A program made the translations under genes and the position numbers. This document shows, piece after piece, positions 1 to 64,000 of a stretch of 64,000 bases of DNA. Origin of the DNA: Symbiodinium natans. Lineage: Eukaryota > Sar > Dinophyceae > Suessiales > Symbiodiniaceae. Where the stretch lies: NCBI GenBank assembly GCA_905221605.1, contig CAJNDS010002394.1:1-64000 (forward strand), written 5' to 3'. Below the pieces are notes generated by a model. The model worked only from the letters and a program-made list of their open reading frames with translations. It made no database searches and was not told the origin of the DNA. How positions within the stretch are numbered: the stretch's first letter is position 1; every line of letters begins with the position of its first letter.

Positions 1-1221
1 CTCTTTGGAGCAAAAACTGGGCCCAAGATCTTAGGGGCCAGGGCTTGCGATGTCACTCTTTGGAGCAAAAATGAACCCAAAATCTTAGGGACCAGGGCTT
101 GCGATTTGACTCTTTGAAGCAAAAACTGGGCCCCAAATCTTAGGGACCAGGGCTTGCGATGTCACTGTTTGGAGCAAAAAACGAACCCAAAATCTTAAGG
201 ACCAGGGCTTGCGATGTCACTCTTTGGAGCAAAAATTGAACCCAAAATCTTAGGGACCAGGACTTGCGATGTCACTCTTTGGAGCAAAAACTGGGCCCCA
301 AATCTTAGGGACCAGGGCTTGCGATTTGACTCTTTGGAGCAAAAATTGGACCCAAAATCTTAGGGACCAGGGCTTGCGATTTGACTCTTTGAACCAAAAA
401 CTGGGCCCAAAATCTTAGGGACAAGGGCTTGCGATGTCACTCTTTGGAGCAAAAATTGAACCCAAAATCTTAGGGACCAGGACTTGCGATGTCACTCTTT
501 GGAGCAAAAACTGGGCCCACAATCTTAGGGACCAGAGCTTGCGATGTCACTCTTTGGAGCAAAAATTGAACCCAAAATCTTAGGGACCAGGGCTTGCGAT
601 TTGACTCTTCGGAGCAAAGACTGGGCCCCAAATCTTAGGGACCAGGGCTTGCGATGTTACTCTTTGGAGCAAAGATTGAACCCAAAATCTTAGGGACCAG
701 GGCTTGCGATTTGACCCTTGGGAGCAAAAACTGGGCCCAAAATCTTAGGGACCAGGGCTTGCGATTTGACTCTTTGGAGCAACTGGGCCCAAGATCTTAG
801 GGACCAGGGCTTGCGATGTCACTCTTTTGGGCAAGAAATGAGCCCAAAATCTTAGGGAGCAGGGCTTGCGATGTCACTCTTTGGAGCAACAATGAATGCA
901 AAATCTTAGGGACCAGGGCCTGCGATTTGACTCTTTGGAGCAAAAATTGAACCCAAAATCTTAGGGACCAGGGCTTGCGATTTGACTCTTTGGAGCAAAA
1001 ACTGGGCCCAAGATCTTAGGGACCAGGGCTTGCGATGTCACTCTTTGGAGCAAAAAATGAACCCAAAATCTTAGGGGCCAGGGCTTGCGATGTTACTCTT
1101 TGGGGCAAGAAATGAGCCCAAAATCTTAGGGACCAGGGCTTGCGATGTTACTCTTTGGGGCAAGAAATGAGCTCAAAATCTTAGGGACCAGGGCTTGCGA
1201 TGTCACTTTTTGGAGCAAAAA
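1..1221. repeat. 55-bp tandem satellite, about 22 copies
   Basis: Units of about 55-56 bp follow one another head to tail, each with a CTCTTTGGAGCAAAAA start, a variable CTGGGCCC or TGAACCC middle, ATCTTAGGGACCAGG, and GCTTGCGATGTCA or GCGATTTGA at the end. Copies differ by a few substitutions and two alternating subtypes (GATGTCAC versus GATTTGAC) are visible. The array is cut by the left edge of the window, so its full size is unknown. No coding potential is seen. Confidence 0.95.
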
Positions 1222-1600
1222 CTGTGCCCTATTATTGGGGGGAGGAGGGCTCGTGATTTAGTATTGGGAGGAGGCCCGGGCTCGTAAATTAGTATTGGGG
1301 GGAGGCCCGGGCTCGTGATTTAGTATTGCGGGAGGCCCGGGCTCGTGATTTAGTATTGGGAGGCCCGGGCTCGTGATTTAGTATTGGGGGGAGGCCCGGC
1401 CTCGTAATTTGGAGGCCCGGGCTCGTGATTTAGCCCGGGCTCGTGATTTAGTATTGGGGGGAGGCCCGGGCTCGTGATTTAGTATTGCGGGAAGGCCCGG
1501 GCTCGTAATTTAGTATTGGGGGGGGGCCCGGGCTCGTGATTTAGTATTGGGGGGAGGCCCGGGCTCGTGGTTTAGTATTGGGGGAGGAGGATGCCCCAGC
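1222..1600. repeat. 31-bp GC-rich tandem repeat
   Basis: About 11 copies of a roughly 31-bp unit with the core GGCCCGGGCTCGTGATTTAG followed by TATTGGGGGGA. The core GCCCGGGC is self-complementary. Some copies are shortened (1405-1440). The array abuts the 55-bp satellite directly and runs into the AATTCAATT array without a spacer. Confidence 0.92.
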
Positions 1601-2560
1601 CCCCACCCCCCATTTGGAAATAAATGAATTACTTGAATTAATTGAAATAATTGAATTAATTCAATTAATTCAATTAATTGATTTATTTCCAAAGGGGAGG
1701 TGGAATTAATTGAATTAATTGAATTAATTCAATTATTTCAATTAATTCAAGTAATTCATTTATTTCCAAATGGGGGGGATTCCCCAGCCCCCACCCCCCC
1801 CCTTTGGAAATAAATGAATTAATTGAATTAATTGAAGTAATTGAATTAATTGAATTAATTGAATTAATTCAACTAATTCAATTAATTCATTTATTTCCAA
1901 AGGGGAGGTGGAATTAATTGAATTAATTGAATTAATTCAATTATTTCAATTAATTCAATTAATTCAATTAATTCATTTATTTCCAAATGGGGGGGATTCC
2001 CCAGCCCCCACCCCCCCCCCTTTGGAAATAAATGAATTAATTGAATTCAATTTCAATTAATTCAATTAATTCATTTATTTCCAAAGGGGAGGTGGAATTA
2101 ATTGAATTAATTGAATTAATTCAATTATTTCAATTAATTCAATTAATTCAATTAATTCATGTATTTCCAAAGGGGGGGGAGGGGTGGGGGCTGGGGAATC
2201 CCCCCATTTGGAAATAATTGAATTAATTGAATTAATTGAATTAATTGAATTAATTGAATTAATTGAATTAATTGAATTAATTGAATTAATTGAATTAATT
2301 GAATCAATTCAATTAATTCAATTAATTCAATTAATTCAATTAATTCAATTAATTCAATTAATTCCACCCCCCCCCCTTTGGAAATAAATGAATTACTTGA
2401 ATTAATTGAATTAATTCAATTAATTCAATTAATTCAATTAATTCAATTAATTCAAGTAATTCAATTAATTCAATTAATTCATTTTTTTCCAAAGGGGGGG
2501 GGTGGGGGCTGGGGAATCCCCCCCATTTGGAAATGAATGAACTAATTGAACGAAATTATT
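1601..2560. repeat. AATTCAATT foldback satellite, left block
   Basis: The region is made of 9-bp AATTGAATT/AATTCAATT repeats that switch orientation within each unit, so a unit is a long palindrome. Units are bounded by inverted CATTTGGAAATAAATGAATT and AATTCATTTATTTCCAAATG ends, then runs of G or C. At least five such units are consecutive (about 1605-1790, 1800-1995, 2015-2175, 2200-2385, 2375-2500). Open frames made of ELI/QLI repeats cross it but are by-products of the 9-mer. Confidence 0.93.
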
Positions 2561-3272
2561 TAAACTATCGCGGCTCGATTTGGCCAAATTTTGCCGGGCA
2601 GCCTGCGGGCAAAATTTGGCCAAATCGGGCTGCTCTTCGTACGCCATGAGAAATGCGCGGCTCGATTTGGCCAAATTTTGCCCGGAGGCTGCCCGGCAAA
2701 ATTTGGCCAAATCGAGCCGCGCATTTCTCAGCGCGTACGACGAGCAGCCCGATTTAGCCAAATTTTGCCCGCAGACTTCCCGGCAAAATTTGGCCAAACC
2801 GAGCCGCGATAGTTTAAATAATTTCGGGCCTCCAGAAAGGCGCGGCTCGATTTGGCCAGATTTTGCCGGGCAGTCTGCGGGCAAAATTTGGCCAAATCGG
2901 GCTGCTCGTCGAACGCGATGAGAAATGCGCGGCTCGATTTGGCCAAATTTTGCCCGGAGGCTGCCCGGCAAAATTTGGCCAAATCGAGCCGCGCCTTTCT
3001 GAAGGCCCGAAATTTTTAAACTATCGCGGCTCGATTTGGCCAAATTTTGCCGGGCAGCTTCCGGGCAAAATTTGGCCAAATCGGGCTGCCCTTCGTATGC
3101 GATGAGAAATGCGTGGCTCGATTTGGCCAAATTTTGCCCGGAGGCTGCCCGGCAAAATTTGGCCAAATCGAGCCGCGATAGTTTAAATAATTTCGGGCCT
3201 CCAGAAAAGGCGCGGCTCGATTTGGCCAAATTTTGCCGGGCAGCCTCCGGGCAAAATTTGGCCAAATCGAGC
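2561..3272. repeat. Eight tandem AAATTTGGCC hairpins
   Basis: Eight near-palindromes of about 60-65 bp, each CGGCTCGATTTGGCCAAAT, TTTGCC, a short GC-rich loop, and the complement. They lie near 2571, 2657, 2745, 2846, 2930, 3026, 3115 and 3210. Arms of more than 25 bp are almost perfect. Linkers carry either TACGCGATGAGAAATG or GATAGTTTAAATAATTTCGG. All six frames are largely open (longest 276 aa, minus) and encode a repeating LAKFC/QNLAKSS peptide. I take this as an artefact of the palindrome, not a protein. The block sits inside the AATTCAATT satellite, which continues on both sides. Confidence 0.93.
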
Positions 3273-3915
3273 TGGGGGGGTGGGGTCTGGGGAATCCCCC
3301 CCATTTGGAAATAAATGAATTAATTGAATTAATTGAATTAATTGAATTAATTCAATTATTTAAATTAGTTCAATTAATTCCACCCCCCTTTGGAAATAAA
3401 TGAATTAATTGAATTAATTGAATTAATTGAATTAATTCAATTAATTCAATTAATTCAATTAATTCAATTAATTCATTTATTTCCAAAGGGGGGGGAGGGG
3501 TGGGGGCTGGGGAATCCCCCCCATTTGGAAATAAATGAATTAATTGAATTAATTGAATTAATTGAAATAATTCAACTAATTCAATTAATTCAATTAATTC
3601 ATTTATTTCCAAAGGGGAGGTGGAATTAATTGAATTAATTGAATTAATTCCAATTAATTCAATTAATTCAATTAATTCAATTAATTCAATTAATTCAATT
3701 AATTCAATTACTTCAATTAATTCAATTAATTCATTTATTTCCAAAGGGGGGGGTTCAATTAATTCAATTAATTGAATTTAATTCAATTAATTCAACTAAT
3801 TCAATTAATTCCACCCCCCCCTTTGGAAATAAATGAATTAATTGAATTAATTGATTAAATTCATTAAATTCCAGGGGGAAAGTGGAAATTAAGGAATTTA
3901 ATGAATTAAATTCTG
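3273..3915. repeat. AATTCAATT foldback satellite, continuation
   Basis: The same 9-mer palindromic units and TTTGGAAATAAATG ends as left of the hairpin block, degenerating near 3840-3915 into TTAAATTCATTAAATTCC. The continuity suggests that the hairpin block was inserted into, or amplified within, one satellite array. Confidence 0.92.
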
Positions 3916-3937
3916 TCTGTGCAACCCTACAGGACCT

Positions 3938-4041
3938 AAAATAGGGTCTATTTGGAACATGGCTCTTGTGAATAAGTATACGTTTTGGGGCCTGTTTTCC
4001 TCTTGTAAATACGATTCCCAGCTTCCAAATAGACCCTATTT
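3938..4041. mobile_element. Short element with perfect 19-bp inverted ends
   Basis: AAATAGGGTCTATTTGGAA at 3939-3957 is repeated exactly as its reverse complement at 4023-4041. The interior of about 65 bp (including GTATACGTTTTGGGGCCTG) is unique and too short to code for a protein. Size and structure are those of a MITE or solo hairpin. No clear target-site duplication is visible in the flanks. Confidence 0.7.
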
Positions 4042-4383
4042 AAGCTGCACACGGGGGGGGGGGGGGTCTGGGCTTCGAGACTCCGTTTCGTTTCCTTTGC
4101 CTGCTGGGGAGGGGGGGGGGGGGTTTGGGCTCCGTTTCCTGTACATGCCAGGACATGAACCAGACCCTGCGCGGTTCCTGGAACTACCCACACGCTTCCG
4201 AAGATGGAGGCCTTGTGGCTTCGCTATGTGTAGCTTCTACATTGCACGTACGCCGCCAATACTGACAGCTCGGTGTTGCTTGTGCGTTGATATTGCATAT
4301 AGGGTGCCAGTACTGACAGCATGCAAACCCTAAACCCCAAACCCTAAACCCTAAACCCAAAGGCCTAAACCCTAAACCCTTTA
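4042..4383. other. Unique stretch with G runs and a short CCCTAAA tract
   Basis: No gene recognised. It holds two G runs of about 11-13 (4056-4066, 4112-4123) each followed by a similar CTGGGCTTCG/TTTGGGCTCC GTTTC sequence, a weak tandem duplication, and a degenerate CCCTAAACCC tract at 4328-4382. Confidence 0.6.
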
Positions 4384-4720
4384 CCCATCCGCCAGAAAGC
4401 CTTGGAGAAGACCAAGCCAGAGGCCAGGAATTTTGTGACAGGGTGATGTGGGCGAAGGGGGGGGGGGGGGAGGGGTTCTGCTTGACATGTGGATGACAGC
4501 ATTTCTGCCCATCCGCCAGAAAGCCTCTGCGAAGAATGTCAAGGCAGAGGCTCGGGTTCCGTTGGGCGGGGGAGGGGTTGCTTTCTGCTTACTGCTTCTG
4601 CTTGACATTGCAAGTAGGGTACAATGCACTGATGCCACATGTGCCCATCCGCCAGACATCCTTGGAGAAGAATGTCAAGGCAGAGGCCCAGGTGGGCAGT
4701 CTATCTCGACAGTCTCTCAT
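4384..4720. repeat. Three diverged copies of a 125-135 bp repeat
   Basis: CCCATCCGCCAGA recurs at 4384, 4508 and 4644, each time followed by a GGAGAAG or GCGAAGAATG stretch and CAAGGCAGAGGC. The second and third copies share more sequence than the first. Frames across the copies are open for 140-190 codons on both strands, but no family is recognisable and no frame is favoured. Confidence 0.75.
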
Positions 4721-5180
4721 GCTTTGGTTGGACCGTGTCCTCGGGACGTCAGTACATGCTCACTGCCAATCTTCCAGGGAGCAGATGTGGAGATGGTCAA
4801 AGCAGAGGCCGCCTGCTGTGATGAAGCCGCCTTCCCTTGCTCAGAGACTTGCAGCCAAATTTGCAGCAGCTACGGACTGTGAGGCGACACCTGAGATCCC
4901 GTGCCCTGTTGCGTGGCTCTCGGAAGTTAAGGTGTTTAAGGAACCTAGAAACTGGACTGACCAGAGCAGACGGGCGCCGCAGCCCAAACCAAGGGGGTTC
5001 CTGGGGTGCTCTTCTTGGGTGGTTCCTCAGCCAGGGGTACGTGGTCACGGGAAAAATGGCTGGTACGTCAGTGGAGTGAGTCCAAACGGGTATGTGGGGG
5101 GTGGATTGCAAGGGTAGGTGGGGTCTTGCGGGAAAATGGACGGTTCCCCTGTGGGAGGGTCCTCCTGGTGTGCTGTCTGC
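4721..5180. other. GC-rich unique segment, possible upstream coding sequence
   Basis: Unique GC-rich DNA lies between two repeats. Plus-strand frames (for example 4536-5117) and a minus frame (4797-5111) are open, but amino-acid content is unremarkable and I recognise nothing. It could hold an upstream exon of the block at 6219, but there is no direct support. Confidence 0.35.
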
Positions 5181-5970
5181 GCAGCCGGGCCGTACCTTGT
5201 GGGGCGACGTCGTCCGTTTTCTGGACCTTGTGCGGGAGTCCTGGTGCTGGTTTCCTGGGCTCTCACGCTGTCACGCAAGTCCTGTTGTGGGTTTCTGGGG
5301 TCCCAGGGAACTGCTCCGGAAAATGGACCGTCGGGGTGTGTGAGGCTCCTCCTCCCGTGGTGGCGTGCAGCCGGGCCGTACCTTGTGGGGCGACGTCGTC
5401 CGTTTTCTGGACCTTGTGCGGGAGTCCTGGTGCTGGTTTCCTGGGCTCTCACGCTGTCACGCAAGTCCTCTTGTGGGTTTCTGGGGTCCCAGGGAACTGC
5501 TCCGGAAAATGGACCGTCGGGGTGTGTGAGGCTCCTCCTCCCGTGGTGGCGTGCAGCCGGGCCGTACCTTGTGGGGCGACGTCGTCCGTTTTCTGGACCT
5601 TGTGCGGGAGTCCTGGTGCTGGTTTCCTGGGCTCTCACGCTGTCACGCAAGTCCTGTTGTGGGTTTCTGGGGTCCCAGGGAACTGCTCCGGAAAATGGAC
5701 CGTCGGGGTGTGTGAGGCTCCTCCTCCCGTGGTGGCGTGCAGCCGGGCCGTACCTTGTGGTGCGACGTTGTCCGTTTTCTGGACCTTGTGCGGGAGTCCT
5801 GGTGCTGGTTTCCTGGGCTCTCACGCCGTCACGCAAGTCCTGTTGTGGGTTTCTGGGGTCCCAGGGAACTGCTCCGGAAAATGGACCGTCGGGGTGTGTG
5901 AGGCTCCTCCTCCCGTGGTGGCGTGCAGCCGGGCCGTACCTTGTGGGGCGACGTTGTCCGTTTTCTGGAC
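5181..5970. repeat. 186-bp tandem repeat, 4 full copies plus part
   Basis: GCAGCCGGGCCGTACCTTGT starts at 5181, 5367, 5553, 5739 and 5925, an exact 186-bp period. The copies are nearly identical; differences are single bases such as GGGCGACGTC versus GTGCGACGTT. Because 186 is 62 codons, frames stay open from copy to copy: plus 5006-5989 (327 aa), plus 5118-6104 (328 aa) and minus 5045-6364 (439 aa). The high identity argues for recent amplification. None of these products is recognisable, and at most one frame could be real. Confidence 0.93.
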
Positions 5971-6218
5971 CTTCGCAGGGACGAGGTGACACAGGGGTCG
6001 ATCGTGGGTTGGAGTTGTGGGGTTTCCAAGAGCGAATCTTTACACCGAGAAAATGGACGGTGAAGGGGTCCCAGGGTGCTGACGCAGTGGGTGGGTGGAA
6101 ATGAGCCATACCTGTCACCGTCAATGCGCCCTGGATGATAGTACTGGTTGTTGGGGTCCGGGTTGTGCTGTGCCGCTTTTTTGGACGGTTTGGTGGTGCT
6201 ACGTAGCCTATCTCACAG
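5971..6218. other. Unique segment before the transposase-like block
   Basis: Nothing recognised. It ends with CTATCTCACAG at 6208-6218, a pyrimidine-rich AG that could be a cis- or trans-splice acceptor for the frame that opens at 6207 after an in-frame TAG. Confidence 0.45.
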
Positions 6219-8609
6219 CAGGCACACATAGTTGGCAGCCTCCCAGCAGCTCCCTTCCCTATATCGGGTCTGGCCCAGGTCGTCCCTGACTTCCTGCGAC
6301 GGCCGTGGGAGGTGCTGCAGGGGGACGTTGCGTGTGCTCTCGCAGAGTCGGGTCTGGACATCAAGTGGCGTGGTCTGCCCGTAGGCTCCTGGAATCTTCA
6401 GGACATCTTTCATGCCTTAGCCCCCCACTACCAGTACGACTTTGTGTACGTTGCGGGTGAAGAACTCGCCTCGTACCTCTTCTACCTGCAGGTGCGCTTA
6501 GAGGTTGGTAAGGAGGACGAATGGGCCCAGCTCAGCACAGCGCAGAAGAGGGATTTCGAGGTTCATCAAGGGCAAGACTTGCTCCGAAAGCAAGACGCTT
6601 GGGTCGACAAGCTCTGCTCGTGGCGCATCCACTTGTACCTAGAAGGCCAGCCCCACAATGCATGTAGGTCCTCGGCCGAGGACCTGGAAGAGCCTGCGCT
6701 AGAGTTGTGCAAGCTGCTGTTGAGGGTGACTCCAAATGCCTTCCGCGGCGGCGCAGAGTCCCTGTCGGCAGCCGTCGCATTGCAAGAGAGCTCTCTCAAA
6801 AAGGAGGCCAAGCAAGAACCCGTGATTCCGGCCCCTTTGCCGCCGCCAGAGCCGACCACTCCGCCCCGCCGCGCGAGGCCTTCTCCCATAGCAGCTTTGG
6901 AGCCGTTAGAGGATGGCCCTCTCACACCACCGCACCAGAAGTTCCTGAAGGTGAAGGACGAGCTGCTGGACTCAGAGGACGACGTGCTGCAGGATATCGC
7001 AAGACCTCGGAAGAAGCAGAAGGTGGCTGTGGTGCTGCCGGACTCAGGGGACGAGGACATGCCAGCAGGGAAGGAGCAGAGGCTCTCCCGGGCTGCAAAG
7101 AACAAACAGCTGGCAGTTGAGGGTGGGCAGCGTGCGAAAGAAGCCGGTGTCACCTTCAATGTGCAGTTTCAAGCCGTGCACTTGAAGAAGAAGGACCCCA
7201 TGCCGAGAGGACACTGGGGGGCATGGTGCCAGGCATTGATGAAGTCTGCAGCTCTGAAGTGCGCAAGCTGCCGTGCACTGAGGGACCGGGTCTTGGAGCA
7301 GGAGACGTCCGAAGGCCACGCAGAGGCTGGTGACCGGCCTCCCCCCCCCGTGGCTGAGGTCGCCTTGGAAGTGGCCCTTGTGCGGCCAGCGCAGCAAGCA
7401 GAGGAGGCAGTGGCTTCCAATGGCAGGGGCAGACCCAAGATCGGAGCTGAGGTCGTCACACTGGCGACATGGCTGGAGCTCAACCGCCCTGGCATGTACA
7501 AGCACAAAATGGGCACGCTTTGGATTTGCTCATTATGCAATGCAGAAGTCCAGTGCTTCCGCAAGGCAGAAAGCGGCCGACGATACGTGAAGCGCCACGA
7601 GAAGCACGACAGCCATCGCCACAAACTGGGTCTGGTCGAGGGTCAGACGCCATGCCCCGGCATTGCGTTGGGAAAGGCAGAGAGCTCTCTTGACCGACTG
7701 CGGGGTTGTTGCGAGGCATGGCACAAGCATGGTTGCATCCAGACGAAGGCAGCTTCCGAGGACAATGGCCGCAGCTGCGTCTGGACATGGCGAAGCGAAG
7801 CACTGGTCCTCAAGCACAGAGCGTGTGTCGGGCAGTCGCGTAGCGACAAGGCCTGCGGGCCATGTCAGCGGCTCGCAGACTCCAAGAGCTTCCAGAAGGA
7901 AGTGGCGCACTGGGGTCTTCGCATCGAGTATGCCACCTTCATGCACACGCTGGTGTATGGCACAGACGATGAGCGCCTGAAGGCGACGGAGGCTCTGCAG
8001 ACACACGAGGGCAATCTCTTCTTCCGTGGCGAGATCCAGAGTGCGCTGGACGTGGAGAATCCAGGCGGGCAGGTGTGGATGCTGAAGCGTTTACTGCAAA
8101 GCGTGCCAACGACTGCGCGAACACCGCGCCTGCATGAGTTCATAGAGATGTCTGTGAGAGACGTGCACTTCCGGGAGTCCTCCAACACTGAACGTGAAGC
8201 CTTCAAGTCACTCTGCGACCGGTTTGCAACAGGGGTTCTGACCAACAAGGTGAATCGTGAGGACTTGCAGCTAGCAGCCGCAGTAGCAGCAGGGAAGCTG
8301 TCTGGCAACCGGGTCGTGAGCTGCCTGCTACAGAGCTTTTGTTTGAAGCAAGACAAGCTTGCACGTGGTCTCGAAGATCGTGTGAATTCTTCGAAGCTCT
8401 GTGATGAGGCCACAACTCAAGAAATCTACTGGTCACTCGGAAGAAGCCAGCAAACGAACTCCCTGCTCCACTACTTCGGGGTGAACTTGCCGGACAACAA
8501 GGTCACCCTCACCATGGCCGGCCTGCCCGAGTTCTGGCTAGCTCACACCGACGTTGAGAGAATCTCAGAAAGTCCTTGGGAAGCTTGTTGGTTTTTCTTT
8601 TTTTTTTAG
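6219..8609 (+). CDS. Zinc-cluster N-terminal part of a transposase-like protein
   Basis: The frame is open from 6207. The track start at 6312 is a GTG, so the true start is probably upstream or supplied by splicing after CTCACAG (ends 6218). Counting residues from 6312, about 150-250 is Pro/Glu/Lys-rich with acidic patches (likely disordered, with basic KKQK stretches). A CASC pair lies near residue 317. A C2H2-like cluster, WICSLCNAEVQ then VKRHEKHDSHRH, lies near 404-436, and a second Cys/His-rich stretch near 465-520 ends CGPCQRL. These are plausible DNA-binding zinc sites. The frame ends in TTTTTTTTAG at 8609, and the same frame reopens 42 bases later as the DDE-like part, so I read the two as one gene with a small intron or a decayed segment. 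The N-terminal 150 residues are not recognised. Confidence 0.65.
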   Translation, partial: QAHIVGSLPAAPFPISGLAQVVPDFLRRPWEVLQGDVACALAESGLDIKWRGLPVGSWNLQDIFHALAPHYQYDFVYVAGEELASYLFYLQVRLEVGKEDEWAQLSTAQKRDFEVHQGQDLLRKQDAWVDKLCSWRIHLYLEGQPHNACRSSAEDLEEPALELCKLLLRVTPNAFRGGAESLSAAVALQESSLKKEAKQEPVIPAPLPPPEPTTPPRRARPSPIAALEPLEDGPLTPPHQKFLKVKDELLDSEDDVLQDIARPRKKQKVAVVLPDSGDEDMPAGKEQRLSRAAKNKQLAVEGGQRAKEAGVTFNVQFQAVHLKKKDPMPRGHWGAWCQALMKSAALKCASCRALRDRVLEQETSEGHAEAGDRPPPPVAEVALEVALVRPAQQAEEAVASNGRGRPKIGAEVVTLATWLELNRPGMYKHKMGTLWICSLCNAEVQCFRKAESGRRYVKRHEKHDSHRHKLGLVEGQTPCPGIALGKAESSLDRLRGCCEAWHKHGCIQTKAASEDNGRSCVWTWRSEALVLKHRACVGQSRSDKACGPCQRLADSKSFQKEVAHWGLRIEYATFMHTLVYGTDDERLKATEALQTHEGNLFFRGEIQSALDVENPGGQVWMLKRLLQSVPTTARTPRLHEFIEMSVRDVHFRESSNTEREAFKSLCDRFATGVLTNKVNREDLQLAAAVAAGKLSGNRVVSCLLQSFCLKQDKLARGLEDRVNSSKLCDEATTQEIYWSLGRSQQTNSLLHYFGVNLPDNKVTLTMAGLPEFWLAHTDVERISESPWEACWFFFFF

Positions 8610-8651
8610 TACGCCAAATATTTTTAAGCCAGAGCGTCCAACACGTCAGGA
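8560..8651 (+). other. T-rich break between first and second open frames
   Basis: In-frame TAG (8607-8609) and TAA (8625-8627) interrupt an otherwise same-frame reading. The stretch holds TTTTTCTTTTTTTTTTAG, typical of a polypyrimidine tract and acceptor, and AGTCC/GTTGG as possible donors near 8571-8588. A short intron of about 40-80 bp would restore one protein. A disabling mutation is the alternative. Confidence 0.5.
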
Positions 8652-10367
8652 ATGCGTCGCAACTGCCGCACAGTCTTGGAGAACTTGCACATCGGGGCTG
8701 AGAAGCCCAGGGCATTCTTCCTTGCGATAGACGAAACTGTCTGGAAGAGGGACTTCCAGGCGATCAGTGGCTTGACTGCCCCTGGTGAGACAGTCATCCT
8801 GGGTGGACAGCACAGCCGCGTCAAGGAGGAGGACTGGTCCATCCTGAAACCTGGAGGCCACTACCCGCAGGACAAACTCTCCAGTCTGACCGTCAACGTC
8901 GTGGCTTCTCGAGTGGAGTCGGCTGCTTCGGTATGGTGTCTCAACAGCGTGCCGATGCCAGCCGGCCAGACCGGCAAGGGCTCTGAGTTCTTGCGCATGC
9001 TCGGCATCATCGCTCAAAGCTTCGTGATGGAGAACAGCGGCCATGCTCCGCTAGGCTTTGCCTTCGACGGCGGCTCGGCGAACGGCATGTTGCTGAAGGC
9101 CGCCTTGGGCATGGCAGGAGAGGCCCTCCAAGGGGTTCCCTTCTTCGAGGACTGCGCCTACATTCCACTCAACTTCAAGTTCATGCCGTTTCGTCAGCTG
9201 GTGTTCCATGACCAGGTGGTGCACGCGTCTCTGGACTGCCTACACCTTCAGAAGAGACTGGCGTTCCACGCCGGGTCTGGTCACAGGACCATCACCATTG
9301 GCGGCAGCGTGGTGGACTTCTCAGTGATGCTCCAGAACAAGATCCCGCTGAAGAGCTTCGTGCTTACTGACGAGCAATCTGACCGTCAGGCACTGGAACG
9401 TTTAAACCCGGCATACACCCGTCGGACATGGAGCTCATTTGGCGTGCATTTCTTGCATTTGCTGAGCGGACTGGTGTCACAGGGGTGGGAAGGCAGCAAA
9501 GGCATCCCAGCCGATTGCAGAGTCAAGAATGCTGCAACGGGGTACTTTCTCCTGCTCATCGGCCTCTCCCAGGCAAAGCTTGCGTACGGCAAAGACTGGG
9601 AAAAATTCTGGTTGCCGCTCGCCACGACCAGAAATTTGGCCTACAGCTGCGTTCTCGCCATCTCACTGTGCATCCACTCCCCAGGAGCTGACCCGTCCCG
9701 CTTCGCCGAAAAGGTCATCGAGTCTTTCTTTGGGCGGGCCAAAGCCTCATACAGAGGCTCTCCCTCGATACGTGATGGAGTCTACGGCTTCCACCGTGAG
9801 CACATGAAAGAGCTGGGTCGTTCCTACCACGTTCCAACTTTCAAGACATCACAGGTCACAGAGCAGGAGGCGGCCAGGCTGATCGAGGAGGCCTGGGCGG
9901 ACAGCATCCAGCTCATGGAATGGGTGTCCTACAAGGAGTCGAGAGACAAGATCGAGAAAGACTTCAAGGCGTGGTGGCGTCTGGAGGGACATGCCCTGAT
10001 GACTATGAATACCTCAGCAGACGTCGCAGATGACGAGGACTACGAGGCAATCCAGTCTGACGCAGAGGACGAGGAGGCGAACTACGACGAGAACCCACCT
10101 GATGCAGCTTTGACAGCTGTGACCGAAGCAGAGGACCATGCAGCCATGAAATCGGAGCTGGCAGAGCTTACACAGAACCTCGTGCAGGCGCCTAAGGTCT
10201 CAACCGGTTGTGTGAGCAGCCTCAATGAGGCCCCGTGCGTGGTGAACGAAGGCAATGCCAGCTGGCACAGCTACCTGGCCATGCTGCTTATCCATACTTC
10301 TGCTGATTTTTTTTTTGGTCTGTTTCGGAAATTTTGGGTTCAGGGATGTTCAGGGTTGAGTTCCTAG
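8652..10367 (+). CDS. DDE-type transposase-like catalytic region (P-element/THAP9-like)
   Basis: Counting from 8652: FFLAIDETVW (Asp27), GFAFDGGSANGML (Asp129), HASLDCLHLQKRL (Asp185) and EKVIESFFGRAKASYRG (Glu347). From memory of the family, P-element and THAP9 transposases show the same order: a first Asp at a strand end, an SDGAS.N-type second Asp, a D.PHL.K motif, and a final E.FF..iR helix. The match is by motif order only; KDZ or another RNase H-fold family remains possible. After about residue 440 comes an acidic tail. The last ~25 residues (after HTSAD) run into a T-rich break and are probably not translated. The frame is continuous with the zinc-cluster ORF upstream. No terminal inverted repeats were found, so an autonomous element is not shown. 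Confidence 0.6.
   Translation: MRRNCRTVLENLHIGAEKPRAFFLAIDETVWKRDFQAISGLTAPGETVILGGQHSRVKEEDWSILKPGGHYPQDKLSSLTVNVVASRVESAASVWCLNSVPMPAGQTGKGSEFLRMLGIIAQSFVMENSGHAPLGFAFDGGSANGMLLKAALGMAGEALQGVPFFEDCAYIPLNFKFMPFRQLVFHDQVVHASLDCLHLQKRLAFHAGSGHRTITIGGSVVDFSVMLQNKIPLKSFVLTDEQSDRQALERLNPAYTRRTWSSFGVHFLHLLSGLVSQGWEGSKGIPADCRVKNAATGYFLLLIGLSQAKLAYGKDWEKFWLPLATTRNLAYSCVLAISLCIHSPGADPSRFAEKVIESFFGRAKASYRGSPSIRDGVYGFHREHMKELGRSYHVPTFKTSQVTEQEAARLIEEAWADSIQLMEWVSYKESRDKIEKDFKAWWRLEGHALMTMNTSADVADDEDYEAIQSDAEDEEANYDENPPDAALTAVTEAEDHAAMKSELAELTQNLVQAPKVSTGCVSSLNEAPCVVNEGNASWHSYLAMLLIHTSADFFFGLFRKFWVQGCSGLSS
10296..10345 (+). other. T-rich break between second and third open frames
   Basis: GATTTTTTTTTTGGTCTG is followed by AAATTTTGGGTTCAG at 10344, after which a different frame continues. 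This has the same style as the break at 8.6 kb (T10-type tract then AG). A small intron with a non-GT donor (GC or GA) fits; a frameshift is the alternative. Confidence 0.45.
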
Positions 10368-11533
10368 GCCTGCAGCGCGGATGCTCGGATCTGGCTCCAT
10401 TCGACATGTCTGCAGTGGACGCCTACACTGCAGAGAAGACCTTGGAGCGACAATGGGCTTTGACGGGTGCCATGAGGCAGTTTGCCGCCAGCGTGCGACA
10501 GCGAGAGGGCATCTTGTCGAGAACAGCCACCACAGGAGCCACGCCGAATCTCTCGTCCTGGCATCTTTTGCAATCTGAGCTGGCCAAAGCTCGGGCAGCC
10601 ACGCTCTCCAGTGGCAACAGGCAGTCGAGAAGCTCCTCCTGGATGAACACCTCACAAAAACTCGTGGAGGCAGCGACCAATGCCAAGGAGAGTAAATGGG
10701 CCATTCGAGCACCGACGCATTTACATCCTGACAGCGGGTCACCACAGTCCCCACAGATCGTCTTGTGCCTGGTGTCTGGAGATGTATTCGTGGGCGTGGT
10801 CACAAGCGTTTGGCGAGGGGCCGTGATGAAGAATGATGGCAGCAAGCAGACTCGGCGAAACCGAGCCACACGGCCGAGTGCAGGGCCTCTCCCAATCCCG
10901 AGTTGCTCACGAGTTCGTGTGACCAAGATGACTTCTGCAAGCACACACAGGCTGTTTGCGTGCTCCTTGTCCGACTCCATACTTTGCGATCCGGTTGGAG
11001 TGATTTTGGCCGAGCTGAGTGTCAAGAAGCTGGAGACGGAGCGGGATAAACTCATTGTGCACCTGAGCGATGAAGTTCTGGCAGCCATCGACCAGGTGAA
11101 GGCCAACCCTGAGCTGTGGGTGCCAGACAAGACTGGCACAGCAAAGCCAGTCGCCGGGGGCGACGAGGAGATGGAGAGCGAGGGAAAGGTTTGGGTCAGC
11201 AGTAGCTTTGGAAGAACCATTGCGGGATCCAAGGCCATCGAGGAGTTCATGGAGAGATTGCCCAGTGCCTTCAAGCAGAGAGGCCTGCCCGTCCTCAACG
11301 ATGCCAACGAGTTCAACCTGCAAGGTGATCTTTGGTTGCTGTGGCCTGAAGTTTGCGCACGAGCACCTGAGTTCTTCGATGTGGAGCTGAAAGATTACGT
11401 CGGCAAGAGTTTCGGGAAAGCTGTGCTGATGGAGCGGGCCGCTGTCTATCCGAAAGACAGCTCGGCCATAGGAAAGCTTAGGTCCCTGGTCCAAAGGATC
11501 GATGCCAAGGCTTCACCAGCGATGCTGCTGTAG
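10346..11533 (+). CDS. C-terminal open frame of the transposase-like block
   Basis: About 396 codons from the ATG at 10346, ending TAG at 11531-11533. Composition is coding-like with G/C third positions. There is a hydrophobic patch QIVLCLVSGDVFVGVV (residues about 140-155), a charged helix-like stretch ELSVKKLETERDKLIVHLSD, and a C-terminal domain with FFDVELKDYVGK. No family is recognised. It follows the DDE-like frame across a T-rich break, with one plus-strand orientation and no intervening promoter-like sequence, so it may be the C-terminal third of the same product or a second gene carried by the element. Confidence 0.5.
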   Translation: MFRVEFLGLQRGCSDLAPFDMSAVDAYTAEKTLERQWALTGAMRQFAASVRQREGILSRTATTGATPNLSSWHLLQSELAKARAATLSSGNRQSRSSSWMNTSQKLVEAATNAKESKWAIRAPTHLHPDSGSPQSPQIVLCLVSGDVFVGVVTSVWRGAVMKNDGSKQTRRNRATRPSAGPLPIPSCSRVRVTKMTSASTHRLFACSLSDSILCDPVGVILAELSVKKLETERDKLIVHLSDEVLAAIDQVKANPELWVPDKTGTAKPVAGGDEEMESEGKVWVSSSFGRTIAGSKAIEEFMERLPSAFKQRGLPVLNDANEFNLQGDLWLLWPEVCARAPEFFDVELKDYVGKSFGKAVLMERAAVYPKDSSAIGKLRSLVQRIDAKASPAMLL

Positions 11534-12285
11534 ACCTGAGGGTGCATGAGGATGCCTGCGGTGGCTTTCCTTGCTGCATCTTGCTGCTAACTTTGCAAAG
11601 TACTAGCCACTAGCCTGCTTTCTCGTTCTGGGGTTCTGGCAGCAAGGCACCGCCTGACAATCTCACACATACCAAGACTGCGGGGAGCAGCCGAGAAAAG
11701 AACCTCAAGCAGCAGTTCTGTCCATTATTTCTTGTGGCCATGTGCAGCACAGAGACAACCCAGCTAGGAGGGGAGGGCTGGGGGGGGGGGGGGTTGGGGT
11801 CTTCAGTCATGTTGAGGGGCAAAAGGTAGGGCCGGACCGATAAATGGACAGAATGTGTCTTTTTTTTTGAAAACGGACCTCCGAAAAAGGACTGGCCATT
11901 TTAGAGGTCCCACCACAGCAATAGGTGGGGGATGGTTTAGGATTACACCACAGCTATTTGACTTCAATGGCGTTTTGGGTCAGGGGTTATGGTTGACGGT
12001 CTCGGGGTTTTGCGTTCAGAGTTTTAGGCCTCACAGTGTAGGGCTTGGGGTTTAGGGGACAGGGTTGTTTTGGTCCTAGGTTCACTTTTGAGGAAAGCGC
12101 AAAAAGGGGCAGCGTTTCTTGGTCACCAAAACCTTTAACATGTGAGCATTTGGTAAATTGCGGCATTGGGCATGTAGTCCTGGCGCCCTTCCTTCCCGCA
12201 GCATGACCCGCTAGAGTTTGCAGGCATTCCTCATTCCGCGACGACCTAAACGAACCCCAAACCCTGAACCGTAAACCATAGCACT
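11534..12285. other. 3' flank of the block, no gene seen
   Basis: Unique DNA with a 12-G run at 11781-11792 and a CCACCACAGC/ACACCACAGC duplication (11910, 11947) that also occurs near 32.9-33.0 and 36.8 kb. Degenerate TTTAGGG words begin at about 11995. No coding islands were found. Confidence 0.55.
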
Positions 12286-12439
12286 AAACCCTAAACCCTC
12301 AACCCTAAACCCTAAACCCTAAACCCCAAACCCCAAACCCCAAACCCTAAACCCTACCCTAAACCCCAAACCCCAAACCCCAAACCCTAAACCCTAGCCC
12401 TAAACCCTAGCCCTAAACCCCACGTAACCCTCGACCCAG
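12286..12439. repeat. Degenerate CCCTAAA/CCCCAAA array
   Basis: About 20 heptamers, a mixture of CCCTAAA, CCCCAAA and CCCTAGC, ending GTAACCCTCGACCCAG, which supplies the acceptor-like CAG of the next island. Confidence 0.9.
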
Positions 12440-12530
12440 GAGCTGCGAGGAAGCCGAATCCATCTTCACGAAGATGCCGCTGGCGGGTCTCCCACGAAGC
12501 TCCTGGGAGTACGCCATGCTGATTCAAGGC
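12440..12530 (+). CDS. PPR-like exon island 1
   Basis: After CGACCCAG the frame from 12441 reads SCEEAESIFTKMPLAGL and continues WEYAMLIQG (30 codons). The EEAE.IF..M..AG half is the second helix of a PPR motif and the W.YAMLI part resembles the first helix of the next. PPR proteins bind organellar RNA. No canonical GT donor follows. Telomere-like DNA starts 22 bp later. Confidence 0.5.
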
Positions 12531-12731
12531 CCACCTACTACAGGAAATTGGACCCTAAACCCTTAAAACCCTAAACCCTAAACCCTAAACCCTAAACCCT
12601 AAACCCTAAACCCTAAACCCTAAACCCTAAACCCTAAACCCTAAACCCTAAACCCTAAACCCTAAACCCTAAACCCTAAACCCTAAACCCTAAACCCTAA
12701 ACCCATTCAAGGCCTACCTACTACCGGAAAT
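12522..12731. repeat. 21 CCCTAAA units bracketed by a 27-bp direct repeat
   Basis: A clean CCCTAAA array (12552-12703) is bracketed by ATTCAAGGCCCACCTACTAC (from 12522) and ATTCAAGGCCTACCTACTAC (from 12705), both continuing into GGAAAT, 25 of 27 matching. The left copy is the end of the PPR island. It looks like insertion of the array with duplication of the target. Confidence 0.88.
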
Positions 12732-12917
12732 GGGGGGGTTGAGGTAGGGCTGAATGTCGAGGGTGCCCTCTATTCGACACCCCCCCTCCCCAAAACCCTC
12801 ACAAAATCCTTGCCCCCCTCATGTCAGAAGCCGACGATGCCCGGAAACCCTAAACCCTAAACCCTAAACCCTAAACCCTAAACTCTAAACCCTAAACCCT
12901 AAAACCCTAAACCCTGG
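12732..12917. other. Unique spacer and CCCTAAA array
   Basis: A G-rich then C-rich stretch (12733-12815) followed by about ten CCCTAAA units (12845-12915). No coding island. Confidence 0.7.
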
Positions 12918-12986
12918 CGAGGTTGGGCCCGTCAGGGAAACCTACCCAACGCGCGGGCGTGGTTCGAGCGGATGGTGGCGGATGGG
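12918..12986 (+). CDS. PPR-like exon island 2
   Basis: The frame from 12918 reads RGWARQGNLPNARAWFERMV, then ADG. GN...AR.WFERMV.DG is a very typical PPR helix pair end (G.l..A..wf..M...G). It remains open to a TAA at 13020 but loses PPR character after ADG. It is preceded by CCCTAAACCCTGGCGAG. Confidence 0.6.
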
Positions 12987-13586
12987 CCCTTTGCCTCCTT
13001 GATTCTTAGGAACAACCTGTAACCTTTTGGGCTATATAGAACCCTACCCTTAAAAAAAAACGGTTAACCCTTTTTGGGATGGGGTGTTGAGGCCTAAGGA
13101 TTTGATGCCTTTCCAAGGGCTTTTTAGCTTGAGAGCGTTGGGCTGTACTTATTCCGAGGGCCGCTTTATCTTGAAGCTACAATCTAAGCATTTTGTGGGG
13201 TACTCATGGCCTTCAAGTATGGGGCTGCCATACTGGAATCTGCGAGCCCAAACCCTAAACCCTAAGCCCTAAGCCCTAAACCCTAAACCCTAAACTCCTG
13301 TAAGACCCAAGCTGGCAGCTGGAAGACGTGGTTCAGGGTTTCGGGTCTGGATCTAAACTCCAGGTACTGGGGTTTATTTCAGGTTTGAACCCTAAACCCC
13401 AAAACCACCCGAACAAGAACCCCTCATCACAACATGCTTTTCGCCCTTACAATGAGACTCTGAATCTGGCCCGAATGAGGCCTCTTAGGGGGGCCTGAGT
13501 TTGTCTATCTGAACCCCCGTGAACCTCCAGTTTGTGTGTCTGAACCCCTGAACCTCCTAAACCCCAAAGCCCGAAGTCGTCGAAGG
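12987..13586. other. Degenerate repeats and unique DNA, no gene seen
   Basis: Holds an imperfect inverted pair (AACCTGTAACCTTTTGGG at 13013 and CGGTTAACCCTTTTTGGG at 13060) and short CCCTAAA tracts at 13250-13295. The 62-aa frame at 13084-13272 has no recognisable content. Confidence 0.5.
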
Positions 13587-13655
13587 TACGCGCCCGGAGC
13601 GGGCTGCTACACCTCCCTGATTTCGGAGTACTGCAAATCAGGCCAGTTGCTCACC
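13587..13655 (+). CDS. PPR-like exon island 3
   Basis: The frame from 13587 reads YAPGAGCYTSLISEYCKSGQ; CYTSLIS.YCKSG is the classic first helix and turn of a PPR motif. The preceding GTCGTCGAAG gives an AG acceptor. The frame closes at TAA 13668 inside the next repeat. Confidence 0.6.
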
Positions 13656-14080
13656 TCACCGGCCTCCTAAACCCTAAACCCTAAACCTAAACCCTAAACC
13701 CAAACCCTAAACCGCCCAAACCCTAATCCCTAAACCTGAACCCTACACCCTGAACCCGAAAACCTCAAACCTAAAACCCTGAGCCCTAATCCCCAAGCCC
13801 TGCACCTGACTGGGCATCAACTGCCAAGTGTCCAAGAGTTTTTTGCAGTGGCCTCTCAACGCCAGGGCTTAGGGTTTAGGGTTTAGGGTTTAGGGTTTAG
13901 GGTTTAGGGTTTAGGGTTCCCGACAGACCCTAATCCCTAAACCCTCAACCCAGGGTTTTCAGGCCGCCTCCAAACCCTAAACCCTAAACCCTAAACCCTA
14001 AACCCTAAACCCTAAACCCTAAACCCTAAACCCTAAACCCTAAACCCTAAACCCTAAACCCTAAACCCTAGACCCTAAAA
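13656..14080. repeat. CCCTAAA and TTTAGGG arrays with short spacers
   Basis: Degenerate CCCTAAA (13668-13800), a 60-bp unique spacer, seven TTTAGGG units (13866-13918), then about 15 near-perfect CCCTAAA units (13973-14080) that end at an AAAAG acceptor. Confidence 0.9.
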
Positions 14081-14182
14081 GGCCACCTCAGGCCGGCGGA
14101 GAGCTTGCTGGCCGAGCTCCTTCGCAAAGGCTGCCTTGGGAAGACCAAAACGGTGGCGTACACCATGCTGTGCTTTGGCTGC
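14081..14182 (+). CDS. PPR-like exon island 4
   Basis: The frame from 14081 reads GHLRPAESLLAELLRKGCLG and then KTKTVAYTMLCFGC. The AE.LL.EL..KG helix followed by VAYTMLC matches PPR helix B plus helix A of the next repeat. Preceded by CCTAAAAG and followed directly by CCCTAAA. Confidence 0.6.
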
Positions 14183-14599
14183 CCTAAACCCTAAATTCTA
14201 AACCCTGAACCCTGAACCCTGAACCCTGAACCCTGAACTCTAAACCCTAAACCCTAAACCCTAAGCCCTGTAACCTCAACCCTATACACCAAACCCTGTA
14301 CCATGTAAATCCTAATTTATAAGGTCTAAGCCCTATATCTTGTATCCGAATTCCTGAGCCCTACGGCTTTTATTTTACGGTAAAGGATTCCAGATCAGAA
14401 GCTACTAAACCAGAGTACAAAGTGCGCGAAGACACGCCCATACACCACATCAGATCGTTAGACTACTACACCCAGGGTGCTAAGGGTTCGCCCGAAACCC
14501 TCGACCCTCAAGCCTCAAAACCCTAAACTCTCAAAGCTCCAAACCATAAACCCTAAACCCTAAACCCTAAACCCCTGAAGCTCTCACTGAGACCCCAGG
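14183..14599. other. CCCTAAA/CCCTGAA arrays and unique spacer
   Basis: Arrays at 14183-14280 include five CCCTGAA units. Unique AT-richer DNA at 14290-14510 has no coding signal. Another short CCCTAAA tract lies at 14549-14575. Confidence 0.7.
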
Positions 14600-14657
14600 A
14601 TTGATGCCCATGGCAAGCTGGGCAACGTCTGGGAGGCTGAGCGCCTTGGACTCTTGA
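14600..14657 (+). CDS. PPR-like exon island 5 with GT/AG borders
   Basis: The acceptor GACCCCAG ends at 14599. The frame from 14603 reads DAHGKLGNVWEAERLGLL, similar to the AH.KLGN..EAE.. turn and helix B of a PPR. The donor GTAGGGTT follows at 14658, made of a variant telomere-like unit. CCCTAAA lies upstream and TTTAGGG downstream. Confidence 0.55.
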
Positions 14658-15052
14658 GTAGGGTTGTGGGAGTAGGGTGCAGGGTGTAGGGTGTAGGGTG
14701 TAGGGTGTAGGGTTTAGGGTTTAGGGTTTAGGGTTTAGGGTTTAGTGTTAGCATACTTCAAAGTCCCCTCACCTTCCAACAACAAGAATGGTACAAGCTT
14801 GCTTAATTACTTCTTTGGCGTCGGGCTGGGTTCGTACTACCCCGAGCGGGCCTTTTTGCCTTGTATTGGGGGTGAGGTGGCATTCAAAAAAGACTCCAAA
14901 ACAGAAGGATGTCCGTATTGTTGCTCTGGGACCCAAAGCCGTACGCCCGAAACCCTAAACCCTAAACCCTAGACCCTAAACCCTAAACCCTGAACCCTGG
15001 ACCCTGAACCCTAAACCCTTGTTTTTGTTGTTTGTTTGGTACTTCGAAGCCT
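14658..15052. repeat. GTAGGG/TTTAGGG array, spacer, CCCTAAA array
   Basis: TGTAGGG units change into TTTAGGG (14675-14747). After a unique spacer (14748-14948; an open frame of 75 aa without recognisable content) CCCTAAA/CCCTGAA units run 14950-15020. Confidence 0.8.
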
Positions 15053-15139
15053 AGGAGGCTGATGCACTCGATGATGGAGAGCCGCGTCGAGGCGTCGTTG
15101 GTGGCTCATCTGATTGGGGTCGCGTTGGCGGTTTGGATT
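15053..15139 (+). CDS. PPR-like exon island 6
   Basis: The frame from 15053 reads RRLMHSMMESRVEASLVAHL, resembling the M..M.E.RVE.SLVA. linker between PPR repeats seen in algal PPR proteins. Overlapping frames are also open, so this one is less certain than its neighbours. The island is followed by TTTAGGG units (15150-15175). Confidence 0.4.
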
Positions 15140-15351
15140 TGAAGCGGTTTGGGGTTTAGGGTTTAGGGTTTAGGGCTTGACGCTCAGACACGCAGACGCT
15201 CGCACTCAGACACACTCAGATCCAGGGTCTGGACTCAGACTCGGAGTGACTGGAGTGACTGAGTGACTCGGTCCAACCTCCGAGAAGCCCTAAAACCTAA
15301 ACCCTAAACCCTAAACCTTAAACCCTAAGCCCTAAAGCCTAAACCCTAAAC
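15140..15351. other. GACTC-rich spacer between arrays
   Basis: TTTAGGG tract, then a low-complexity CAGACAC/GACTGAGTGACT stretch (15180-15280) echoed at 16808-16890, then CCCTAAA (15290-15350). Confidence 0.6.
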
Positions 15352-15855
15352 CCCTCTTCCATATTTAATTTTAAATGTTGGGGAGTTACTGGGCAAGGTC
15401 TTTTTTTTCTGGGCACGGTCATATCTTTACTGGGCAAGTTTTTTTTTTGCTGGGCAAGGTCACATCTTCAATGGGCAAGGTCGTTCGGTCCAAAGAACGA
15501 CCTTGTGCCAAGTAAAAATCGGGCCCTGAAGGTCATATTTTGGGGTTTCACATGTCCCGTGGGGGGCCCTTGACAACCCGTGTCGGGGCTCGGGACAACC
15601 CATAATAGTGGCGGGGCACGAAGCAAATTTAGACCCTAGATAGTGGGACACTAAGCAAATTTGACTTTATATCGTGGGGCACTAAGCAAATTTGATTCTT
15701 TATGGTGGATTTCAGAATGTTATCTGTCTTGTCGCCTGAAAATAAAAATCTAAGGGAAATATTTTCCTAATGTGATGGGATTCTCTGGGCGGGTGGGTAT
15801 TTTTCCCAACGCTCGAGTAATTGCTTGACTGGTGTGACTAGTGAATGCTTGAACC
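15352..15855. mobile_element. Dispersed element, copy A
   Basis: The segment shares order and sequence with 34004-34455: a CTCTTNCATAT start, ATGTTGG, several CTGGGCAAGGTCATAT-type words, a central hairpin (here AAGGTCGTTCGGTCCAAAGA and its complement), TTTTCCTAATGT.ATGGGA, GGGTGGGTAT and a CTTGACTAGTGAATGCTTGA end. Copy A also has three 34-bp repeats of GGCACTAAGCAAATTTGA (15605-15700). No protein is encoded; this is a non-autonomous repeat. Confidence 0.75.
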
Positions 15856-16795
15856 TAAAACCCTAAAACCCTAAAACCCTAAAACCCTAAAACCCTAAAA
15901 CCCTAAAACCCTAAAACCCTAAAACCCTAAAACCCTAAAACCCTAAAACCCTAAAACCCTAAAACCCTAAAACCCGAAAACCCGAAAACCCGAAAACCCG
16001 AAAACCCGAAAACCCGAAAACCCGAAAACCCGAAAACCCGAAAACCCGAAAACCCGAAAACCCGAAAACCCGAAAACCCGAAAACCCGAAAACCCGAAAA
16101 CCCGAAAACCCGAAAACCCGAAAACCCTAAAACCCGAAAACCCGAAAACCCGAAAACCCGAAAACCCGAAAACCCGAAAACCCGAAAACCCGAAAACCCG
16201 AAAACCCGAAAACCCGAAAACCCGGAAAACCCCCGAAAACCCGGAAAACCCCCGAAAAACCGGAAAACCCCCGAAAAACCGGAAAACCCCGAAAAACCCG
16301 AAAACCCGAAAACCCGAAAACCCGAAAACCCGAAAACCCGAAAACCCGAAAACCCGAAAACCCGAAAACCCGAAAACCCGAAAACCCGAAAACCCGAAAA
16401 CCCGAAAACCCGAAAACCCGAAAACCCGAAAAACCTAAAACCCTAAAACCCTAAAACCCTAAAACCCTAAAACCCTAAAACCCTAAAACCCTAAAACCCT
16501 AAAACCCTAAAACCCTAAAACCCTAAAACCCTAAAACCCTAAAACCCTAAAACCCTAAAACCCTAAAACCATAAAACCCTAAAACCCTAAAACCCTAAAA
16601 CCCTAAAACCCTAAAACCCTAAAACCCTAAAACCCTAAAACCCTAAAACCCTAAAACACTAAAACCCTAAAACCCTAAAACCCTAAAACCCTAAAACCCT
16701 AAAACCCTAAAACCCTAAAACCCTAAAACCCTAAAACCCTGAAACCCTAAAACCCTAAAACCCTAAAACCCTAAAACCCTAAAACCCTAAACCCT
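15856..16795. repeat. Octamer array CCCTAAAA - CCCGAAAA - CCCTAAAA
   Basis: About 940 bp of 8-mers in one orientation. CCCTAAAA (15856-15972) changes to CCCGAAAA (15973-16432), with one CCCTAAAA and an irregular CCCCCGAAAAACCGG stretch at 16222-16290 inside, then back to CCCTAAAA (16434-16790) and finally heptamers. Confidence 0.97.
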
Positions 16796-17315
16796 AAACC
16801 CTAAACCCTGGTCTGACTGACCTGGTTCTGCTCTGAGCGTCTGAGTGACTGAGTGACTGGGTCTGGTTTGGGCGACTGAGTGTCTGAGCGACTGGTTTCA
16901 AGTACGGGCCGCTATGCGCTAGAGCCACGGTTTGGGATTACACCCTAAACCCTAAACCCTAAACCCTAGACCCTAAGCCCTAAACCCTAAACCCTAAACC
17001 CTAAACCCTAAACCCTAAACCCTAGGGTTCAGGGTTTAGTGGGGTTCAGGGTGGGTTTGGGGGCCTGCGGTTTGGCGGCTGGGGGACTTAGGAGCTTCGA
17101 GCTTTGGGTCCTTGGGGGTTTAGGCGCTGAAGTGTTTAGGGGCTGAAGGGTTTATGATGTAGGGTTGAGGAGGCAGTAAACCCTAAACCCTAAACCGTAA
17201 ACCCTAAACCCTATACCCTATAAACCCTAAACCCTGAACCCTAAACCCTCAACCCTAATCCCTAAACCCTAAACCCTAAACCCTATAAACCCTAAACCCT
17301 AAACCCTAAACCCAG
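16796..17315. repeat. CCCTAAA arrays with short unique spacers
   Basis: Heptamers at 16785-16810, 16940-17027 (meeting TTTAGGG tail-to-tail at 17027), and degenerate ones at 17177-17315. The GACTGAGTGACTGG spacer (16808-16890) echoes 15180-15280. The last array ends CTAAACCCAG, an acceptor formed from the repeat. Confidence 0.85.
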
Positions 17316-17389
17316 ACAAGGTGTCCTTCGGTGCGGTGATGGATGCCTGCGCAAAGGCAGGCCAACCCCTGAGACTGGGTTACTGTTAA
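17316..17389 (+). CDS. PPR-like exon island 7
   Basis: Directly after CTAAACCCAG the frame reads KVSFGAVMDACAKAGQP, a textbook PPR helix A and turn (V.F.AVMDACAKAG). It stays open to TAA at 17387. Confidence 0.65.
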
Positions 17390-17630
17390 GCAACTTAAAA
17401 ATCCACCCTTAAACCCTAAACCCTCAACCCTAAACCCTAAAACCGCAAACGCTGGGCCCTAAATCCTAAATCCTGAATCCTGATAAGGAAGCCTCTTTTT
17501 CGTGTACCCAGATGTGCTAGGAAGGCCCTTGGGATATTGTTAAACGTTCCCTTGTTGGGTTTAAGAGGAACATACTTAGGAATATTTTTTCAGAGAGTTG
17601 TCAGGAGGGCCATCCTAGCTTCACATGCAA
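17390..17630. other. Degenerate CCCTAAA and unique intron-like DNA
   Basis: Short heptamer tracts at 17408-17485, then unique DNA ending in ATATTTTTTCAG (17583-17592), a good acceptor-like sequence. Confidence 0.5.
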
Positions 17631-17720
17631 GCCAGGAAAGCACTTCAATGGCACAAGATCATGTTGGAGCGGGGCTTCTCCCCCAATGTCCGCGCCTGGG
17701 ACCTTTCCAGCGAGGCCCTT
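17631..17720 (+). CDS. PPR-like exon island 8
   Basis: The frame reads ARKALQWHKIMLERGFSPNV, then RAWDLS: helix B (A..A..W...M.ERG), the PNV linker and the start of helix A of a PPR motif. The true left border may be the TTTTCAG at 17592. It is followed by TTTAGGG (17760). Confidence 0.6.
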
Positions 17721-17984
17721 TTTTCCTTTTTCCTAAGAAGGTCGTCTTAGGGCTTTCCGGGGTTTAGGGTTTAGGGTTTAGGGTTTAGGGTTTAGGGTTT
17801 AGGGTTTAGGGTTTAGGGTTTAGGGTTTAGGGCCTGCATGTATTTCATGATTTTCTTGGAAGGCTTGGCCTTTTCGACAGCATTGATGAAACAGGGTCAA
17901 GGGTGTTGCGGTGTTAGGGTGTTCGGGTGTTCGCGTGTTACGGTATTCCTAGGTTGCTCCCTAAACCCTCAACCTGGGTTGCAG
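17721..17984. repeat. TTTAGGG array and spacer
   Basis: Ten TTTAGGG units (17762-17831), unique DNA, a GTGTTAGGGTGTTCGG stretch, then a short CCCTAAACCCTC and CTGGGTTGCAG acceptor at 17984. Confidence 0.85.
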
Positions 17985-18226
17985 TGCCCTGGGACCCAGG
18001 CACCTTCACGGCGGTGGTCACTGCCTATGCCAAGGTGGGAGACATCGATGGCGCGGCGTGCACCATGCTGGCCATGCAGAGTTGCGGCATCACCGCCGAC
18101 ACCGTCACTTACAGCAGTTTGCTGGATGCATGCGCGAAGAAAGGCGACATCGAATGTGCCCAGAAGATCTTCGCCCTCATGCAGCAACAGAACGTCCAGC
18201 CAAACATCGTGTCGTACACTTCCCTG
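17985..18226 (+). CDS. PPR exon, the clearest of the set
   Basis: Acceptor GGGTTGCAG, then the frame from 17990: TFTAVVTAYAKVGDIDGA, TVTYSSLLDACAKKGDIECA, QKIFALMQQQNVQPN, IVSYTSL. This is two full 35-residue PPR motifs and the start of a third, with intact V.YSSLLDACAKKGD and A.KIF..M...V.PN features. A GC-type donor (CTG|GCAAGAG) follows at 18227. G/C is strongly preferred at third positions. I expect an organellar RNA-binding function. The frame continues to 18349 but loses PPR character after the donor. Confidence 0.82.
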
Positions 18227-18484
18227 GCAAGAGCCTCTGCAGCACTTTGCACGCAACGCCCTCATCCGCAATCCCCTAGGCCAGTCATTCCCATGTTAGA
18301 CTGGTTCAAGTATGGTAAGGTTCAACAGATCCTGAAACCCATGTGCTAGACCTAGACCTAGACCTTATCCCTAAACCCTAAACCCTAAACCCTAGAGTCT
18401 AGGGCCTAGACACTAAACCCTAAACCCTAGACCCTGGACCCTAGACCCTAAACCCTAAACCCTAAACCCCAACCCTGGACCCTG
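18227..18484. repeat. Intron-like DNA with degenerate CCCTAAA/CCCTAGA
   Basis: Unique 130 bp after the GC donor, then CCTAGAC and CCCTAAA units (18345-18480) leading to CCTGAG. Confidence 0.75.
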
Positions 18485-18566
18485 AGCTCCCCGGCCAAGG
18501 AGCCTTCGCAAAGAAAGGCATGTGGCACGAAGTTGAGCTCCTAGGTAGCAGCCTGGAGCAGGACAG
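18485..18566 (+). CDS. PPR-like exon island 10 with GT donor
   Basis: The frame from 18499 reads GAFAKKGMWHEVELLGSSLE and then QDR; FAKKG.W.E.ELL.S.E is PPR turn and helix B. The exon ends GACAG and the donor GTGTAGGGTTTAGGG follows, so the splice donor is part of the telomere-like array. CCCTAAA lies upstream. Confidence 0.6.
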
Positions 18567-19493
18567 GTGTAGGGTTTAGGGTTTAGGGTTTAGGGTTAGG
18601 TTGTAGGGTTTAGGGGTTAGGGTTTAGCGTGGTTGAGGGATAATGCCTTCAATCTGCTTGAGGATCCCTAGCATGACTGACAAGCTGCTCTTTTGGGCAA
18701 GGGCTTTGGTCGGGGCCTAAGCCCTAAACCCCAAAACCTAAACCCTAAACCGTATATACCCTAAACCCTAAACCGCGTTAGGGCTGGGGAGCTTTCTGGA
18801 TTTAGACTTCTTGGGCAGGACGGACTTTTCGTTAACGACTTTTTCCTTTACGCGCTGCTGCTGGCCTATGCATCTTGGCTTCAGGAAACCCTGCGGTTTA
18901 ATGTGTGGGCCCCCCGCCTCCCCAGAACAGTCGAAGCTGGTGTTCACTCTGTTTACGCGATCCACGGGTTTTATTTGATTTCAATAGGGAGGAGCTTGAG
19001 TTTAAAAGGGGCAGCGTTGCCTGACAACTGATTTTAAAGGCACGCCGCGTGGAATTTTCTTACGGCACCCTGGGCATAATTCAGGATCCCACCGTGCACC
19101 CCCAAACAGTCAGGGCGTCCTGAATATCCCAGCCAATCTGGCTTTATTCAGGGGGCCCCCACAAAAGCAGGTAGAACATTAGGGTTTAGAGTTTTTGCTT
19201 CGGGAAACCCTGCAACCCCAGCCCTAAAACGAGACCTCAGAGCACATGTACTGTAGTTTTGTTGGTTGCGTACTGAGAAGCCCCAAGCGTAAAACCCAGA
19301 CCTTTTAACAACCCAAAAGCCCAATACCCCACGCCCAACACTTCTAAACCTGTAAACCCCAGAAACCCAAAACTGCAAATCCCAAAGGAAGTTCCAAGCC
19401 AACCCTAAGCCCTAAGCCCTAAGCCCTAAACCCTAAACCCTAAACCCTAAACCCTAAACCCTAAACCCTAAACCCTCCGCCAGGCACACGCCA
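18567..19493. other. Arrays and unique DNA, no clear gene
   Basis: TTTAGGG (18567-18632), CCCTAAA (18720-18775), then unique DNA to 19390. A 65-aa minus frame (18768-18965) and an 84-aa minus frame (19148-19402) are open but unrecognised. CCCTAAA (19397-19480) ends CTCCGCCAG. Confidence 0.55.
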
Positions 19494-19533
19494 TGCCGAA
19501 GCAGGCAGCCAGGGCCGAGGCAACCTTCGTGAG
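19494..19533 (+). CDS. Possible PPR micro-exon
   Basis: Forty bases bounded by CTCCGCCAG and GTGAGGGG. One frame reads HAMPKQAARAEATFV, like helix B of a PPR (ARAEA.F). CCCTAAA array on the left, TTTAGGG array on the right. The strong splice borders are the main support. Confidence 0.42.
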
Positions 19534-19997
19534 GTGAGGGGGGAGGGAGAAAGGGTTTAGGGTTTAGTGTTTAGAGTTTAGGGTTTAGGGTTTAGGGTTT
19601 AGGCTTAGGGTGCTCCAGAAACGGAGATCCCATGGCTCGTTCTCTAAATTCGGGCCCCTTTTGAGGTCCGTATCTAGTACGGCACCTTTGTAAAAGGACA
19701 TACAGGCCCTTCAAGGGACCTAATGGGTTTGAGGGTGGCTCGTTGATGTCTGCGACTGGGGAGCTGCAGGATCAGCCAGGGGTTCAGAGTTTGGGGTTTG
19801 GGGTTAAACTGCCACCTTGTCACACATTTACACGGTCCAGTTTCGCGTAAGAGCCGAAATCTTGCAGTTATTTGCGTCTCGACATTCATGGTATCAAAAG
19901 AAACTCTTCATGCATGGAAGATTGCACAAGATGCACCGAAGTCGGACAAGTCAAACAGTAAGCTGTCCTCGTGGGCCATTTCCCGCTGATTCGTTCC
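19534..19997. other. TTTAGGG array and unique DNA
   Basis: TTTAGGG variants (19552-19610) and unique DNA. Several short frames are open on both strands, none recognised. Confidence 0.5.
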
Positions 19998-20150
19998 AGG
20001 TTTGTCCAGAGTGGCCAGATCCGCATCAACAAGCACATTATCAGCGGACTTCATCGTGCAGTTGGCCACACTCGCACCAAGCAGTTGTTGCGAAAGGCTG
20101 AGGGGTGCCAATGCACACCTGAATTTGTGAGTTTGCATAGATCAAGCTAG
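19998..20150 (+). pseudogene. Possible retroelement integrase-leader relic
   Basis: The open frame from 19998 to TAG 20148-20150 reads SGQIRINKHIISGLHRAVGH, then TRTKQLLRKAEGCQC. LHR.VGH....LLRKA..C.C resembles the His/Cys zinc-binding leader of Copia/Gypsy integrases (H...GH...C..C). The match is weak, the segment is isolated, and a 76-aa minus-strand frame overlaps. Confidence 0.3.
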
Positions 20151-21010
20151 CGAAGACGCTGGCCGAACCTGCATCCACTGGGCACGCTAGCCTGAGACTT
20201 CCTTTCTCTCAAACTGACCATGGGTAGTGGTGCCGCCAGAGACCCAACGCGGAGGAACCCTAAACCCTACACCCTACACCCTACACCCTAAACCCTAAAC
20301 CCTAAACCCCAACCCCTACACCCTACACCCTACACCCTAAACCCTAGACCCTAAACCCTAAACTGACTCGGGCAGTGGCCCCCTGATGCATCTCGCTTAT
20401 CGGGCCCGGCATCATGGGCTTATTAGATAACGCTGCGGCCGTGCTCTGGGAAAAAGGACGTGCATGTGGGGGCTTACAGGGTTTAGGGTTTAGGGTTTAG
20501 GGTTTAGGGTTTAGGGTTTAGGGTTTAGGGTTTAGGGTTTAGGGGACGCTTAAGGTAGACCCCCAAAAAGTAGGCTTCCCTTAGAATGAGGACCCCAAGA
20601 AGGTACACTCCAATTGCGCAAACCACCATGTGGTGCCTTGTGTTTCACGGGAGTACGACTCGTACCCCTAAGGTTGTACCCGCGAACGGTTCCCCTGAAT
20701 CTACTCCTGATATGGCCCTTATTAACTTATACTACAGGGTACAACCCCTGGAGTGTTTTTGGGAAACGAGCGCCATGCTCATCCACAGTCCCTCCCAGAA
20801 ACTCGGCATTTAGGGCCCAGGGCTTACGGATACTCATTCGAACCTTAAACCCAAGGTCCTAAACCAATAGCCCATGCCATAACCCCCAAATCCTACAAAG
20901 GCCAAACCTTTCACTCACAGCCCTAAATCCCTATATCCCAAAACCCGAAACCCGAAACCCTAAACCCTAAACCCTAAACCCTAAACCCTAAACTCTTAGC
21001 CAAAAACCGA
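20151..21010. other. Arrays, unique spacer and inverted pair
   Basis: CCCTACA/CCCTAAA (20256-20364), a 110-bp unique island (20366-20476), ten TTTAGGG units (20478-20545), unique DNA in which CCTAAGGTTGTACCC (20667) and GGGTACAACCCCTGG (20737) form an inverted pair, and CCCTAAA (20950-20996). Confidence 0.65.
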
Positions 21011-21100
21011 GGTGTGGACAGCAGCGAATGCCACCAGCGCATGGCCGAGCTGGGCGGCATCAGCGCTCTCGTTGGGCAGTTGGACACCTTGCCGGGGCAA
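21011..21100 (+). CDS. Exon-like island ending LDTLPGQ
   Basis: Thirty codons: GVDSSECHQRMAELGGISAL, then VGQLDTLPGQ. Third positions are nearly all G/C. The end resembles the island at 26675 (GELIGALDKLPGP), suggesting two exons of one family. CCCTAAA array on the left, TTTAGGG array on the right. Function unknown. Confidence 0.5.
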
Positions 21101-21600
21101 GGGTTTAGGGTTTAGGGTTTAGGGTTTAGGGTTTAGGGTTTAGGGTTTAGGGTTTAGGGTTTAGGGTTTAGGGTTTAGGGTTTAGGGGTTTAGGGGTTTA
21201 GGGTTTAGGGTTTTCGAGGGTTTAGGGGTTTAGGGGGTTTAGGGGTTTAGTTGTTTAGGGCCTTAGGGTTTAGGGTTCGGGGGACTTCATGTTTCCAGAT
21301 GTTAGGGTGTTTAGGGTTCTAGAGTTGGGTTCTACCTGTAGGCTTTCAGGGTTTAACGCTTAACCCAATCCCTAACTATGAATTTTAGGGTTTGGGGTCT
21401 TAGGGTCTAGGGTTCAGGGTTCGGAGTGTTCAGGGTTTAGGGCATTCTGGTGGCTTCGGGGTTCAGGGCTGTAGGGCTGACGGGCTTCGGGGTTCCTAGG
21501 GTTCAGGGTTCCTAGGGTTTAGGGGTTAGGGTTTAGGGTTTAGGACTTAGCTCTTAGGGTTTAGGGTTTAGGACTTAGGGCTTAGGGCTTAGGTTTAGGG
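21101..21600. repeat. TTTAGGG array degrading into variants
   Basis: About 13 perfect units (21101-21185), then GTTTAGGG, TTCAGGG, CTTAGGG and longer variants to 21600, all G-rich on the plus strand. Confidence 0.93.
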
Positions 21601-21855
21601 TTGAGGGCCACCCGGGGTCTTTGGACAGCTCGAATAGGGGGCAGCCTTGAGGACGAGTTTAAACTCTTCAACACACCGCGTAAGGCCCGAACCTGCATTC
21701 CTATACAGCTAAGCCCTCAGCTCGTACACTCCAAGTTCCTAAACCAACCCCAAACCCTAAACCCCCAAACCCCAAATCCCAAACCCCAAACCCTAGACCC
21801 CGAAACCCTAAACCCCAAATCCTAAACCCTAAACCCTAAAACGCTACTGGGGCAG
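21601..21855. other. Unique DNA and CCCCAAA/CCCTAAA tract
   Basis: Unique 140 bp without recognisable coding, then C-rich heptamers (21745-21840). Confidence 0.6.
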
Positions 21856-21928
21856 GATTTCCCTCTGCAACAGGGCAGCGACCATGACTCCTGGCTCATG
21901 ATAACTGCTGCACGAGGAAGAATCCTAG
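21856..21928 (+). CDS. Exon-like island
   Basis: Acceptor CTGGGGCAG, then the frame reads DFPLQQGSDHDSWLMITAAR and GRIL. CCCTAAA precedes and TTTAGGG/TTGAGGG follows; the end CCTAG|GGTTTAGG could donate from the repeat. Function unknown. Confidence 0.4.
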
Positions 21929-21966
21929 GGTTTAGGGTTTAGGGTTGAGGGTTGACGGTTTAGGGT

Positions 21967-22005
<39 letters not shown>

Positions 22006-22045
22006 GGTTGGGTTGAGGGTTGACGGTTGAGGGTTCGGGGTTGAA
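21929..22045. repeat. TTGAGGG variant array
   Basis: Two TTTAGGG units change to about 14 TTGAGGG units (one TTGACGG), a homogeneous variant block. Confidence 0.93.
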
Positions 22046-22561
22046 GGGATGAAGCTGAGGTTGAAGGGGCTACCCTAATCAGCCATATTTAGGAAATGGG
22101 GGGGGGGGGGGGGGTTTTGGGCCTTGTTTTTGGCCTGGGGGTTTGTCGATTTCTGAAAATGGGAGGTGGGTGGGGTTTTGCACAAATTCGCTCCGCGCTG
22201 TCACCTTACAGTCGCAATATGCTGAAAATCGGCAATTGGCGCAATGCTACGCCGATTAGTTTGTGCTTTTGCATAGGGATGTTCTGTCTTCAACCACGTG
22301 ATGCCCTTAAACCGCGAAGTACAAAAAACGCCTTTTCACCCACGCCTGCCACGCTTTTCCACGCATACCACTTTTGGCGTATATAATATACTATATATAT
22401 ATACTATATATAGTATATATAGTATACATAGTATATATATATATATATATATATATCCATGCGACGTCTCGAACTCACCGCGCCTGCCAGTGTTTTCAGG
22501 ACTTCCGCCTTCATCTGTGCCGCAAGTTCCTAAATTCCCATCGACTTCCGCCTTCCACGAC
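22046..22561. other. Unique DNA with G run and TA microsatellite
   Basis: A G run of 16 (22099-22114), unique DNA, and a TATATA/TAGTATA microsatellite at 22378-22456. ACGCCTGCCACGC/CGCGCCTGCCAG words flank the TA block. No gene recognised. Confidence 0.6.
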
Positions 22562-22679
22562 CCGAAACCCTAAACCCTAAACCCTAAACCCTAAACCCTA
22601 AACCCTAAACCCTAAACCCTAAACCCTAAACCCTAAACCCTAAACCCTAAACCCTAAACCCTAAACCCTAAACCCTAGC
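22562..22679. repeat. CCCTAAA array, 16-17 perfect units
   Basis: Uninterrupted CCCTAAA heptamers from 22565 to 22677. Confidence 0.97.
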
Positions 22680-22776
22680 GTTGTTTTTGGGGGTTGGTTT
22701 GGTTTCTTCTTTGGGGGTTGTGGCTTGTTCGGGTCTAGGGCAGCCCCTGGGCCGGTAGGGATTCTGTTCCAGGATG
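22680..22776 (-). CDS. Exon-like island, minus strand
   Basis: On the minus strand one frame reads RILEQNPYRPRGCPRPEQAT, then TPKEETKPTPKNNA, opening after GGTTTAGACGC-type repeat DNA and running into GGTTTAGGG. It is Pro-rich. The plus strand shows only poor frames. Same left CCCTAAA, right TTTAGGG arrangement. Confidence 0.35.
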
Positions 22777-23331
22777 CGTTTAGGGTTTAGGATTTAGGGT
22801 TTCGGGTTTAGGATTTTGGGTTTCGGGTTTAGGATTTAGGGTTTTGGGTTTAAGGTTTAGTGCTTAGGGATTTAGGGTTCAGGGTTTAGGGTTTAAGGTT
22901 TCGGGTTCGGGGTTTTGGGCTCAGGGTTCAGGGTTATCAGGGTTTATAAGGTTCAGGGCTTAGGGCTTACGACGTTTCTCCCACAAGCGGTTTTTCCTTG
23001 CATACAACCGCGACCCTACGATGCGCTTGGGGAGCAGCTATGGAGAGGGTCCAATCATTTAGGCTTGCGTCGGTGCAGGGAACCTATGGCCCACAACCTG
23101 GTGTCCCTCTAAATCTCTGCCTGAAAACCTGGACCCTGTGTTCAACGAGATGTACTGTTGCGCGAGCCTTAAACATATCAAACCGACATCATAACCCTTG
23201 TTTTTCTATACTTGTCTGAGCCTCAGACCCTAAAACCCTCAACCCTAAACCCCAAGCCCTAAGCCGTAAACCCTAAACCCTAAACCCTAATCCCTAAACC
23301 CTAAACCCTGAACCCCAAACACCCACGCCAG
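22777..23331. other. TTTAGGG variants, unique DNA, CCCTAAA tract
   Basis: GGATTTAGGGTTTCGG-type variants (22777-22960). In the unique part, 22973-23059 reads RFSHKRFFLAYNRDPTMRLG on plus and may be another exon. A CCCTAAA tract lies at 23225-23315. Confidence 0.5.
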
Positions 23332-23388
23332 CGAAACGGGCCTCCCCAAAATTTTCGGCTTGAAGCCGGTGAACCATGGAGCTCCTAG
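23332..23388 (+). CDS. Exon-like island with AG/GT borders
   Basis: Acceptor CACCCACGCCAG, 57 bp reading ETGLPKIFGLKPVNHGAP, donor GTGCGCC. CCCTAAA units lie to the left and TTTAGG-type units to the right. Function unknown. Confidence 0.45.
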   Translation, partial: RNGPPQNFRLEAGEPWSS

Positions 23389-24589
23389 GTGCGCCACAGT
23401 TGTTTAGGTTTCAGGGAGTTTAGGTTTCAGGGGGTTTAGGGTTTAGGGTTTCGAGTTTAGGGTTGAGGGTGGCGAACGCAACACGCCCTCAAGCCCGGAC
23501 GTTCGAGGCATCAGCCCTAACCAGCCCTAAACGCCTAAGTTAGGGTCTGGGGTTTATAGGGTATAATGGCTTTATAGGGTACAGGGTATGGGGTATAGGG
23601 GGGTTTCGGTTTAGGGGTTGGGGTTTATTAGGGGTCCTAAACCTACAAGCCCCGAAACCGACACAACTGAGGATCACGATCTCATGCTGGAGGCGGAGAG
23701 CGAGGGGGGGATTGGCCCACATGTTCGTCCTAAACCCTAAACCCTAAACCCTAAACCCTAAACCCTAAACCCTAAACCCTAAACCCTAAACCCTAAACCC
23801 TAAACCCTAAACCCTAAACCCTAAACCCTAAACCCTAAACCCTACATCCCAATTCCAAACAACTTTAGGGTTTAGGCCCTAACCCTAAACCCTAAGCTCC
23901 TGAAATCCTGAAGCCCAAGGGCGTTTGCAGCTTCTCGGTGGAGGGGCAAGGGGGTGTTGGGGGGTTTAGGGTTCAAGGAACTTCGGGGTGTGAAGTTGCT
24001 TCCCCGAACGCTGCACCCTAAACCTAAACCCTGAACCCTGAACCCTGAACCCTGAACCCTAAACCCTGAACGGATTTGGAGTGCAAAGCCCCAAAAGGCC
24101 GTCTGGAACCTGGAGGACATGCCGTGCCCTTAGTGCTGGTTGGCCGGGTGTAGGGTTTAGGGTTTAGGGTTCAGGGTCTAGGGTTTAGGATTTAGGGTTT
24201 TAGGGTGTAGGGTTTAGGGTTAGGGCATGTCTTTTTGGATCCCATTCTTCTGCAGCTATGGCTTATGAAGGCATTTTTGTTTTTTGTATTGTTTCGTTTC
24301 TTTTCTGTGAAGGGTTTAGGGTTCCCCAAGCTCTAAAACCCTAAGCCCCAGACAAACACCAAACCCTGAACCCTAAACCCTAAACCCCAACCCAGACCCC
24401 TGGGAGGATCCAAAAATAGATCCCCTCAAGGGCGCCTAAAATGAGCCAGGAGTAGTATAACAGTACAACCCGAAACCCTATACCCTATACCCTGAACCCT
24501 AAACCCTAAACCCTAAACCCTAAACCCTAAACCCGAAGCCCTAAACCCAAGGGTACTCTTTGCGGGCTCTATTTCTTGGATCCTCCCAG
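23389..24589. other. Alternating arrays and short spacers
   Basis: TTTAGGG variants (23400-23470), unique DNA, 16 CCCTAAA units (23730-23845), a CCCTGAA tract (24005-24070), a TTTAGGG tract (24148-24220), and CCCTAAA tracts at 24360-24395 and 24470-24550. Spacers of 60-150 bp without a convincing frame. Confidence 0.7.
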
Positions 24590-24643
24590 CAGTCTGGGAA
24601 GGTGCGGCTCGGGCCCCCGAAGCTCCATGATCCCAAGAACCTG
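24590..24643 (+). CDS. Exon-like island with AG/GT borders
   Basis: Acceptor ATCCTCCCAG, 18 codons QSGKVRLGPPKLHDPKNL, donor GTTTCGGGTTTGGGG, i.e. the donor GT is the first bases of the G-rich array. Function unknown. Confidence 0.45.
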
Positions 24644-25371
24644 GTTTCGGGTTTGGGGTTTAGGGTTTAGGGTTTCGGGTTTAGGGTTTAGGGTGTAGGG
24701 TGTAGGGTGTAGTGTTCAGGCTTCGACCTTGCGTAAGCCTTGTTCTCTACTTGCGGCACGATCAAATTTCACCCCGGGGCCGGACCCTAAAGGCTCAGAC
24801 CCTACCATGCTGCTTGTTCGGGGGATTTTGTTTGTAAACCCGAATCCCAGAACCCTGAACCCTAAACCCTAAACCCGAAAACCCCAAACCCGAAACCCTG
24901 ATTTGTAGTTGGGGCTTTTGGCACAGTTCGCTCTGCAAAGACAAGCCCGGAACCCTTGAAGGTCCTAAGCCCTAAACCCTAAACCCTACATCCCTGAGCC
25001 CTGAGACAGAAATGGCCCTGACAGCCACGACTTTCGGGGCTTGGTTTGAGCGGTAGTTCGGGATCTAGGCTTAGGGCCCTAAACCCTGAACCCAAAACCC
25101 TAAACAACAGAAGAACAGAAAAGTAATATCCAGCCATAGCTAAACAGACCGAGCTCTGGCTACCCAATCCTCCAAGGAGGGACGAAACCTGAACCCTCAA
25201 CCCGAAGCCCTAAACCGTTAACCCTAAACCCTGAACCCTAAACCCTTAAAACCCTAAACCCTCAACCCTCAACCCTCAAACCCCAACCCCAAACCCCAAA
25301 CCCCAAACCCCAAACCCCAAACCCCAAACCCCAAACCCTAAACCCTAAACCCTAAACCCTAAACCCTAAAC
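24644..25371. other. TTTAGGG/TGTAGGG, spacers, CCCTAAA and CCCCAAA arrays
   Basis: G-rich variants 24644-24718, C-rich tracts 24840-24898, 24965-25000 and 25190-25371 (nine CCCCAAA units at 25270-25335 inside). No convincing gene. Confidence 0.75.
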
Positions 25372-25462
25372 CTCCAAGTATGCGAAGTTCCGCCCAGGGT
25401 CGTAGACAGCGACGGCGGCGCTCTTGATGGCCGTTGCCCCGGGTGTGATGCTCCATTCGAAT
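25372..25462 (-). CDS. Exon-like island, minus strand
   Basis: On the minus strand, TTCTAAG precedes thirty codons FEWSITPGATAIKSAAVAVY, then DPGRNFAYLE, and the donor GTTTAGGG follows. Third positions are mostly G/C (GCC ATC AAG AGC GCC GCC GTC). The donor is formed by the first telomere-like unit. This is one of the best coding-like islands; product not recognised. Confidence 0.55.
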
Positions 25463-26443
25463 CTTAGAACATGGGTTTAGGGTTGAGGGTTGAGGGTTTG
25501 GGGTTTAGGGTTCAGGGTTTTGGGTTTCGGGTAAGAACCCAAACTCTCTAAACCCTAAAGCCCAAGTTTCAACTCATTGTTCTACTTTTCTCCCCCTCCC
25601 TGCAAAAAAAACACACTCGGAAAAGTTCCCCATAGATTGCTCTTGAAGCCTTTAAGCTAAGCCTGAGCTCTCAACACTAGGCCCCAGAACCCCAAACCCT
25701 AAACCCTCAACCGCAAGCTCTACGACCCCAAAACTCTAAACCCAAGAGCCCTCAAACCCAAAGCCAAGAAAAGCCCTAAACCCTAGACTCTAAACCCTAA
25801 ACTCTAAACCGTAAACTCTATACCCTAAACTCTAAGCCCTGAACCCTAACCCCAAACCCCCAGCTTACGCCCGAGGTCCATGTCGACTGGCAGTGGAGGC
25901 TTGCGGCTATGGGGATGACACTCGCAACCCCGAAACCCTAGACCCCAAGCCCTAAACCCTAAACCCTAAACCCTAAACCCTAAACCCTAAACCCCAAACC
26001 CTAAACCCTAAACCCCTAAACCCCTAAACCCCTAAACTTTCCCGGCGCTAGGCCGGTGCCGTCGACAAGCTTCAGAAGATCCGTGAGGCTGGGACCCTAA
26101 ACCCTGGACCCTAGACCCTAGACCCTAAACCCTAAACCCTAAACCCTAAACCCTGATTCGGGTCATGGTTTGGGGGCAACGCAGGGCTTGGGCTGCAGTT
26201 AGGTTGAGGGTTCAGGTTTCAGGGTCAGGGTTGAGGGTTTAGGGTGTCTCATCTTGGATTTGGGGCCATCTTGTGTAGGGTTTAGGGTGGCTGATTAGGG
26301 TTTAGGCTTAGGGTTTAGGGTTTGCGGGCTTATTTGAATTTAGGATTCCCTAAACCCTAAACACTCACCCTCAAACCCTATAAAGCCTAAAGCCTAAACC
26401 CTAAAGCCTACGCCTTAAGCCCTGACACTTGGAGCTTGTGTCT
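25463..26443. other. Arrays and spacers
   Basis: TTGAGGG/TTTAGGG (25478-25530), a CTCTAAACC-rich tract (25780-25860), CCCTAAA (25940-26035, 26097-26152) and TTTAGGG variants (26200-26340). The short island 26045-26095 reads GAVDKLQKIREAG on plus. Confidence 0.65.
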
Positions 26444-26573
26444 AAGGGTAGTTGCATGGTCCCCCGAATATGGGCCTTGAATAGGAACCCCGTATATACC
26501 CCTTATATACCCGTACTTCAGAACCCTTGAAAGAAGGCAAGGGACCAGAACAAGGGACCATGTAACTACCCTT
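26444..26573. mobile_element. 130-bp MITE-like element with 20-bp inverted ends
   Basis: AAGGGTAGTTGCATGGTCCC at 26444-26463 and the complement of AAGGGTAGTTACATGGTCCC at 26554-26573 differ by one base. The interior is unique (includes CCCGTATATACCCCTTATAT). A solo end (GACCATGTAACTACCCT) lies at 26641-26657, and related words (GGGACCATGAAACAACCCTT, GGGACCATGTAGCGACCCTT) at 46018-46104. Confidence 0.8.
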
Positions 26574-26674
26574 GAAACCCCAAACCCCAAACCCCAAACC
26601 CCAAACCCTAAAGCCTAAACACCAGACCCTGAAGGTAAGCGACCATGTAACTACCCTCAGAGTGTGGTTTGCAG
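26574..26674. repeat. CCCCAAA tract and solo MITE end
   Basis: Four CCCCAAA units, then a solo end at 26641-26657 and GTGTGGTTTGCAG acceptor. Confidence 0.7.
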
Positions 26675-26737
26675 GCTGCCTCGGGCGAGCTCATCGGCGC
26701 CTTGGACAAGTTGCCGGGGCCCGACAGGGGAGACTAC
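26675..26737 (+). CDS. Exon with CAG/GTGGGT borders
   Basis: Acceptor GGTTTGCAG, 21 codons AASGELIGALDKLPGPDRGD plus Y, donor GTGGGTTAGG. Strong G/C third positions. The ELIGALDKLPGP end is similar to GQLDTLPGQ of the island at 21011. Function unknown. Confidence 0.6.
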
Positions 26738-27286
26738 GTGGGTTAGGCTGCAGGGTTTAGTATGGTTGGGTTTAGGGTTTAGGGTTTAGGGTTTAGGGTT
26801 TCGGGTTTTTGGTTTCGAGTTTCGAGTTTCGGGTTTCGGGCTGGCTGTCTTGCTAGGGCTGAGTAGCGTTTAGTAGGTTTAGGTTAGATTTAGGGTTTAG
26901 AGTTTAGGGTTTAGAGTTTAGGGCTTAGGGCTTAGGGCTTAGGGCTTAGTTAGGGTTTTGTAGGGCCCAGGAAGGGGGTCTTGGGGGGGTTGAGGGTTTA
27001 GGGTTTAGGGTTCAGGGTTTAGGGTCTAGGGTTTAGGGTGCAGGGTTTAGGGTCTAGGGCTTAGGGTTCAGGATTCAGGGTGCACGGGTCTAGGGCTCTA
27101 GGAGCCTTATCGGCTCAAACTCTGAATCCCAAACCCCTCGCCCCAGCCCTACACTGAACCCCCCCGGAGCCCTAAATCCTAAATCCTAAACCCTAAGCCC
27201 GAACCCTAATTCCTAAACCCTAAACCCTAAACCCTGAACCCTAAACCCTAAACCCTAAGCCCTAAGCCCTAAACCCTAAACCCTAC
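26738..27286. repeat. G-rich variants then C-rich variants
   Basis: TTTAGGG, TTTCGGG, TTCGAGT and CTTAGGG variants (26760-27095), then CCCTAAA/CCCTAAT (27160-27286). Confidence 0.9.
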
Positions 27287-27346
27287 AGCATGCATCAGGC
27301 TCGTCACCTTACGACAGGGCTTCGTGAAAGAAGCAGCCAGCCGTTC
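27287..27346 (-). CDS. Exon-like island, minus strand, GTAGGG donor
   Basis: On the minus strand, AACTCTTCAG, then twenty codons ERLAASFTKPCRKVTSLMHA, then donor GTAGGGTTTAGGG. The donor is again the edge of a telomere-like array. Function unknown. Confidence 0.5.
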
Positions 27347-27589
27347 CTGAAGAGTTGAGACCGTCGGAAATTTCATTTCAGGTTTTAGGGTTTAGGGTTT
27401 AGCCCTTACACCCTAAGCCCTAAGCCCCAAAGTCCAAACTCTGTAAACCCTAAACCCTTCAAGGCTTAAGAGTTTTCAGCGTTTAGGGTTGTTGGTGAGA
27501 GGGTTTCCATTTCATAGCCGGTGGAGAATGCACTTGCGCAGCATGCGTGGGGGTTGTTCTGGGGGTGCCTGCGTTAGGGCTTAGGGCTT
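27347..27589. other. Short arrays and unique DNA
   Basis: TTTAGGG (27385-27402), CCCTAAG/CCCTAAA tracts and unique DNA. No gene seen. Confidence 0.6.
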
Positions 27590-27742
27590 ACTTGGAGGTT
27601 CATGGTACTTACTAACCAATTATAACTGGGCTTATAACCCTACTTATAATTGGGATAACCCCTATAAAGCCCTTTAGGGGTATTATAAGTAGGGTTATAA
27701 GTACAGTTATAGTTGGTTAGTAAGTACCATGAACCTTCAAGT
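27590..27742. mobile_element. 153-bp palindromic MITE-like element
   Basis: The 39-bp ends (27590-27628 and 27704-27742, starting ACTTGGAGGTTCATGGTACT) pair with two mismatches. The inner arms CTTATAACCCTACTTATAAT and its complement pair perfectly. The whole element is a long hairpin. A partial relative (GGAGGTTCAGGGTACTTATA) is at 31316. Confidence 0.85.
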
Positions 27743-29602
27743 AGGGTTTAGGGTTTAGGGTTTAGAGGGCTTCGGGTCTAGGAACGTCGCGGAATCAGGG
27801 CCCCTCCGAAGGCTCTAGTTGTGAACAACCCCCTGTGTGCGTGTTGCCGTCAGCAGCTGAAAACGACCTGCTCCCTGCTTTCTATAGTACCTCCTTGGTA
27901 GCCCAGTTGGTGCCCCTTTGCCCCCTTTTCTTGGTTCAAGGTTCCCTTAAAAACCCTAAGCCCTAGCCATAAACCCTAAACCCTAAACCCCAACCCCCAG
28001 ACCCTAAACACTAAATGCTAAGCCCAAGACCCTAAACCCTAACCCCGAGATCCATACTGGGCCACCAAGCCTTTGAAGAAAAGGGAGAAAGATGTTCACG
28101 GGAGATCTGGACACGTCTGTGCCCCCAGCCAGGACTGACCTAAACCCCAAAGCACTCCTGTGAACCTCCTGAACCCTCTCACCTGATCCTAAACCCTAAA
28201 CCCTAAACCCTAAACCCGAAACTTTAAACCCGAAACCCTGAGAGGTTCAGGCTTAGAATTGACGAGGGGCGTGGGTTGTACTACAAGGACTCCCCAGTTC
28301 TTACCCTTCGGTTTCGTTCTGTGTCCCAAACTAACTCGGGTTTACAGTTTAGGGTTTGGGGTTTAGGGCTTGGGGTTTAGGGTTTGGGGTTTGGGGTTTG
28401 GGGTTTGGGGTTTGGGGTTCAGGCTTTGGGGTCTAGAGTTTAAGGGCGCAGTGCTCTTTTTGGGGGGTGCACATCGCACTCTTAGCCAGACCTGGGCCCA
28501 ACCATGGGAAATCCGGGGGCTTGGGCTTATAGGGATATTAGGGATATTCGGGTTATTGTTTTTTTTTTCGGGTTTGGGGATGTTACGGTCACTATCGTAT
28601 AGGGTATAGAAGGGGTAAAAAAAAAAGGGCCCATGCTAAGTGACCTGTACCGACCCTAAGATAGAAACCCTAGTAAAATCCCTTAACCCACCTTACTAAA
28701 GCTTCTCACTAAGTCAAAAGATCTTCCTACTACTGGCATGTTTTGTTTTCAGAGGATTAGCGGGCCCTCTGATTTCTTGTGGAAGCTCCGTAGAGCCTAA
28801 ACCCTAGAAAAACAGACTGTATTCCCCAAACCTATACCCGACCCTAAACCCTAAACCCTACACCCTGAAACCTAAAACCTAAAACCTAAACCCTAAACCC
28901 CAAACTTAAACCCTTAAGCCCGCTCCTGGTCCCTGCTTTCTCCCTCTGCTCGAATCGCTTTCCTAGTTTCCTTCAGGGCCCTTTGAGATCCAGTATCCAG
29001 GGTTTAGGGTTTAGGGTTTAGGGTTTAGGTTCAGCATCCGTGCGCCCCGAACTGAACCCTTCTCCTGACCCCCTGAAACCCCCTAAGCTCTAAAGCAACC
29101 CCCCGAAACCCGAAACCTCGAAACCCCGAAACCCTGAAACCCCGAAACCCCGAAAACCCGAAACCCCGAAACTCCCCAAACCCCGAAACCCCGAAACCCC
29201 AAGCCCCCAATGGGCCCCTAAACCTCAAAAGACCTAAGCCATAAACCGCTAAACCCGCAAACCCCAGGCCCCTACGCCCTGCAACCCACCACCTCCCATG
29301 CTCTCACGTCCTGAACTCCCAGCCACTGTTTGCCCGAAGCCCTAGACCCCGAAGCCCTTAACTCTAAATCCCTGAATTGTATAGGGTCTTAGGGTGTTGA
29401 GGTTTTCGGGTTTTGGGGTTTCGAGGTTTGAGGTTCTTAACCCTAAGCCCTGAACCCTAAACCCTAAACTCCAAGCCCCAAGCCCTAAACCCTAAACCCT
29501 AAACCCTACACCCTACACCCTAAACCCTAAACCCTAAACCCTAAACCCTAAACCTAAACCCTAAACCTGAAAGGCTTAGGATGTTTAGGCCAGGGCGCAC
29601 AC
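27743..29602. other. Degenerate arrays and unique spacers, no clear gene
   Basis: Holds TTTAGGG (27743-27770), CCCTAAA tracts (27950-28050, 28190-28240), TTTGGGG units (28380-28420), unique AT-richer DNA (28560-28800), CCCTAAA (28840-28910), a CCCCGAAA/CCCGAAA tract (29098-29205) and CCCTAAA (29440-29575). Frames of 60-80 aa across these are repeat translations. Confidence 0.65.
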
Positions 29603-29667
29603 CCCTGCTTGAATCGGGCCGCTGAAGCGGATAATGTTGAGCAGCATGGAGCCTTCGACAGGACCCC
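29603..29667 (-). CDS. Exon-like island, minus strand
   Basis: On the minus strand, TCCTGCTCTGAG, then one frame with GPVEGSMLLNIIRFSGPIQA, then a GTGTGC donor. Codons such as CTG CTC AAC ATT ATC CGC TTC AGC GGC are coding-like. CCCTAAA/TTTAGGG arrays flank it. The sequence looks like a folded-protein segment, family unknown. Confidence 0.55.
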
Positions 29668-30222
29668 CTCAGAGCAGGAGGGCAGGGGTTTAGGGTTTAG
29701 GGTTTAGGGTTTAGGGTTTAGGGTTTAGGGTTTAGGGTTTAGGGTTTAGGGTTTAGGGTTTAGGGTTTAGGGTTTAGGGTTCCGGGTGTAGGATTTAGGG
29801 TTTAGGGTTTGAGGTTTCGGGGTAGCAGCCCCAGTCCCCTAAAGGACCAGTTGTGGGTGTTGGGGTCTTAGGATACCAAACCCTAAACCCTAAACCCTAA
29901 ACCCCAAACCCCAAACCCTAAGCCCCAAACTCTGGGGAGCACTGCTGGATGTCATGTTCAAGGCCTTTGGCTCTTGGGGGGGTCCTCTGATTCGATTTTT
30001 GTTCATGGGTTTCCCTACTACCTCCCTCTAACATTAGGGTTTAGGGTTTAGGGTTTAGGGTTTAGGGTTTAAGGGTTTAGGGTTTAGGGTGAACCCATGA
30101 TTTGTTGGAGCGACTTCGCAGCAAGAGCTGCTTGATGCAAGAGAACCTGCTGGGTGGCTGGGATTGAGGAGCACCAAGCCCAACACGCCGAACGTATTTC
30201 GGGGCGCAAGAAAGGGTTTCGG
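29668..30222. repeat. TTTAGGG arrays and short islands
   Basis: Thirteen TTTAGGG units (29688-29780), CCCTAAA/CCCCAAA (29877-29930), a unique 100 bp, TTTAGGG (30035-30090), then a 125-bp unique island. Confidence 0.88.
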
Positions 30223-30372
30223 GTTTAGGGTTTAGGGTTTAGGGGTTTAGGGGTTTAGGGGTTTAGGGGTTTAGCGGTTTTGGGGTTTTGGGGTTTTGGG
30301 GTTTTGGGGTTTTGGGGTTTTGGGGTTTTGGGGTTTTGGGGTTTTGGGGTTTTTGGGGTTTTGGGGTCTTGG
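30223..30372. repeat. TTTAGGGG then TTTTGGGG octamer block
   Basis: TTTAGGG changes to TTTAGGGG (30240-30270) and then to about ten TTTTGGGG units (30283-30365), the 8-mer used at hypotrich ciliate telomeres. Translated frames of FWGFGVLG or PKTPKPQN type are artefacts. Confidence 0.95.
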
Positions 30373-31182
30373 GGGGAGGGGTTAGGGCTTAGGGCCCTAA
30401 ACCTCAAACTCAAGAGTCCACAAACACAGCCAAAGCCCTCAATGCTTTGCACCCTCATCCTTAAACCCTCAAGCCCCGAGAGGGAGCCCTTCTTGCCAAC
30501 AGTCAACCACTACTTGCTGGGGTTTAGGGTTTAGGGTTTAGGGTTTAGGGTTTAGGGTTTAGGGTTTAGGGTTTAGGGTTTAGGGTTAACCCAAAAAAAA
30601 CAAGCACAGAAATCTTATTCCTCGTTCCTTTAGCAAATGGTAACTAGTCATGAGGTTGGGGGCCTGAGCTTGGCGATGAGGACTGCGCAACAGTTTGCTA
30701 GATGAAAGGCCGTACAGCAGAAACTAAATGCTCAGGGCTTATCAACCTAAACCCTAAACCCTAAACCCTAAACCCTAAACCCTAAACCCTAAACCCTAAA
30801 CCACCAAAAACAGTAATATAAACCCTAAACCCCCTAAATTTAAACCCTAAACCCTAAACCCTAAACCCTGTATCATCTGGGCTCTTGGATTTGGGCTCTG
30901 CAGTCCCAGCAGAAGGGCGGCGCTGTCTAACGACAGTCGGTCCTTTCATGTGCGTCGGCCCCTACGCCTGATTTTTTAGCAGCCAACCAAGGCTCAAAGA
31001 GCCCGAGCCCTACCAACCCTAAACCCTAGACTCTAGACTCTAAACCCCAAGCCCTAAACCCTGAACCCTGAACCCTGAACCCTGAACCCTGAACCCTAAA
31101 CCCTAACCCTAAGCGTGTTGGAAGTCTTTGGTCGTACCCGAAAGCACCCCATACACCCTGTCTGGGTCTAAATGTCTAGGTA
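30373..31182. other. Arrays and spacers, no clear gene
   Basis: TTTAGGG (30522-30588), CCCTAAA (30748-30800, 30840-30870), CCCTGAA (31055-31100). Unique DNA between has no convincing frame. TTAGGGCTTAGGGCCCTAAA at 30388-30407 is a head-to-head junction of G- and C-type units. Confidence 0.65.
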
Positions 31183-31293
31183 TTTCCCGAAATAGAGCTA
31201 CCCCCTTGCTGGGCTTCCCTATCACAAGGGTTATAAGGGTTATAAGGGAGGGTTGTAAGGTTTCGGGTTCGGGGTACCCTCGATTTTGGGAAA
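31183..31293. mobile_element. Inverted-repeat element, about 111 bp
   Basis: TTTCCCGAAATAGAGCTACC (31183) and GGTACCCTCGATTTTGGGAA (31273) are imperfect complements at the two ends. Interior holds a GGGTTATAA duplication. MITE-like. Confidence 0.55.
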
Positions 31294-32355
31294 CGCCCGC
31301 GTGTGCACATTACATGGAGGTTCAGGGTACTTATAACCCCAATTCTAACTGTGCCTCTTCAGCCCCCCTAAGTCCTCTAAGTAGGTTCTATTCAGTCGAC
31401 TTCTATTGGGTTTATAGTACCCACGAAGCCTAAACCCTAAACCCTAAACCCTAAACCCTAAACCCTAAACCCTAAACCCTAAACCCTGAACCTAAACCCT
31501 AAACCCTAAACCCTAAGCCCTAAACCCTAAGCCCTAAACCCTAAACCCTAAACCCCAACTATGGGCCCTTTGAGACGTGGCGGTCAGATTGAAATTGAGC
31601 AGCTGCACCCGGCAGGGTCTCACCGGGGACTCAGCCTGGATCCAGGCAACGTGGGGGTATGGGGTTTAGGGTTTAGGGTTTAGGGCTTAGGGTTTAGGGT
31701 TGAGGGCTTAGGGCTTAGCGCTTAGGGTTTGGCGCCGATCTTCATCTAGAAACATGCTCTGCTGCCCCCCTACGCCCCGAAACCCCTACAAGCCCTCAAG
31801 CCCTCAAACCCGAAAACCCTTACACCGCTCAATCCTAAGCCGTGACCCCTAGCACCTAAACCCTCAAACCCTAAAGTCTAAGCCCTAAAACTCAAACTCC
31901 AGACCCTAAACCCTAAAACAAAACTCGAAGCGCCAAACCCTTAAAACCCAACTCAACCTATGAGGTTTCAGCCATGGGGCCCTTAGTATGGTCCCTTACC
32001 CCTTGTTTATAGGTATCCGGAGTATGGGCCCTTAGTATATATCGTGTATATACAGGTTCTATAACAAGGGACACAAACGGGTTTAGGGTGTGAGGCTTAT
32101 GTTTCGTTGATAGAAGGCAAGGGAGCCAAATTCATCGCCCCTACTTGGAACTCCAGATTCAGCCCTAAAGCCTAAACACTAAACCCTAAACCCCAAACCC
32201 TCAAGCCTAAACCCTAAACCCTAAACCCGAAACTCTAAACCCTAAACCCTAAACCCTAAACCCTAAACCCTAAACCCTAAACCCTAGACGCCCTAAACCC
32301 TAAACCATAAACCCCCGAGGTCCACGTAGAGCCCCTAGATTCCACCCCGCCCTAC
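31294..32355. other. Arrays, islands and unique DNA
   Basis: CCCTAAA (31430-31555), island 31560-31655, TTTAGGG/CTTAGGG (31660-31730), degenerate CCCTCAAA tracts, unique DNA with ATATATCGTGTATATACAGG, CCCTAAA (32165-32315). Confidence 0.6.
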
Positions 32356-32420
32356 CTGAAGAGGTCCAGGTTGGTGTCCCAGTTAACGAGGTCCCGGTAT
32401 CGAACGATTTCCCAAGCCTG
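32356..32420 (-). CDS. Exon-like island, minus strand, GTAGGG donor
   Basis: On the minus strand, GCATCCCCAG, then QAWEIVRYRDLVNWDTNLDL plus F, then CTTCAG|GTAGGG. Aromatic-rich, G/C third positions, perfect AG|GT borders. Product unknown. Confidence 0.55.
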
Positions 32421-32830
32421 CTGGGGATGCGGCGCGCGGTGCTACCAGGGGGAGGGTTTAGGGTTTAGAGTTTAGGGTTTAGGGTTTACGGTTTAGGGTT
32501 TAGGGTTTAGGGTTTAGGGTTCAGCATCTCTGATCCAAGCATTCACCAAGGGTGTTTGGCATCACCCCACCCACCTAGAATCCCTTTCATTTGGCAACCT
32601 TATCTACCATTTCAATTCTTACTGCCTGAAGTCCCCTGAACCCTAAATCCTAAATCCTGAAAGCTCCAGGGAAGCCCCTGAATCCTAAATCCTAAACGCC
32701 CCAGAAACGCCCTTAAGCCCTAATGCCCAAGTCTTAAAAAGCTGCAGAGAGGGCCCCCGAACTCCAAATCCTAAATCTTAAAAGCCCAGAGAGGGCCCTG
32801 AACCGTAAATCCTTACAGGCATTACCCCAA
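32421..32830. other. TTTAGGG array and unique DNA
   Basis: TTTAGGG (32457-32523), unique DNA, then CCTAAATC-type words and duplicated AGAGAGGGCCC stretches (32746, 32789). Confidence 0.65.
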
Positions 32831-33075
32831 AGCACCACCGCAGCCCGAAACAGCTCTAAAAAATCACAAAAAGCTGCTCCCACAATGAAAATGCTGATTT
32901 TAGTACTGAAATCGACGGTTTCGGGGCCCGTCCATTTTACCTGAAAGAACCACCACAGCCCCAAATAGCTTTGCCTGCTCCCGCAATGAAAAATGCTGTT
33001 TTTTAGTACCGGAATCCCCTCCTTTTACCCCAAAAGGACCACCACAGCCCCGAATAGCTTGAAAAAGCCCCAAAA
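32831..33075. repeat. About 100-bp repeat, three diverged copies
   Basis: CACCACCGCAGCCCGAAACA (32833) and CACCACAGCCCCGAATAG-like starts at about 32949 and 33039, with GCTCCCRCAATGAAAAATGC and TTTTAGTACNGGAATC between. The word CACCACAGCCCC also occurs near 36.8 kb. Confidence 0.7.
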
Positions 33076-33091
33076 CACTTTAAAAAGCGGG

Positions 33092-33292
33092 GGTGTCCCG
33101 GGACTCCCCGGGACAGCTGTCCTGGGGGCGTCTGGGGGGTTCCGGGACATTTGCTTCAGGAGGGACCCGGGACACCCCAGGACAACCTGTCCGGGGGGGT
33201 CCCGGGACAACCGGTCCTGGGCGGGCCCGGGACAACCCGTCCCGGGGCGGCCCCGGGACAACCCGTCCCGGGGGGGCTTCGGGACAGCCCAT
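33092..33292. repeat. CCCGGGACA repeat, extremely GC-rich
   Basis: Repeating units of about 25-26 bp with CCCGGGACAACCCGTCCCGG, which is nearly self-complementary. Six to seven units. Frames are open on both strands but are repeat products. Confidence 0.88.
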
Positions 33293-33460
33293 ATCAGATT
33301 AGGATTTAGGATTTAGGATTTAGGATTTAGGATTTAGGATTTAGGATCTAGGATCTAGGATCTAGGATCTCGGATTTAGGATTTAGGATTTCGGATTTAG
33401 GGTTTAGGGTTTAGGGTTTAGGATTTAGGATTTAGGATTTAGGAACCACAAAACCACAAA
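33293..33460. repeat. GATTTAG variant array
   Basis: GGATTTA heptamers (33299-33450) with a GATCTAG sub-block (33347-33368), four TTTAGGG units, and GGATTTA again. Confidence 0.94.
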
Positions 33461-34003
33461 ATCACAAGACGACCCCATTAAGGTTTAAATATAATATATA
33501 TATATATATAGGTAGAGATGGTTTAGGGTTTAGGGTTTAGGGTTTAGGGTTCAGGGTATAGGGTTTAAAACCCTAAAATCCTCAAACCCCAAACCCCAAA
33601 CCCCAAACCCTTTTTTCGTGGTGGTGTGTTGCGTTCCCCAACGCGAAGTCCATCCCCGGCTCTTGCGCGTCGGTGCGAGCCACAGTGCGTGACCGTTTCT
33701 TTGCGAGCCTGCGAAAGAGGGTTTAGGGTTTAGGGTTTCCGGTTTCGGGTTTAGGGTTTAGGGTTTGGGGTTTAGGGTTTAGGGTCTAGGGTTTGGGGTT
33801 TAGGGTTTAGGGTTTAGGGTTTGGGCTTTAGGGTGCTTTGAAGGGTGTTTCAAGTTGACGTGCGAGACTCTCAGTCCCACAACCTCACAGCGTTGCTCCG
33901 TGCGCCTGCGAGGCTTTGCTAGGCCCTCTCCTTGAAGAACATGAATTGAAGGCTTTGTGCCATTCTGCAGCCTTAAATTACACCCTAGACCCTAAAGCCT
34001 AAA
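33461..34003. other. Arrays with an exon-like island
   Basis: TA microsatellite (33488-33511), TTTAGGG meeting CCCTAAAA (33518-33610), and an island at 33612-33708 that on minus follows CTCTTTCGCAG and reads KKRSRTVARTDAQEPGMDFA in one of two open frames. TTTAGGG/TTTGGGG follow (33718-33835). Confidence 0.5.
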
Positions 34004-34455
34004 CCTCTCTTACATATATAACTTACATGTTGGACTGGGCGGTCATATTGTTACTGCCAAAAAAAGACTTTGTGCCCAGCATAAATATAACCTTCGGGCC
34101 CCGAAGGTCCTATTTTTGCTGGGCGCCCACCCCGCCCAGTAAAAAATATGACGTCATATTTTGACTGGGCCCCGCCCCAAACCTGGCCTGGCCTTGGGCT
34201 TTAGGATTCAGGGGCTATTGGGCCTTGGGCTTTAGGATTGAAGGGAGATTAAGCCTTGGGCTTGCGGTTTGAAAGCAAAACTGGCTTGAAGTTTAAAAAC
34301 TATCCCTAAACCCTAAACCCTAAACCCTAACCCTAAACCCTAAACCCTAAACCCTAACCCTCGAATGTTTTCCTAATGTTATGGGACCCAAAGGGTGGGT
34401 GGGTATATATTCGATACCAGAGTAGCGAGCTTGACTAGTGAATGCTTGAACTGGA
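34004..34455. mobile_element. Dispersed element, copy B
   Basis: Partner of 15352-15855: CTCTTACATATATAACTTAC start, GACTGGGCGGTCATATTG words, hairpin CCTTCGGGCCCCGAAGG, TTTTCCTAATGTTATGGGA, GGGTGGGTATATAT and CTTGACTAGTGAATGCTTGA end. Copy B contains a CCCTAAA tract (34304-34362) at the place where copy A has unique DNA. Confidence 0.75.
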
Positions 34456-37156
34456 GATGCTGAACCCTGAGCCCTAAACCCTAAATCCTAAACCCCACAC
34501 CCAAAACCTCAGGGGCTGCATCGGACAAGGACCCAGAAAGGGGACATAATTATGTCGTGAACCCTAAGCCGTAAGCCCTAAACCCTAAACCCTAAACCCC
34601 TAAACCCTAAACCCCTGAACCCTGAAGCCCTTAACCCTAAACTGGGAATCGAAACCAAACGCACGCCTCAACCCTGCACTGCAAAGGGCATTGGCGGTTC
34701 GGGGTTTCAGGGGTTTAGAGTTTTGGGGTTTAGGGTGTCGGGCTCAAGGGTTTTGGGGGTTTTGAGCTCAGAGGCTTAGGGTTTAGGAGTTTGGGTCAGC
34801 GTTTAGGGTTTAGGGCTTACCAAGTGCCAGAAGAACACCTAGATGCTTTGCAGGTTCCTTGGTGCAGCCATAGTGAAAGTGCTGGGTCTATGTACTGCAG
34901 AATCTGCTAGAAACCCGAAACTTTAAACCTTAAACCCTAGCACTGCGGCCATACGTTGGGTTTCTATTGGGTTTCCTGCATCAAGTTTTATGTTGAGATG
35001 ATATTTTAAAGCTTAAGGTTTAGAGTGTAGGGTGTTGGCGGTAGTTGGAACAGTCCTTCTACACTAAAGCTCTAAATCCCTAAACTCTAAAACCCTAAAC
35101 CCCAAACTCCAAACCCTAGACCCTAAAACTCTTAACCTTAAACGGTCGGGTCCGAGGTAAAGGGCTCGTTGCGTGGCGGTTACAAAGCGGCAGGCTAGCA
35201 CGTTTACGACGGTTTAGGGTTAGGGTTTGGGGTTTAGGGTTTGGGGTTTAGGGTTCAGGCTTCAGGGTTTAGGGTTTAGGGTTTAGGGAATCTACCTCAC
35301 ATTGCCTGCTCCCTAAACCCTCCCTAAATCCTAAGCCCTAAACCCCTACCCACCTCCGTTGAAGTTTGCCCTCGGGGCTCTGATACATGCAGGTGCCCGC
35401 TAAGGCCTACGTACACCCCGCACCCTTCATGTCCCTCGGTTTACGGCTCAGGGTTCACCTAAACATCCTAAACCACCGAAAGCCCTCAGCCCTACCCCCT
35501 AGGCTCAAAGCCCGAATCCCGAACCCCAAAACCCAAATCCTCAACCTAAACCAATCGAAGCCCTTTCAGTCCTCAGCCTTAAACAGCCAACCCCCCGACT
35601 TTGAGTCACAAACCCAAAGGCTTCCGTTTTAGGTTTAGAGGTGTGTGGTAAGTTCGGGCCGTGTCGCCTGAGAACGTTGATGGCAAGATGCTGCCTGGCC
35701 CTCAGGGCTTCTATGCAACCCCGTCAGGGTACCTTTTGGGTTTAGGGTTCAGGGTTAAGTGGTAACATCCCAAGGGTAAACCTTCAAGCCCCTGCTTGCA
35801 ACAACGAAAGAATCCAAAACTCCACACCCAACACCCTTTGATTCTTAGGTTGCTCGGCAGTCTTGATGCTAAACCCTAAGCCCCAAGCCCGAAGCCTTCA
35901 ACCCAAACCCCTAAACCCGAAACCCCTAAACCCCAGACCCCAGACCTGGGCCTTGCCAACAAAAAGGTTTAGGTGTTTTCGGGAGGCTTTGAGGTGTTAG
36001 GGGCTTTTAGAAGTTTCTTCCGAGGCTTTTTAGGTGGCTTTAGGTGCTTTATGGGTTGAGGGCTGCATGAAACCGAGGTTTGGGGCTTGATGCCCCGAAG
36101 CCCTTCCACACCTTCTGACCGTAGCCCAATAAACGCCACAGCCTTTTCCTCAAACCCCAAACCCTAAGCCCCAAACCTCAAGGCCCTAAACCCCAAACCC
36201 CAAACCCTAAGCCCCAAACCTCAAGGCCCTAAACCCCACACCCTCAACCATAAACCCTAAACCCTCAACCCCAAACCCTAAACCCCAAACCCTGAACCCC
36301 AAGCACAGGCCCATGGAACAGCGTGGGGGCCTCAGGAGGCAGTTCTTATGGAGGGTTTTCGGGTTCAAGAAGTTTAGGGTTTAGGGGCTCAGGGTTTAGG
36401 GTTTAGGGCCAGTTTAGGGCTTCGGGTTTAGGGTTCTGAGGGCTTAGGGCTGAGGGCTTCGGGTTGGGACGGTTTGTGACCCAAGGGCCCTAAACCTTAA
36501 ACCCTGAGCCCTAAACCCTGAACCCCTTAAAGAAGCAAAGGGGCCATAGGAAGGGAGACCCTTCTTTCTTTTTGCTAGTGTTGGGGTCCCTTACATTCCC
36601 CTAAAAAGAAAAAAAGGCCTAAGCCCTAAACCCCAAACCCTAAACCTAAAACCTAAACCCTAAACCCTAAACCTTTGTATTCCTAGGTTGTTGCTGGGTC
36701 TGGGGAGGCAAGGGGTCTTGGGAAGGGGCGATCCCAACTTGCACCAGAAACAGCAAACAAATCGCCACCACAGCCCCAACCCCTAAGCTTTAAACCCCCA
36801 CTCACCCTTCAGCCCTCGGTTTAGGGTTTAGGGTTTTGGGTTTAGGGTGTAGGGTGTAGGGTTTAGGGTTACCTCCAAATATTAGAGCCCGTCAACACCT
36901 TCTTCCATAGGCCCAGAAGGATTCTTACCCTAACCCGCAAGACAAGTTTCGGGGCTTTTAAGGTAAGCCCCCGGTGGATGTTCGCCCCCCTCCGCGATCG
37001 TCACTGCTTCGGTGGTTTCCAACGCGTTCCCCGAGTACGTCAGTTGGAATGATCTGACGCACTACAGGGTTTAGGGTTTAGGGTTTAGGTTTAGGGTTTA
37101 GGGTTTAGGGTTTAGGGTTTAGGGTTTAGGGTTATTGCATGAACCCCGGAGAACAG
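34456..37156. other. Long stretch of degenerate arrays and unique DNA
   Basis: Mixed CCCTAAA and TTTAGGG tracts (for example 34580-34640, 35215-35290, 36175-36300, 36640-36675, 36823-36870, 37069-37133) and unique spacers. Frames of 60-80 aa (35387-35632, 35969-36160) are Pro/Lys-rich repeat translations. I see no convincing exon. Confidence 0.55.
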
Positions 37157-37420
37157 TTGGATCACGCCACGTCCTGCATTTTCCCCCCAGGGGAGGTGTT
37201 GACGCTCCACCAGTCGCAACAGGTAGCCAAGGCGGCTCGCGAGGAGTACGCCACCGTGGAGCCCGACAGACTCGTTTTCTTCTGGGCTTTGCTGCCTTCC
37301 AACGAGTTTGTGTTTCTCTCCGGGGCGTACGTGGTATCCGACGGGACGCTTCAGTCCGCGCACCAGTTCGCCGGAACTGGCTCTCCAACGGAGCTAGAAC
37401 TGGCGGGAGCGAAGGTTTGC
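37157..37420 (+). CDS. 88-codon exon with CAG/GTGAGT borders
   Basis: GGAGAACAG precedes and a consensus GTGAGT follows at 37421. The single frame contains CIFPPGEVLTLHQSQQVAKA, EYATVEPDRLVFFWALLPSN, EFVFLSGAYVVSDGTLQSAH and GTGSPTELELAGAKVC. Amphipathic, globular composition, G/C third positions. It may start at ATG 37139 or be internal. TTTAGGG abuts on the left and CCCTAAA on the right, opposite to most islands. Family not recognised, but this is the longest clean internal exon of the repeat zone. Confidence 0.7.
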
Positions 37421-39698
37421 GTGAGTAGACCTAAACTCAGGGTGAGCACGTACGCAGGCATGAAGCTGCTGAAAGACGTGGACGCCAAACTAACCCAAAA
37501 CCCCGCACCCTGAACCCCAGCAAAACCCTAAGCGCGCACCTAAACCCTAAACCCTAAACCCTATACCCTACACCCTGAACCCTAAACCCGAAACCCTAAC
37601 CCCAAACCCTAAACCCTAAACCCTAAACCCTAAACCCTAAACCCTAAACCCTAAACCCTAAACCCTAAACCCTAAACCCTAAAACCCTAAAACCCTAAAA
37701 CCCTAAAACCCTAAATCCCTAAAACCCTTAAAACCCTAAAACCCTAAAGCCCTAAAACCCTGACACCCTAAAACCCTAAAACCCTAAAACCCCAAAACCC
37801 AAAAACCCCAAAACCCTAAAACCCTAAAACCCTAAAACCTTAAAACCCTGAACCCTGAACCCTGAACCCCAACCCTAAACCCTAAACCCTAATCCCTAAT
37901 CCCTTCACCGTTCAGTGTATGGTCAAAACGAACCTTTGTGAAGCCTGCGAACTATTGAGAACCATTGGCACTTGGAGAGGTGAGGGAGTGCATCCCCTCA
38001 ACCCCGAAGCCCGCAACCCGAAACCCCTAAACCCTAAACCCCAAACCCCAAACCCCAAACCCTAAACCCTAAACCCCAAACCCTAAACTCTAAACCCCAA
38101 ACCCTATAACCCTGTAAAACCTTTAGGTCGGCTGCGGGTTGGCCTGTCTGATCTCCAGCCGCTGCATGAGGAGTCGGAGGACACTGCCCGGGCGGGCCAT
38201 TTAGGGTTTGGGGGTTTAGGGTTTAGGGGTTTAGGGGTTTAGGGGTTTAGGGGTTTAGGGGTTTAGGGGTTTAGGGGTTTAGGGGTTTAGGGGTTTAGGG
38301 GTTTAGGGGTTTAGGAGTTGAGGGTTTAGGGGATGTGGCAATCCCAAAGCCATGAAGTCCGCAGATTTTTTAGGTTATGGTGTTTGGGGTTTCGGGTTAA
38401 GGGTTTTAGGGTTTTAGGGTTCAGGGTTTTAGGTTTTTATGGTTTCAGGGTTTTCGGGTTTTGGGGCTTATGCGTTTGAGAGCGTGTCCGGCCCCTCAAA
38501 GTTAAACACCAAACCATCGCGGGTCGAGGCTGCAGGCGCCTCGTTTTAGGAATCCAAGGGGTTTAGGGTTTAGGGTTTAGGGTTTAGGGTTTAGGGTTTA
38601 GGGTTTAGGGTTTAGGGTTTAGGGTTTAGGGTTTAGGGTTTAGGGCCCAGAGTAGGGTCAGAGTAGGCTCTCATTTTAGGATTTAGGGTTAAGGGTGTAG
38701 GGCTAGGAGGCAGAGTAGGCCCTATTTCCATTTTTAAAGATACCGGTTTCCTTGCAAGCCCTTTTAAACCAAAAAGGGCACCCCCTTTTTCCTAGGTTAC
38801 TCTTGGGTCTAGTTGCTGTTATTGTTTGGGGTTTTTCAGGGCTTAAGGGCTTAAGGGTTTATAGGGCTTGTTGGGTTTACAGGGCTTGTAGGGTTTACAC
38901 GGCTTATAGGGTTTAAACGGTCCATAGGCATGATGAGGTTTATAGGACTTATTAGGACTTGAAGGGATTATGGGGGTTTCCAGGTTTGTGATACTAGCCG
39001 CTTGAGCAGTACACTTTTCACTTTTGTTGTGTCTGGGCCCCTATATCACAAAGAACCCCAGAAATTAGACGTCTCTTTCCCCAAAGCGCAGGTTAAGGAA
39101 CATGCAAGCATGCATTGCGCAAGAAGGAGAACACAGTTTTCTGCTTCGGGATTTTAGAGTTATAGGCCTTGGGGCTCCCTAAACGCTAAACCCTAAACCC
39201 CAAACCCTAAAGCCTAAGCCCTAAGCCCTAAGCCCTAAACCCTAAACCCTAAACCCTAAACCCTAAACCCTAAACCCTAAACCCTAAACCTAAACCCTAA
39301 TGAAACATTAGTTTGAGTTCCTTAGTACGTAGCTACCCAGACGTTGAGATCGGGCCCCCCCAAGTCTTCCGGCTTCGCCGGGTGACTTTTGTTCTTGGCC
39401 CGTGTGGTTTAGGGCTTAGGGCCCTAAACCCTGAAAGCTCTAAAAACCCTGAAAATGAGGGCTTGGGTTTAGGGTTTAGGGTTTAGGGTTTAGGGTTTAG
39501 GGTTTAGGGTTTAGGGTTTAGGGTTTAGGGTTTAGGGTTTAGGGTTTAGGGTTTAGGGTTAGGGTAACAGGCTCACTACCAAGACTTAGATGAGCCTAAA
39601 CCCTAGACCCTGGACCCTGGACCCTAATCCCTAAACCCTAAACCTAAACCCTAAACCCTAAACCCTAACCTAAACCCTAAACCCAAAACCCTAAATTT
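37421..39698. other. Arrays of five types with spacers
   Basis: CCCTAAA (37543-37680), CCCTAAAA (37681-37850), CCCCAAA (38037-38105), TTTAGGGG octamers (38222-38314), TTTTAGGG words (38400-38470), TTTAGGG (38562-38645), unique DNA with ATAGGGTTTACAGGGCTT repeats (38850-38970), CCCTAAA (39190-39302), a head-to-head GGGCTTAGGGCCCTAAACCC junction (39411-39430), and TTTAGGG (39466-39560). No gene seen. Confidence 0.75.
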
Positions 39699-39943
39699 AA
39701 GAGCCTCCGGCTCAAGCCGCCGACCCCGCTGGAGCATAGTTGAGAGGTCTAAACCCGCTCGCATGGTTCGAAGATCATCCCAGCCTGCTCAGCAGAGTTC
39801 TGTGAAACGTTTGGGGGGGGGTAGGCAGGACAAGCTCAAGCCAAAAAGACAGGTGGGTGGGGGTGCCTGCTCGGCAGAGTTCTGTGAAACGGGGGGGGGG
39901 TAGGGGGTAGCAACAGGAGGCAAAAAGACAGGCGGGTGGGGGT

Positions 39944-40024
<81 letters not shown>

Positions 40025-40030
40025 GGGGGG

Positions 40031-40110
<80 letters not shown>

Positions 40111-40296
40111 GGAAAACGCTGATTTTGCTGAGGGCGCCCCTACCCCTCTATGCTGAACCGCCTGTTTACGCTGTGCGGGTGGCGCGGTCCTCCACGAAAA
40201 AATTGTGCACCGACCCCCCCTACCCCCCCCCCCCCCCCCCCGCGTTTTGGGGGGGTATTCACCTCCTTTTCCCATCAGGGTCGGCGGACCCTAAAC
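39699..40296. repeat. Segmental duplication, copy A
   Basis: Shares AAGAGCC, CCGGCTCAAGCCGCCGACCC, GGTTCGAAGATCATCCCAGC, CAGAGTTCTGTGAAACGTTT, GAAAACGCTGATTTTGCTGA and CACGAAAAAATTGTGCACCG with copy B at 43183-43693. Copy A additionally repeats the CAGAGTTCTGTGAAACG part internally (39787 and 39874). Confidence 0.9.
39944..40109. repeat. Pure G tract, 166 bases with two interruptions
   Basis: G runs of 80 (39944-40023), 6 and 78 (40032-40109) separated by a single T and a single C. A C-rich run of 18 follows at 40223-40240. It could form G-quadruplexes, and such runs are also a classic place for sequencing error. Confidence 0.95.
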
Positions 40297-40410
40297 CCTA
40301 AACCCTAAACCCTAAACCCACCCTAAACCTCAAACCCTAAACCCTAAACCCCAAACCCTAAACCCCAAACCCTAAACCCCAAACCCTAAACCCTTATTCT
40401 AATACGGTTA
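40297..40410. repeat. CCCTAAA/CCCCAAA array
   Basis: C-rich heptamers 40286-40393 followed by TTATTCTAATACGG. Confidence 0.88.
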
Positions 40411-40480
40411 CTGGGCTACCAAGGCCAAGATCCCGACATGACGCAGATGGCGGAGGTGGTGGCGGAACAGAGCCAGGCGC
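40411..40480 (+). CDS. Exon-like island with GTAAAC donor
   Basis: The frame reads LGYQGQDPDMTQMAEVVAEQ, then SQA, followed by GTAAACCC. G/C third positions. The left border is unclear. Function unknown. Confidence 0.45.
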
Positions 40481-40767
40481 GTAAACCCGACGCCCTACGC
40501 CCTCAACCCTCAATTCGGGATGCCCTAAACCCAAACCCGAACCCCTAAACCCTAAACCCTAAACCCTAAACCCTAAACCCTAAACCCTGAACCGCGGGTT
40601 GGCCTCGACACACCCGACGCCCTACATGCCAAGCCCTTCGGCCCGCTTGCAATCTGTCATGGGTTGGGATTTCGCAACATTTTCGAACTCCTTGCAGGGT
40701 TCAGGGTTTAGGGTTTAGGGTTTAGGGTTTAGGGTTTAGGGTTTAGGTTTAGGGTTTTAGTGCAAGG
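40481..40767. other. Arrays and spacer
   Basis: CCCTAAA (40545-40588), a unique 100 bp, TTTAGGG (40697-40758). Confidence 0.75.
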
Positions 40768-40818
40768 AGTCCTTAATCGGGATTATAGCATCCCCTACCA
40801 TAATCCCAATTAAGGACT
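40768..40818. repeat. Hairpin, related to 48316-48419
   Basis: AGTCCTTAATCGGGATTAT (40768-40786) pairs with ATAATCCCAATTAAGGACT (40800-40818), one mismatch. A GGGGGAACATCCCAATAGG stretch follows. The element at 48.3 kb has the same AGTCCT...AGGACT core and CATCCCAA end. Confidence 0.75.
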
Positions 40819-40990
40819 GTTCGTAATAAGGGGGAACATCCCAATAGGTGGGTAACATTTTACATGTTTAAGGGTACTTAAGCGCAGTAAGGAATAAACA
40901 ATACGATGCAAACCATGAACACCCTAACCCTAAACCCTAAACCCTAAACCCTAAACCCTAAACCCTAAACCCTAAACCCCAAATAATGCA
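40819..40990. repeat. Unique spacer and CCCTAAA array
   Basis: CCCTAAA units 40921-40980, ending AAATAATGCAG. Confidence 0.8.
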
Positions 40991-41068
40991 GGTCCGGCAC
41001 AACGAGAGCATCATGCCCTCATCGCTCCGACCTGTTACCAGCGAGCGCAGCAGCCAGGCCCTGGAGGG
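40991..41068 (+). CDS. Exon-like island, duplicated exon copy 1
   Basis: After AATAATGCAG the frame reads VRHNESIMPSSLRPVTSERS, then SQALEG. At the DNA level AGCATCATG...TCGCTCCGA...ACCA.CGAGC..AGC.GCCAGGCC matches the island at 41603, so this is a duplicated exon or gene fragment. Function unknown. Confidence 0.48.
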
Positions 41069-41602
41069 CTTTGGGTTTTGGGTTTTCCTTAAACCCTAAA
41101 CCCTAAACCCTAAACCCTAAACCCTACGGGCTTAGGAGGGTTTTTGGCCTCAGGATGAGGGTTTACCATAGCGCCCTTACAAGATAGAGAGAGAAAGATA
41201 GAAAGAACAAAAAACAAATTAACAAAACGAATCTAATTATAATGTGGGCTCTGCTGCTAAGGAATTATTTTGTATGTTAATTCTGAAGTTCGACGGTATG
41301 TTACGAAAACATGTTTATTAAGGTTCTAAGGGGAGTATCATGTAGGGAAAGCCCTAGAGCCCCAAACAGATCCCAATGCGAAAGACACCAGAAGCCCACC
41401 AAAACTCTCTCTTCTCAGAGTCCGGCAGGGGAGAAGCATGTTTCCAAGCAGGTAGGGTTTAGGGTTTAGGGTTTAGGGTTTAGGGTTTAGGGTTTAGGGT
41501 TTAGGGTTTAGGGTTTAGGGTTTAGGGTTTAGGGTTTAGGGTTTAGGGTTTAGAGTTTAGAGTTTAGAGTTTAGGGTTTAGGCACAGCAACAGCACCCCC
41601 AG
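41069..41602. other. Spacer and long TTTAGGG array
   Basis: CCCTAAA (41093-41125), AT-rich unique DNA (41180-41340), then about 16 TTTAGGG units with three TTTAGAG at the end (41455-41580) and CACCCCCAG. Confidence 0.75.
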
Positions 41603-41670
41603 GTGTGGCGCCACCCAAGTAGCATCATGTCGCTCCGAAACTTCACCAACGAGCAGAGCTGCCAGGCCAC
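41603..41670 (+). CDS. Exon-like island, duplicated exon copy 2
   Basis: CACCCCCAG precedes; the frame reads VWRHPSSIMSLRNFTNEQSC, then QAT; GTGTTTTT follows as donor. Related to the island at 40991, with a three-codon length difference and diverged middle. Confidence 0.48.
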
Positions 41671-41934
41671 GTGTTTTTGTTTGGTGTTTTTTCGGGTTTA
41701 GGGTTTAGGGTTTGGGGGGGGGGGGGGGGGGGGGGTGGCGCAGGTTTAGAAGGGCGTAGGGTTCGTGGTTTAGGGTCTAGGGCCTAGGATTCATGGTGAA
41801 CGTAGGATGGCTTGACAAAAGGGAAGTTCAGGAGATCGCCTAGCTAATTGGTGAATGTAAAAGTGTGTATATATATATATATATGCTCACCACCACCCCA
41901 AGATCTACGTTTACAGGTTTCCAGAACCCAAAAA
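41671..41934. other. G run, TTTAGGG variants and TA microsatellite
   Basis: G run of about 22 (41714-41735) and a TATATA tract (41868-41884). No gene. Confidence 0.65.
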
Positions 41935-42285
41935 GGTCAAAAACGCCAAAATCAGGATGCCAAAAAGCCCAAACCAAAAAAGAACAAAGCCAAAAAAAAA
42001 ATATTCTGAGACTCTTGGACAGGTGAAACCAAAACAACCGAAACCAAAAAAAACAAAACCAAAATGACCAAAAAACCAAAACCAAAAAAAACAAAAAACA
42101 AAAAAAAATACATTATTTTCGAACTCTTGACGACACGGGGTATTGATTCCCTTTGTCCAAGAGTCTCGGAATAATGTGTTTTTGTTTTTTTGTTTTTGGT
42201 TTTTTGGCTTGGGGGTTTTGGTTTTTTGGGTTTTTTTGGTTTTGGTTTTTTTTGGTTTGTGGGTTTTTGGTTTGTCTGATTTTGC
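41935..42285. repeat. Long AACCAAAA / TTTTGGTT inverted repeat
   Basis: ATATTCTGAGACTCTTGGAC (42001-42020) returns as its complement at 42154-42175 with small changes. AACCAAAA-type repeats lie left of centre and TTTTGGTT-type repeats on the right. The whole segment can fold on itself. Frames here (FWFFGFF or KTKKPQT) are repeat translations. Confidence 0.82.
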
Positions 42286-43082
42286 GTTTCTCTTGTAGAG
42301 AAGAGTGCGTGCCAAAACCTAGGGAAATACTGTGCTTTTTCAGATGCGTAGTGCCTGCACTAGGCAAATATTGAACTAATACTATACGAAAGAGGCCGAG
42401 TGAACTATCCTAGTTTTTGGTCACTCATAGAATATCCATTGCAAAATGTAGCGATTGCGCTCGGCAATCTAGACAAATACTGCAATTCTAGAGACAAGAT
42501 GCTTTCTTGAAAAGCAATTCGTTCTGTTTCTGGAGAAGCAGTGCTTGTCCCAAGCCCAACAAAAACACTCTTCTAAGCACATAGTGCGGCAAAAACACTG
42601 AATTACGAACTCTTAAACAGCATAGACAAGCTTACAAATGCATAATTCTCGTAGAGATCTTAAAGAAACACGACTTTAGCACAGCGATTATGTGTACTAG
42701 ATTTGACTTTAAAAACAAGCAGTTTTCATCACATAGTGATGAAGCACTGCTCGGGCACTAAATAAATACCACTTGTACAGATGATATTCTGTCTCAAGCG
42801 CACAATTCGCATAGACAAGCTCAAGAATAATATTCTTTCTTAGAAGCCTATTTGCCTCGTGAAGATCAGAGTACTCGGAAATTCCAAATCCTAAAGCCTG
42901 GGGAGAATCTCTGGCGAAGTTTGGACTTTTGGTTTTCAGGTGCTTCGGCACAAATAATGCAATTTTCCTAAGCAACGCTTTTTTCCAAGCAAAATGTTGA
43001 TTAAGTAGGCAAATTAAATACTATTGAAACACCTGGTACATTTTAAAAGCACACCAATGCAATACTCATTGCATAGAAATTC
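42286..43082. other. AT-rich unique DNA next to the gap
   Basis: About 800 bp without any telomere-like unit, clearly AT-richer than its flanks. Diverged words recur (GACAAGCTTACAAATGCATA, GACAAGCTCAAGAATAATAT, CAATTCGCATAGACAAGC), suggesting an old tandem repeat of about 80-180 bp. No gene seen. Confidence 0.5.
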
Positions 43083-43182
43083 NNNNNNNNNNNNNNNNNN
43101 NNNNNNNNNNNNNNNNNNNNNNNNNNNNNNNNNNNNNNNNNNNNNNNNNNNNNNNNNNNNNNNNNNNNNNNNNNNNNNNNNN
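43083..43182. other. Assembly gap, 100 N
   Basis: Exactly 100 N, the conventional placeholder for a gap of unknown length. Copy B of the duplication starts at the first base after it. Confidence 0.99.
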
Positions 43183-43693
43183 AAGAGCCCCCGGCTCAAG
43201 CCGCCGACCCCGCTGGAGCATAGTTGAGAGGTCTAAACCCGCTCGCATGGTTCGAAGATCATCCCAGCCTGCTCGGCAGAGTTCTGTGAAACGTTTGGGG
43301 TGTAAAAGACACCAAAAACAAAGGGTAGCAGCAGGACCACTCAAGAGCCAAAAAGACTGGGGGGGGTGGGGGGGGGGTGGGGGTGGGGGTGGGGTAAAAA
43401 AGGGGTTGGGGGTGGGGTGGGGGTGGGGGGGGCCAGTTGGGGGGGAGCGTGGGGGGGGGGGGGTGGGGGGGGGGGGGGGGGGGGTGGGGGTGCGGAAAAC
43501 GCTGATTTTGCTGAGGGCGCGCCTACCCCCTGTGCTGAACCGCCTCTTTACGCTGTGCGGCGGTCCTTCACGAAAAAATTGTGCACCGAGACCCCCTACC
43601 CCCCCCGCGGGGGTTTTGGGGGGGTAAGGAGGGAAAGAGGGAGGTTTTCACCTCCTTTTCCCATCCAACACGCCGCCAGGGTCAGCGGACCCT
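43183..43693. repeat. Segmental duplication, copy B
   Basis: Counterpart of 39699-40296. The central G-rich part here (43360-43490) is interrupted by T and A, unlike the pure G of copy A. It contains an insertion (GTAAAAGACACCAAAAACAA) and the CCAACACGCCGCCAGG stretch absent from copy A. Confidence 0.9.
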
Positions 43694-43765
43694 AAACCCT
43701 ACACCCTAAACCCTAAACCCTAAACCATGCACCCTAAACCCGGAACCCTCTAGCCCTACGCGCAG
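43694..43765. repeat. CCCTAAA tract
   Basis: Seven or eight C-rich heptamers ending CTACGCGCAG. Confidence 0.85.
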
Positions 43766-43841
43766 GATGGGCAAAGCGATAGGGGGAGCCGGCGGGCCTC
43801 CCAGCTGGAGGCAAATCCAGAGCTGCAAACAAATATGTCAA
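43766..43841 (+). CDS. Exon-like island with CAG/GTGG borders
   Basis: CTACGCGCAG, then DGQSDRGSRRASQLEANPEL and QTNMS, then GTGGTTTAGGG. Polar, Ser/Arg-rich. The donor is provided by the start of the TTTAGGG array. Function unknown. Confidence 0.45.
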
Positions 43842-44343
43842 GTGGTTTAGGGTTTAGGGTTTAGGGTTTGGGGTTTAGGGTTTTGGGGGTTAGGTGTTCG
43901 TGCACGTACATAAAGGAGACCATGATGATGTAGGGGACATTCCTTAAGGAACACGGGCCTATTGAAATTTCTGGGATGCCCTTGACCCCTTCTTTCAGGT
44001 CCTAAGCCCTGAACCCTAAACCCTAAACCCTAACCCCTTCTTTCAGGTCAGATGCCCAAACTCAATGTAGCTACGCAAAGGGGTTCCTTGAGTTCGGCCG
44101 GGGGGAGAGGGGGAGGGGAGCGGGATCAGAGGACCCGAAGCCTGATTTCTTGAACCCCAAAGCCTAAGCTCTTAAGGGGAAGGGCCCTGAAGCCTAAACC
44201 CTAAATCCTAAACCCCTGAACCCCTAGAATCCTAATCTCCTAAATCCTAAATCCTAAACTCCTAAACCCCTGAACTCCTAAAATCCTAAACCCTAAACTT
44301 ACAAGGGGAGCCTATAGGACCAGGATTTGGGTGTTTTTCTCAG
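43842..44343. other. Arrays and unique DNA
   Basis: TTTAGGG (43848-43875), duplicated CCCTTCTTTCAGGTC (43985, 44036), CCTAAATC-type tracts (44180-44300), ending TTTGGGTGTTTTTCTCAG, a strong acceptor. Confidence 0.6.
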
Positions 44344-44598
44344 AAGATAGTAACTGGTCAGCTGTGAGGTACCGCCGCGATGTGAGATGGAACATGAACC
44401 ACCACATGATAGAGGGAAGGTGCTATCTCATCGACAAGATCCCGGGCAGGTTCAAGTCATACAAGTTCGTGCCACTGCGAGATGGTCCATGGGCCAGTAT
44501 CAGGCATGGTCCAGACGAAGGTATGTTGATGGAGCATCCAGACATGCGTCATCGCTTGTACGACATCCCTGGCTTGACAGGGTATGAGATGTATCCGG
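44344..44598 (+). CDS. 85-codon exon with TCTCAG/GTAGGG borders
   Basis: The single frame contains DSNWSAVRYRRDVRWNMNHH, MIEGRCYLIDKIPGRFKSYK, FVPLRDGPWASIRHGPDEGM and LMEHPDMRHRLYDIPGLTGY, ending EMYPG before GTAGGGG. It is rich in Trp, Arg, His and Met, with globular composition. The donor again is a GTAGGG unit. I do not recognise the family. With 37157 it is the best internal exon in the repeat zone. Confidence 0.72.
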
Positions 44599-44746
44599 GT
44601 AGGGGCTTACGTCTTAGGGCTTAGGGTGTAGGGTTTAGGGTAGGGTTTCGGGTTTCGGCTTAGCGTACAAGACTGTAGTCTTAAATGTCTCAGGCTGTAT
44701 CGGCATCGTACGATGGCACTGCCTTAGCACCTTAGCCTAAACCCTC
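44599..44746. other. Intron-like DNA
   Basis: TTAGGGTGTAGGG variants and a unique 90 bp. Confidence 0.55.
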
Positions 44747-44950
44747 CCCCCCCCCGCCCCCCGCCACCCCACCACAAGCCGCCCCCCCCCCCCACCACCG
44801 CCCCCCGACACCCCACCGCCCCCCCCCACGCGCCCGCCCCCACCCCCCCCCCCCCCCCCCCCCCGCCCCCCCCCCCCCCCCCGCCCTCCCCCACCCACTG
44901 CCCCCCGCCCCCCCCCCCCCGCCCCCCCCCCCCCCCCCCCCCCCCCCGCC
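44747..44950. repeat. C-rich tract of about 200 bp
   Basis: Almost only C with scattered G and A; longest runs about 20. It is the complement type of the G tracts at 39.9 and 43.4 kb. Confidence 0.95.
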
Positions 44951-46831
44951 CCTAACACTGACTCCTAAGTTTGCAATCTCATATTTTGAGCCCTAACCTA
45001 AGCCCCAGAATTCATCCTCAGCACCCTAAACCCCAAACCCCAACCCCCAGCCCCAAACCCTAAATCTAAAACCTAAACCCTCAACTCTAAACCCTAAACC
45101 CTAAACCGGGTGTTGGGAGCTTAGCGCCAGGAGGACACGCCGTGGTGACCTCAACTGCTCTGAAGGGTTTTCTGGTTTCGGCGGGTTTGGGGTTTAGGGT
45201 TTGGGGTTTAGGGTTTAGGGTTTAGGGCTGGGGTTTAGGGTTGAGGGTTTGGGGTTCAGGGTTCGGGGCTTTATCCAGGATTGCCCCAGCTGTCTTCCTT
45301 TTGCTTCTTTTGTTTTGGTTGTGAGTTGGTTCACATTCCTAGCTTCCATTTGTTTATTTTAGGGCTTCGGCCTTAGGTCGGGCTCCGGGTCTCTATCAGT
45401 CCACAAACACTTACCAAACATAGGGTATGAGGCTTGGGGCTTAGAGCTTAGGTTTTCGGGTTTCGTGGTGTAGATCCAGGGGCAAGAACAAACAAGAACA
45501 GCAACACCCTCTTCCCCGGCAATAGCCCAGGTGCCATAAACCCTAAACCCTACACCCTAAACGCTAAACCCTAAACCCTAAACCCCAAACCCCAAACCCT
45601 AAACCCTAAACCCTAACATCTCCCGCAGCCCAAACAACGGCACCCGCAGCAACACCATCAATCTCACCAGCAGCGACATCCAAGCGACGACAAAGGAAAG
45701 GCCAGGGCCCTTCCTGGATGAAACCCTAAACCCTAAACCCTAAACCCTAAACCCTAAACCCTAAGCCCTAGGGTTTCGGGTTTAGGGTTTTCAAGGGTTT
45801 TGGGTTTAGGGTTCAGCAAGCCCTCAGCCGGAAAGCCTCAAACCCCAAATTTTTGACCCTAAATCCCAAGCCCCTACCAAACCCCCAGCCCCCACCCTTT
45901 ACCGCAAGGGGCACCTTCGGGTTCGGGGTTTAGGGCTTAGAGGGTTTATGGTTTGGGGTTTCGGGGTTTGGGGGCTCATCTTCAGATTCCTGCGAAGAGG
46001 GTAAGGGACCGTATTCAGGGACCATGAAACAACCCTTAGCACCCTACACCCTTAGCTCAAAACCCTGAACCCCAGAATGCGGGACCATGTAGCGACCCTT
46101 AGAGCTTAGGGGGACCCTAAACCCTAAACCCTAAACCCTAAACCCTAAACCCTAAACCCTAAACCCTAAACCCTAAGCCCTAAGCCCCAAGCCCTAAGCC
46201 CTAAACCCTAAACCCTAAACCCTAAACCTCCCCAAGGCCTGCAAGACGCACGCTGGTTCTGTCGCCGTCCATGTCGCCGTCCATGGCGCCAATGTCTCCC
46301 ACTTCGCCGCCGGGAGCTTGGCAGGGTTTATAGGGTTTAGGGTTTAGGGTTTGGGGTTTAGGGTTTAGGGTTTGGGGTTTGAGGTTGAAGGGTTTTGGGG
46401 GTCGTTGGAGACCCTTACACCCTAAAGCGACCTTAAACTCTCAACCCCCCAAAATCCCCTAAACCCTCAAACCTTTAAACCTAGCTTATAAACTCTCAAC
46501 CCCAAACACACCTAAACCCTCAACCCTGAAAAACCGGCAAACTCTCAACTCCAACGACCCCCAAAACCCTTCAACCTCAAACCCTAAACCCCAAACCCCA
46601 AACCCTAAACCCTAAATCCTGAACCTTATCCCTACAAACCCCAACACAGGGGAACAGGTATGTCCCGAACGGATCCAGCTTCTTCAGCCGGCCTGGGCTG
46701 ACGAGGTTTAGGGTTTAGGGTTTAGGGTTTGCGCCGCCGCAGCGCAGAACCTGAAGTGCCTAAAGTCGCGGGGACCACCTGCTTGGTCCATGAGACATAT
46801 AGGGTTTAGGGTTTAGGGTTTAGGGTTCCAG
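44951..46831. other. Arrays, spacers and weak islands
   Basis: CCCTAAA tracts (45070-45108, 45540-45612, 45720-45768, 46112-46228, 46580-46620) and TTTAGGG/TTTGGGG tracts (45185-45260, 46325-46380, 46706-46730). The island 45626-45715 follows CATCTCCCGCAG and has two open frames; the similar DNA at 45485-45530 shares AGCAACACCMTC. The island 46240-46320 reads EVGDIGAMDGDMDGD on minus. Two words related to the 26444 MITE ends lie at 46018-46104. Confidence 0.5.
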
Positions 46832-46904
46832 GGCCATGGACCCCAACCATGGCAAGGGAAAGACGGAAGTCATTGTCAGCTTGCACGGGCTTCAGGCCCG
46901 GGAG
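46832..46904 (+). CDS. Exon with CAG/GTGAGC borders
   Basis: AGGGTTCCAG, then AMDPNHGKGKTEVIVSLHGL and QARE, then GTGAGC. The frame has G/C third positions. The acceptor CCAG abuts TTTAGGG units. Function unknown. Confidence 0.55.
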
Positions 46905-48315
46905 GTGAGCAAAGGTCTTTTCCGCAAAAAGCCTGGCCATGCCATTTCCCCCCCCCCCCCACCCCCCGGCTGCGTGAAGCAGGGGCCGTCCCCGCAAAAT
47001 GCCCTAAGCACTAAATCAGAAACCCTAATTCCTGAATTCAAAACCCTAAACCCTAAACCTTATAACCCTAGCCCCTCCGGAATAGATGGGTGATAAATTA
47101 GCGTAGGGCAGGGGAGGGGGGGCACGCTTCATTTAGATAACGAAGCCTAAAATCCCTAAACCTAAACCCGAAATCCCTAAACCCTAAAATCCCTACCTAA
47201 TTCCAAACCCCAAACCCGAAACCCTAAAATCCCTAACCCTAAACCCGAAACCCTAAATCCCTACACCCCAGCACCCCTAAGACCTGTCCAGGAGATCGGT
47301 GACATCGGGTGCCAGCACGGTGTTCGGTACCGGCCCGTGGCCGGCTGAGTGGGGGCGTGGGCAAAGCTTTCAGGGTTTGTCATGGGTTGCCCGAGAACCC
47401 CCTCTTTTCTACCCCTCGCCCCCCTTGGATCCCCAAATGAATGGAACCTAATTAAGGGGGGTAGTATGGAGGGAGGTGGTAGGGGAAACCAGGAGTTTGG
47501 GGACGCCCCGGGGTTTAGGGATTCGGGTTCCGGGGTCCGGAAAAATCACTAGCAGCATTCCCTCATAGTCCCTTTGTAATTAGACTACAATAATCCCCGA
47601 AAGGGTCTGGAAATAGGGTTCAGGCTTGCAAGGGTTTAGGTTTCTGAGCGCTGGGGGGTTTCTACCGCCATTTCCTGTCTCAGAAGCCTAAGCCCTGGAT
47701 CCCGTGAAGTCGTTTTGGGTTTAGGGTTTCGGGTTGGGGTTTCTGCTTTAAGGTTTAGGGTCCGAAGGGTGCGACTTTGGTGCTCATCGGCAGGGCATCA
47801 TGGCCTTGATTGACAGCTGATGAAACCGGGCTCGACTTGAAACACATACCCTAAACCCTAAACCCTAAACCCTAAACCCTAAACCCTAAACCCTAAAGCC
47901 CAAAGCCCTAAAGCCTAAAGCCTAAAGCCCTAAGCCCTGAAACCTAAACCGTTTGGGGTCCCAGGCTTGAGGTCTTTAGGGGGTGTAAGACAAGCCTTTA
48001 ACGCCCTGGAAGCCTTTTAGACCGAACCTCTTGAACCCTGAGTTCCGACGACCAACACCTTGAAACACCCGAATCCGGTTTCGGGTTTAGGGTTTGGGGT
48101 TTAGGGTTTGGGGTTTAGGGTTTAGGGTTCAGGGAGCCCTTGATCATCCCTTAATGCACGGGTTGTATAGAGGGATATAAATTATTCTCATTCCCTACTA
48201 AGAACCAGGGTAAAGTGGAAGTCCCTAAGCCCTAGTCCCCAAACTGTAAAGCCCACCAGCCCCACACCCCAAACCCCAAACCCCGAACTCAAACCCCAAA
48301 CCCCAAATCCCAAAC
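46905..48315. other. Unique DNA and sparse arrays
   Basis: C run (46951-46960), CCCTAAATCC-type words (47150-47270), an island at 47290-47345 reading EIGDIGCQHGVRYRPVAG, unique DNA, CCCTAAA (47850-47895) and TTTAGGG (48085-48130). No firm gene. Confidence 0.5.
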
Positions 48316-48419
48316 TTGGGATGTTTGCCCTTTTTGTACTAGCAGTCCTGAATAGGGATGACTGTACCCCCTATGACAATCCCTATAAAGGACTGTTAGT
48401 ATACGTGGGAGCATCCCAA
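48316..48419. mobile_element. 104-bp MITE-like element
   Basis: TTGGGATG and CATCCCAA ends; inner arms AGCAGTCCTGAATAGGGAT (48341) and ATCCCTATAAAGGACTGTTA (48379) pair imperfectly. Related to 40768-40818. Confidence 0.7.
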
Positions 48420-49929
48420 CCCTAAACCTTAAACCCTAACCCCAAGCCCCAAAGCCCAAATCCACGACGACGCCGAGGCTCCACGGAGGGCTGCAGGATT
48501 TCTTCCCATGCTCACCCTGGCGCCCAGCCAGGGTTTAGGGTTTAGGGTTCGGCTTCAGGGTTCAGGGTTCAGGGTTTAGGGTTTAGGGTTTAGGGTTTAG
48601 CGTTTAGGGTTTACTGTTTAGGGTTTAGGGTTTAGGTTTAGGGTTTAGGGTTTAGGTTTAGGGTTTAGGTTTAGGGTTTAGGGTTATGCCTAGCGGCTTC
48701 CCCGTGACATGGCCCCGACCTATATATCCCGAAGGTTTTCTCTTGCCAAAGGGCTCAACCTTTGGGGGTCCGTGCCCCCCTGAGGTTTAGGGTTATTGGG
48801 TTTTCGGATTCAAGGGTTTAGGGTTTTTGTCTTTTTGGGTGGTAGGGTTTTTGGGCCGCGGGGTTTCTGGGTTTTGTTTTTGGCTACTAGGCGTGTCGGG
48901 GGTTAGGATTTTAGGGTTCTTGGGGTTTAGGGTTTATGGGTGTAGGGGTTCTTGGGTTCAGGCGTTAGGGGCGCAGGGTTTTGGAGCTCTTGGGGCTTCA
49001 GCGCAAACCTAAACCCTAAACCCTATACCCTAAGCCCTAAGCCCTATACCCTAAACCCTAAACCCTGAACCCTGAACCCTGAACCCTGAACCCTGAACCC
49101 TGAACCCTGAACCCTAAACCCTGAACCCTACTCTTTTTTTGGCGGGGTGGGGCTAGGGTAAACCCAGCAGAGCTACCGTGGCTATCCTTTAGCGTTTACT
49201 TCTTGGGGAGGGGCGGTCCTCTGCATCAGGGTCCTTGTCTGCGTCCGCTCCTCTCGTAACCCCAAAACCCTAAACACTAAACCCTAAATCCTAAGCCCTA
49301 AACCCTAAACCCTAAACCCTAAATCCTAAGCCCTAAACCCTAAACCCTAAACCCTAAACCCTAAACCCTAAACCCTAAACCCTAAACTCTAAGGCGGAAA
49401 GTTGCATGCTTGCAAGCAAGGTGCGGAAAGTGCGTGCCGCTGCCGCCCGAGGGGGGCCTTCCGATTAAGCCGGAGCAGTCTCTCGTCCGACGCGGTTTTT
49501 GGCATCAGGTTTAGGGTTTAGGGTTTAGGGTTTAGGGTTTAGGGTTTAGGGTTTAGGGTTTAGGGTTTAGGGTTTAGGGTCATAGGGCTTAGGGTTTCGC
49601 TCGGCTACAGCCCTCGTATATTCTATTCCTAATTCCGAGGCCCTAAGCCCTAGGGTTCAGGGTTCAGGGTTCAGGGTTTAGGGTGTAGGGTTTAGGGTTT
49701 AGGGTTTAGGGTTTAGGGTTTAGGGTTTAGGGTTTAGGGCCCATGGTGCACTTCCAGGACCCTAACCCTAAGCCAGTCACAATGGAAGGACCCTGGCTCT
49801 TCGGGCTCGATGACGATTTTTTACGAAAGAACTGAACTGAGAGTAGATTCCGAGCCGGAAGTTCCCCCTAAAGGGCTACAAGCAGGCTTAGTCGCTACAT
49901 CCCAAACTCAAAACCCTTAAGCACCAAGC
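48420..49929. repeat. Dense TTTAGGG and CCCTAAA arrays with islands
   Basis: TTTAGGG (48530-48688), unique G/T-rich DNA (48780-49000), CCCTGAA units (49062-49115), CCCTAAA (49265-49393), an island at 49394-49505 flanked C-left and G-right, TTTAGGG (49508-49578), TTCAGGG then TTTAGGG (49652-49738). Confidence 0.8.
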
Positions 49930-50400
49930 CTGATCCCGAAACCCCAAACCCTAAACCCCAAACCCTAAACGCCAAACCCTCAACCCCAAACCCCAAACTC
50001 CAAACCCCAAAAAATAATGTTGGGATCTAAACCCTCAACCCCAAACCCCAAACCCCAAACCCCAAACCCCAAACCCCAAACCCCAAACCCCAAACCCCAA
50101 ACCCCAAACCCCAAACCCCAAACCCCAAACCCCAAAACCCCCAAACCCCAAACCCCAAACCCCAAACCCCAAACCCCAAACCCCAAACCCCAAACCCCAA
50201 ACCCCAAACCCCAAACCCCAAACCCCAACCCCAAACCCCCAACCCCAAACCCCAAACCCCAAACCCCAAACCCCAAACCCCAAACCCCAAACCCCAAACC
50301 CCAAACCCCAAACCCTAAACCCTAAACCCTAAACCCTAAACCCTACACCCTAAACCCTAAACCCTAAACCCTAGCCCTAAACCCCAAACCCCAAAGCCTT
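49930..50400. repeat. CCCCAAA variant array, about 37 units
   Basis: Homogeneous CCCCAAA from 50038 to 50310 (irregular at 50133 and 50228), preceded by a mixed part and followed by CCCTAAA to 50375. Long frames of TPNPKPQ or GFGVWGL type on both strands are artefacts. Confidence 0.97.
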
Positions 50401-51200
50401 GATGTTCCCTTGGCTGAGAGGTTGGTTCTCGGAAGCGTTTCGTCGCTGAAGGTGCTGGGTTTGGGGTTCAGGGTTCAGGGTTCAGGGTTCAGGGTTTAGG
50501 GTTTAGGGTTTAGGGTTTAGGGTTTAGGGTTTAGGGTTTAGGGTTTAGGGTTCAGGGTTCAGGGTTTAGGGTTTAGGGTTTTGGGTTCAGGGTTATAGGT
50601 TTTACGGTTTAGGTTTTAGGGCTTAGGGTCTCGATGTTTTAAAGTTCCGGGGTTCATGTAGGGTTTTAAGGTTTAGGGGTTTAGGGTTTAGGGTTTCCAC
50701 TTGTAGGCTTTTCGGGCTTTAGGGTTTTAAGCTTAGGAGGCTAGATTTTCAGGGTTTTGGGCTTTTGGGGTGTTGAGGTGTCGGTGTTTGCCTTCAGGGT
50801 TGTAGGGCTTAGGATTCGGGTTTCAAGGTTTTAGGGTTTTCGGGTTTGAAGGTTGAGATGTTAGGGTTCTAGGGTTTTAGGGTTTTAGGGTTCTTGGGTT
50901 CGGGGCAGTTTTGTGGCTTAGGGGTGCAGGGTTTAAGTTCTTAAGGCAATGGGGCTGAGGGCTTGAGGGTTTCAGGGTGTTAGGGCTTGAGGGTGTCAGG
51001 GTTTTGTGGTTTAGGGTTTAGGGCTCAACCTTCTGTATTCCAAAGGCTTGCTCCCCTACATCTTCGTTCCCCTTGCAAGCTGGAGGAGCCAGGAGATCTT
51101 TGGGTGAAGCCCCAAGCCTCGGAATCTTTAGATCCTAAACCGTAAACCCTAAACACCAAACCCTAAACCCTAAACCCTCAGCCCAAAGCCCCTTCCTTGC
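50401..51200. repeat. TTTAGGG/TTCAGGG array decaying over 500 bp
   Basis: A 60-bp island (50401-50460), then TTCAGGG and TTTAGGG (50465-50620), then increasingly irregular G/T words to 51030, unique DNA, and CCCTAAA (51137-51180). Confidence 0.85.
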
Positions 51201-51258
51201 AGCTCGGCTGCAGCAAAAGCCTCGGACTCCATACACCGCACCCTGACCCCGAGCCCGG
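51201..51258 (+). CDS. Exon-like island
   Basis: CCTTCCTTGCAG acceptor, then SAAAKASDSIHRTLTPSPA in one frame, then GCTAGGGTTTAGGG (GC donor or AG|GGTTTAGG). Low-complexity content, so modest confidence. Confidence 0.35.
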
Positions 51259-51413
51259 CTAGGGTTTAGGGTTTAGGGTTTAGGGTTTAGGGTTTAGGGT
51301 TTAGGGTTTAGGGTCTAGGGTTAAAAACCCTAAACCCTAAACCCTAAACCCTAAACCCCAAGCCCTAAACCCTAAACCCCAAACCCTAAACCCTAAACCC
51401 TAGACCGTTAACC
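51259..51413. repeat. Head-to-head (TTTAGGG)n(CCCTAAA)n junction
   Basis: Eight TTTAGGG units run to 51322, then GGTTAAAAACCC, then about 11 CCCTAAA/CCCCAAA units to 51413 with no spacer. The array is a giant hairpin, with the same polarity as a telomere-telomere fusion. Confidence 0.93.
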
Positions 51414-52186
51414 CACATGGAGGTTTCCGAAATTCGGGGTACCTTCTTGGGGTCCTTATGGTACAGGAATCCTACTCTTTGGGGGTCTATATAAAGGGCC
51501 CCTCATTTTCGTAAAGCCCCTCCCGAACCCCTTAACAGCCCTGAATGGGGCCAGAACTTGCCTGGAAGGTGCTGAGTGACGCGTTGCAGGAGGCAGGGCT
51601 GGGGACTTAAGGCCTACTGCGGTTCATTCATTTTTTTGTTCTTATGTATGTATTTTTTATTGATTTATTTATTTGTTCTTTTTTATTTTCTTTTTTTGCG
51701 CGGGGGGGGGGGAACGTTACAGGGTTTAGGGTTCAGGGTCTTAGGATCTTTGGGCTTGAGGGTATATAGGGTTCCCTGGCATCTTCCTACCCTCGTTTAG
51801 GCACCGCGGGGGGGTCGGGGGGGGGGGGGAAAGTCAAGGAGAAGTTCGGTTAGCGTTCTGAGGGTTAGAGGGGTGGAGGCTGAAGCTCACCACTTGAAGC
51901 CGACAACCTTGAGCCCGGACCCTGAATCCTGAAACCCAGAACTCTGAACCCTAAACCCTAAACACCGCGAACCGAAGAAGCCTCACCTGAGAGGAAGGGG
52001 GAAAGTTGCAAAACCTCCAAGCCCCTCGGCTCTGAACCCCGAGCCCGCCCTACATCGGAACCCTGGGCCCCGAAACCCCGAAGCCCAAACCCGAAACCCT
52101 AAACCCTAAACCCTAAACCCTAAACCCTAAACCCTAAACCCTAAACCCTAAACCCTAAACCCTAAACCCTAAACCGCCGCTTGCAG
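51414..52186. other. Unique DNA, T-rich tract, CCCTAAA array
   Basis: A T-rich stretch (51625-51695), two G runs (51701-51710, 51821-51829), unique DNA, then 12 CCCTAAA units (52095-52174) ending GCTTGCAG. Confidence 0.65.
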
Positions 52187-52251
52187 CCGTCCGGTCTCGG
52201 GAGGTGGGACGCGTCACCACCTCCCCCAAGAGGGCCCGGCAGCCCGTATCG
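52187..52251 (+). CDS. Exon-like island with CAG/GTGTGG borders
   Basis: CCGCTTGCAG, then VRSREVGRVTTSPKRARQPV and S, then GTGTGGG. Basic, Arg-rich. CCCTAAA on the left; G-type units begin 20 bp after the donor. Function unknown. Confidence 0.5.
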
Positions 52252-52686
52252 GTGTGGGATCATGGGGCGTTTTAGGGTTCAGGGTTTAGGGTTTAGGTTT
52301 CGGGTTTAGGGTTTGGGGTTCGAGTTCCGAATGTCTAGGGGCTGAGGGGGTGAATTTCCGTTTCTTGGTTTAGTCTTTCGGGATGAGTGGTGCAGGAGTG
52401 GATTGTAGCTGTTTTTGAGGGTGCTCGGGTCGTTAGTCTGTTTTATTTCGGCGGGTGCCCCGCAGTTTTCATTGGGGTGATATAGAGCTTCTAAGTTGTT
52501 TGTTTTAAAATACGGGTTTTGGGTTTCAGACTTTAGGGTGTAGGCTTGTTGGGTTTATTTCGTGCTGGTTAGGGAGTAGGGTTTGTCATGAGGATGTAGC
52601 TTTACGAGGGCAGCTGCAACGTGATATTTCACAAGGCCTTCCCCTAAACCCTAAACCCTAAACCGTAATGAGGCCTGCTTGAGCAG
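52252..52686. other. G/T-rich variants and unique DNA
   Basis: TTTAGGG words to about 52330, unique DNA, a short CCCTAAA tract (52644-52668) ending GCTTGAGCAG. Confidence 0.6.
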
Positions 52687-52779
52687 GAGTCCCTGGCGGC
52701 GACAGACAAGGTGCTGGCATACAAGTTCGAGCATCGCATGCTCGGCTCGCCGGACACTCTCCACATACTGAAACGATTG
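52687..52779 (+). CDS. Exon-like island
   Basis: TTGAGCAG, then ESLAATDKVLAYKFEHRMLG and SPDTLHILKRLT. Balanced composition, G/C third positions (GCG GCG ACA GAC AAG GTG CTG). It runs directly into CCCTAAA with no GT donor. Function unknown. Confidence 0.55.
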
Positions 52780-54220
52780 ACCCTAAACCCTAAACCCTAA
52801 ACCCTAAACCCGGTCCTCTTGCTGCGCGGCTGCACGTATGCACCACGACTCGCAATCGGACAAACAGAGCTTCAGCGTCTGAACCCAGCTCCTTTGAGCA
52901 GTTCATGGTCCACAGCTGGCGCACACCTCTACATCTTTGTGTGCTCCCTACTGTCCAGTGCCACGGAAGCGCCCTAAAGCTTGAAGCTTCACTTCCCAGA
53001 CACTCAGCCCCTAAATTTGAAGACGGCTCTCACACGAATTCCGGTCTTCTTAAGTTTATGCCCTGTAAACCCTATACAGCCTACAACCCTCAAACGCCCC
53101 AACATGGTGAAGTCCAGGTTTCCCCCGGCTTTAGGGTCTGAGGGGAGCACTACCTCATTGATCGCATGGAGTTCCCTAACAGGCCTACGCCCCACACCCC
53201 AAACCCGAACCCGCGGCTCGCAAACGCCACAGGGCCTGAGCGCGCAACCCTATGGGAGCGCACGCCCCGCCGGCAACAAATGAGAGCAGAAATGATAGAT
53301 GTGGAGGGTTTACATTCCGCAGGACCTCTCAGTCAGGGCACCCCGAGATACTACTACCAACCCCGCGAAGCAGAGGTCTTAAACTCCCTAAACCCGAAAC
53401 CCTAAACCCCACTGTGGAAGCCAAGTACCCACCACCGCCCATCCCTGGGAGCCCAACCACCGAGGGTTTGAGGTTTAGGGTTTAGGGTCTAGGGTTTAGG
53501 GTTTAGGTCTTAGGGTAGGGACTCCATGTAAGGGGATCCTGAACTTCTTGAACCCCATGTAAACCCCAAAATCCTAAACCCCAAACCCTAAACCCCACTT
53601 TTCGGTGGGGTGCCCGAAGGCCCTAAAAACCCTAAGCCCCAAGCCCCAAACTCCTAAGCCCCAAACCCCAAACCCTAAACCTAAGCCCAGCCCTAAACCC
53701 TAAATCCTTAGCCCTAAACCCTAAACCCTTCTATACACCTTTGGCAGCTGAGGAGTCCGTCCGAAAGATTTTTGAGAAGCGCCATCCACTGGAGGAGTAG
53801 ACCACGTGCTCAGCGACCTTCTGGCTGTTGCTTAAGGCCGTATTGTAGAGTTTAGGTTTTAGGGTGGAAGGGTTTCTTTTTTTTCTCCTAGTAGTCGAGT
53901 AGGTAACCTTTACCCTTTTTGGGGTAGTATAATCCCCTTACAATCCCAAAGGTTAACCTTTAATTCCCCCAGGTTACTGGACAACTAAGTTTTAGGGGTT
54001 TAGGAGTTTAGTGCTGAGTTTAGGGTTTAGGACTCGGGTTGACGGCATTTCGTGTTAAGGGCTTAGGGCTGAGGCTTTTTCGAGCAGCTTAGGACCGGCA
54101 ATTTGGGGCTAAAGGGTTTAGGGTTTGGGGTTTAATTAGGGTTTAGGGTTTAGGGTTATTAGCTATTCGGTTTTCGGGTTTAGGGCCGTTTTTGGTGGAG
54201 GGACTCTTGGATTGAAGCTT
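52780..54220. other. Last dense arrays, then fading repeats
   Basis: CCCTAAA (52782-52812), unique DNA with open frames of 60-100 aa (52905-53485) that I cannot support, CCCTAAA/CCCCAAG tracts (53570-53735), an imperfect inverted-repeat segment around GGTAACC/GGTTACC (53888-53985), and TTTAGGG words to 54180. Confidence 0.5.
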
Positions 54221-54899
54221 TGGATTATATATATATATATCTATATATATCTATGAGCCTGAGACCTTTCGGGTTCTTTTGGCTTACTTTTTATAAGTGT
54301 ATTAAAAAATAATAGTATAAATCTATATATTAGAATAAGCATGCTTTGCCAATAGACTTTTCATCATGCGATACAGCTACTCAGCGGCTCCGGTACGTAT
54401 GCAGTCAAAGCTCAAGCAGCAGAGAAAACACAGCCAGAAAATCTACTATAAAACCCTAAGCTTCAAACTATAAACCTTAAACTTATCTTCTCTGCAAGCT
54501 TCGGCACGCAGGCTGCAGGAAGCTGCAGCTTCTCTAAGCTCTGGTAGCCAGTTACGCTGAAAATTAAGGTCTAAGATTTATGGTTTAAAATTTTTGGTTT
54601 AATGTTTAGAGTTTAATGTTTTTTTAAAAAAGTACGGTTTCAGGTTTCATGTATTACAATCATGGATGGCAGCTACTAGAGTTTAGGATCGGATGTCTAT
54701 AGCTCAGGGATTTACTTTGACCCACCTGTTCACCCGCCTTCCATGTTTTCTTTTGTAATTTGAGAGGGGGGGCGGGGTACCTGATTTTCCTGATGCACCA
54801 CTACAGTGACCACAAAAACTGCTTCAGGCCTTTGCGTTCAGAGCTGGAGTTTTAGGGCTTAGGGTTTAGGGCTTATGCTTTAAGGTTTAGGGCTTAAAG
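54221..54899. other. AT-rich unique DNA
   Basis: TATATATATC tract (54225-54252), then unique AT-rich DNA with a repeated GCAAGCTTCGG/AAGCTCTGG theme. No gene. Confidence 0.5.
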
Positions 54900-55019
54900 A
54901 TGGTTGCCAAGGGAATTGATTCCTACAAGTGGCTTGGATTAGCTGCACTCCGCGCGCACGGACTGGGAGCTGCAAATGCCCCACGTGTTCATCGCAAGCT
55001 TACCTTGTTTATGGTTTAG
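54900..55019 (+). CDS. Small open frame, 39 codons
   Basis: ATG at 54900: MVAKGIDSYKWLGLAALRAH, then GLGAANAPRVHRKLT, ending TAG at 55017-55019 within TTTAGGG. The composition is coding-like but there are no splice borders and no recognised family. It could be a relic. Confidence 0.3.
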   Translation: MVAKGIDSYKWLGLAALRAHGLGAANAPRVHRKLTLFMV

Positions 55020-55477
55020 GGTTTAGGGTTTAGGGTTTAGGATCATACCCGAAACCCGATATTACGAAAGAAAGTCCAAGAAGAAGATCCCATGCCCAAA
55101 CCATTGCTAATTCGTAATTCTGCCCGAAACCCACAACGCCAGACCTCAACCAGGTGAGTCTACGCAGATCTTCGTCATATGACCTATTAGTGACAGTTAC
55201 AAATTTGAGGAGTTACGCATGTTTTAAGGAAAAAATGGGGATTTGACTTGTCAAGATTAGGCACGTCTGCGTGCGTCGGACAAACCCTAAAGACCCTTAG
55301 ATCTGTGATACGACACTAAACCCTAAGCCCGGAGCCTAGACAGATATAATACAGGATGCTAGCAACGGCAAAGGAATATAACAGAATCGAATGAAGCAGA
55401 TGAAAAAAATATGCTTGGACAGGCATTAGGGGTACGATGCCCCGGTGGCATGAGCTCCGGCGTCGTTGTGGGCGCAC
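55020..55477. other. Unique DNA, no gene seen
   Basis: Short TTTAGGG tract (55017-55040), then unique sequence without repeats or convincing frames. Confidence 0.45.
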
Positions 55478-55533
55478 CTAGTCGAGCAGTGTTATGAGCG
55501 CGTCTTCTGTCAAAGTGTCTTTGACACCGGACG
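55478..55533 (-). CDS. Terminal exon, minus strand
   Basis: On the minus strand, GTCTTACAGC gives an acceptor, then SGVKDTLTEDALITLLD ends in TAG (55480-55478). GC-rich third positions and acidic C-terminus. It is either the last exon of the gene starting at 59087 or of a separate gene. Confidence 0.5.
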
Positions 55534-55904
55534 CTGTAAGTCTAAAGGCTCTGTAGGGCCAACTACCAGAGCACAAGATGATATACAAACAACAAAACCA
55601 TAAACCCTAAACCCTCTGCGCCTAACTAGTACCTAAAAACTGTTGGCACCTAGAGGCAGAGCCAGCTGCTTGTGCCCACTGGCTGACTGATCCGCCTCAT
55701 ATGGCACAACTACTGTCCAGAGATCTGAACACCTTGATCTTGATGACTCTTCAATAAACCCTCAAACATCAGTTTGCTTGGCAAGTTGATTTGCTTGAAG
55801 GGGTTTATAAGGAGCATCGCCTGAGAAAACTTATAGCATGACACGTTCAAAACAATCTAAATGAAATATATATTGCAGAAAAGGAGCAAAGACTCATTTC
55901 CAGA

Positions 55905-58900
55905 TCACAGGTCAGGATAGACTTCTTCTTGAGGCAAAACCCGATGGAGTTCCCTGCACGTACGAAGATCAAAACATTATACAAAGAGAGTAAATAGAAG
56001 CCAGGCCACACTCATCGCGGCCATCATACCAGTTGAAATTCTTGTCGTTTATGTCTGGATCCATCATATCGTCATGCCTTGCAGCATATAGTCGATAACA
56101 TGTCATGCTTAAAGTTATTTGAAATAGGTGACAAAGCTCAACACTATACAAGAATTTACATTTTAAGACCTGCACGTCCAGAGAATGGCACAGTTTTCGT
56201 CCGCTGCATTTGACCTTAAAATTAAAACATGCATCCGTCAAACACATTAATATGGTCTAGAAGTATACTCAAGCCGTTACTCCATCTGGATCAACTTCTC
56301 GATGCTCTGGTTAACCACATAGGTTGACCTTGGAGCATACTTCTAAAAAAAGTGACGGTGTATAAACTTCTAAGTTTAGTATATTAAGCAAGCTGCTGAA
56401 ACAGACGCCAGTGATAAATGCCTGCAATCCTCGGCTGCTAGAAATTGCACTAGAAGCAAAAGTGTGCGCGCACAGCAAAGCAGTACAAACTAAGGTAGCA
56501 ACTCCACGTTCAGAAGACGCTGCGTCTGAACGAAATCATTTGCATGATACCTCGCAGATTTATTAACATATGATTGCCTTCATTTTTATTATTATAAATC
56601 TGACAGCATATGTTCAAGATACGGTTGAAGGTCATCATGGACGTCAGCGCCGATGCCCTCGTGAACCGACATGATGTTCTTCTTGTGCGTCCTGCAAAAG
56701 AAAGGAATGGATAAAGAAACTTACCTTAACCAATTTAATCATGTATGTCACTCCTCGTCAGGCGTCCATCAGAATCGACGAACCCTATACAGAACATGAC
56801 ATGTCATTGTCGCAAATCTGCAATATATTAATTGACGTAAGATGCCAACAGCTTCTTGCGCGACGACGGCGTCCGTCTTGCTGTGTCCTGATATAGTCTA
56901 AAGTTTGTATACACAAAATAGAATAAGTACAATAACAATATTTAACATCAGGCCGGTACATGTCGTTGGCTTCGCAATCGATTGCCCTGTGCTGAGGAGT
57001 ATACCTTGAAAAAGCAACAATATAAATAAGTTATCATTTCTATTGTTAATTTACTTTTATAAATCTGGCAAAACATAAAGCTCGGGTACCCTTTCAAAAA
57101 CTCTGCGGGTGTGATCACGGCGTCAGACGTCCTCAGCACACTCATACACAGAATAAACACATATTATTTTGTCAGAAGCTGTTGTATGTGTTCAGTCAAG
57201 GCACACGTCGGTTCGCCAGCGAGGGACACGCACCGCAGGTCCTCTTTGTTTTTTTTTATTTGTTTTTTTATAATATTATATTTTTGCTGAGCGGCGACTC
57301 GTAGAAGATGAGAAGGTCGGCGGCTCGGAGTCACTGCTCAACCTTATCTTTATTCTGGAGACAAGATTTTAAAAAGAAATAAGTAACACAGCTTAGACGC
57401 CCATCTTCATCCATCAACCACCGCATTTTTGACCAGCGCATAGTCGAAGACCTTGGAGTTAAGTTTTTATGCAAGGAGCCGCACGTGTATACGTTTGTCA
57501 CATTAAAAGCTTTTGTGCTTCCGAAAGACATATGCTTCTCAATGCACCTGAGCACACTCCACATGCTCTGATAGCTTGTCCCTTGTTTGTATTAAACCTT
57601 CGCTATGTCTGCCTGAGGTCTGAACGCAGTCGTATAAGCCTCAGCTCCACCAAAAACAATAGTACACTGGTCGCGTGAAAATTCATCCAAGTATCCTTGT
57701 ACGAATTTCGTTGATTTGGCGCAAGCTGCTTGAGCTTAAACATTGCGAGCAAGTAACAGAAAATACTTTCGCTATTACCCCAGACGGTTAGCGTCACATA
57801 CGATGCTCTTGAGCTTGATTTAGGAGCAGACGGCTTCTGTCTTTTTCTGCGATGGACTAGTTCATGTGCGCAAGATGTCGGGAGACGCCGTGCGAGTCAC
57901 CTCAGATCCATAACACATGAAAGGATTCTGTAGCATACATGAGTCGTTCACAAGCTAGAGTGTGTCACTGTTACATACTAATGAAAATAAAAATAAAGAA
58001 ACTGATTTTTTGACTACATATGTATTTTATTCACTTCTACTACATTTCCCACAGGAACCCGACGAGTCTGAGCTTGTTGCGCCAAAGTTCATGACGAGAA
58101 GAGATATTCCTGCAGCAGTATTTATACTTCTCGCTAACTCCCACAAAGCACGCGTCCTTCGTCTCAAGTATGCCGCCGTCGTAGATTTGACGACCTCCGC
58201 ACGAGCTTCATTAGCACTTCTAAACAACACAACACTGTTAAGTCGGGCTGCGTTGGGTGCATTCGACTTGCTTCCAGCCGTACGCAGAAGCCGCAGATGA
58301 ACCTTACTATGAGCTCGTAGCTGTGACTTGCTTGTAAAGTTACATAAGCAAGCACTTAAGTGTACTAAAAAGATCTGAGGCATCATCATGGACTGGGCGA
58401 AGGCACTTCGCCCTGGAGCGCCCTGCATTACACGAATGAAAATAAGAGAGTGCGCGTTCAGTCAGAGTCTTCTGCACTGCCTTCATCACACCGTCAGACC
58501 GTGGCACACGGCGGGTGCATTTCTCGCAGGTCGTGAGGACGTCGGCGTGGTTAAGTTGATGCCTTACACAAATGAGCATCTGAAAAGCATTAATTACACT
58601 TGTTTATTAAAACTACACTCTTAAGCGAATGACCAGAGCTCCTTGAGCTCGCGGTACGACTGCACAACGGTCACCTGGCGACACTCAGACATAGTTTTAA
58701 ATATAAATATACGATGATATTGGTTGCCATTGGCCTTTGTTTCACCGAAAGTGACCTTCTTGTCCTTCTTCTTCAGGACCGGCTTGACCTGCAACGTATA
58801 CGGTTACTACTGTATGTAAGCAGCAAAGTACGCATCGCCTCCGGAGTCGCAGAAGAAGCCGCCTCGCCGACAAATGAATCTTTAAAAAAAAAACTGCAGG

Positions 58901-59087
58901 TGAATTTATTCGGCGCCTTCTCTCCGTCTCGAAGACGTTTCTGGAATTCCTAGGCCATGTACTATCTAACTTAATATATATACATATGCTCATATACATA
59001 TACAATTATCAGGCAAACTAAGAGCGTGGCCATCGCCCGGACATTTTTGCTCCATTTGGTGTGCGGGGACGGCTTGTTCTTGCCCAT
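55905..59087 (-). CDS. Multi-exon minus-strand gene, unknown function
   Basis: Start ATG at 59087 after CTCTGCAGGGAAA, a likely spliced-leader acceptor. Exon 1 (59087-59019): MGKNKPSPHTKWSKNVRAMA and TLL, donor GTTTGCC. Exon 58940-58832: KRLRDGEKAPNKFTC through FVGEAASSATPEAM. From 58788: VKPVLKKKDKKVTFGE. 58674-58627: VTVVQSYRELKELWSF. From 58562: LNHADVLTTCEKCTRRVPRS. About 58200-58070: RQIYDGGILETKDACFVGV. About 57450: VFDYALVKNAVV. About 57330: RAADLLIFYESPLS. About 57230: DLRCVSLAGEPTCALTE. About 57145: LRTSDAVITPAEFLKG. About 57000: YTPQHRAIDCEANDMYRPDV. About 56780: FVDSDGRLTRSD. 56691-56592: HKKNIMSVHEGIGADVHDDL (a stop follows). 56340-56282: YAPRSTYVVNQSIEKLIQM. About 56200: DENCAILWTC. 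About 56030: HDDMMDPDINDKNFNWYDG. Last: ELHRVLPQEEVYPDL, TGA at 55907-55905. DSDGRLTRSD and AVITPAEF recall EF-hand loops, weakly. Exact borders are uncertain and there may be two genes. Confidence 0.6.
59019..59087 (-). CDS. First exon of the minus-strand gene
   Basis: Twenty-three codons from ATG, very G/C in third positions (AAC AAG CCG TCC CCG CAC ACC). Basic N-terminus, no hydrophobic signal before residue 17. The AG at six bases before the ATG matches the usual position of a trans-spliced leader acceptor in dinoflagellates. Confidence 0.65.
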
Positions 59088-59817
59088 TTTCCCTGCAGAG
59101 AAAAGGTGGAGTAGGTACATTCATTATGCATTAGCTAAGCAGAACAAAGAGACAAGCCTTCGGCGTATAGGAGAACCGCACGGAAAATAATTACGAGATC
59201 GTCTTGAGCATAAAGCTCATGATTCATGCATTCGCTCTTGACATACCATCTAGACTGTGCACATAAACGGATGACGTAACACATTTAAACACTTCAGGAG
59301 AGACAACCTTCATCCACATGCAAAGCACAGAGCTTGTTCTAATCTGCTCGATATTATGAACTTCCTAACGGCTTTTAGTCTCAAAGTTCAGAGCATTCTA
59401 AATTCTGAACATGAAAACTTCAACTTTAAATCCTAAACCCTACACCTCAAACCTTAAGCACTAAACCATACCTTTAAAAATATATTCTCTTTTGTTTATG
59501 TTTTGAGCAATATCTGAAGTAAAGAATCATTGCATTTACCTCACGTACTGACATAAGCATATTTTGTATTTCTCACTGCTTAAAGGTTTAAAGTTTAGGG
59601 TTCAAGGTTCAAGGCGGTGGCTTTAAGGCTGGAGGTCTAGGTGTGAAAGAGTTCAAGCAAGCTACACCTCAGAGAAAACATGACTGTCTGGAAGTGAGAG
59701 CACACAAAGCCTTTTCCACACCTTCTGAAAATCCTCACGCCGGCTTCCATTCGGGCGTTCCCGCACCTTACAGGCAAGGGTTAGCTTGTAGTTGAACACG
59801 TGATTTGTGCGGCCATA
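59088..59817. other. Unique AT-rich DNA between gene and microsatellite
   Basis: No gene recognised. A CCCTACACC/CCTAAACC tract (59430-59470) and GGTTTAAAGTTTAGGG (59585-59612) are the only repeat traces. The upstream flank of the gene at 59087 shows no clear promoter, as expected for dinoflagellates. Confidence 0.5.
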
Positions 59818-60061
59818 AAAAAAGAAAACGGCCACGACAGCCACAACGACAACAACGATCAACACGACCATCGTCATCACAGTCGTCACGAACACCACCA
59901 CGAGCAGAAACACTACTACCACCACCACGAGAACAATAACAACAACCGCAACAACGACGACCACGACGGCAACTGCAACGACTATATCTACAAAACGCGA
60001 CAACCGCCAGCACCACCACCACCGCCACAGACCAAAAAAAAACGGCAACAACAACAACAAC

Positions 60062-60103
<42 letters not shown>

Positions 60104-60294
60104 CGACAACAAGAACAACAACGACGACAACAACAACAAGAAAAAGAACGACAACAACCACGACGACAATAACCGTAACCACAGCAACAAGAACAACAAC
60201 GAGGACGACAACAACCATAACCACAACAACAAGAACAAGAACGACAACCACGACGACAACAACCATAACCACAACAACAAGAACAACAAAAAAT

Positions 60295-60332
<38 letters not shown>

Positions 60333-60466
60333 GATGAAGAATGACAACAACCACGACGACAACAACCATAACCACAACAACAAGAACAACAGCCACGACG
60401 ACAACAACCATAACCACAACAACCGTAACCACGGCAACAACAACCAAAAAAAACAACAACAACCAG

Positions 60467-60555
<89 letters not shown>

Positions 60556-60580
60556 CGACAACAACCACGACGACAACAAC

Positions 60581-60669
<89 letters not shown>

Positions 60670-60924
60670 GCAACAACAACAAGAAGAAGAACGACAACAA
60701 CCACGACGACACCAACCATAACCACAACAACAAGAACAACAACCACGACGACAACAACCATAACCACAACAACAAGAACAACAACCGTGATGACAACAAC
60801 GACAACAACAACACCCGCGACGACAACAACAACAATAACCAGGAAGACAACAACCATAACCACAACAAAAAGAACAATAACCACGACGATAACAACGAAA
60901 AAACAACAGCAACAACAACAACAA

Positions 60925-60969
<45 letters not shown>

Positions 60970-61030
60970 GAACAAGAACAAGAACAACAACAACAACGAC
61001 AACAACAACAACAACAACAACAACAACAGA
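59818..61030. repeat. CAA/ACAACG trinucleotide microsatellite, 1.2 kb
   Basis: Mostly (CAA)n on plus with interspersed CCACGACGACAACAACCATA units of about 36-45 bp recurring at least eight times, so a higher-order repeat is embedded. All six frames are open for 100-450 codons (poly-Q/T/N on plus, poly-L/V/C on minus). I treat these as by-products. There is no neighbouring exon that would extend one frame. Confidence 0.96.
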
Positions 61031-61634
61031 CCGTGAGTTAACCTTTTCCTGTAAAATTAAACACACAGTGCTGTAAATATAATATGAAAACCATCACACA
61101 AACAAATATAAACTCTATAGCATTAGACACAGTGGACCGATAACAGTCCCACCGTGTCTAGATATGGAGTTGGCGAGATATATTGAAACAAAGAATGGGG
61201 GGAGACGGCGGACCGATAACAGTGCCACCGTGTTCGGGGACCGATGTCAGTACCCCGCTTTCCCGAAGGCCGATAGCAGCACTCCGAGTTAATGCACAAC
61301 GGTGAGAAAGCATTATTATAATTATTGCCTCTATGACTATATTATTGAAAATGCTCTTTATACTACCTTTCATTTGTTATTGATGTCAGATTAAATCATG
61401 TTCCGGTCTGTAGGAGATGTTACTCCTAGATGCCTTGAACCCTGACTTGTACCGATGATATCTTGGTTGTTGCGTGGAAGCATCTTACGAAAGACGCACA
61501 ACCATCTTCTCCTTAAAAGCCCTGAACCCTGAACCCCAAACCCTAAACCTTATAGTCACTCTTCTGAGTGTGTCCGTTCGCGGCAGCATTACCTCTGAGG
61601 CTTCCAATCCTGCCATTAAGGTTTAGGGTTTAAG
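61031..61634. other. Unique DNA with a four-copy GACCGATA motif
   Basis: GACCGATAACAGTCCCACCG (61135), GACCGATAACAGTGCCACCG (61211), GACCGATGTCAGTACCCCGC (61239) and GGCCGATAGCAGCACTCCGA (61269) are spaced 76, 28 and 30 bp. No gene seen. A short TTTAAGG tract starts at 61618. Confidence 0.6.
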
Positions 61635-63100
61635 GCTTCGGGTTTAGAGTTTAGGGTCTTGAACAACTTAGCTTCGAAACCCTAAACCCTATCCCCTTGA
61701 CTAGAAATAAAGTCAGTGGACCCTTCGCTTGCGCAAGCCATCAGCTCAGCCTCTAAAAGGCAAGCTTCGGCCGATGTCAAAGCCGAAGAACCAGAACTCA
61801 GTAATGAGATGTGTTCATGTCCCGATTTAAGGTTTAGGGTTTAAGGTTTAAGGTTTAGGGTTTAGGGTTTAAGGTTTAGGGTTTAGGGTTTAGGGCTAGG
61901 GCTAAGGGGTTTGGGGATTAAGGCTTCGGGTTTAGAGTTTAGGGTCTTGAACAACTTAGCTTCGAAACCCTGAACCCTATCCCCTTGACTAGAAATAAAG
62001 TCAGTGGACCCTTCGCTTGCGCAAGCCATCAGCTCAGCCTCTAAAAGGCAAGCTTCGGCCGATGTCAAAACCGAAGAACCACAACTCAGTAATGAGATGT
62101 GTTCATGTCCCGATTTAAGGTTTAGGGTTTAGGGTTTAAGGTTTAGGGTTTAGGGTTTAAGGTTTAGGGTTTAGGGTTTAGGGCTAGGGCTAAGGGGTCT
62201 AGGGTTTAAGGCTTCGGGTTTAGAGTTTAGGGTCTTGAACAACTTAGCTTCGAAACCCTAAACCCTATCCCCTTGACTAGAAATAAAGTCAGTGGACCCT
62301 TCGCTTGCGCAAGCCATCAGCTCAGCCTCTAAAAGGCAAGCTTCGGCCGATGCCAAAACCGAAGAACCACAACTCAGTAATGAGATGTGTTCATGTCCCG
62401 ATTTAAGGTTTAGGGTTTAGGGTTTAAGGTTTAGGGTTTAGGGTTTAGGGTTTAAGGTTTAGGGTTTAGGGTTTAGGGCTAGGGCTAAGGGGTCTAGGGT
62501 TTAAGGCTTCGGGTTTAGAGTTTAGGGTCTTGAACAACTTAGCTTCGAAACCCTAAACCCTATCCCCTTGACTAGAAATAAAGTCAGTGGACCCTTCGCT
62601 TGCGCAAGCCATCAGCTCAGCCTCTAAAAGGCAAGCTTCGGCCGATGCCAAAACCGAAGAACCACAACTCAGTAATGAGATGTGTTCATGTCCCGATTTA
62701 AGGTTTAGGGTTTAGGGTTGAAGGTTTAAGGTTTAGGGTTTAGGGTTTAAGGTTTAGGGTTTAGGGTTTAGGGCTAGGGCTAAGGGGTTTGGGGTTTAAG
62801 GCTTCGGGTTTAGAGTTTAGGGTCTTGAACAACTTAGCTTCGAAACCCTAAACCCTATCCCCTTGACTAGAAAAAAAAGTCAGTGGACCCTTCGCTTGCG
62901 CAAGCCATCAGCTCAGCCTCTAAAAGGCAAGCTTCGGCCGATGTCAAAACCGAATAACCACAACTCAGTAATGAGATGTGTTCATGTCCCGATTTAAGGT
63001 TTAGGGTTTAGGGTTTAAGGTTTAGGGTTTAGGGTTTAGGGTTTAGGGTTTAAGGTTTAGGGTTTAAGGTTTAGGGTTTAGGGCTAGGGCTAAGGGTTTA
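61635..63100. repeat. Five tandem 288/295-bp units with internal TTTAGGG
   Basis: GCTTCGGGTTTAGAG starts at 61635, 61923, 62211, 62506 and 62801. Each unit has a conserved part (AACAACTTAGCTTCGAAACC, GACTAGAAATAAAGTCAGTG, CTTGCGCAAGCCATCAGCTC, ATGAGATGTGTTCATGTCCC) and a TTTAGGG/TTTAAGG array. Period lengths 288, 288, 295, 295 differ by one heptamer. Copies are above 95 percent alike by eye. Confidence 0.97.
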
Positions 63101-64000
63101 GGATCCAAGAAATAGAAGCCCAGACACCTAGAACTGTAAACCCCGCATAGCGCTAAGCTGAAAACCTACATATAGTCATATACACTCTTTTAATATTTAG
63201 GAAGCAAACAAATTTAAATAATTAAAATAACTAAATTATTCGAATTAATTGAATTCTGGTGCCTCCTCAAGAATTTACATAATTCTATGATTTTAATTTC
63301 TTTAATATTGTAGCCTTAGCCAGACAATTTAAATAATTTAATCAAATAATTCAATTAATTGAATTATTTGTATTCTGGGAGAGGCCCCAGAATTCAATTA
63401 ATTCAATTAATTGAATTATTTGAATTCTGGGGCCTCCCCCAGAATTCAATTAATTCAATTAGTTGAATGAATTATTTGAATTCTAGGGGAGGCCCCAGAA
63501 TTCAATTAATTCAATTATTTTAATTCCTTTGATCCCGGGCCTCAGCCAAACCATTTAAATAATTCAATTAATTCAATTAATTCAATTAATTAAATTATTT
63601 GTATTCTGGGGGAGGCCCCAGAATTCAATTAATTCAATTAATTTAATTAATTGTATTCTGGGAGAGGCCCCAGAATTCAATTAATTCATTTAATTTAATT
63701 AATTGTATTCTGGGAGAGGCCCCAGAATTCAATTAATTCAACTAATTGAATTATTTGAATTCTGGGGGAGGCCCCAGAATTCAATTAATTTAATTAATTG
63801 AATTAATTAAATTAATTGAATTAATTGAATTATTCAAATTGGTCTGGCTCAGGGCCAGAGATTCAAAGAATTCAATTAATTGAATTAATTGAATTCTGGG
63901 GGAGGCCCCAGAATTCAATTAATTCAATTATTTTAAATTCTTTGATCCCGGGCCTCAGCCAAACCATTTAAATAATTCAATTAATTCAATTAATTCAATT
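63101..64000. repeat. AATTCAATT foldback satellite, right block
   Basis: Units of GAATTCTGGGGGAGGCCCCAG with AATTCAATTAATTCAATTAATTG-type arms, each a palindrome with GGGGAGGCCCC at its centre or edge. The same 9-mer is used as at 1601-3915 but with a different GC-rich boundary. Cut by the right window edge. Confidence 0.93.

Follow-up and report, generated by a model that had tools for sequence, protein, structure and literature searches.

Exon-sized islands in this stretch of the Symbiodinium natans genome (64,000 nucleotides, hereafter the window) are repeatedly bracketed by short telomere-like arrays, with C-type repeats (CCCTAAA and variants) on the left and G-type repeats (TTTAGGG and variants) on the right, and our analysis confirms this C-left, G-right pattern. 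It looks like repeat insertion in ordinary introns, with no new kind of intron involved. As a tentative explanation, we favor the view that short interstitial telomeric sequence (ITS) arrays, made of the host's telomere unit in tandem but lying off chromosome ends, repeatedly entered existing spliceosomal introns, often near exons, probably by telomerase-type end healing.

The identity of the arrays is plain. Exact copies of DinoSL (205 in the 759-Mb genome; control 0) mark the host as a dinoflagellate, and TTTAGGG is reported as the dinoflagellate telomere unit (PMC11453091, PMC11508785). The genome holds approximately 2.37 million (TTTAGGG)3 sites (overlapping, in both orientations), compared with 74 for the control, and arrays were found in 11 of 15 haphazardly chosen loci. 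As tandem copies of the telomere unit of the host itself, located away from chromosome ends, they qualify as ITS. The window's own contig is seemingly 64,277 bases long, and a chromosome-end position is possible for this contig alone.

We called telomere-like arrays in the window with a simple scorer, using two cut-offs. The dense region (12244-55043) holds 192 arrays with scores of at least 14 and 158 with scores of at least 25 (counted over 12-55 kb; 86 C-type and 72 G-type). Arrays cover 39% of this 43-kb region (positions 12001-55100) but 3.5% of the 15 sampled loci, and they are concentrated by exons and order-biased around bracketed exons; in these respects they are unlike the short ITS of mammals and plants, which they resemble in being short, imperfect telomeric arrays inside chromosomes, some of them head to head (for human ITS, 31% are reported as intronic, and some as head to head). 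The arrays in the window are not uniform in length, purity or variant unit, with block-wise expansion of variant units inside arrays, and in G-oriented arrays the 5' third is purer than the 3' third (0.671 versus 0.588; P = 0.003, n = 117). Exact runs are uneven in phase at both array ends, as variant positions within arrays would produce, and we therefore dropped array-start phase as a reading of telomerase priming. Among the masked gaps (44.5 kb of masked window) there are 19 local matches, comprising 6 self-palindromes, 4 matches between sites at most 150 bp apart and 9 between distant sites (3 of which trace back to a single duplicated G-rich block). The gaps also contain hairpin elements and a handful of short shared sequences (43-77 bp), and no common core between arrays was found in them; on that ground we rejected a single intron element as the source for the window. 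Searches with Rfam (gathering scores) and for tRNAs gave no match, no viral contigs were found, and the sole homologue of an 800-residue frame at 6207-8609, among 8000 candidates scored, was the frame itself.

We classified the 157 intervals between arrays (scores of at least 25) by the array types at their left and right ends, obtaining 47 C→G, 46 G→C, 39 CC and 25 GG intervals. Along any row of such labels, the numbers of C→G and of G→C switches can differ by at most one, so the number of C→G switches proves nothing and was rejected as evidence; length and content are what count. The C→G intervals peak at exon size (60-130 bp in 30 of 47, versus 10 of 46 for G→C). Label permutation gave a mean of 16 exon-sized C→G intervals over 20,000 runs (P = 1e-4), and the observed 30 was attained in none of 5000 permutations and in none of 157 circular label shifts, which rejects chance as the source of the window pattern. 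The C→G islands are also richer in G+C than the G→C gaps (0.587 versus 0.528; Mann-Whitney P = 6e-5) and more often hold an open frame (89% of 44 islands versus 56% of 25 gaps).

The 16 islands listed in the original prediction all show the C-left, G-right arrangement; they amount to one third of the C→G class, and 110 of the 157 intervals fall outside that class. The listed islands include 14580-14657 (previously given as 14600), 19478-19550 (19494), 21847-21924 (21856), 23321-23400 (23332), 24551-24642 (24590), 26634-26739 (26675), 32316-32451 (32356), 40594-40694 (40600) and 52177-52268 (52187); the island at 27288-27379 (27287) has a short array on its right (27380-27403, score 20.5). Islands with further features include 18486-18565, where on the plus strand an AG near the start and a GT opening the right array flank an open frame (by eye), and 43759-43842, which on the plus strand has GCAG close to its start and is followed by GTTTAGGG (by eye). 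At 22679-22775 the flanking arrays are 106-117-nt inverted repeats of one another. Coding-like islands were seen at 20997-21098 (both strands, z 2.6 on plus and 2.0 on minus), 25374-25471 (minus strand, z 2.3, with a TTTAGGG array starting at the putative donor on that strand, by eye) and 29569-29683 (minus strand, z 2.2), and a C-left, G-right island at 44300-44612 has a long coding-like frame on the plus strand (z 2.8) with no Pfam match. The one exception with reversed order named earlier (at 37157) is borne out, an open frame at 37135-37489 on the plus strand, also with no Pfam match, having G on the left and C on the right.

The coding signal in the islands is modest. With codon usage counted in two of the window's long open frames, we obtained mean coding z scores of 0.53 for C→G, 0.84 for CC, -0.11 for GG and -0.05 for G→C intervals, compared with 1.08 for known kinesin exons. 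Codon-based strand calls were correct for 39 of 41 kinesin exons under leave-one-out (a figure inflated by shared motifs) and for 31 of 41 with the window frames alone, and we set such calls aside for the islands as too weak per island. Pfam matched one of eight frames (the two long frames at 6207-10367 being excluded), namely the plus-strand frame at 17918-18343 with a PPR exon (PPR_2, 4.1e-21), and this frame sits in a G...C interval, contrary to the pattern.

We picked 94 exons across the genome by homology regardless of arrays (kinesin, dynein, myosin, PPR and SNF2); kinase and PPR families, mostly long open frames, were of little use as a source of short exons. Of these 94 exons, 27 have an array no more than 80 bp away, compared with 5.1% of random segments (630 of 12,471), so that arrays are five to six times more frequent beside short exons, and around 37 kinesin exons the array share drops past about 120 nt. 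Together with the lack of a repeated core between arrays, this proximity argues for insertion. Ten exons are bracketed, seven as C-G, two as C-C, one as G-G and none as G-C (the probability of at least 7 of 10 at an expectation of 1/4 is 0.0035; a recount at scores of at least 25 gave four C-G and one G-G). The part of the original prediction that placed arrays around real exons in C-exon-G order thus stands, on both strands of other contigs. The remaining 17 of the 27 array-bearing exons have one-sided arrays, 13 of them opposite in orientation. Concordant sides number 21 of 37 over the 94 exons (P = 0.26), but 17 of 20 for bracketed versus 4 of 17 for one-sided exons (Fisher P = 2e-4); base-weighted orientation tests on the first 87 exons gave one-sided P values of 0.05-0.11. 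Perfect double repeats 60-90 nt apart give 24,005 C..G and 19,214 G..C matches in the genome (these slide along arrays and are not sites), and when the matches in the first 1.55 Mb of one contig were collapsed by eye, some 58 C..G and 52 G..C places remained, almost equal numbers; in about 6 of the former and 17 of the latter, arrays take up the space and leave little unique sequence. Within the window this repeat pattern occurs 3 (C..G) and 15 (G..C) times at 60-90 nt, and 110 and 45 times at 121-200 nt.

Under end healing, each end of a DNA break within an intron would be healed by telomerase-type addition, and rejoining of the healed ends would leave a TTTAGGG array upstream of a CCCTAAA array, head to head. 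Exons lying between introns with such arrays would then be bracketed in C-exon-G order whatever the coding strand. Later point mutation and further insertions would erode the arrays and move them apart, and the introns would presumably be excised by the usual dinoflagellate spliceosome, which uses GT, GC or GA donors and AG acceptors; by eye, the exons that we inspected can be seen to have AG ahead of them and GT or GC behind. Mammalian ITS are described as entering at double-strand breaks, some with telomerase-RNA sequence and some rearranged head to head (PMC7215372). In favor of end healing, an exact head-to-head junction occurs at 417 sites in the genome and the tail-to-tail junction of identical letters at 92, although one phase of each junction kind was counted and the reversed control of the head-to-head pattern, another palindrome, is high (1059). 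Gaps of at most 30 bp in the window likewise make up 14 of 52 G→C but 3 of 52 C→G intervals. Head-to-head junctions lie at 51259-51414 (the G array directly continuous with the C array), 25472-25562 (3 nt separating the arrays) and 33518-33612, and one of the three short C→G gaps is a tail-to-tail junction, C into G, at 45720-45816. The human 2q13 telomere fusion is described as a similar meeting of a telomere array with its own inverse, a single chromosome fusion as opposed to the hundreds of small sites here. Against end healing, 38 of the 52 G→C intervals in the window exceed 30 bp and so are not junctions, the opposite orientation of 13 of the 17 one-sided arrays is not predicted by healing, and G arrays are purer in the 5' than in the 3' third, yet telomerase extends at the 3' end, where its newest copies should lie.

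Splicing-driven filtering would explain the order differently, and we regard it as doubtful: arrays would insert in any orientation and selection would leave the bias, a G array upstream of an acceptor being lost for its many TTTAG/G decoy acceptors and a C array, with neither AG nor GT, being tolerated. A perfect C array does lack both dinucleotides by sequence, only the C-left classes have a positive coding z, and islands with C on the left are favored at exon size in the window (45 of 64, P = 0.007), yet so are islands with G on the right (39 of 64, P = 0.01). Taken strand by strand, the coding contrast for left-C islands does not reach significance (Fisher P = 0.17-0.20), and G arrays occupy the acceptor side in 10 of the 21 homology exons with an acceptor-side array.

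Local expansion not involving telomerase, by slippage or by fold-back copying of an array into an inverted partner across the exon, seems unlikely to us. The block-wise expansion of variant units fits it, as does the higher concordance of bracketed than of one-sided sides, as if partners had been made together, but fold-back copying predicts equal numbers of the two junction kinds, contrary to the head-to-head excess.

We give still less credence to introner-like mobile elements that make the introns and have telomere-like terminal inverted repeats. Dinoflagellates (Amoebophrya, Polarella) are known for introners, and terminal inverted repeats of 8-20 nt are described in some Amoebophrya introns; the host group and the hairpin elements and few shared pieces in the window gaps are in keeping with this. 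Inverted arrays occur in some of the present introns. Many introns with alignable shared sequence were, however, not seen in the window, where the 19 local matches include no common core, the arrays differ in length, purity and variant unit, and 17 of the 27 array-bearing exons have arrays on one side only. Moreover, 17 of the 28 kinesin P-loop exon matches fetched end at profile positions 93-101, with a donor-side array in 4 and none in 13, a hint that the introns are older.

The second half of the original prediction, a distinct intron class of the form GT-(TTTAGGG)n ... (CCCTAAA)n-AG whose ends pair in the transcript and bring the splice sites together, was not supported, and we consider such a class very improbable. 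The idea of complementary intron ends recalls the non-conventional introns of euglenids, from which the present introns differ in the AG and the GT or GC that flank inspected exons. The excess of exon-sized C→G islands, the seven C-G exons among ten bracketed and the donor sides (G 10, C 6) fit the proposal; acceptor sides over the 94 exons do not (C 11, G 10; at scores of at least 25, acceptor C 10 and G 7, donor G 8 and C 4). These mixed types, with the discordance of 13 of 17 one-sided arrays, mean that the introns are not generally G...C. For the first five bracketed exons that we read out, arrays begin 2-42 nt past the homology match, so that onset at the donor is not the rule. Among six exons in the window that are PPR or weakly PPR-like, three are flanked on each side by a C array no more than 25 bp away, an exception foreseen for PPR islands (for example, the weakly PPR-like plus-strand exon at 17315-17404, phmmer E 0.01), and the Pfam-supported exon has the opposite order, all contrary to a G-at-donor rule. 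Minimum-energy folds of 14 overlapping 3.5-kb tiles (plus strand, 19.3-55.3 kb) also disfavor the pairing, which, unlike in the euglenid idea, is not favored across G..C gaps: predicted array-array pairs span C..G 3363 times and G..C 2035 times, with C..G ahead in 11 of 14 tiles. Least probable of all is a reading in which bracketed exons, whose arrays (unlike single arrays) are oriented like the telomeres at either end of a linear molecule, with C on the left and G on the right, derive from exon-sized pieces that telomerase capped on both ends before they were rejoined where they had been; dinoflagellate gene DNA would then bear the mark of repeated breakage and repair.

Among the titles and abstract openings that our searches of open-licence PMC papers listed, none described telomere arrays lying next to exons in the introns of dinoflagellates. 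If the pattern is genome-wide, telomere repeats would rank among the main materials from which introns in this lineage have grown, exon-adjacent and biased in order, and gene predictors would have a reason to model such arrays as intron sequence. The pattern makes testable both how the spliceosome handles introns packed with GT- and TAG-bearing repeats and what role telomerase may have in the repair of dinoflagellate gene DNA.

The original prediction that exon-sized islands in the window have a C array (CCCTAAA type) on the left and a G array (TTTAGGG type) on the right proved correct, beyond what chance would give. Because switches from C to G and from G to C balance in any row of labels, the order test used interval lengths and not switch counts. 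Among 158 arrays (score >= 25), 30 of the 47 intervals between a C array and a following G array (C→G) and 10 of the 46 in the opposite order (G→C) were 60-130 bp long; 30 was reached by none of 5000 permutations, the 61-130 bin gave a p value of 1e-4 (20,000 permutations), and none of 157 circular shifts matched the observed count. Within the window, C→G islands had higher G+C than G→C gaps and more commonly contained an open frame, and a codon signal was positive in islands with C→G or C-C flanks and absent in those with G-G or G-C flanks (the codon contrast for a C array on the left, taken strand by strand over the window islands, was not significant). Gaps between arrays in the window also hold hairpin-like or palindromic elements (27589-27743, 34074-34124, 34134-34170, 40768-40818, and 48341-48416, the last resembling 40765-40841 at 77%), possibly small introner or MITE families.

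The host is a dinoflagellate, as identified by 104 + 101 copies of the 21-base spliced leader (reversed control, 0) in a genome of 759,417,921 bases and 2543 contigs. Perfect (TTTAGGG)3 has 1,185,204 forward and 1,184,385 reverse occurrences in the genome, counted with overlaps (control, 41 and 33). Arrays cover 39% of window positions 12001-55100 versus 3.5% of 15 haphazardly picked loci (133,910 bases), of which 11 contain at least one array with a score >= 25 (none in L011, L014, L017, and L023); the window is thus array-rich, yet other loci contain arrays as well. L023 (10 kb of a 580-kb contig, C1900:30001-40000) has 13% G+C in a genome near 50%, and is either contamination or a region of unusual composition. 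A pattern of two perfect double repeats separated by 60-90 nt matched 24,005 times genome-wide as C..G and 19,214 times as G..C, with matches that can slide along an array; once these were merged by eye, contig C1 had about 58 C..G versus 52 G..C places in its first 1.55 Mb, near parity (about 6 and 17 of these, respectively, being array-filled with little unique sequence), so the genome-wide lean is toward C..G and is modest at 60-90 nt. In the window the same pattern gave 3 C..G and 15 G..C at 60-90 nt, and 110 and 45 at 121-200 nt.

To avoid circularity, we took short exons from whole-genome Pfam searches, blind to arrays, fetching 94 matches (kinesin 47/98, dynein DHC_N2 18/29, PPR_2 4/149, myosin 18/28, and SNF2 7/28), a sample that omits, by design, long matches lying in extended open frames, as well as a number of short matches. 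Stop codons lie inside nine of the 94, none of which has an array within 80 bp. Elsewhere in the genome, a dozen kinase matches in a row (C1019:16657-35637; spacing about 1.6 kb, six with identical score) are a tandem gene array. An array (score >= 14) lay no more than 80 bp from 27 of the 94 exons versus 630 of 12,471 random 100-bp placements (mutually overlapping, 0 to 27% by locus, with introns and intergenic DNA pooled); arrays make up 8-10% of bases in the 60 or 100 nt flanking the first 87 exons, and their share drops past about 120 nt from the exon (37 kinesin exons). The arrays thus cluster in introns, close to exons.

The proposed intron type, with a G array at the donor and a C array at the acceptor, is unsupported by these exons. 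On the coding strand, the acceptor side had C in 11 and G in 10, and the donor side G in 10 and C in 6. Ten exons were bracketed by arrays on both sides (seven C-G, two C-C, one G-G, no G-C), the seven C-G cases comprising three kinesin, two dynein, one myosin, and one SNF2 exon, with both strands represented; of 17 exons with an array on one side, four fit the rule and 13 oppose it (G upstream or C downstream, the reverse of bracketed exons). Rule-concordant sides numbered 17/20 in bracketed versus 4/17 in one-sided exons (Fisher, 2e-4). A recount at score >= 25 gave acceptor C 10 and G 7, donor G 8 and C 4, and bracketed C-G 4 and G-G 1; base-weighted sign-flip tests on 87 exons gave one-sided p values of 0.05 to 0.11. 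The C-G order therefore belongs to bracketed exons and not to introns generally, with few exons behind it.

Pairing of complementary intron ends, also proposed, was not borne out: in folds of 14 overlapping tiles (plus strand of the window), predicted array-array pairs spanned C..G 3363 times versus G..C 2035, and those between adjacent arrays 2034 versus 1119. Pairing across a C→G island, where the gap is shorter, would loop the exon out. In each of the seven array-flanked exons inspected in full sequence (five of them C-G and two C-C), an AG can be located ahead of the homologous part and a GT or GC behind it, as read by eye with several possible choices each. In Symbiodinium minutum, according to one report (PMC4083563), GC donors are nearly as frequent as GT and GA is present, and 95% of genes are multi-exonic (mean, 19.6 exons). 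As read from the sequence, the splice signals appear to call for no new splicing chemistry. Among the 28 fetched kinesin matches that include the P-loop, 17 have their end within profile positions 93-101, and of these four have a donor-side array and 13 have none; these shared ends suggest, as a hint only because a profile match can end before the exon does, that the introns predate the arrays.

The window also contains a 55-bp satellite (1-1229; 22 copies), a 186-bp satellite (5181-5973; 4.3 copies, 99% matches), and three extended open frames (800, 579, and 408 aa; 6207-11533), perhaps a mobile element; no Pfam match was found for the 800- and 579-aa frames, nor, among 8000 scored candidates, any homologue of the 800-aa frame besides itself. 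At 15854-16809, a 956-bp array of 118 copies of the 8-base unit CCTAAAAC, with an internal CCCGAAAA block, is a variant unit expanded as one block. At 61616-63104, units spaced about 288-296 bp each carry a G array about 110-130 bp long, and in most of them a short C stub lies some 15 bp beyond the array.

With regard to origin, a break healed with telomere repeats at both ends and then rejoined would give the head-to-head order (G array into C array) as counted: exact junctions number 417 head-to-head and 92 tail-to-tail genome-wide (reversed controls, 1059, which is high, and 2; both are palindromes, and a single phase was counted per junction), and 14 of 52 G→C versus three of 52 C→G window gaps are no longer than 30 bp. 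One report places mammalian interstitial telomeric sequences at repaired breaks and names an effect on splicing as worth testing (PMC7215372). Against break healing, the majority of G→C gaps in the window are not junctions, single arrays by exons lean the opposite way, and array purity is higher in the 5' third than in the 3' third (0.671 versus 0.588, p 0.003, for 117 G-oriented arrays of at least 60 bp in window 12000-55100), an excess that persists when G-oriented arrays are called from the opposite side. The best description of the arrays, with the bracketed-exon order unaccounted for, is that of interstitial telomeric repeats inserted in ordinary introns, unusually dense and near exons.
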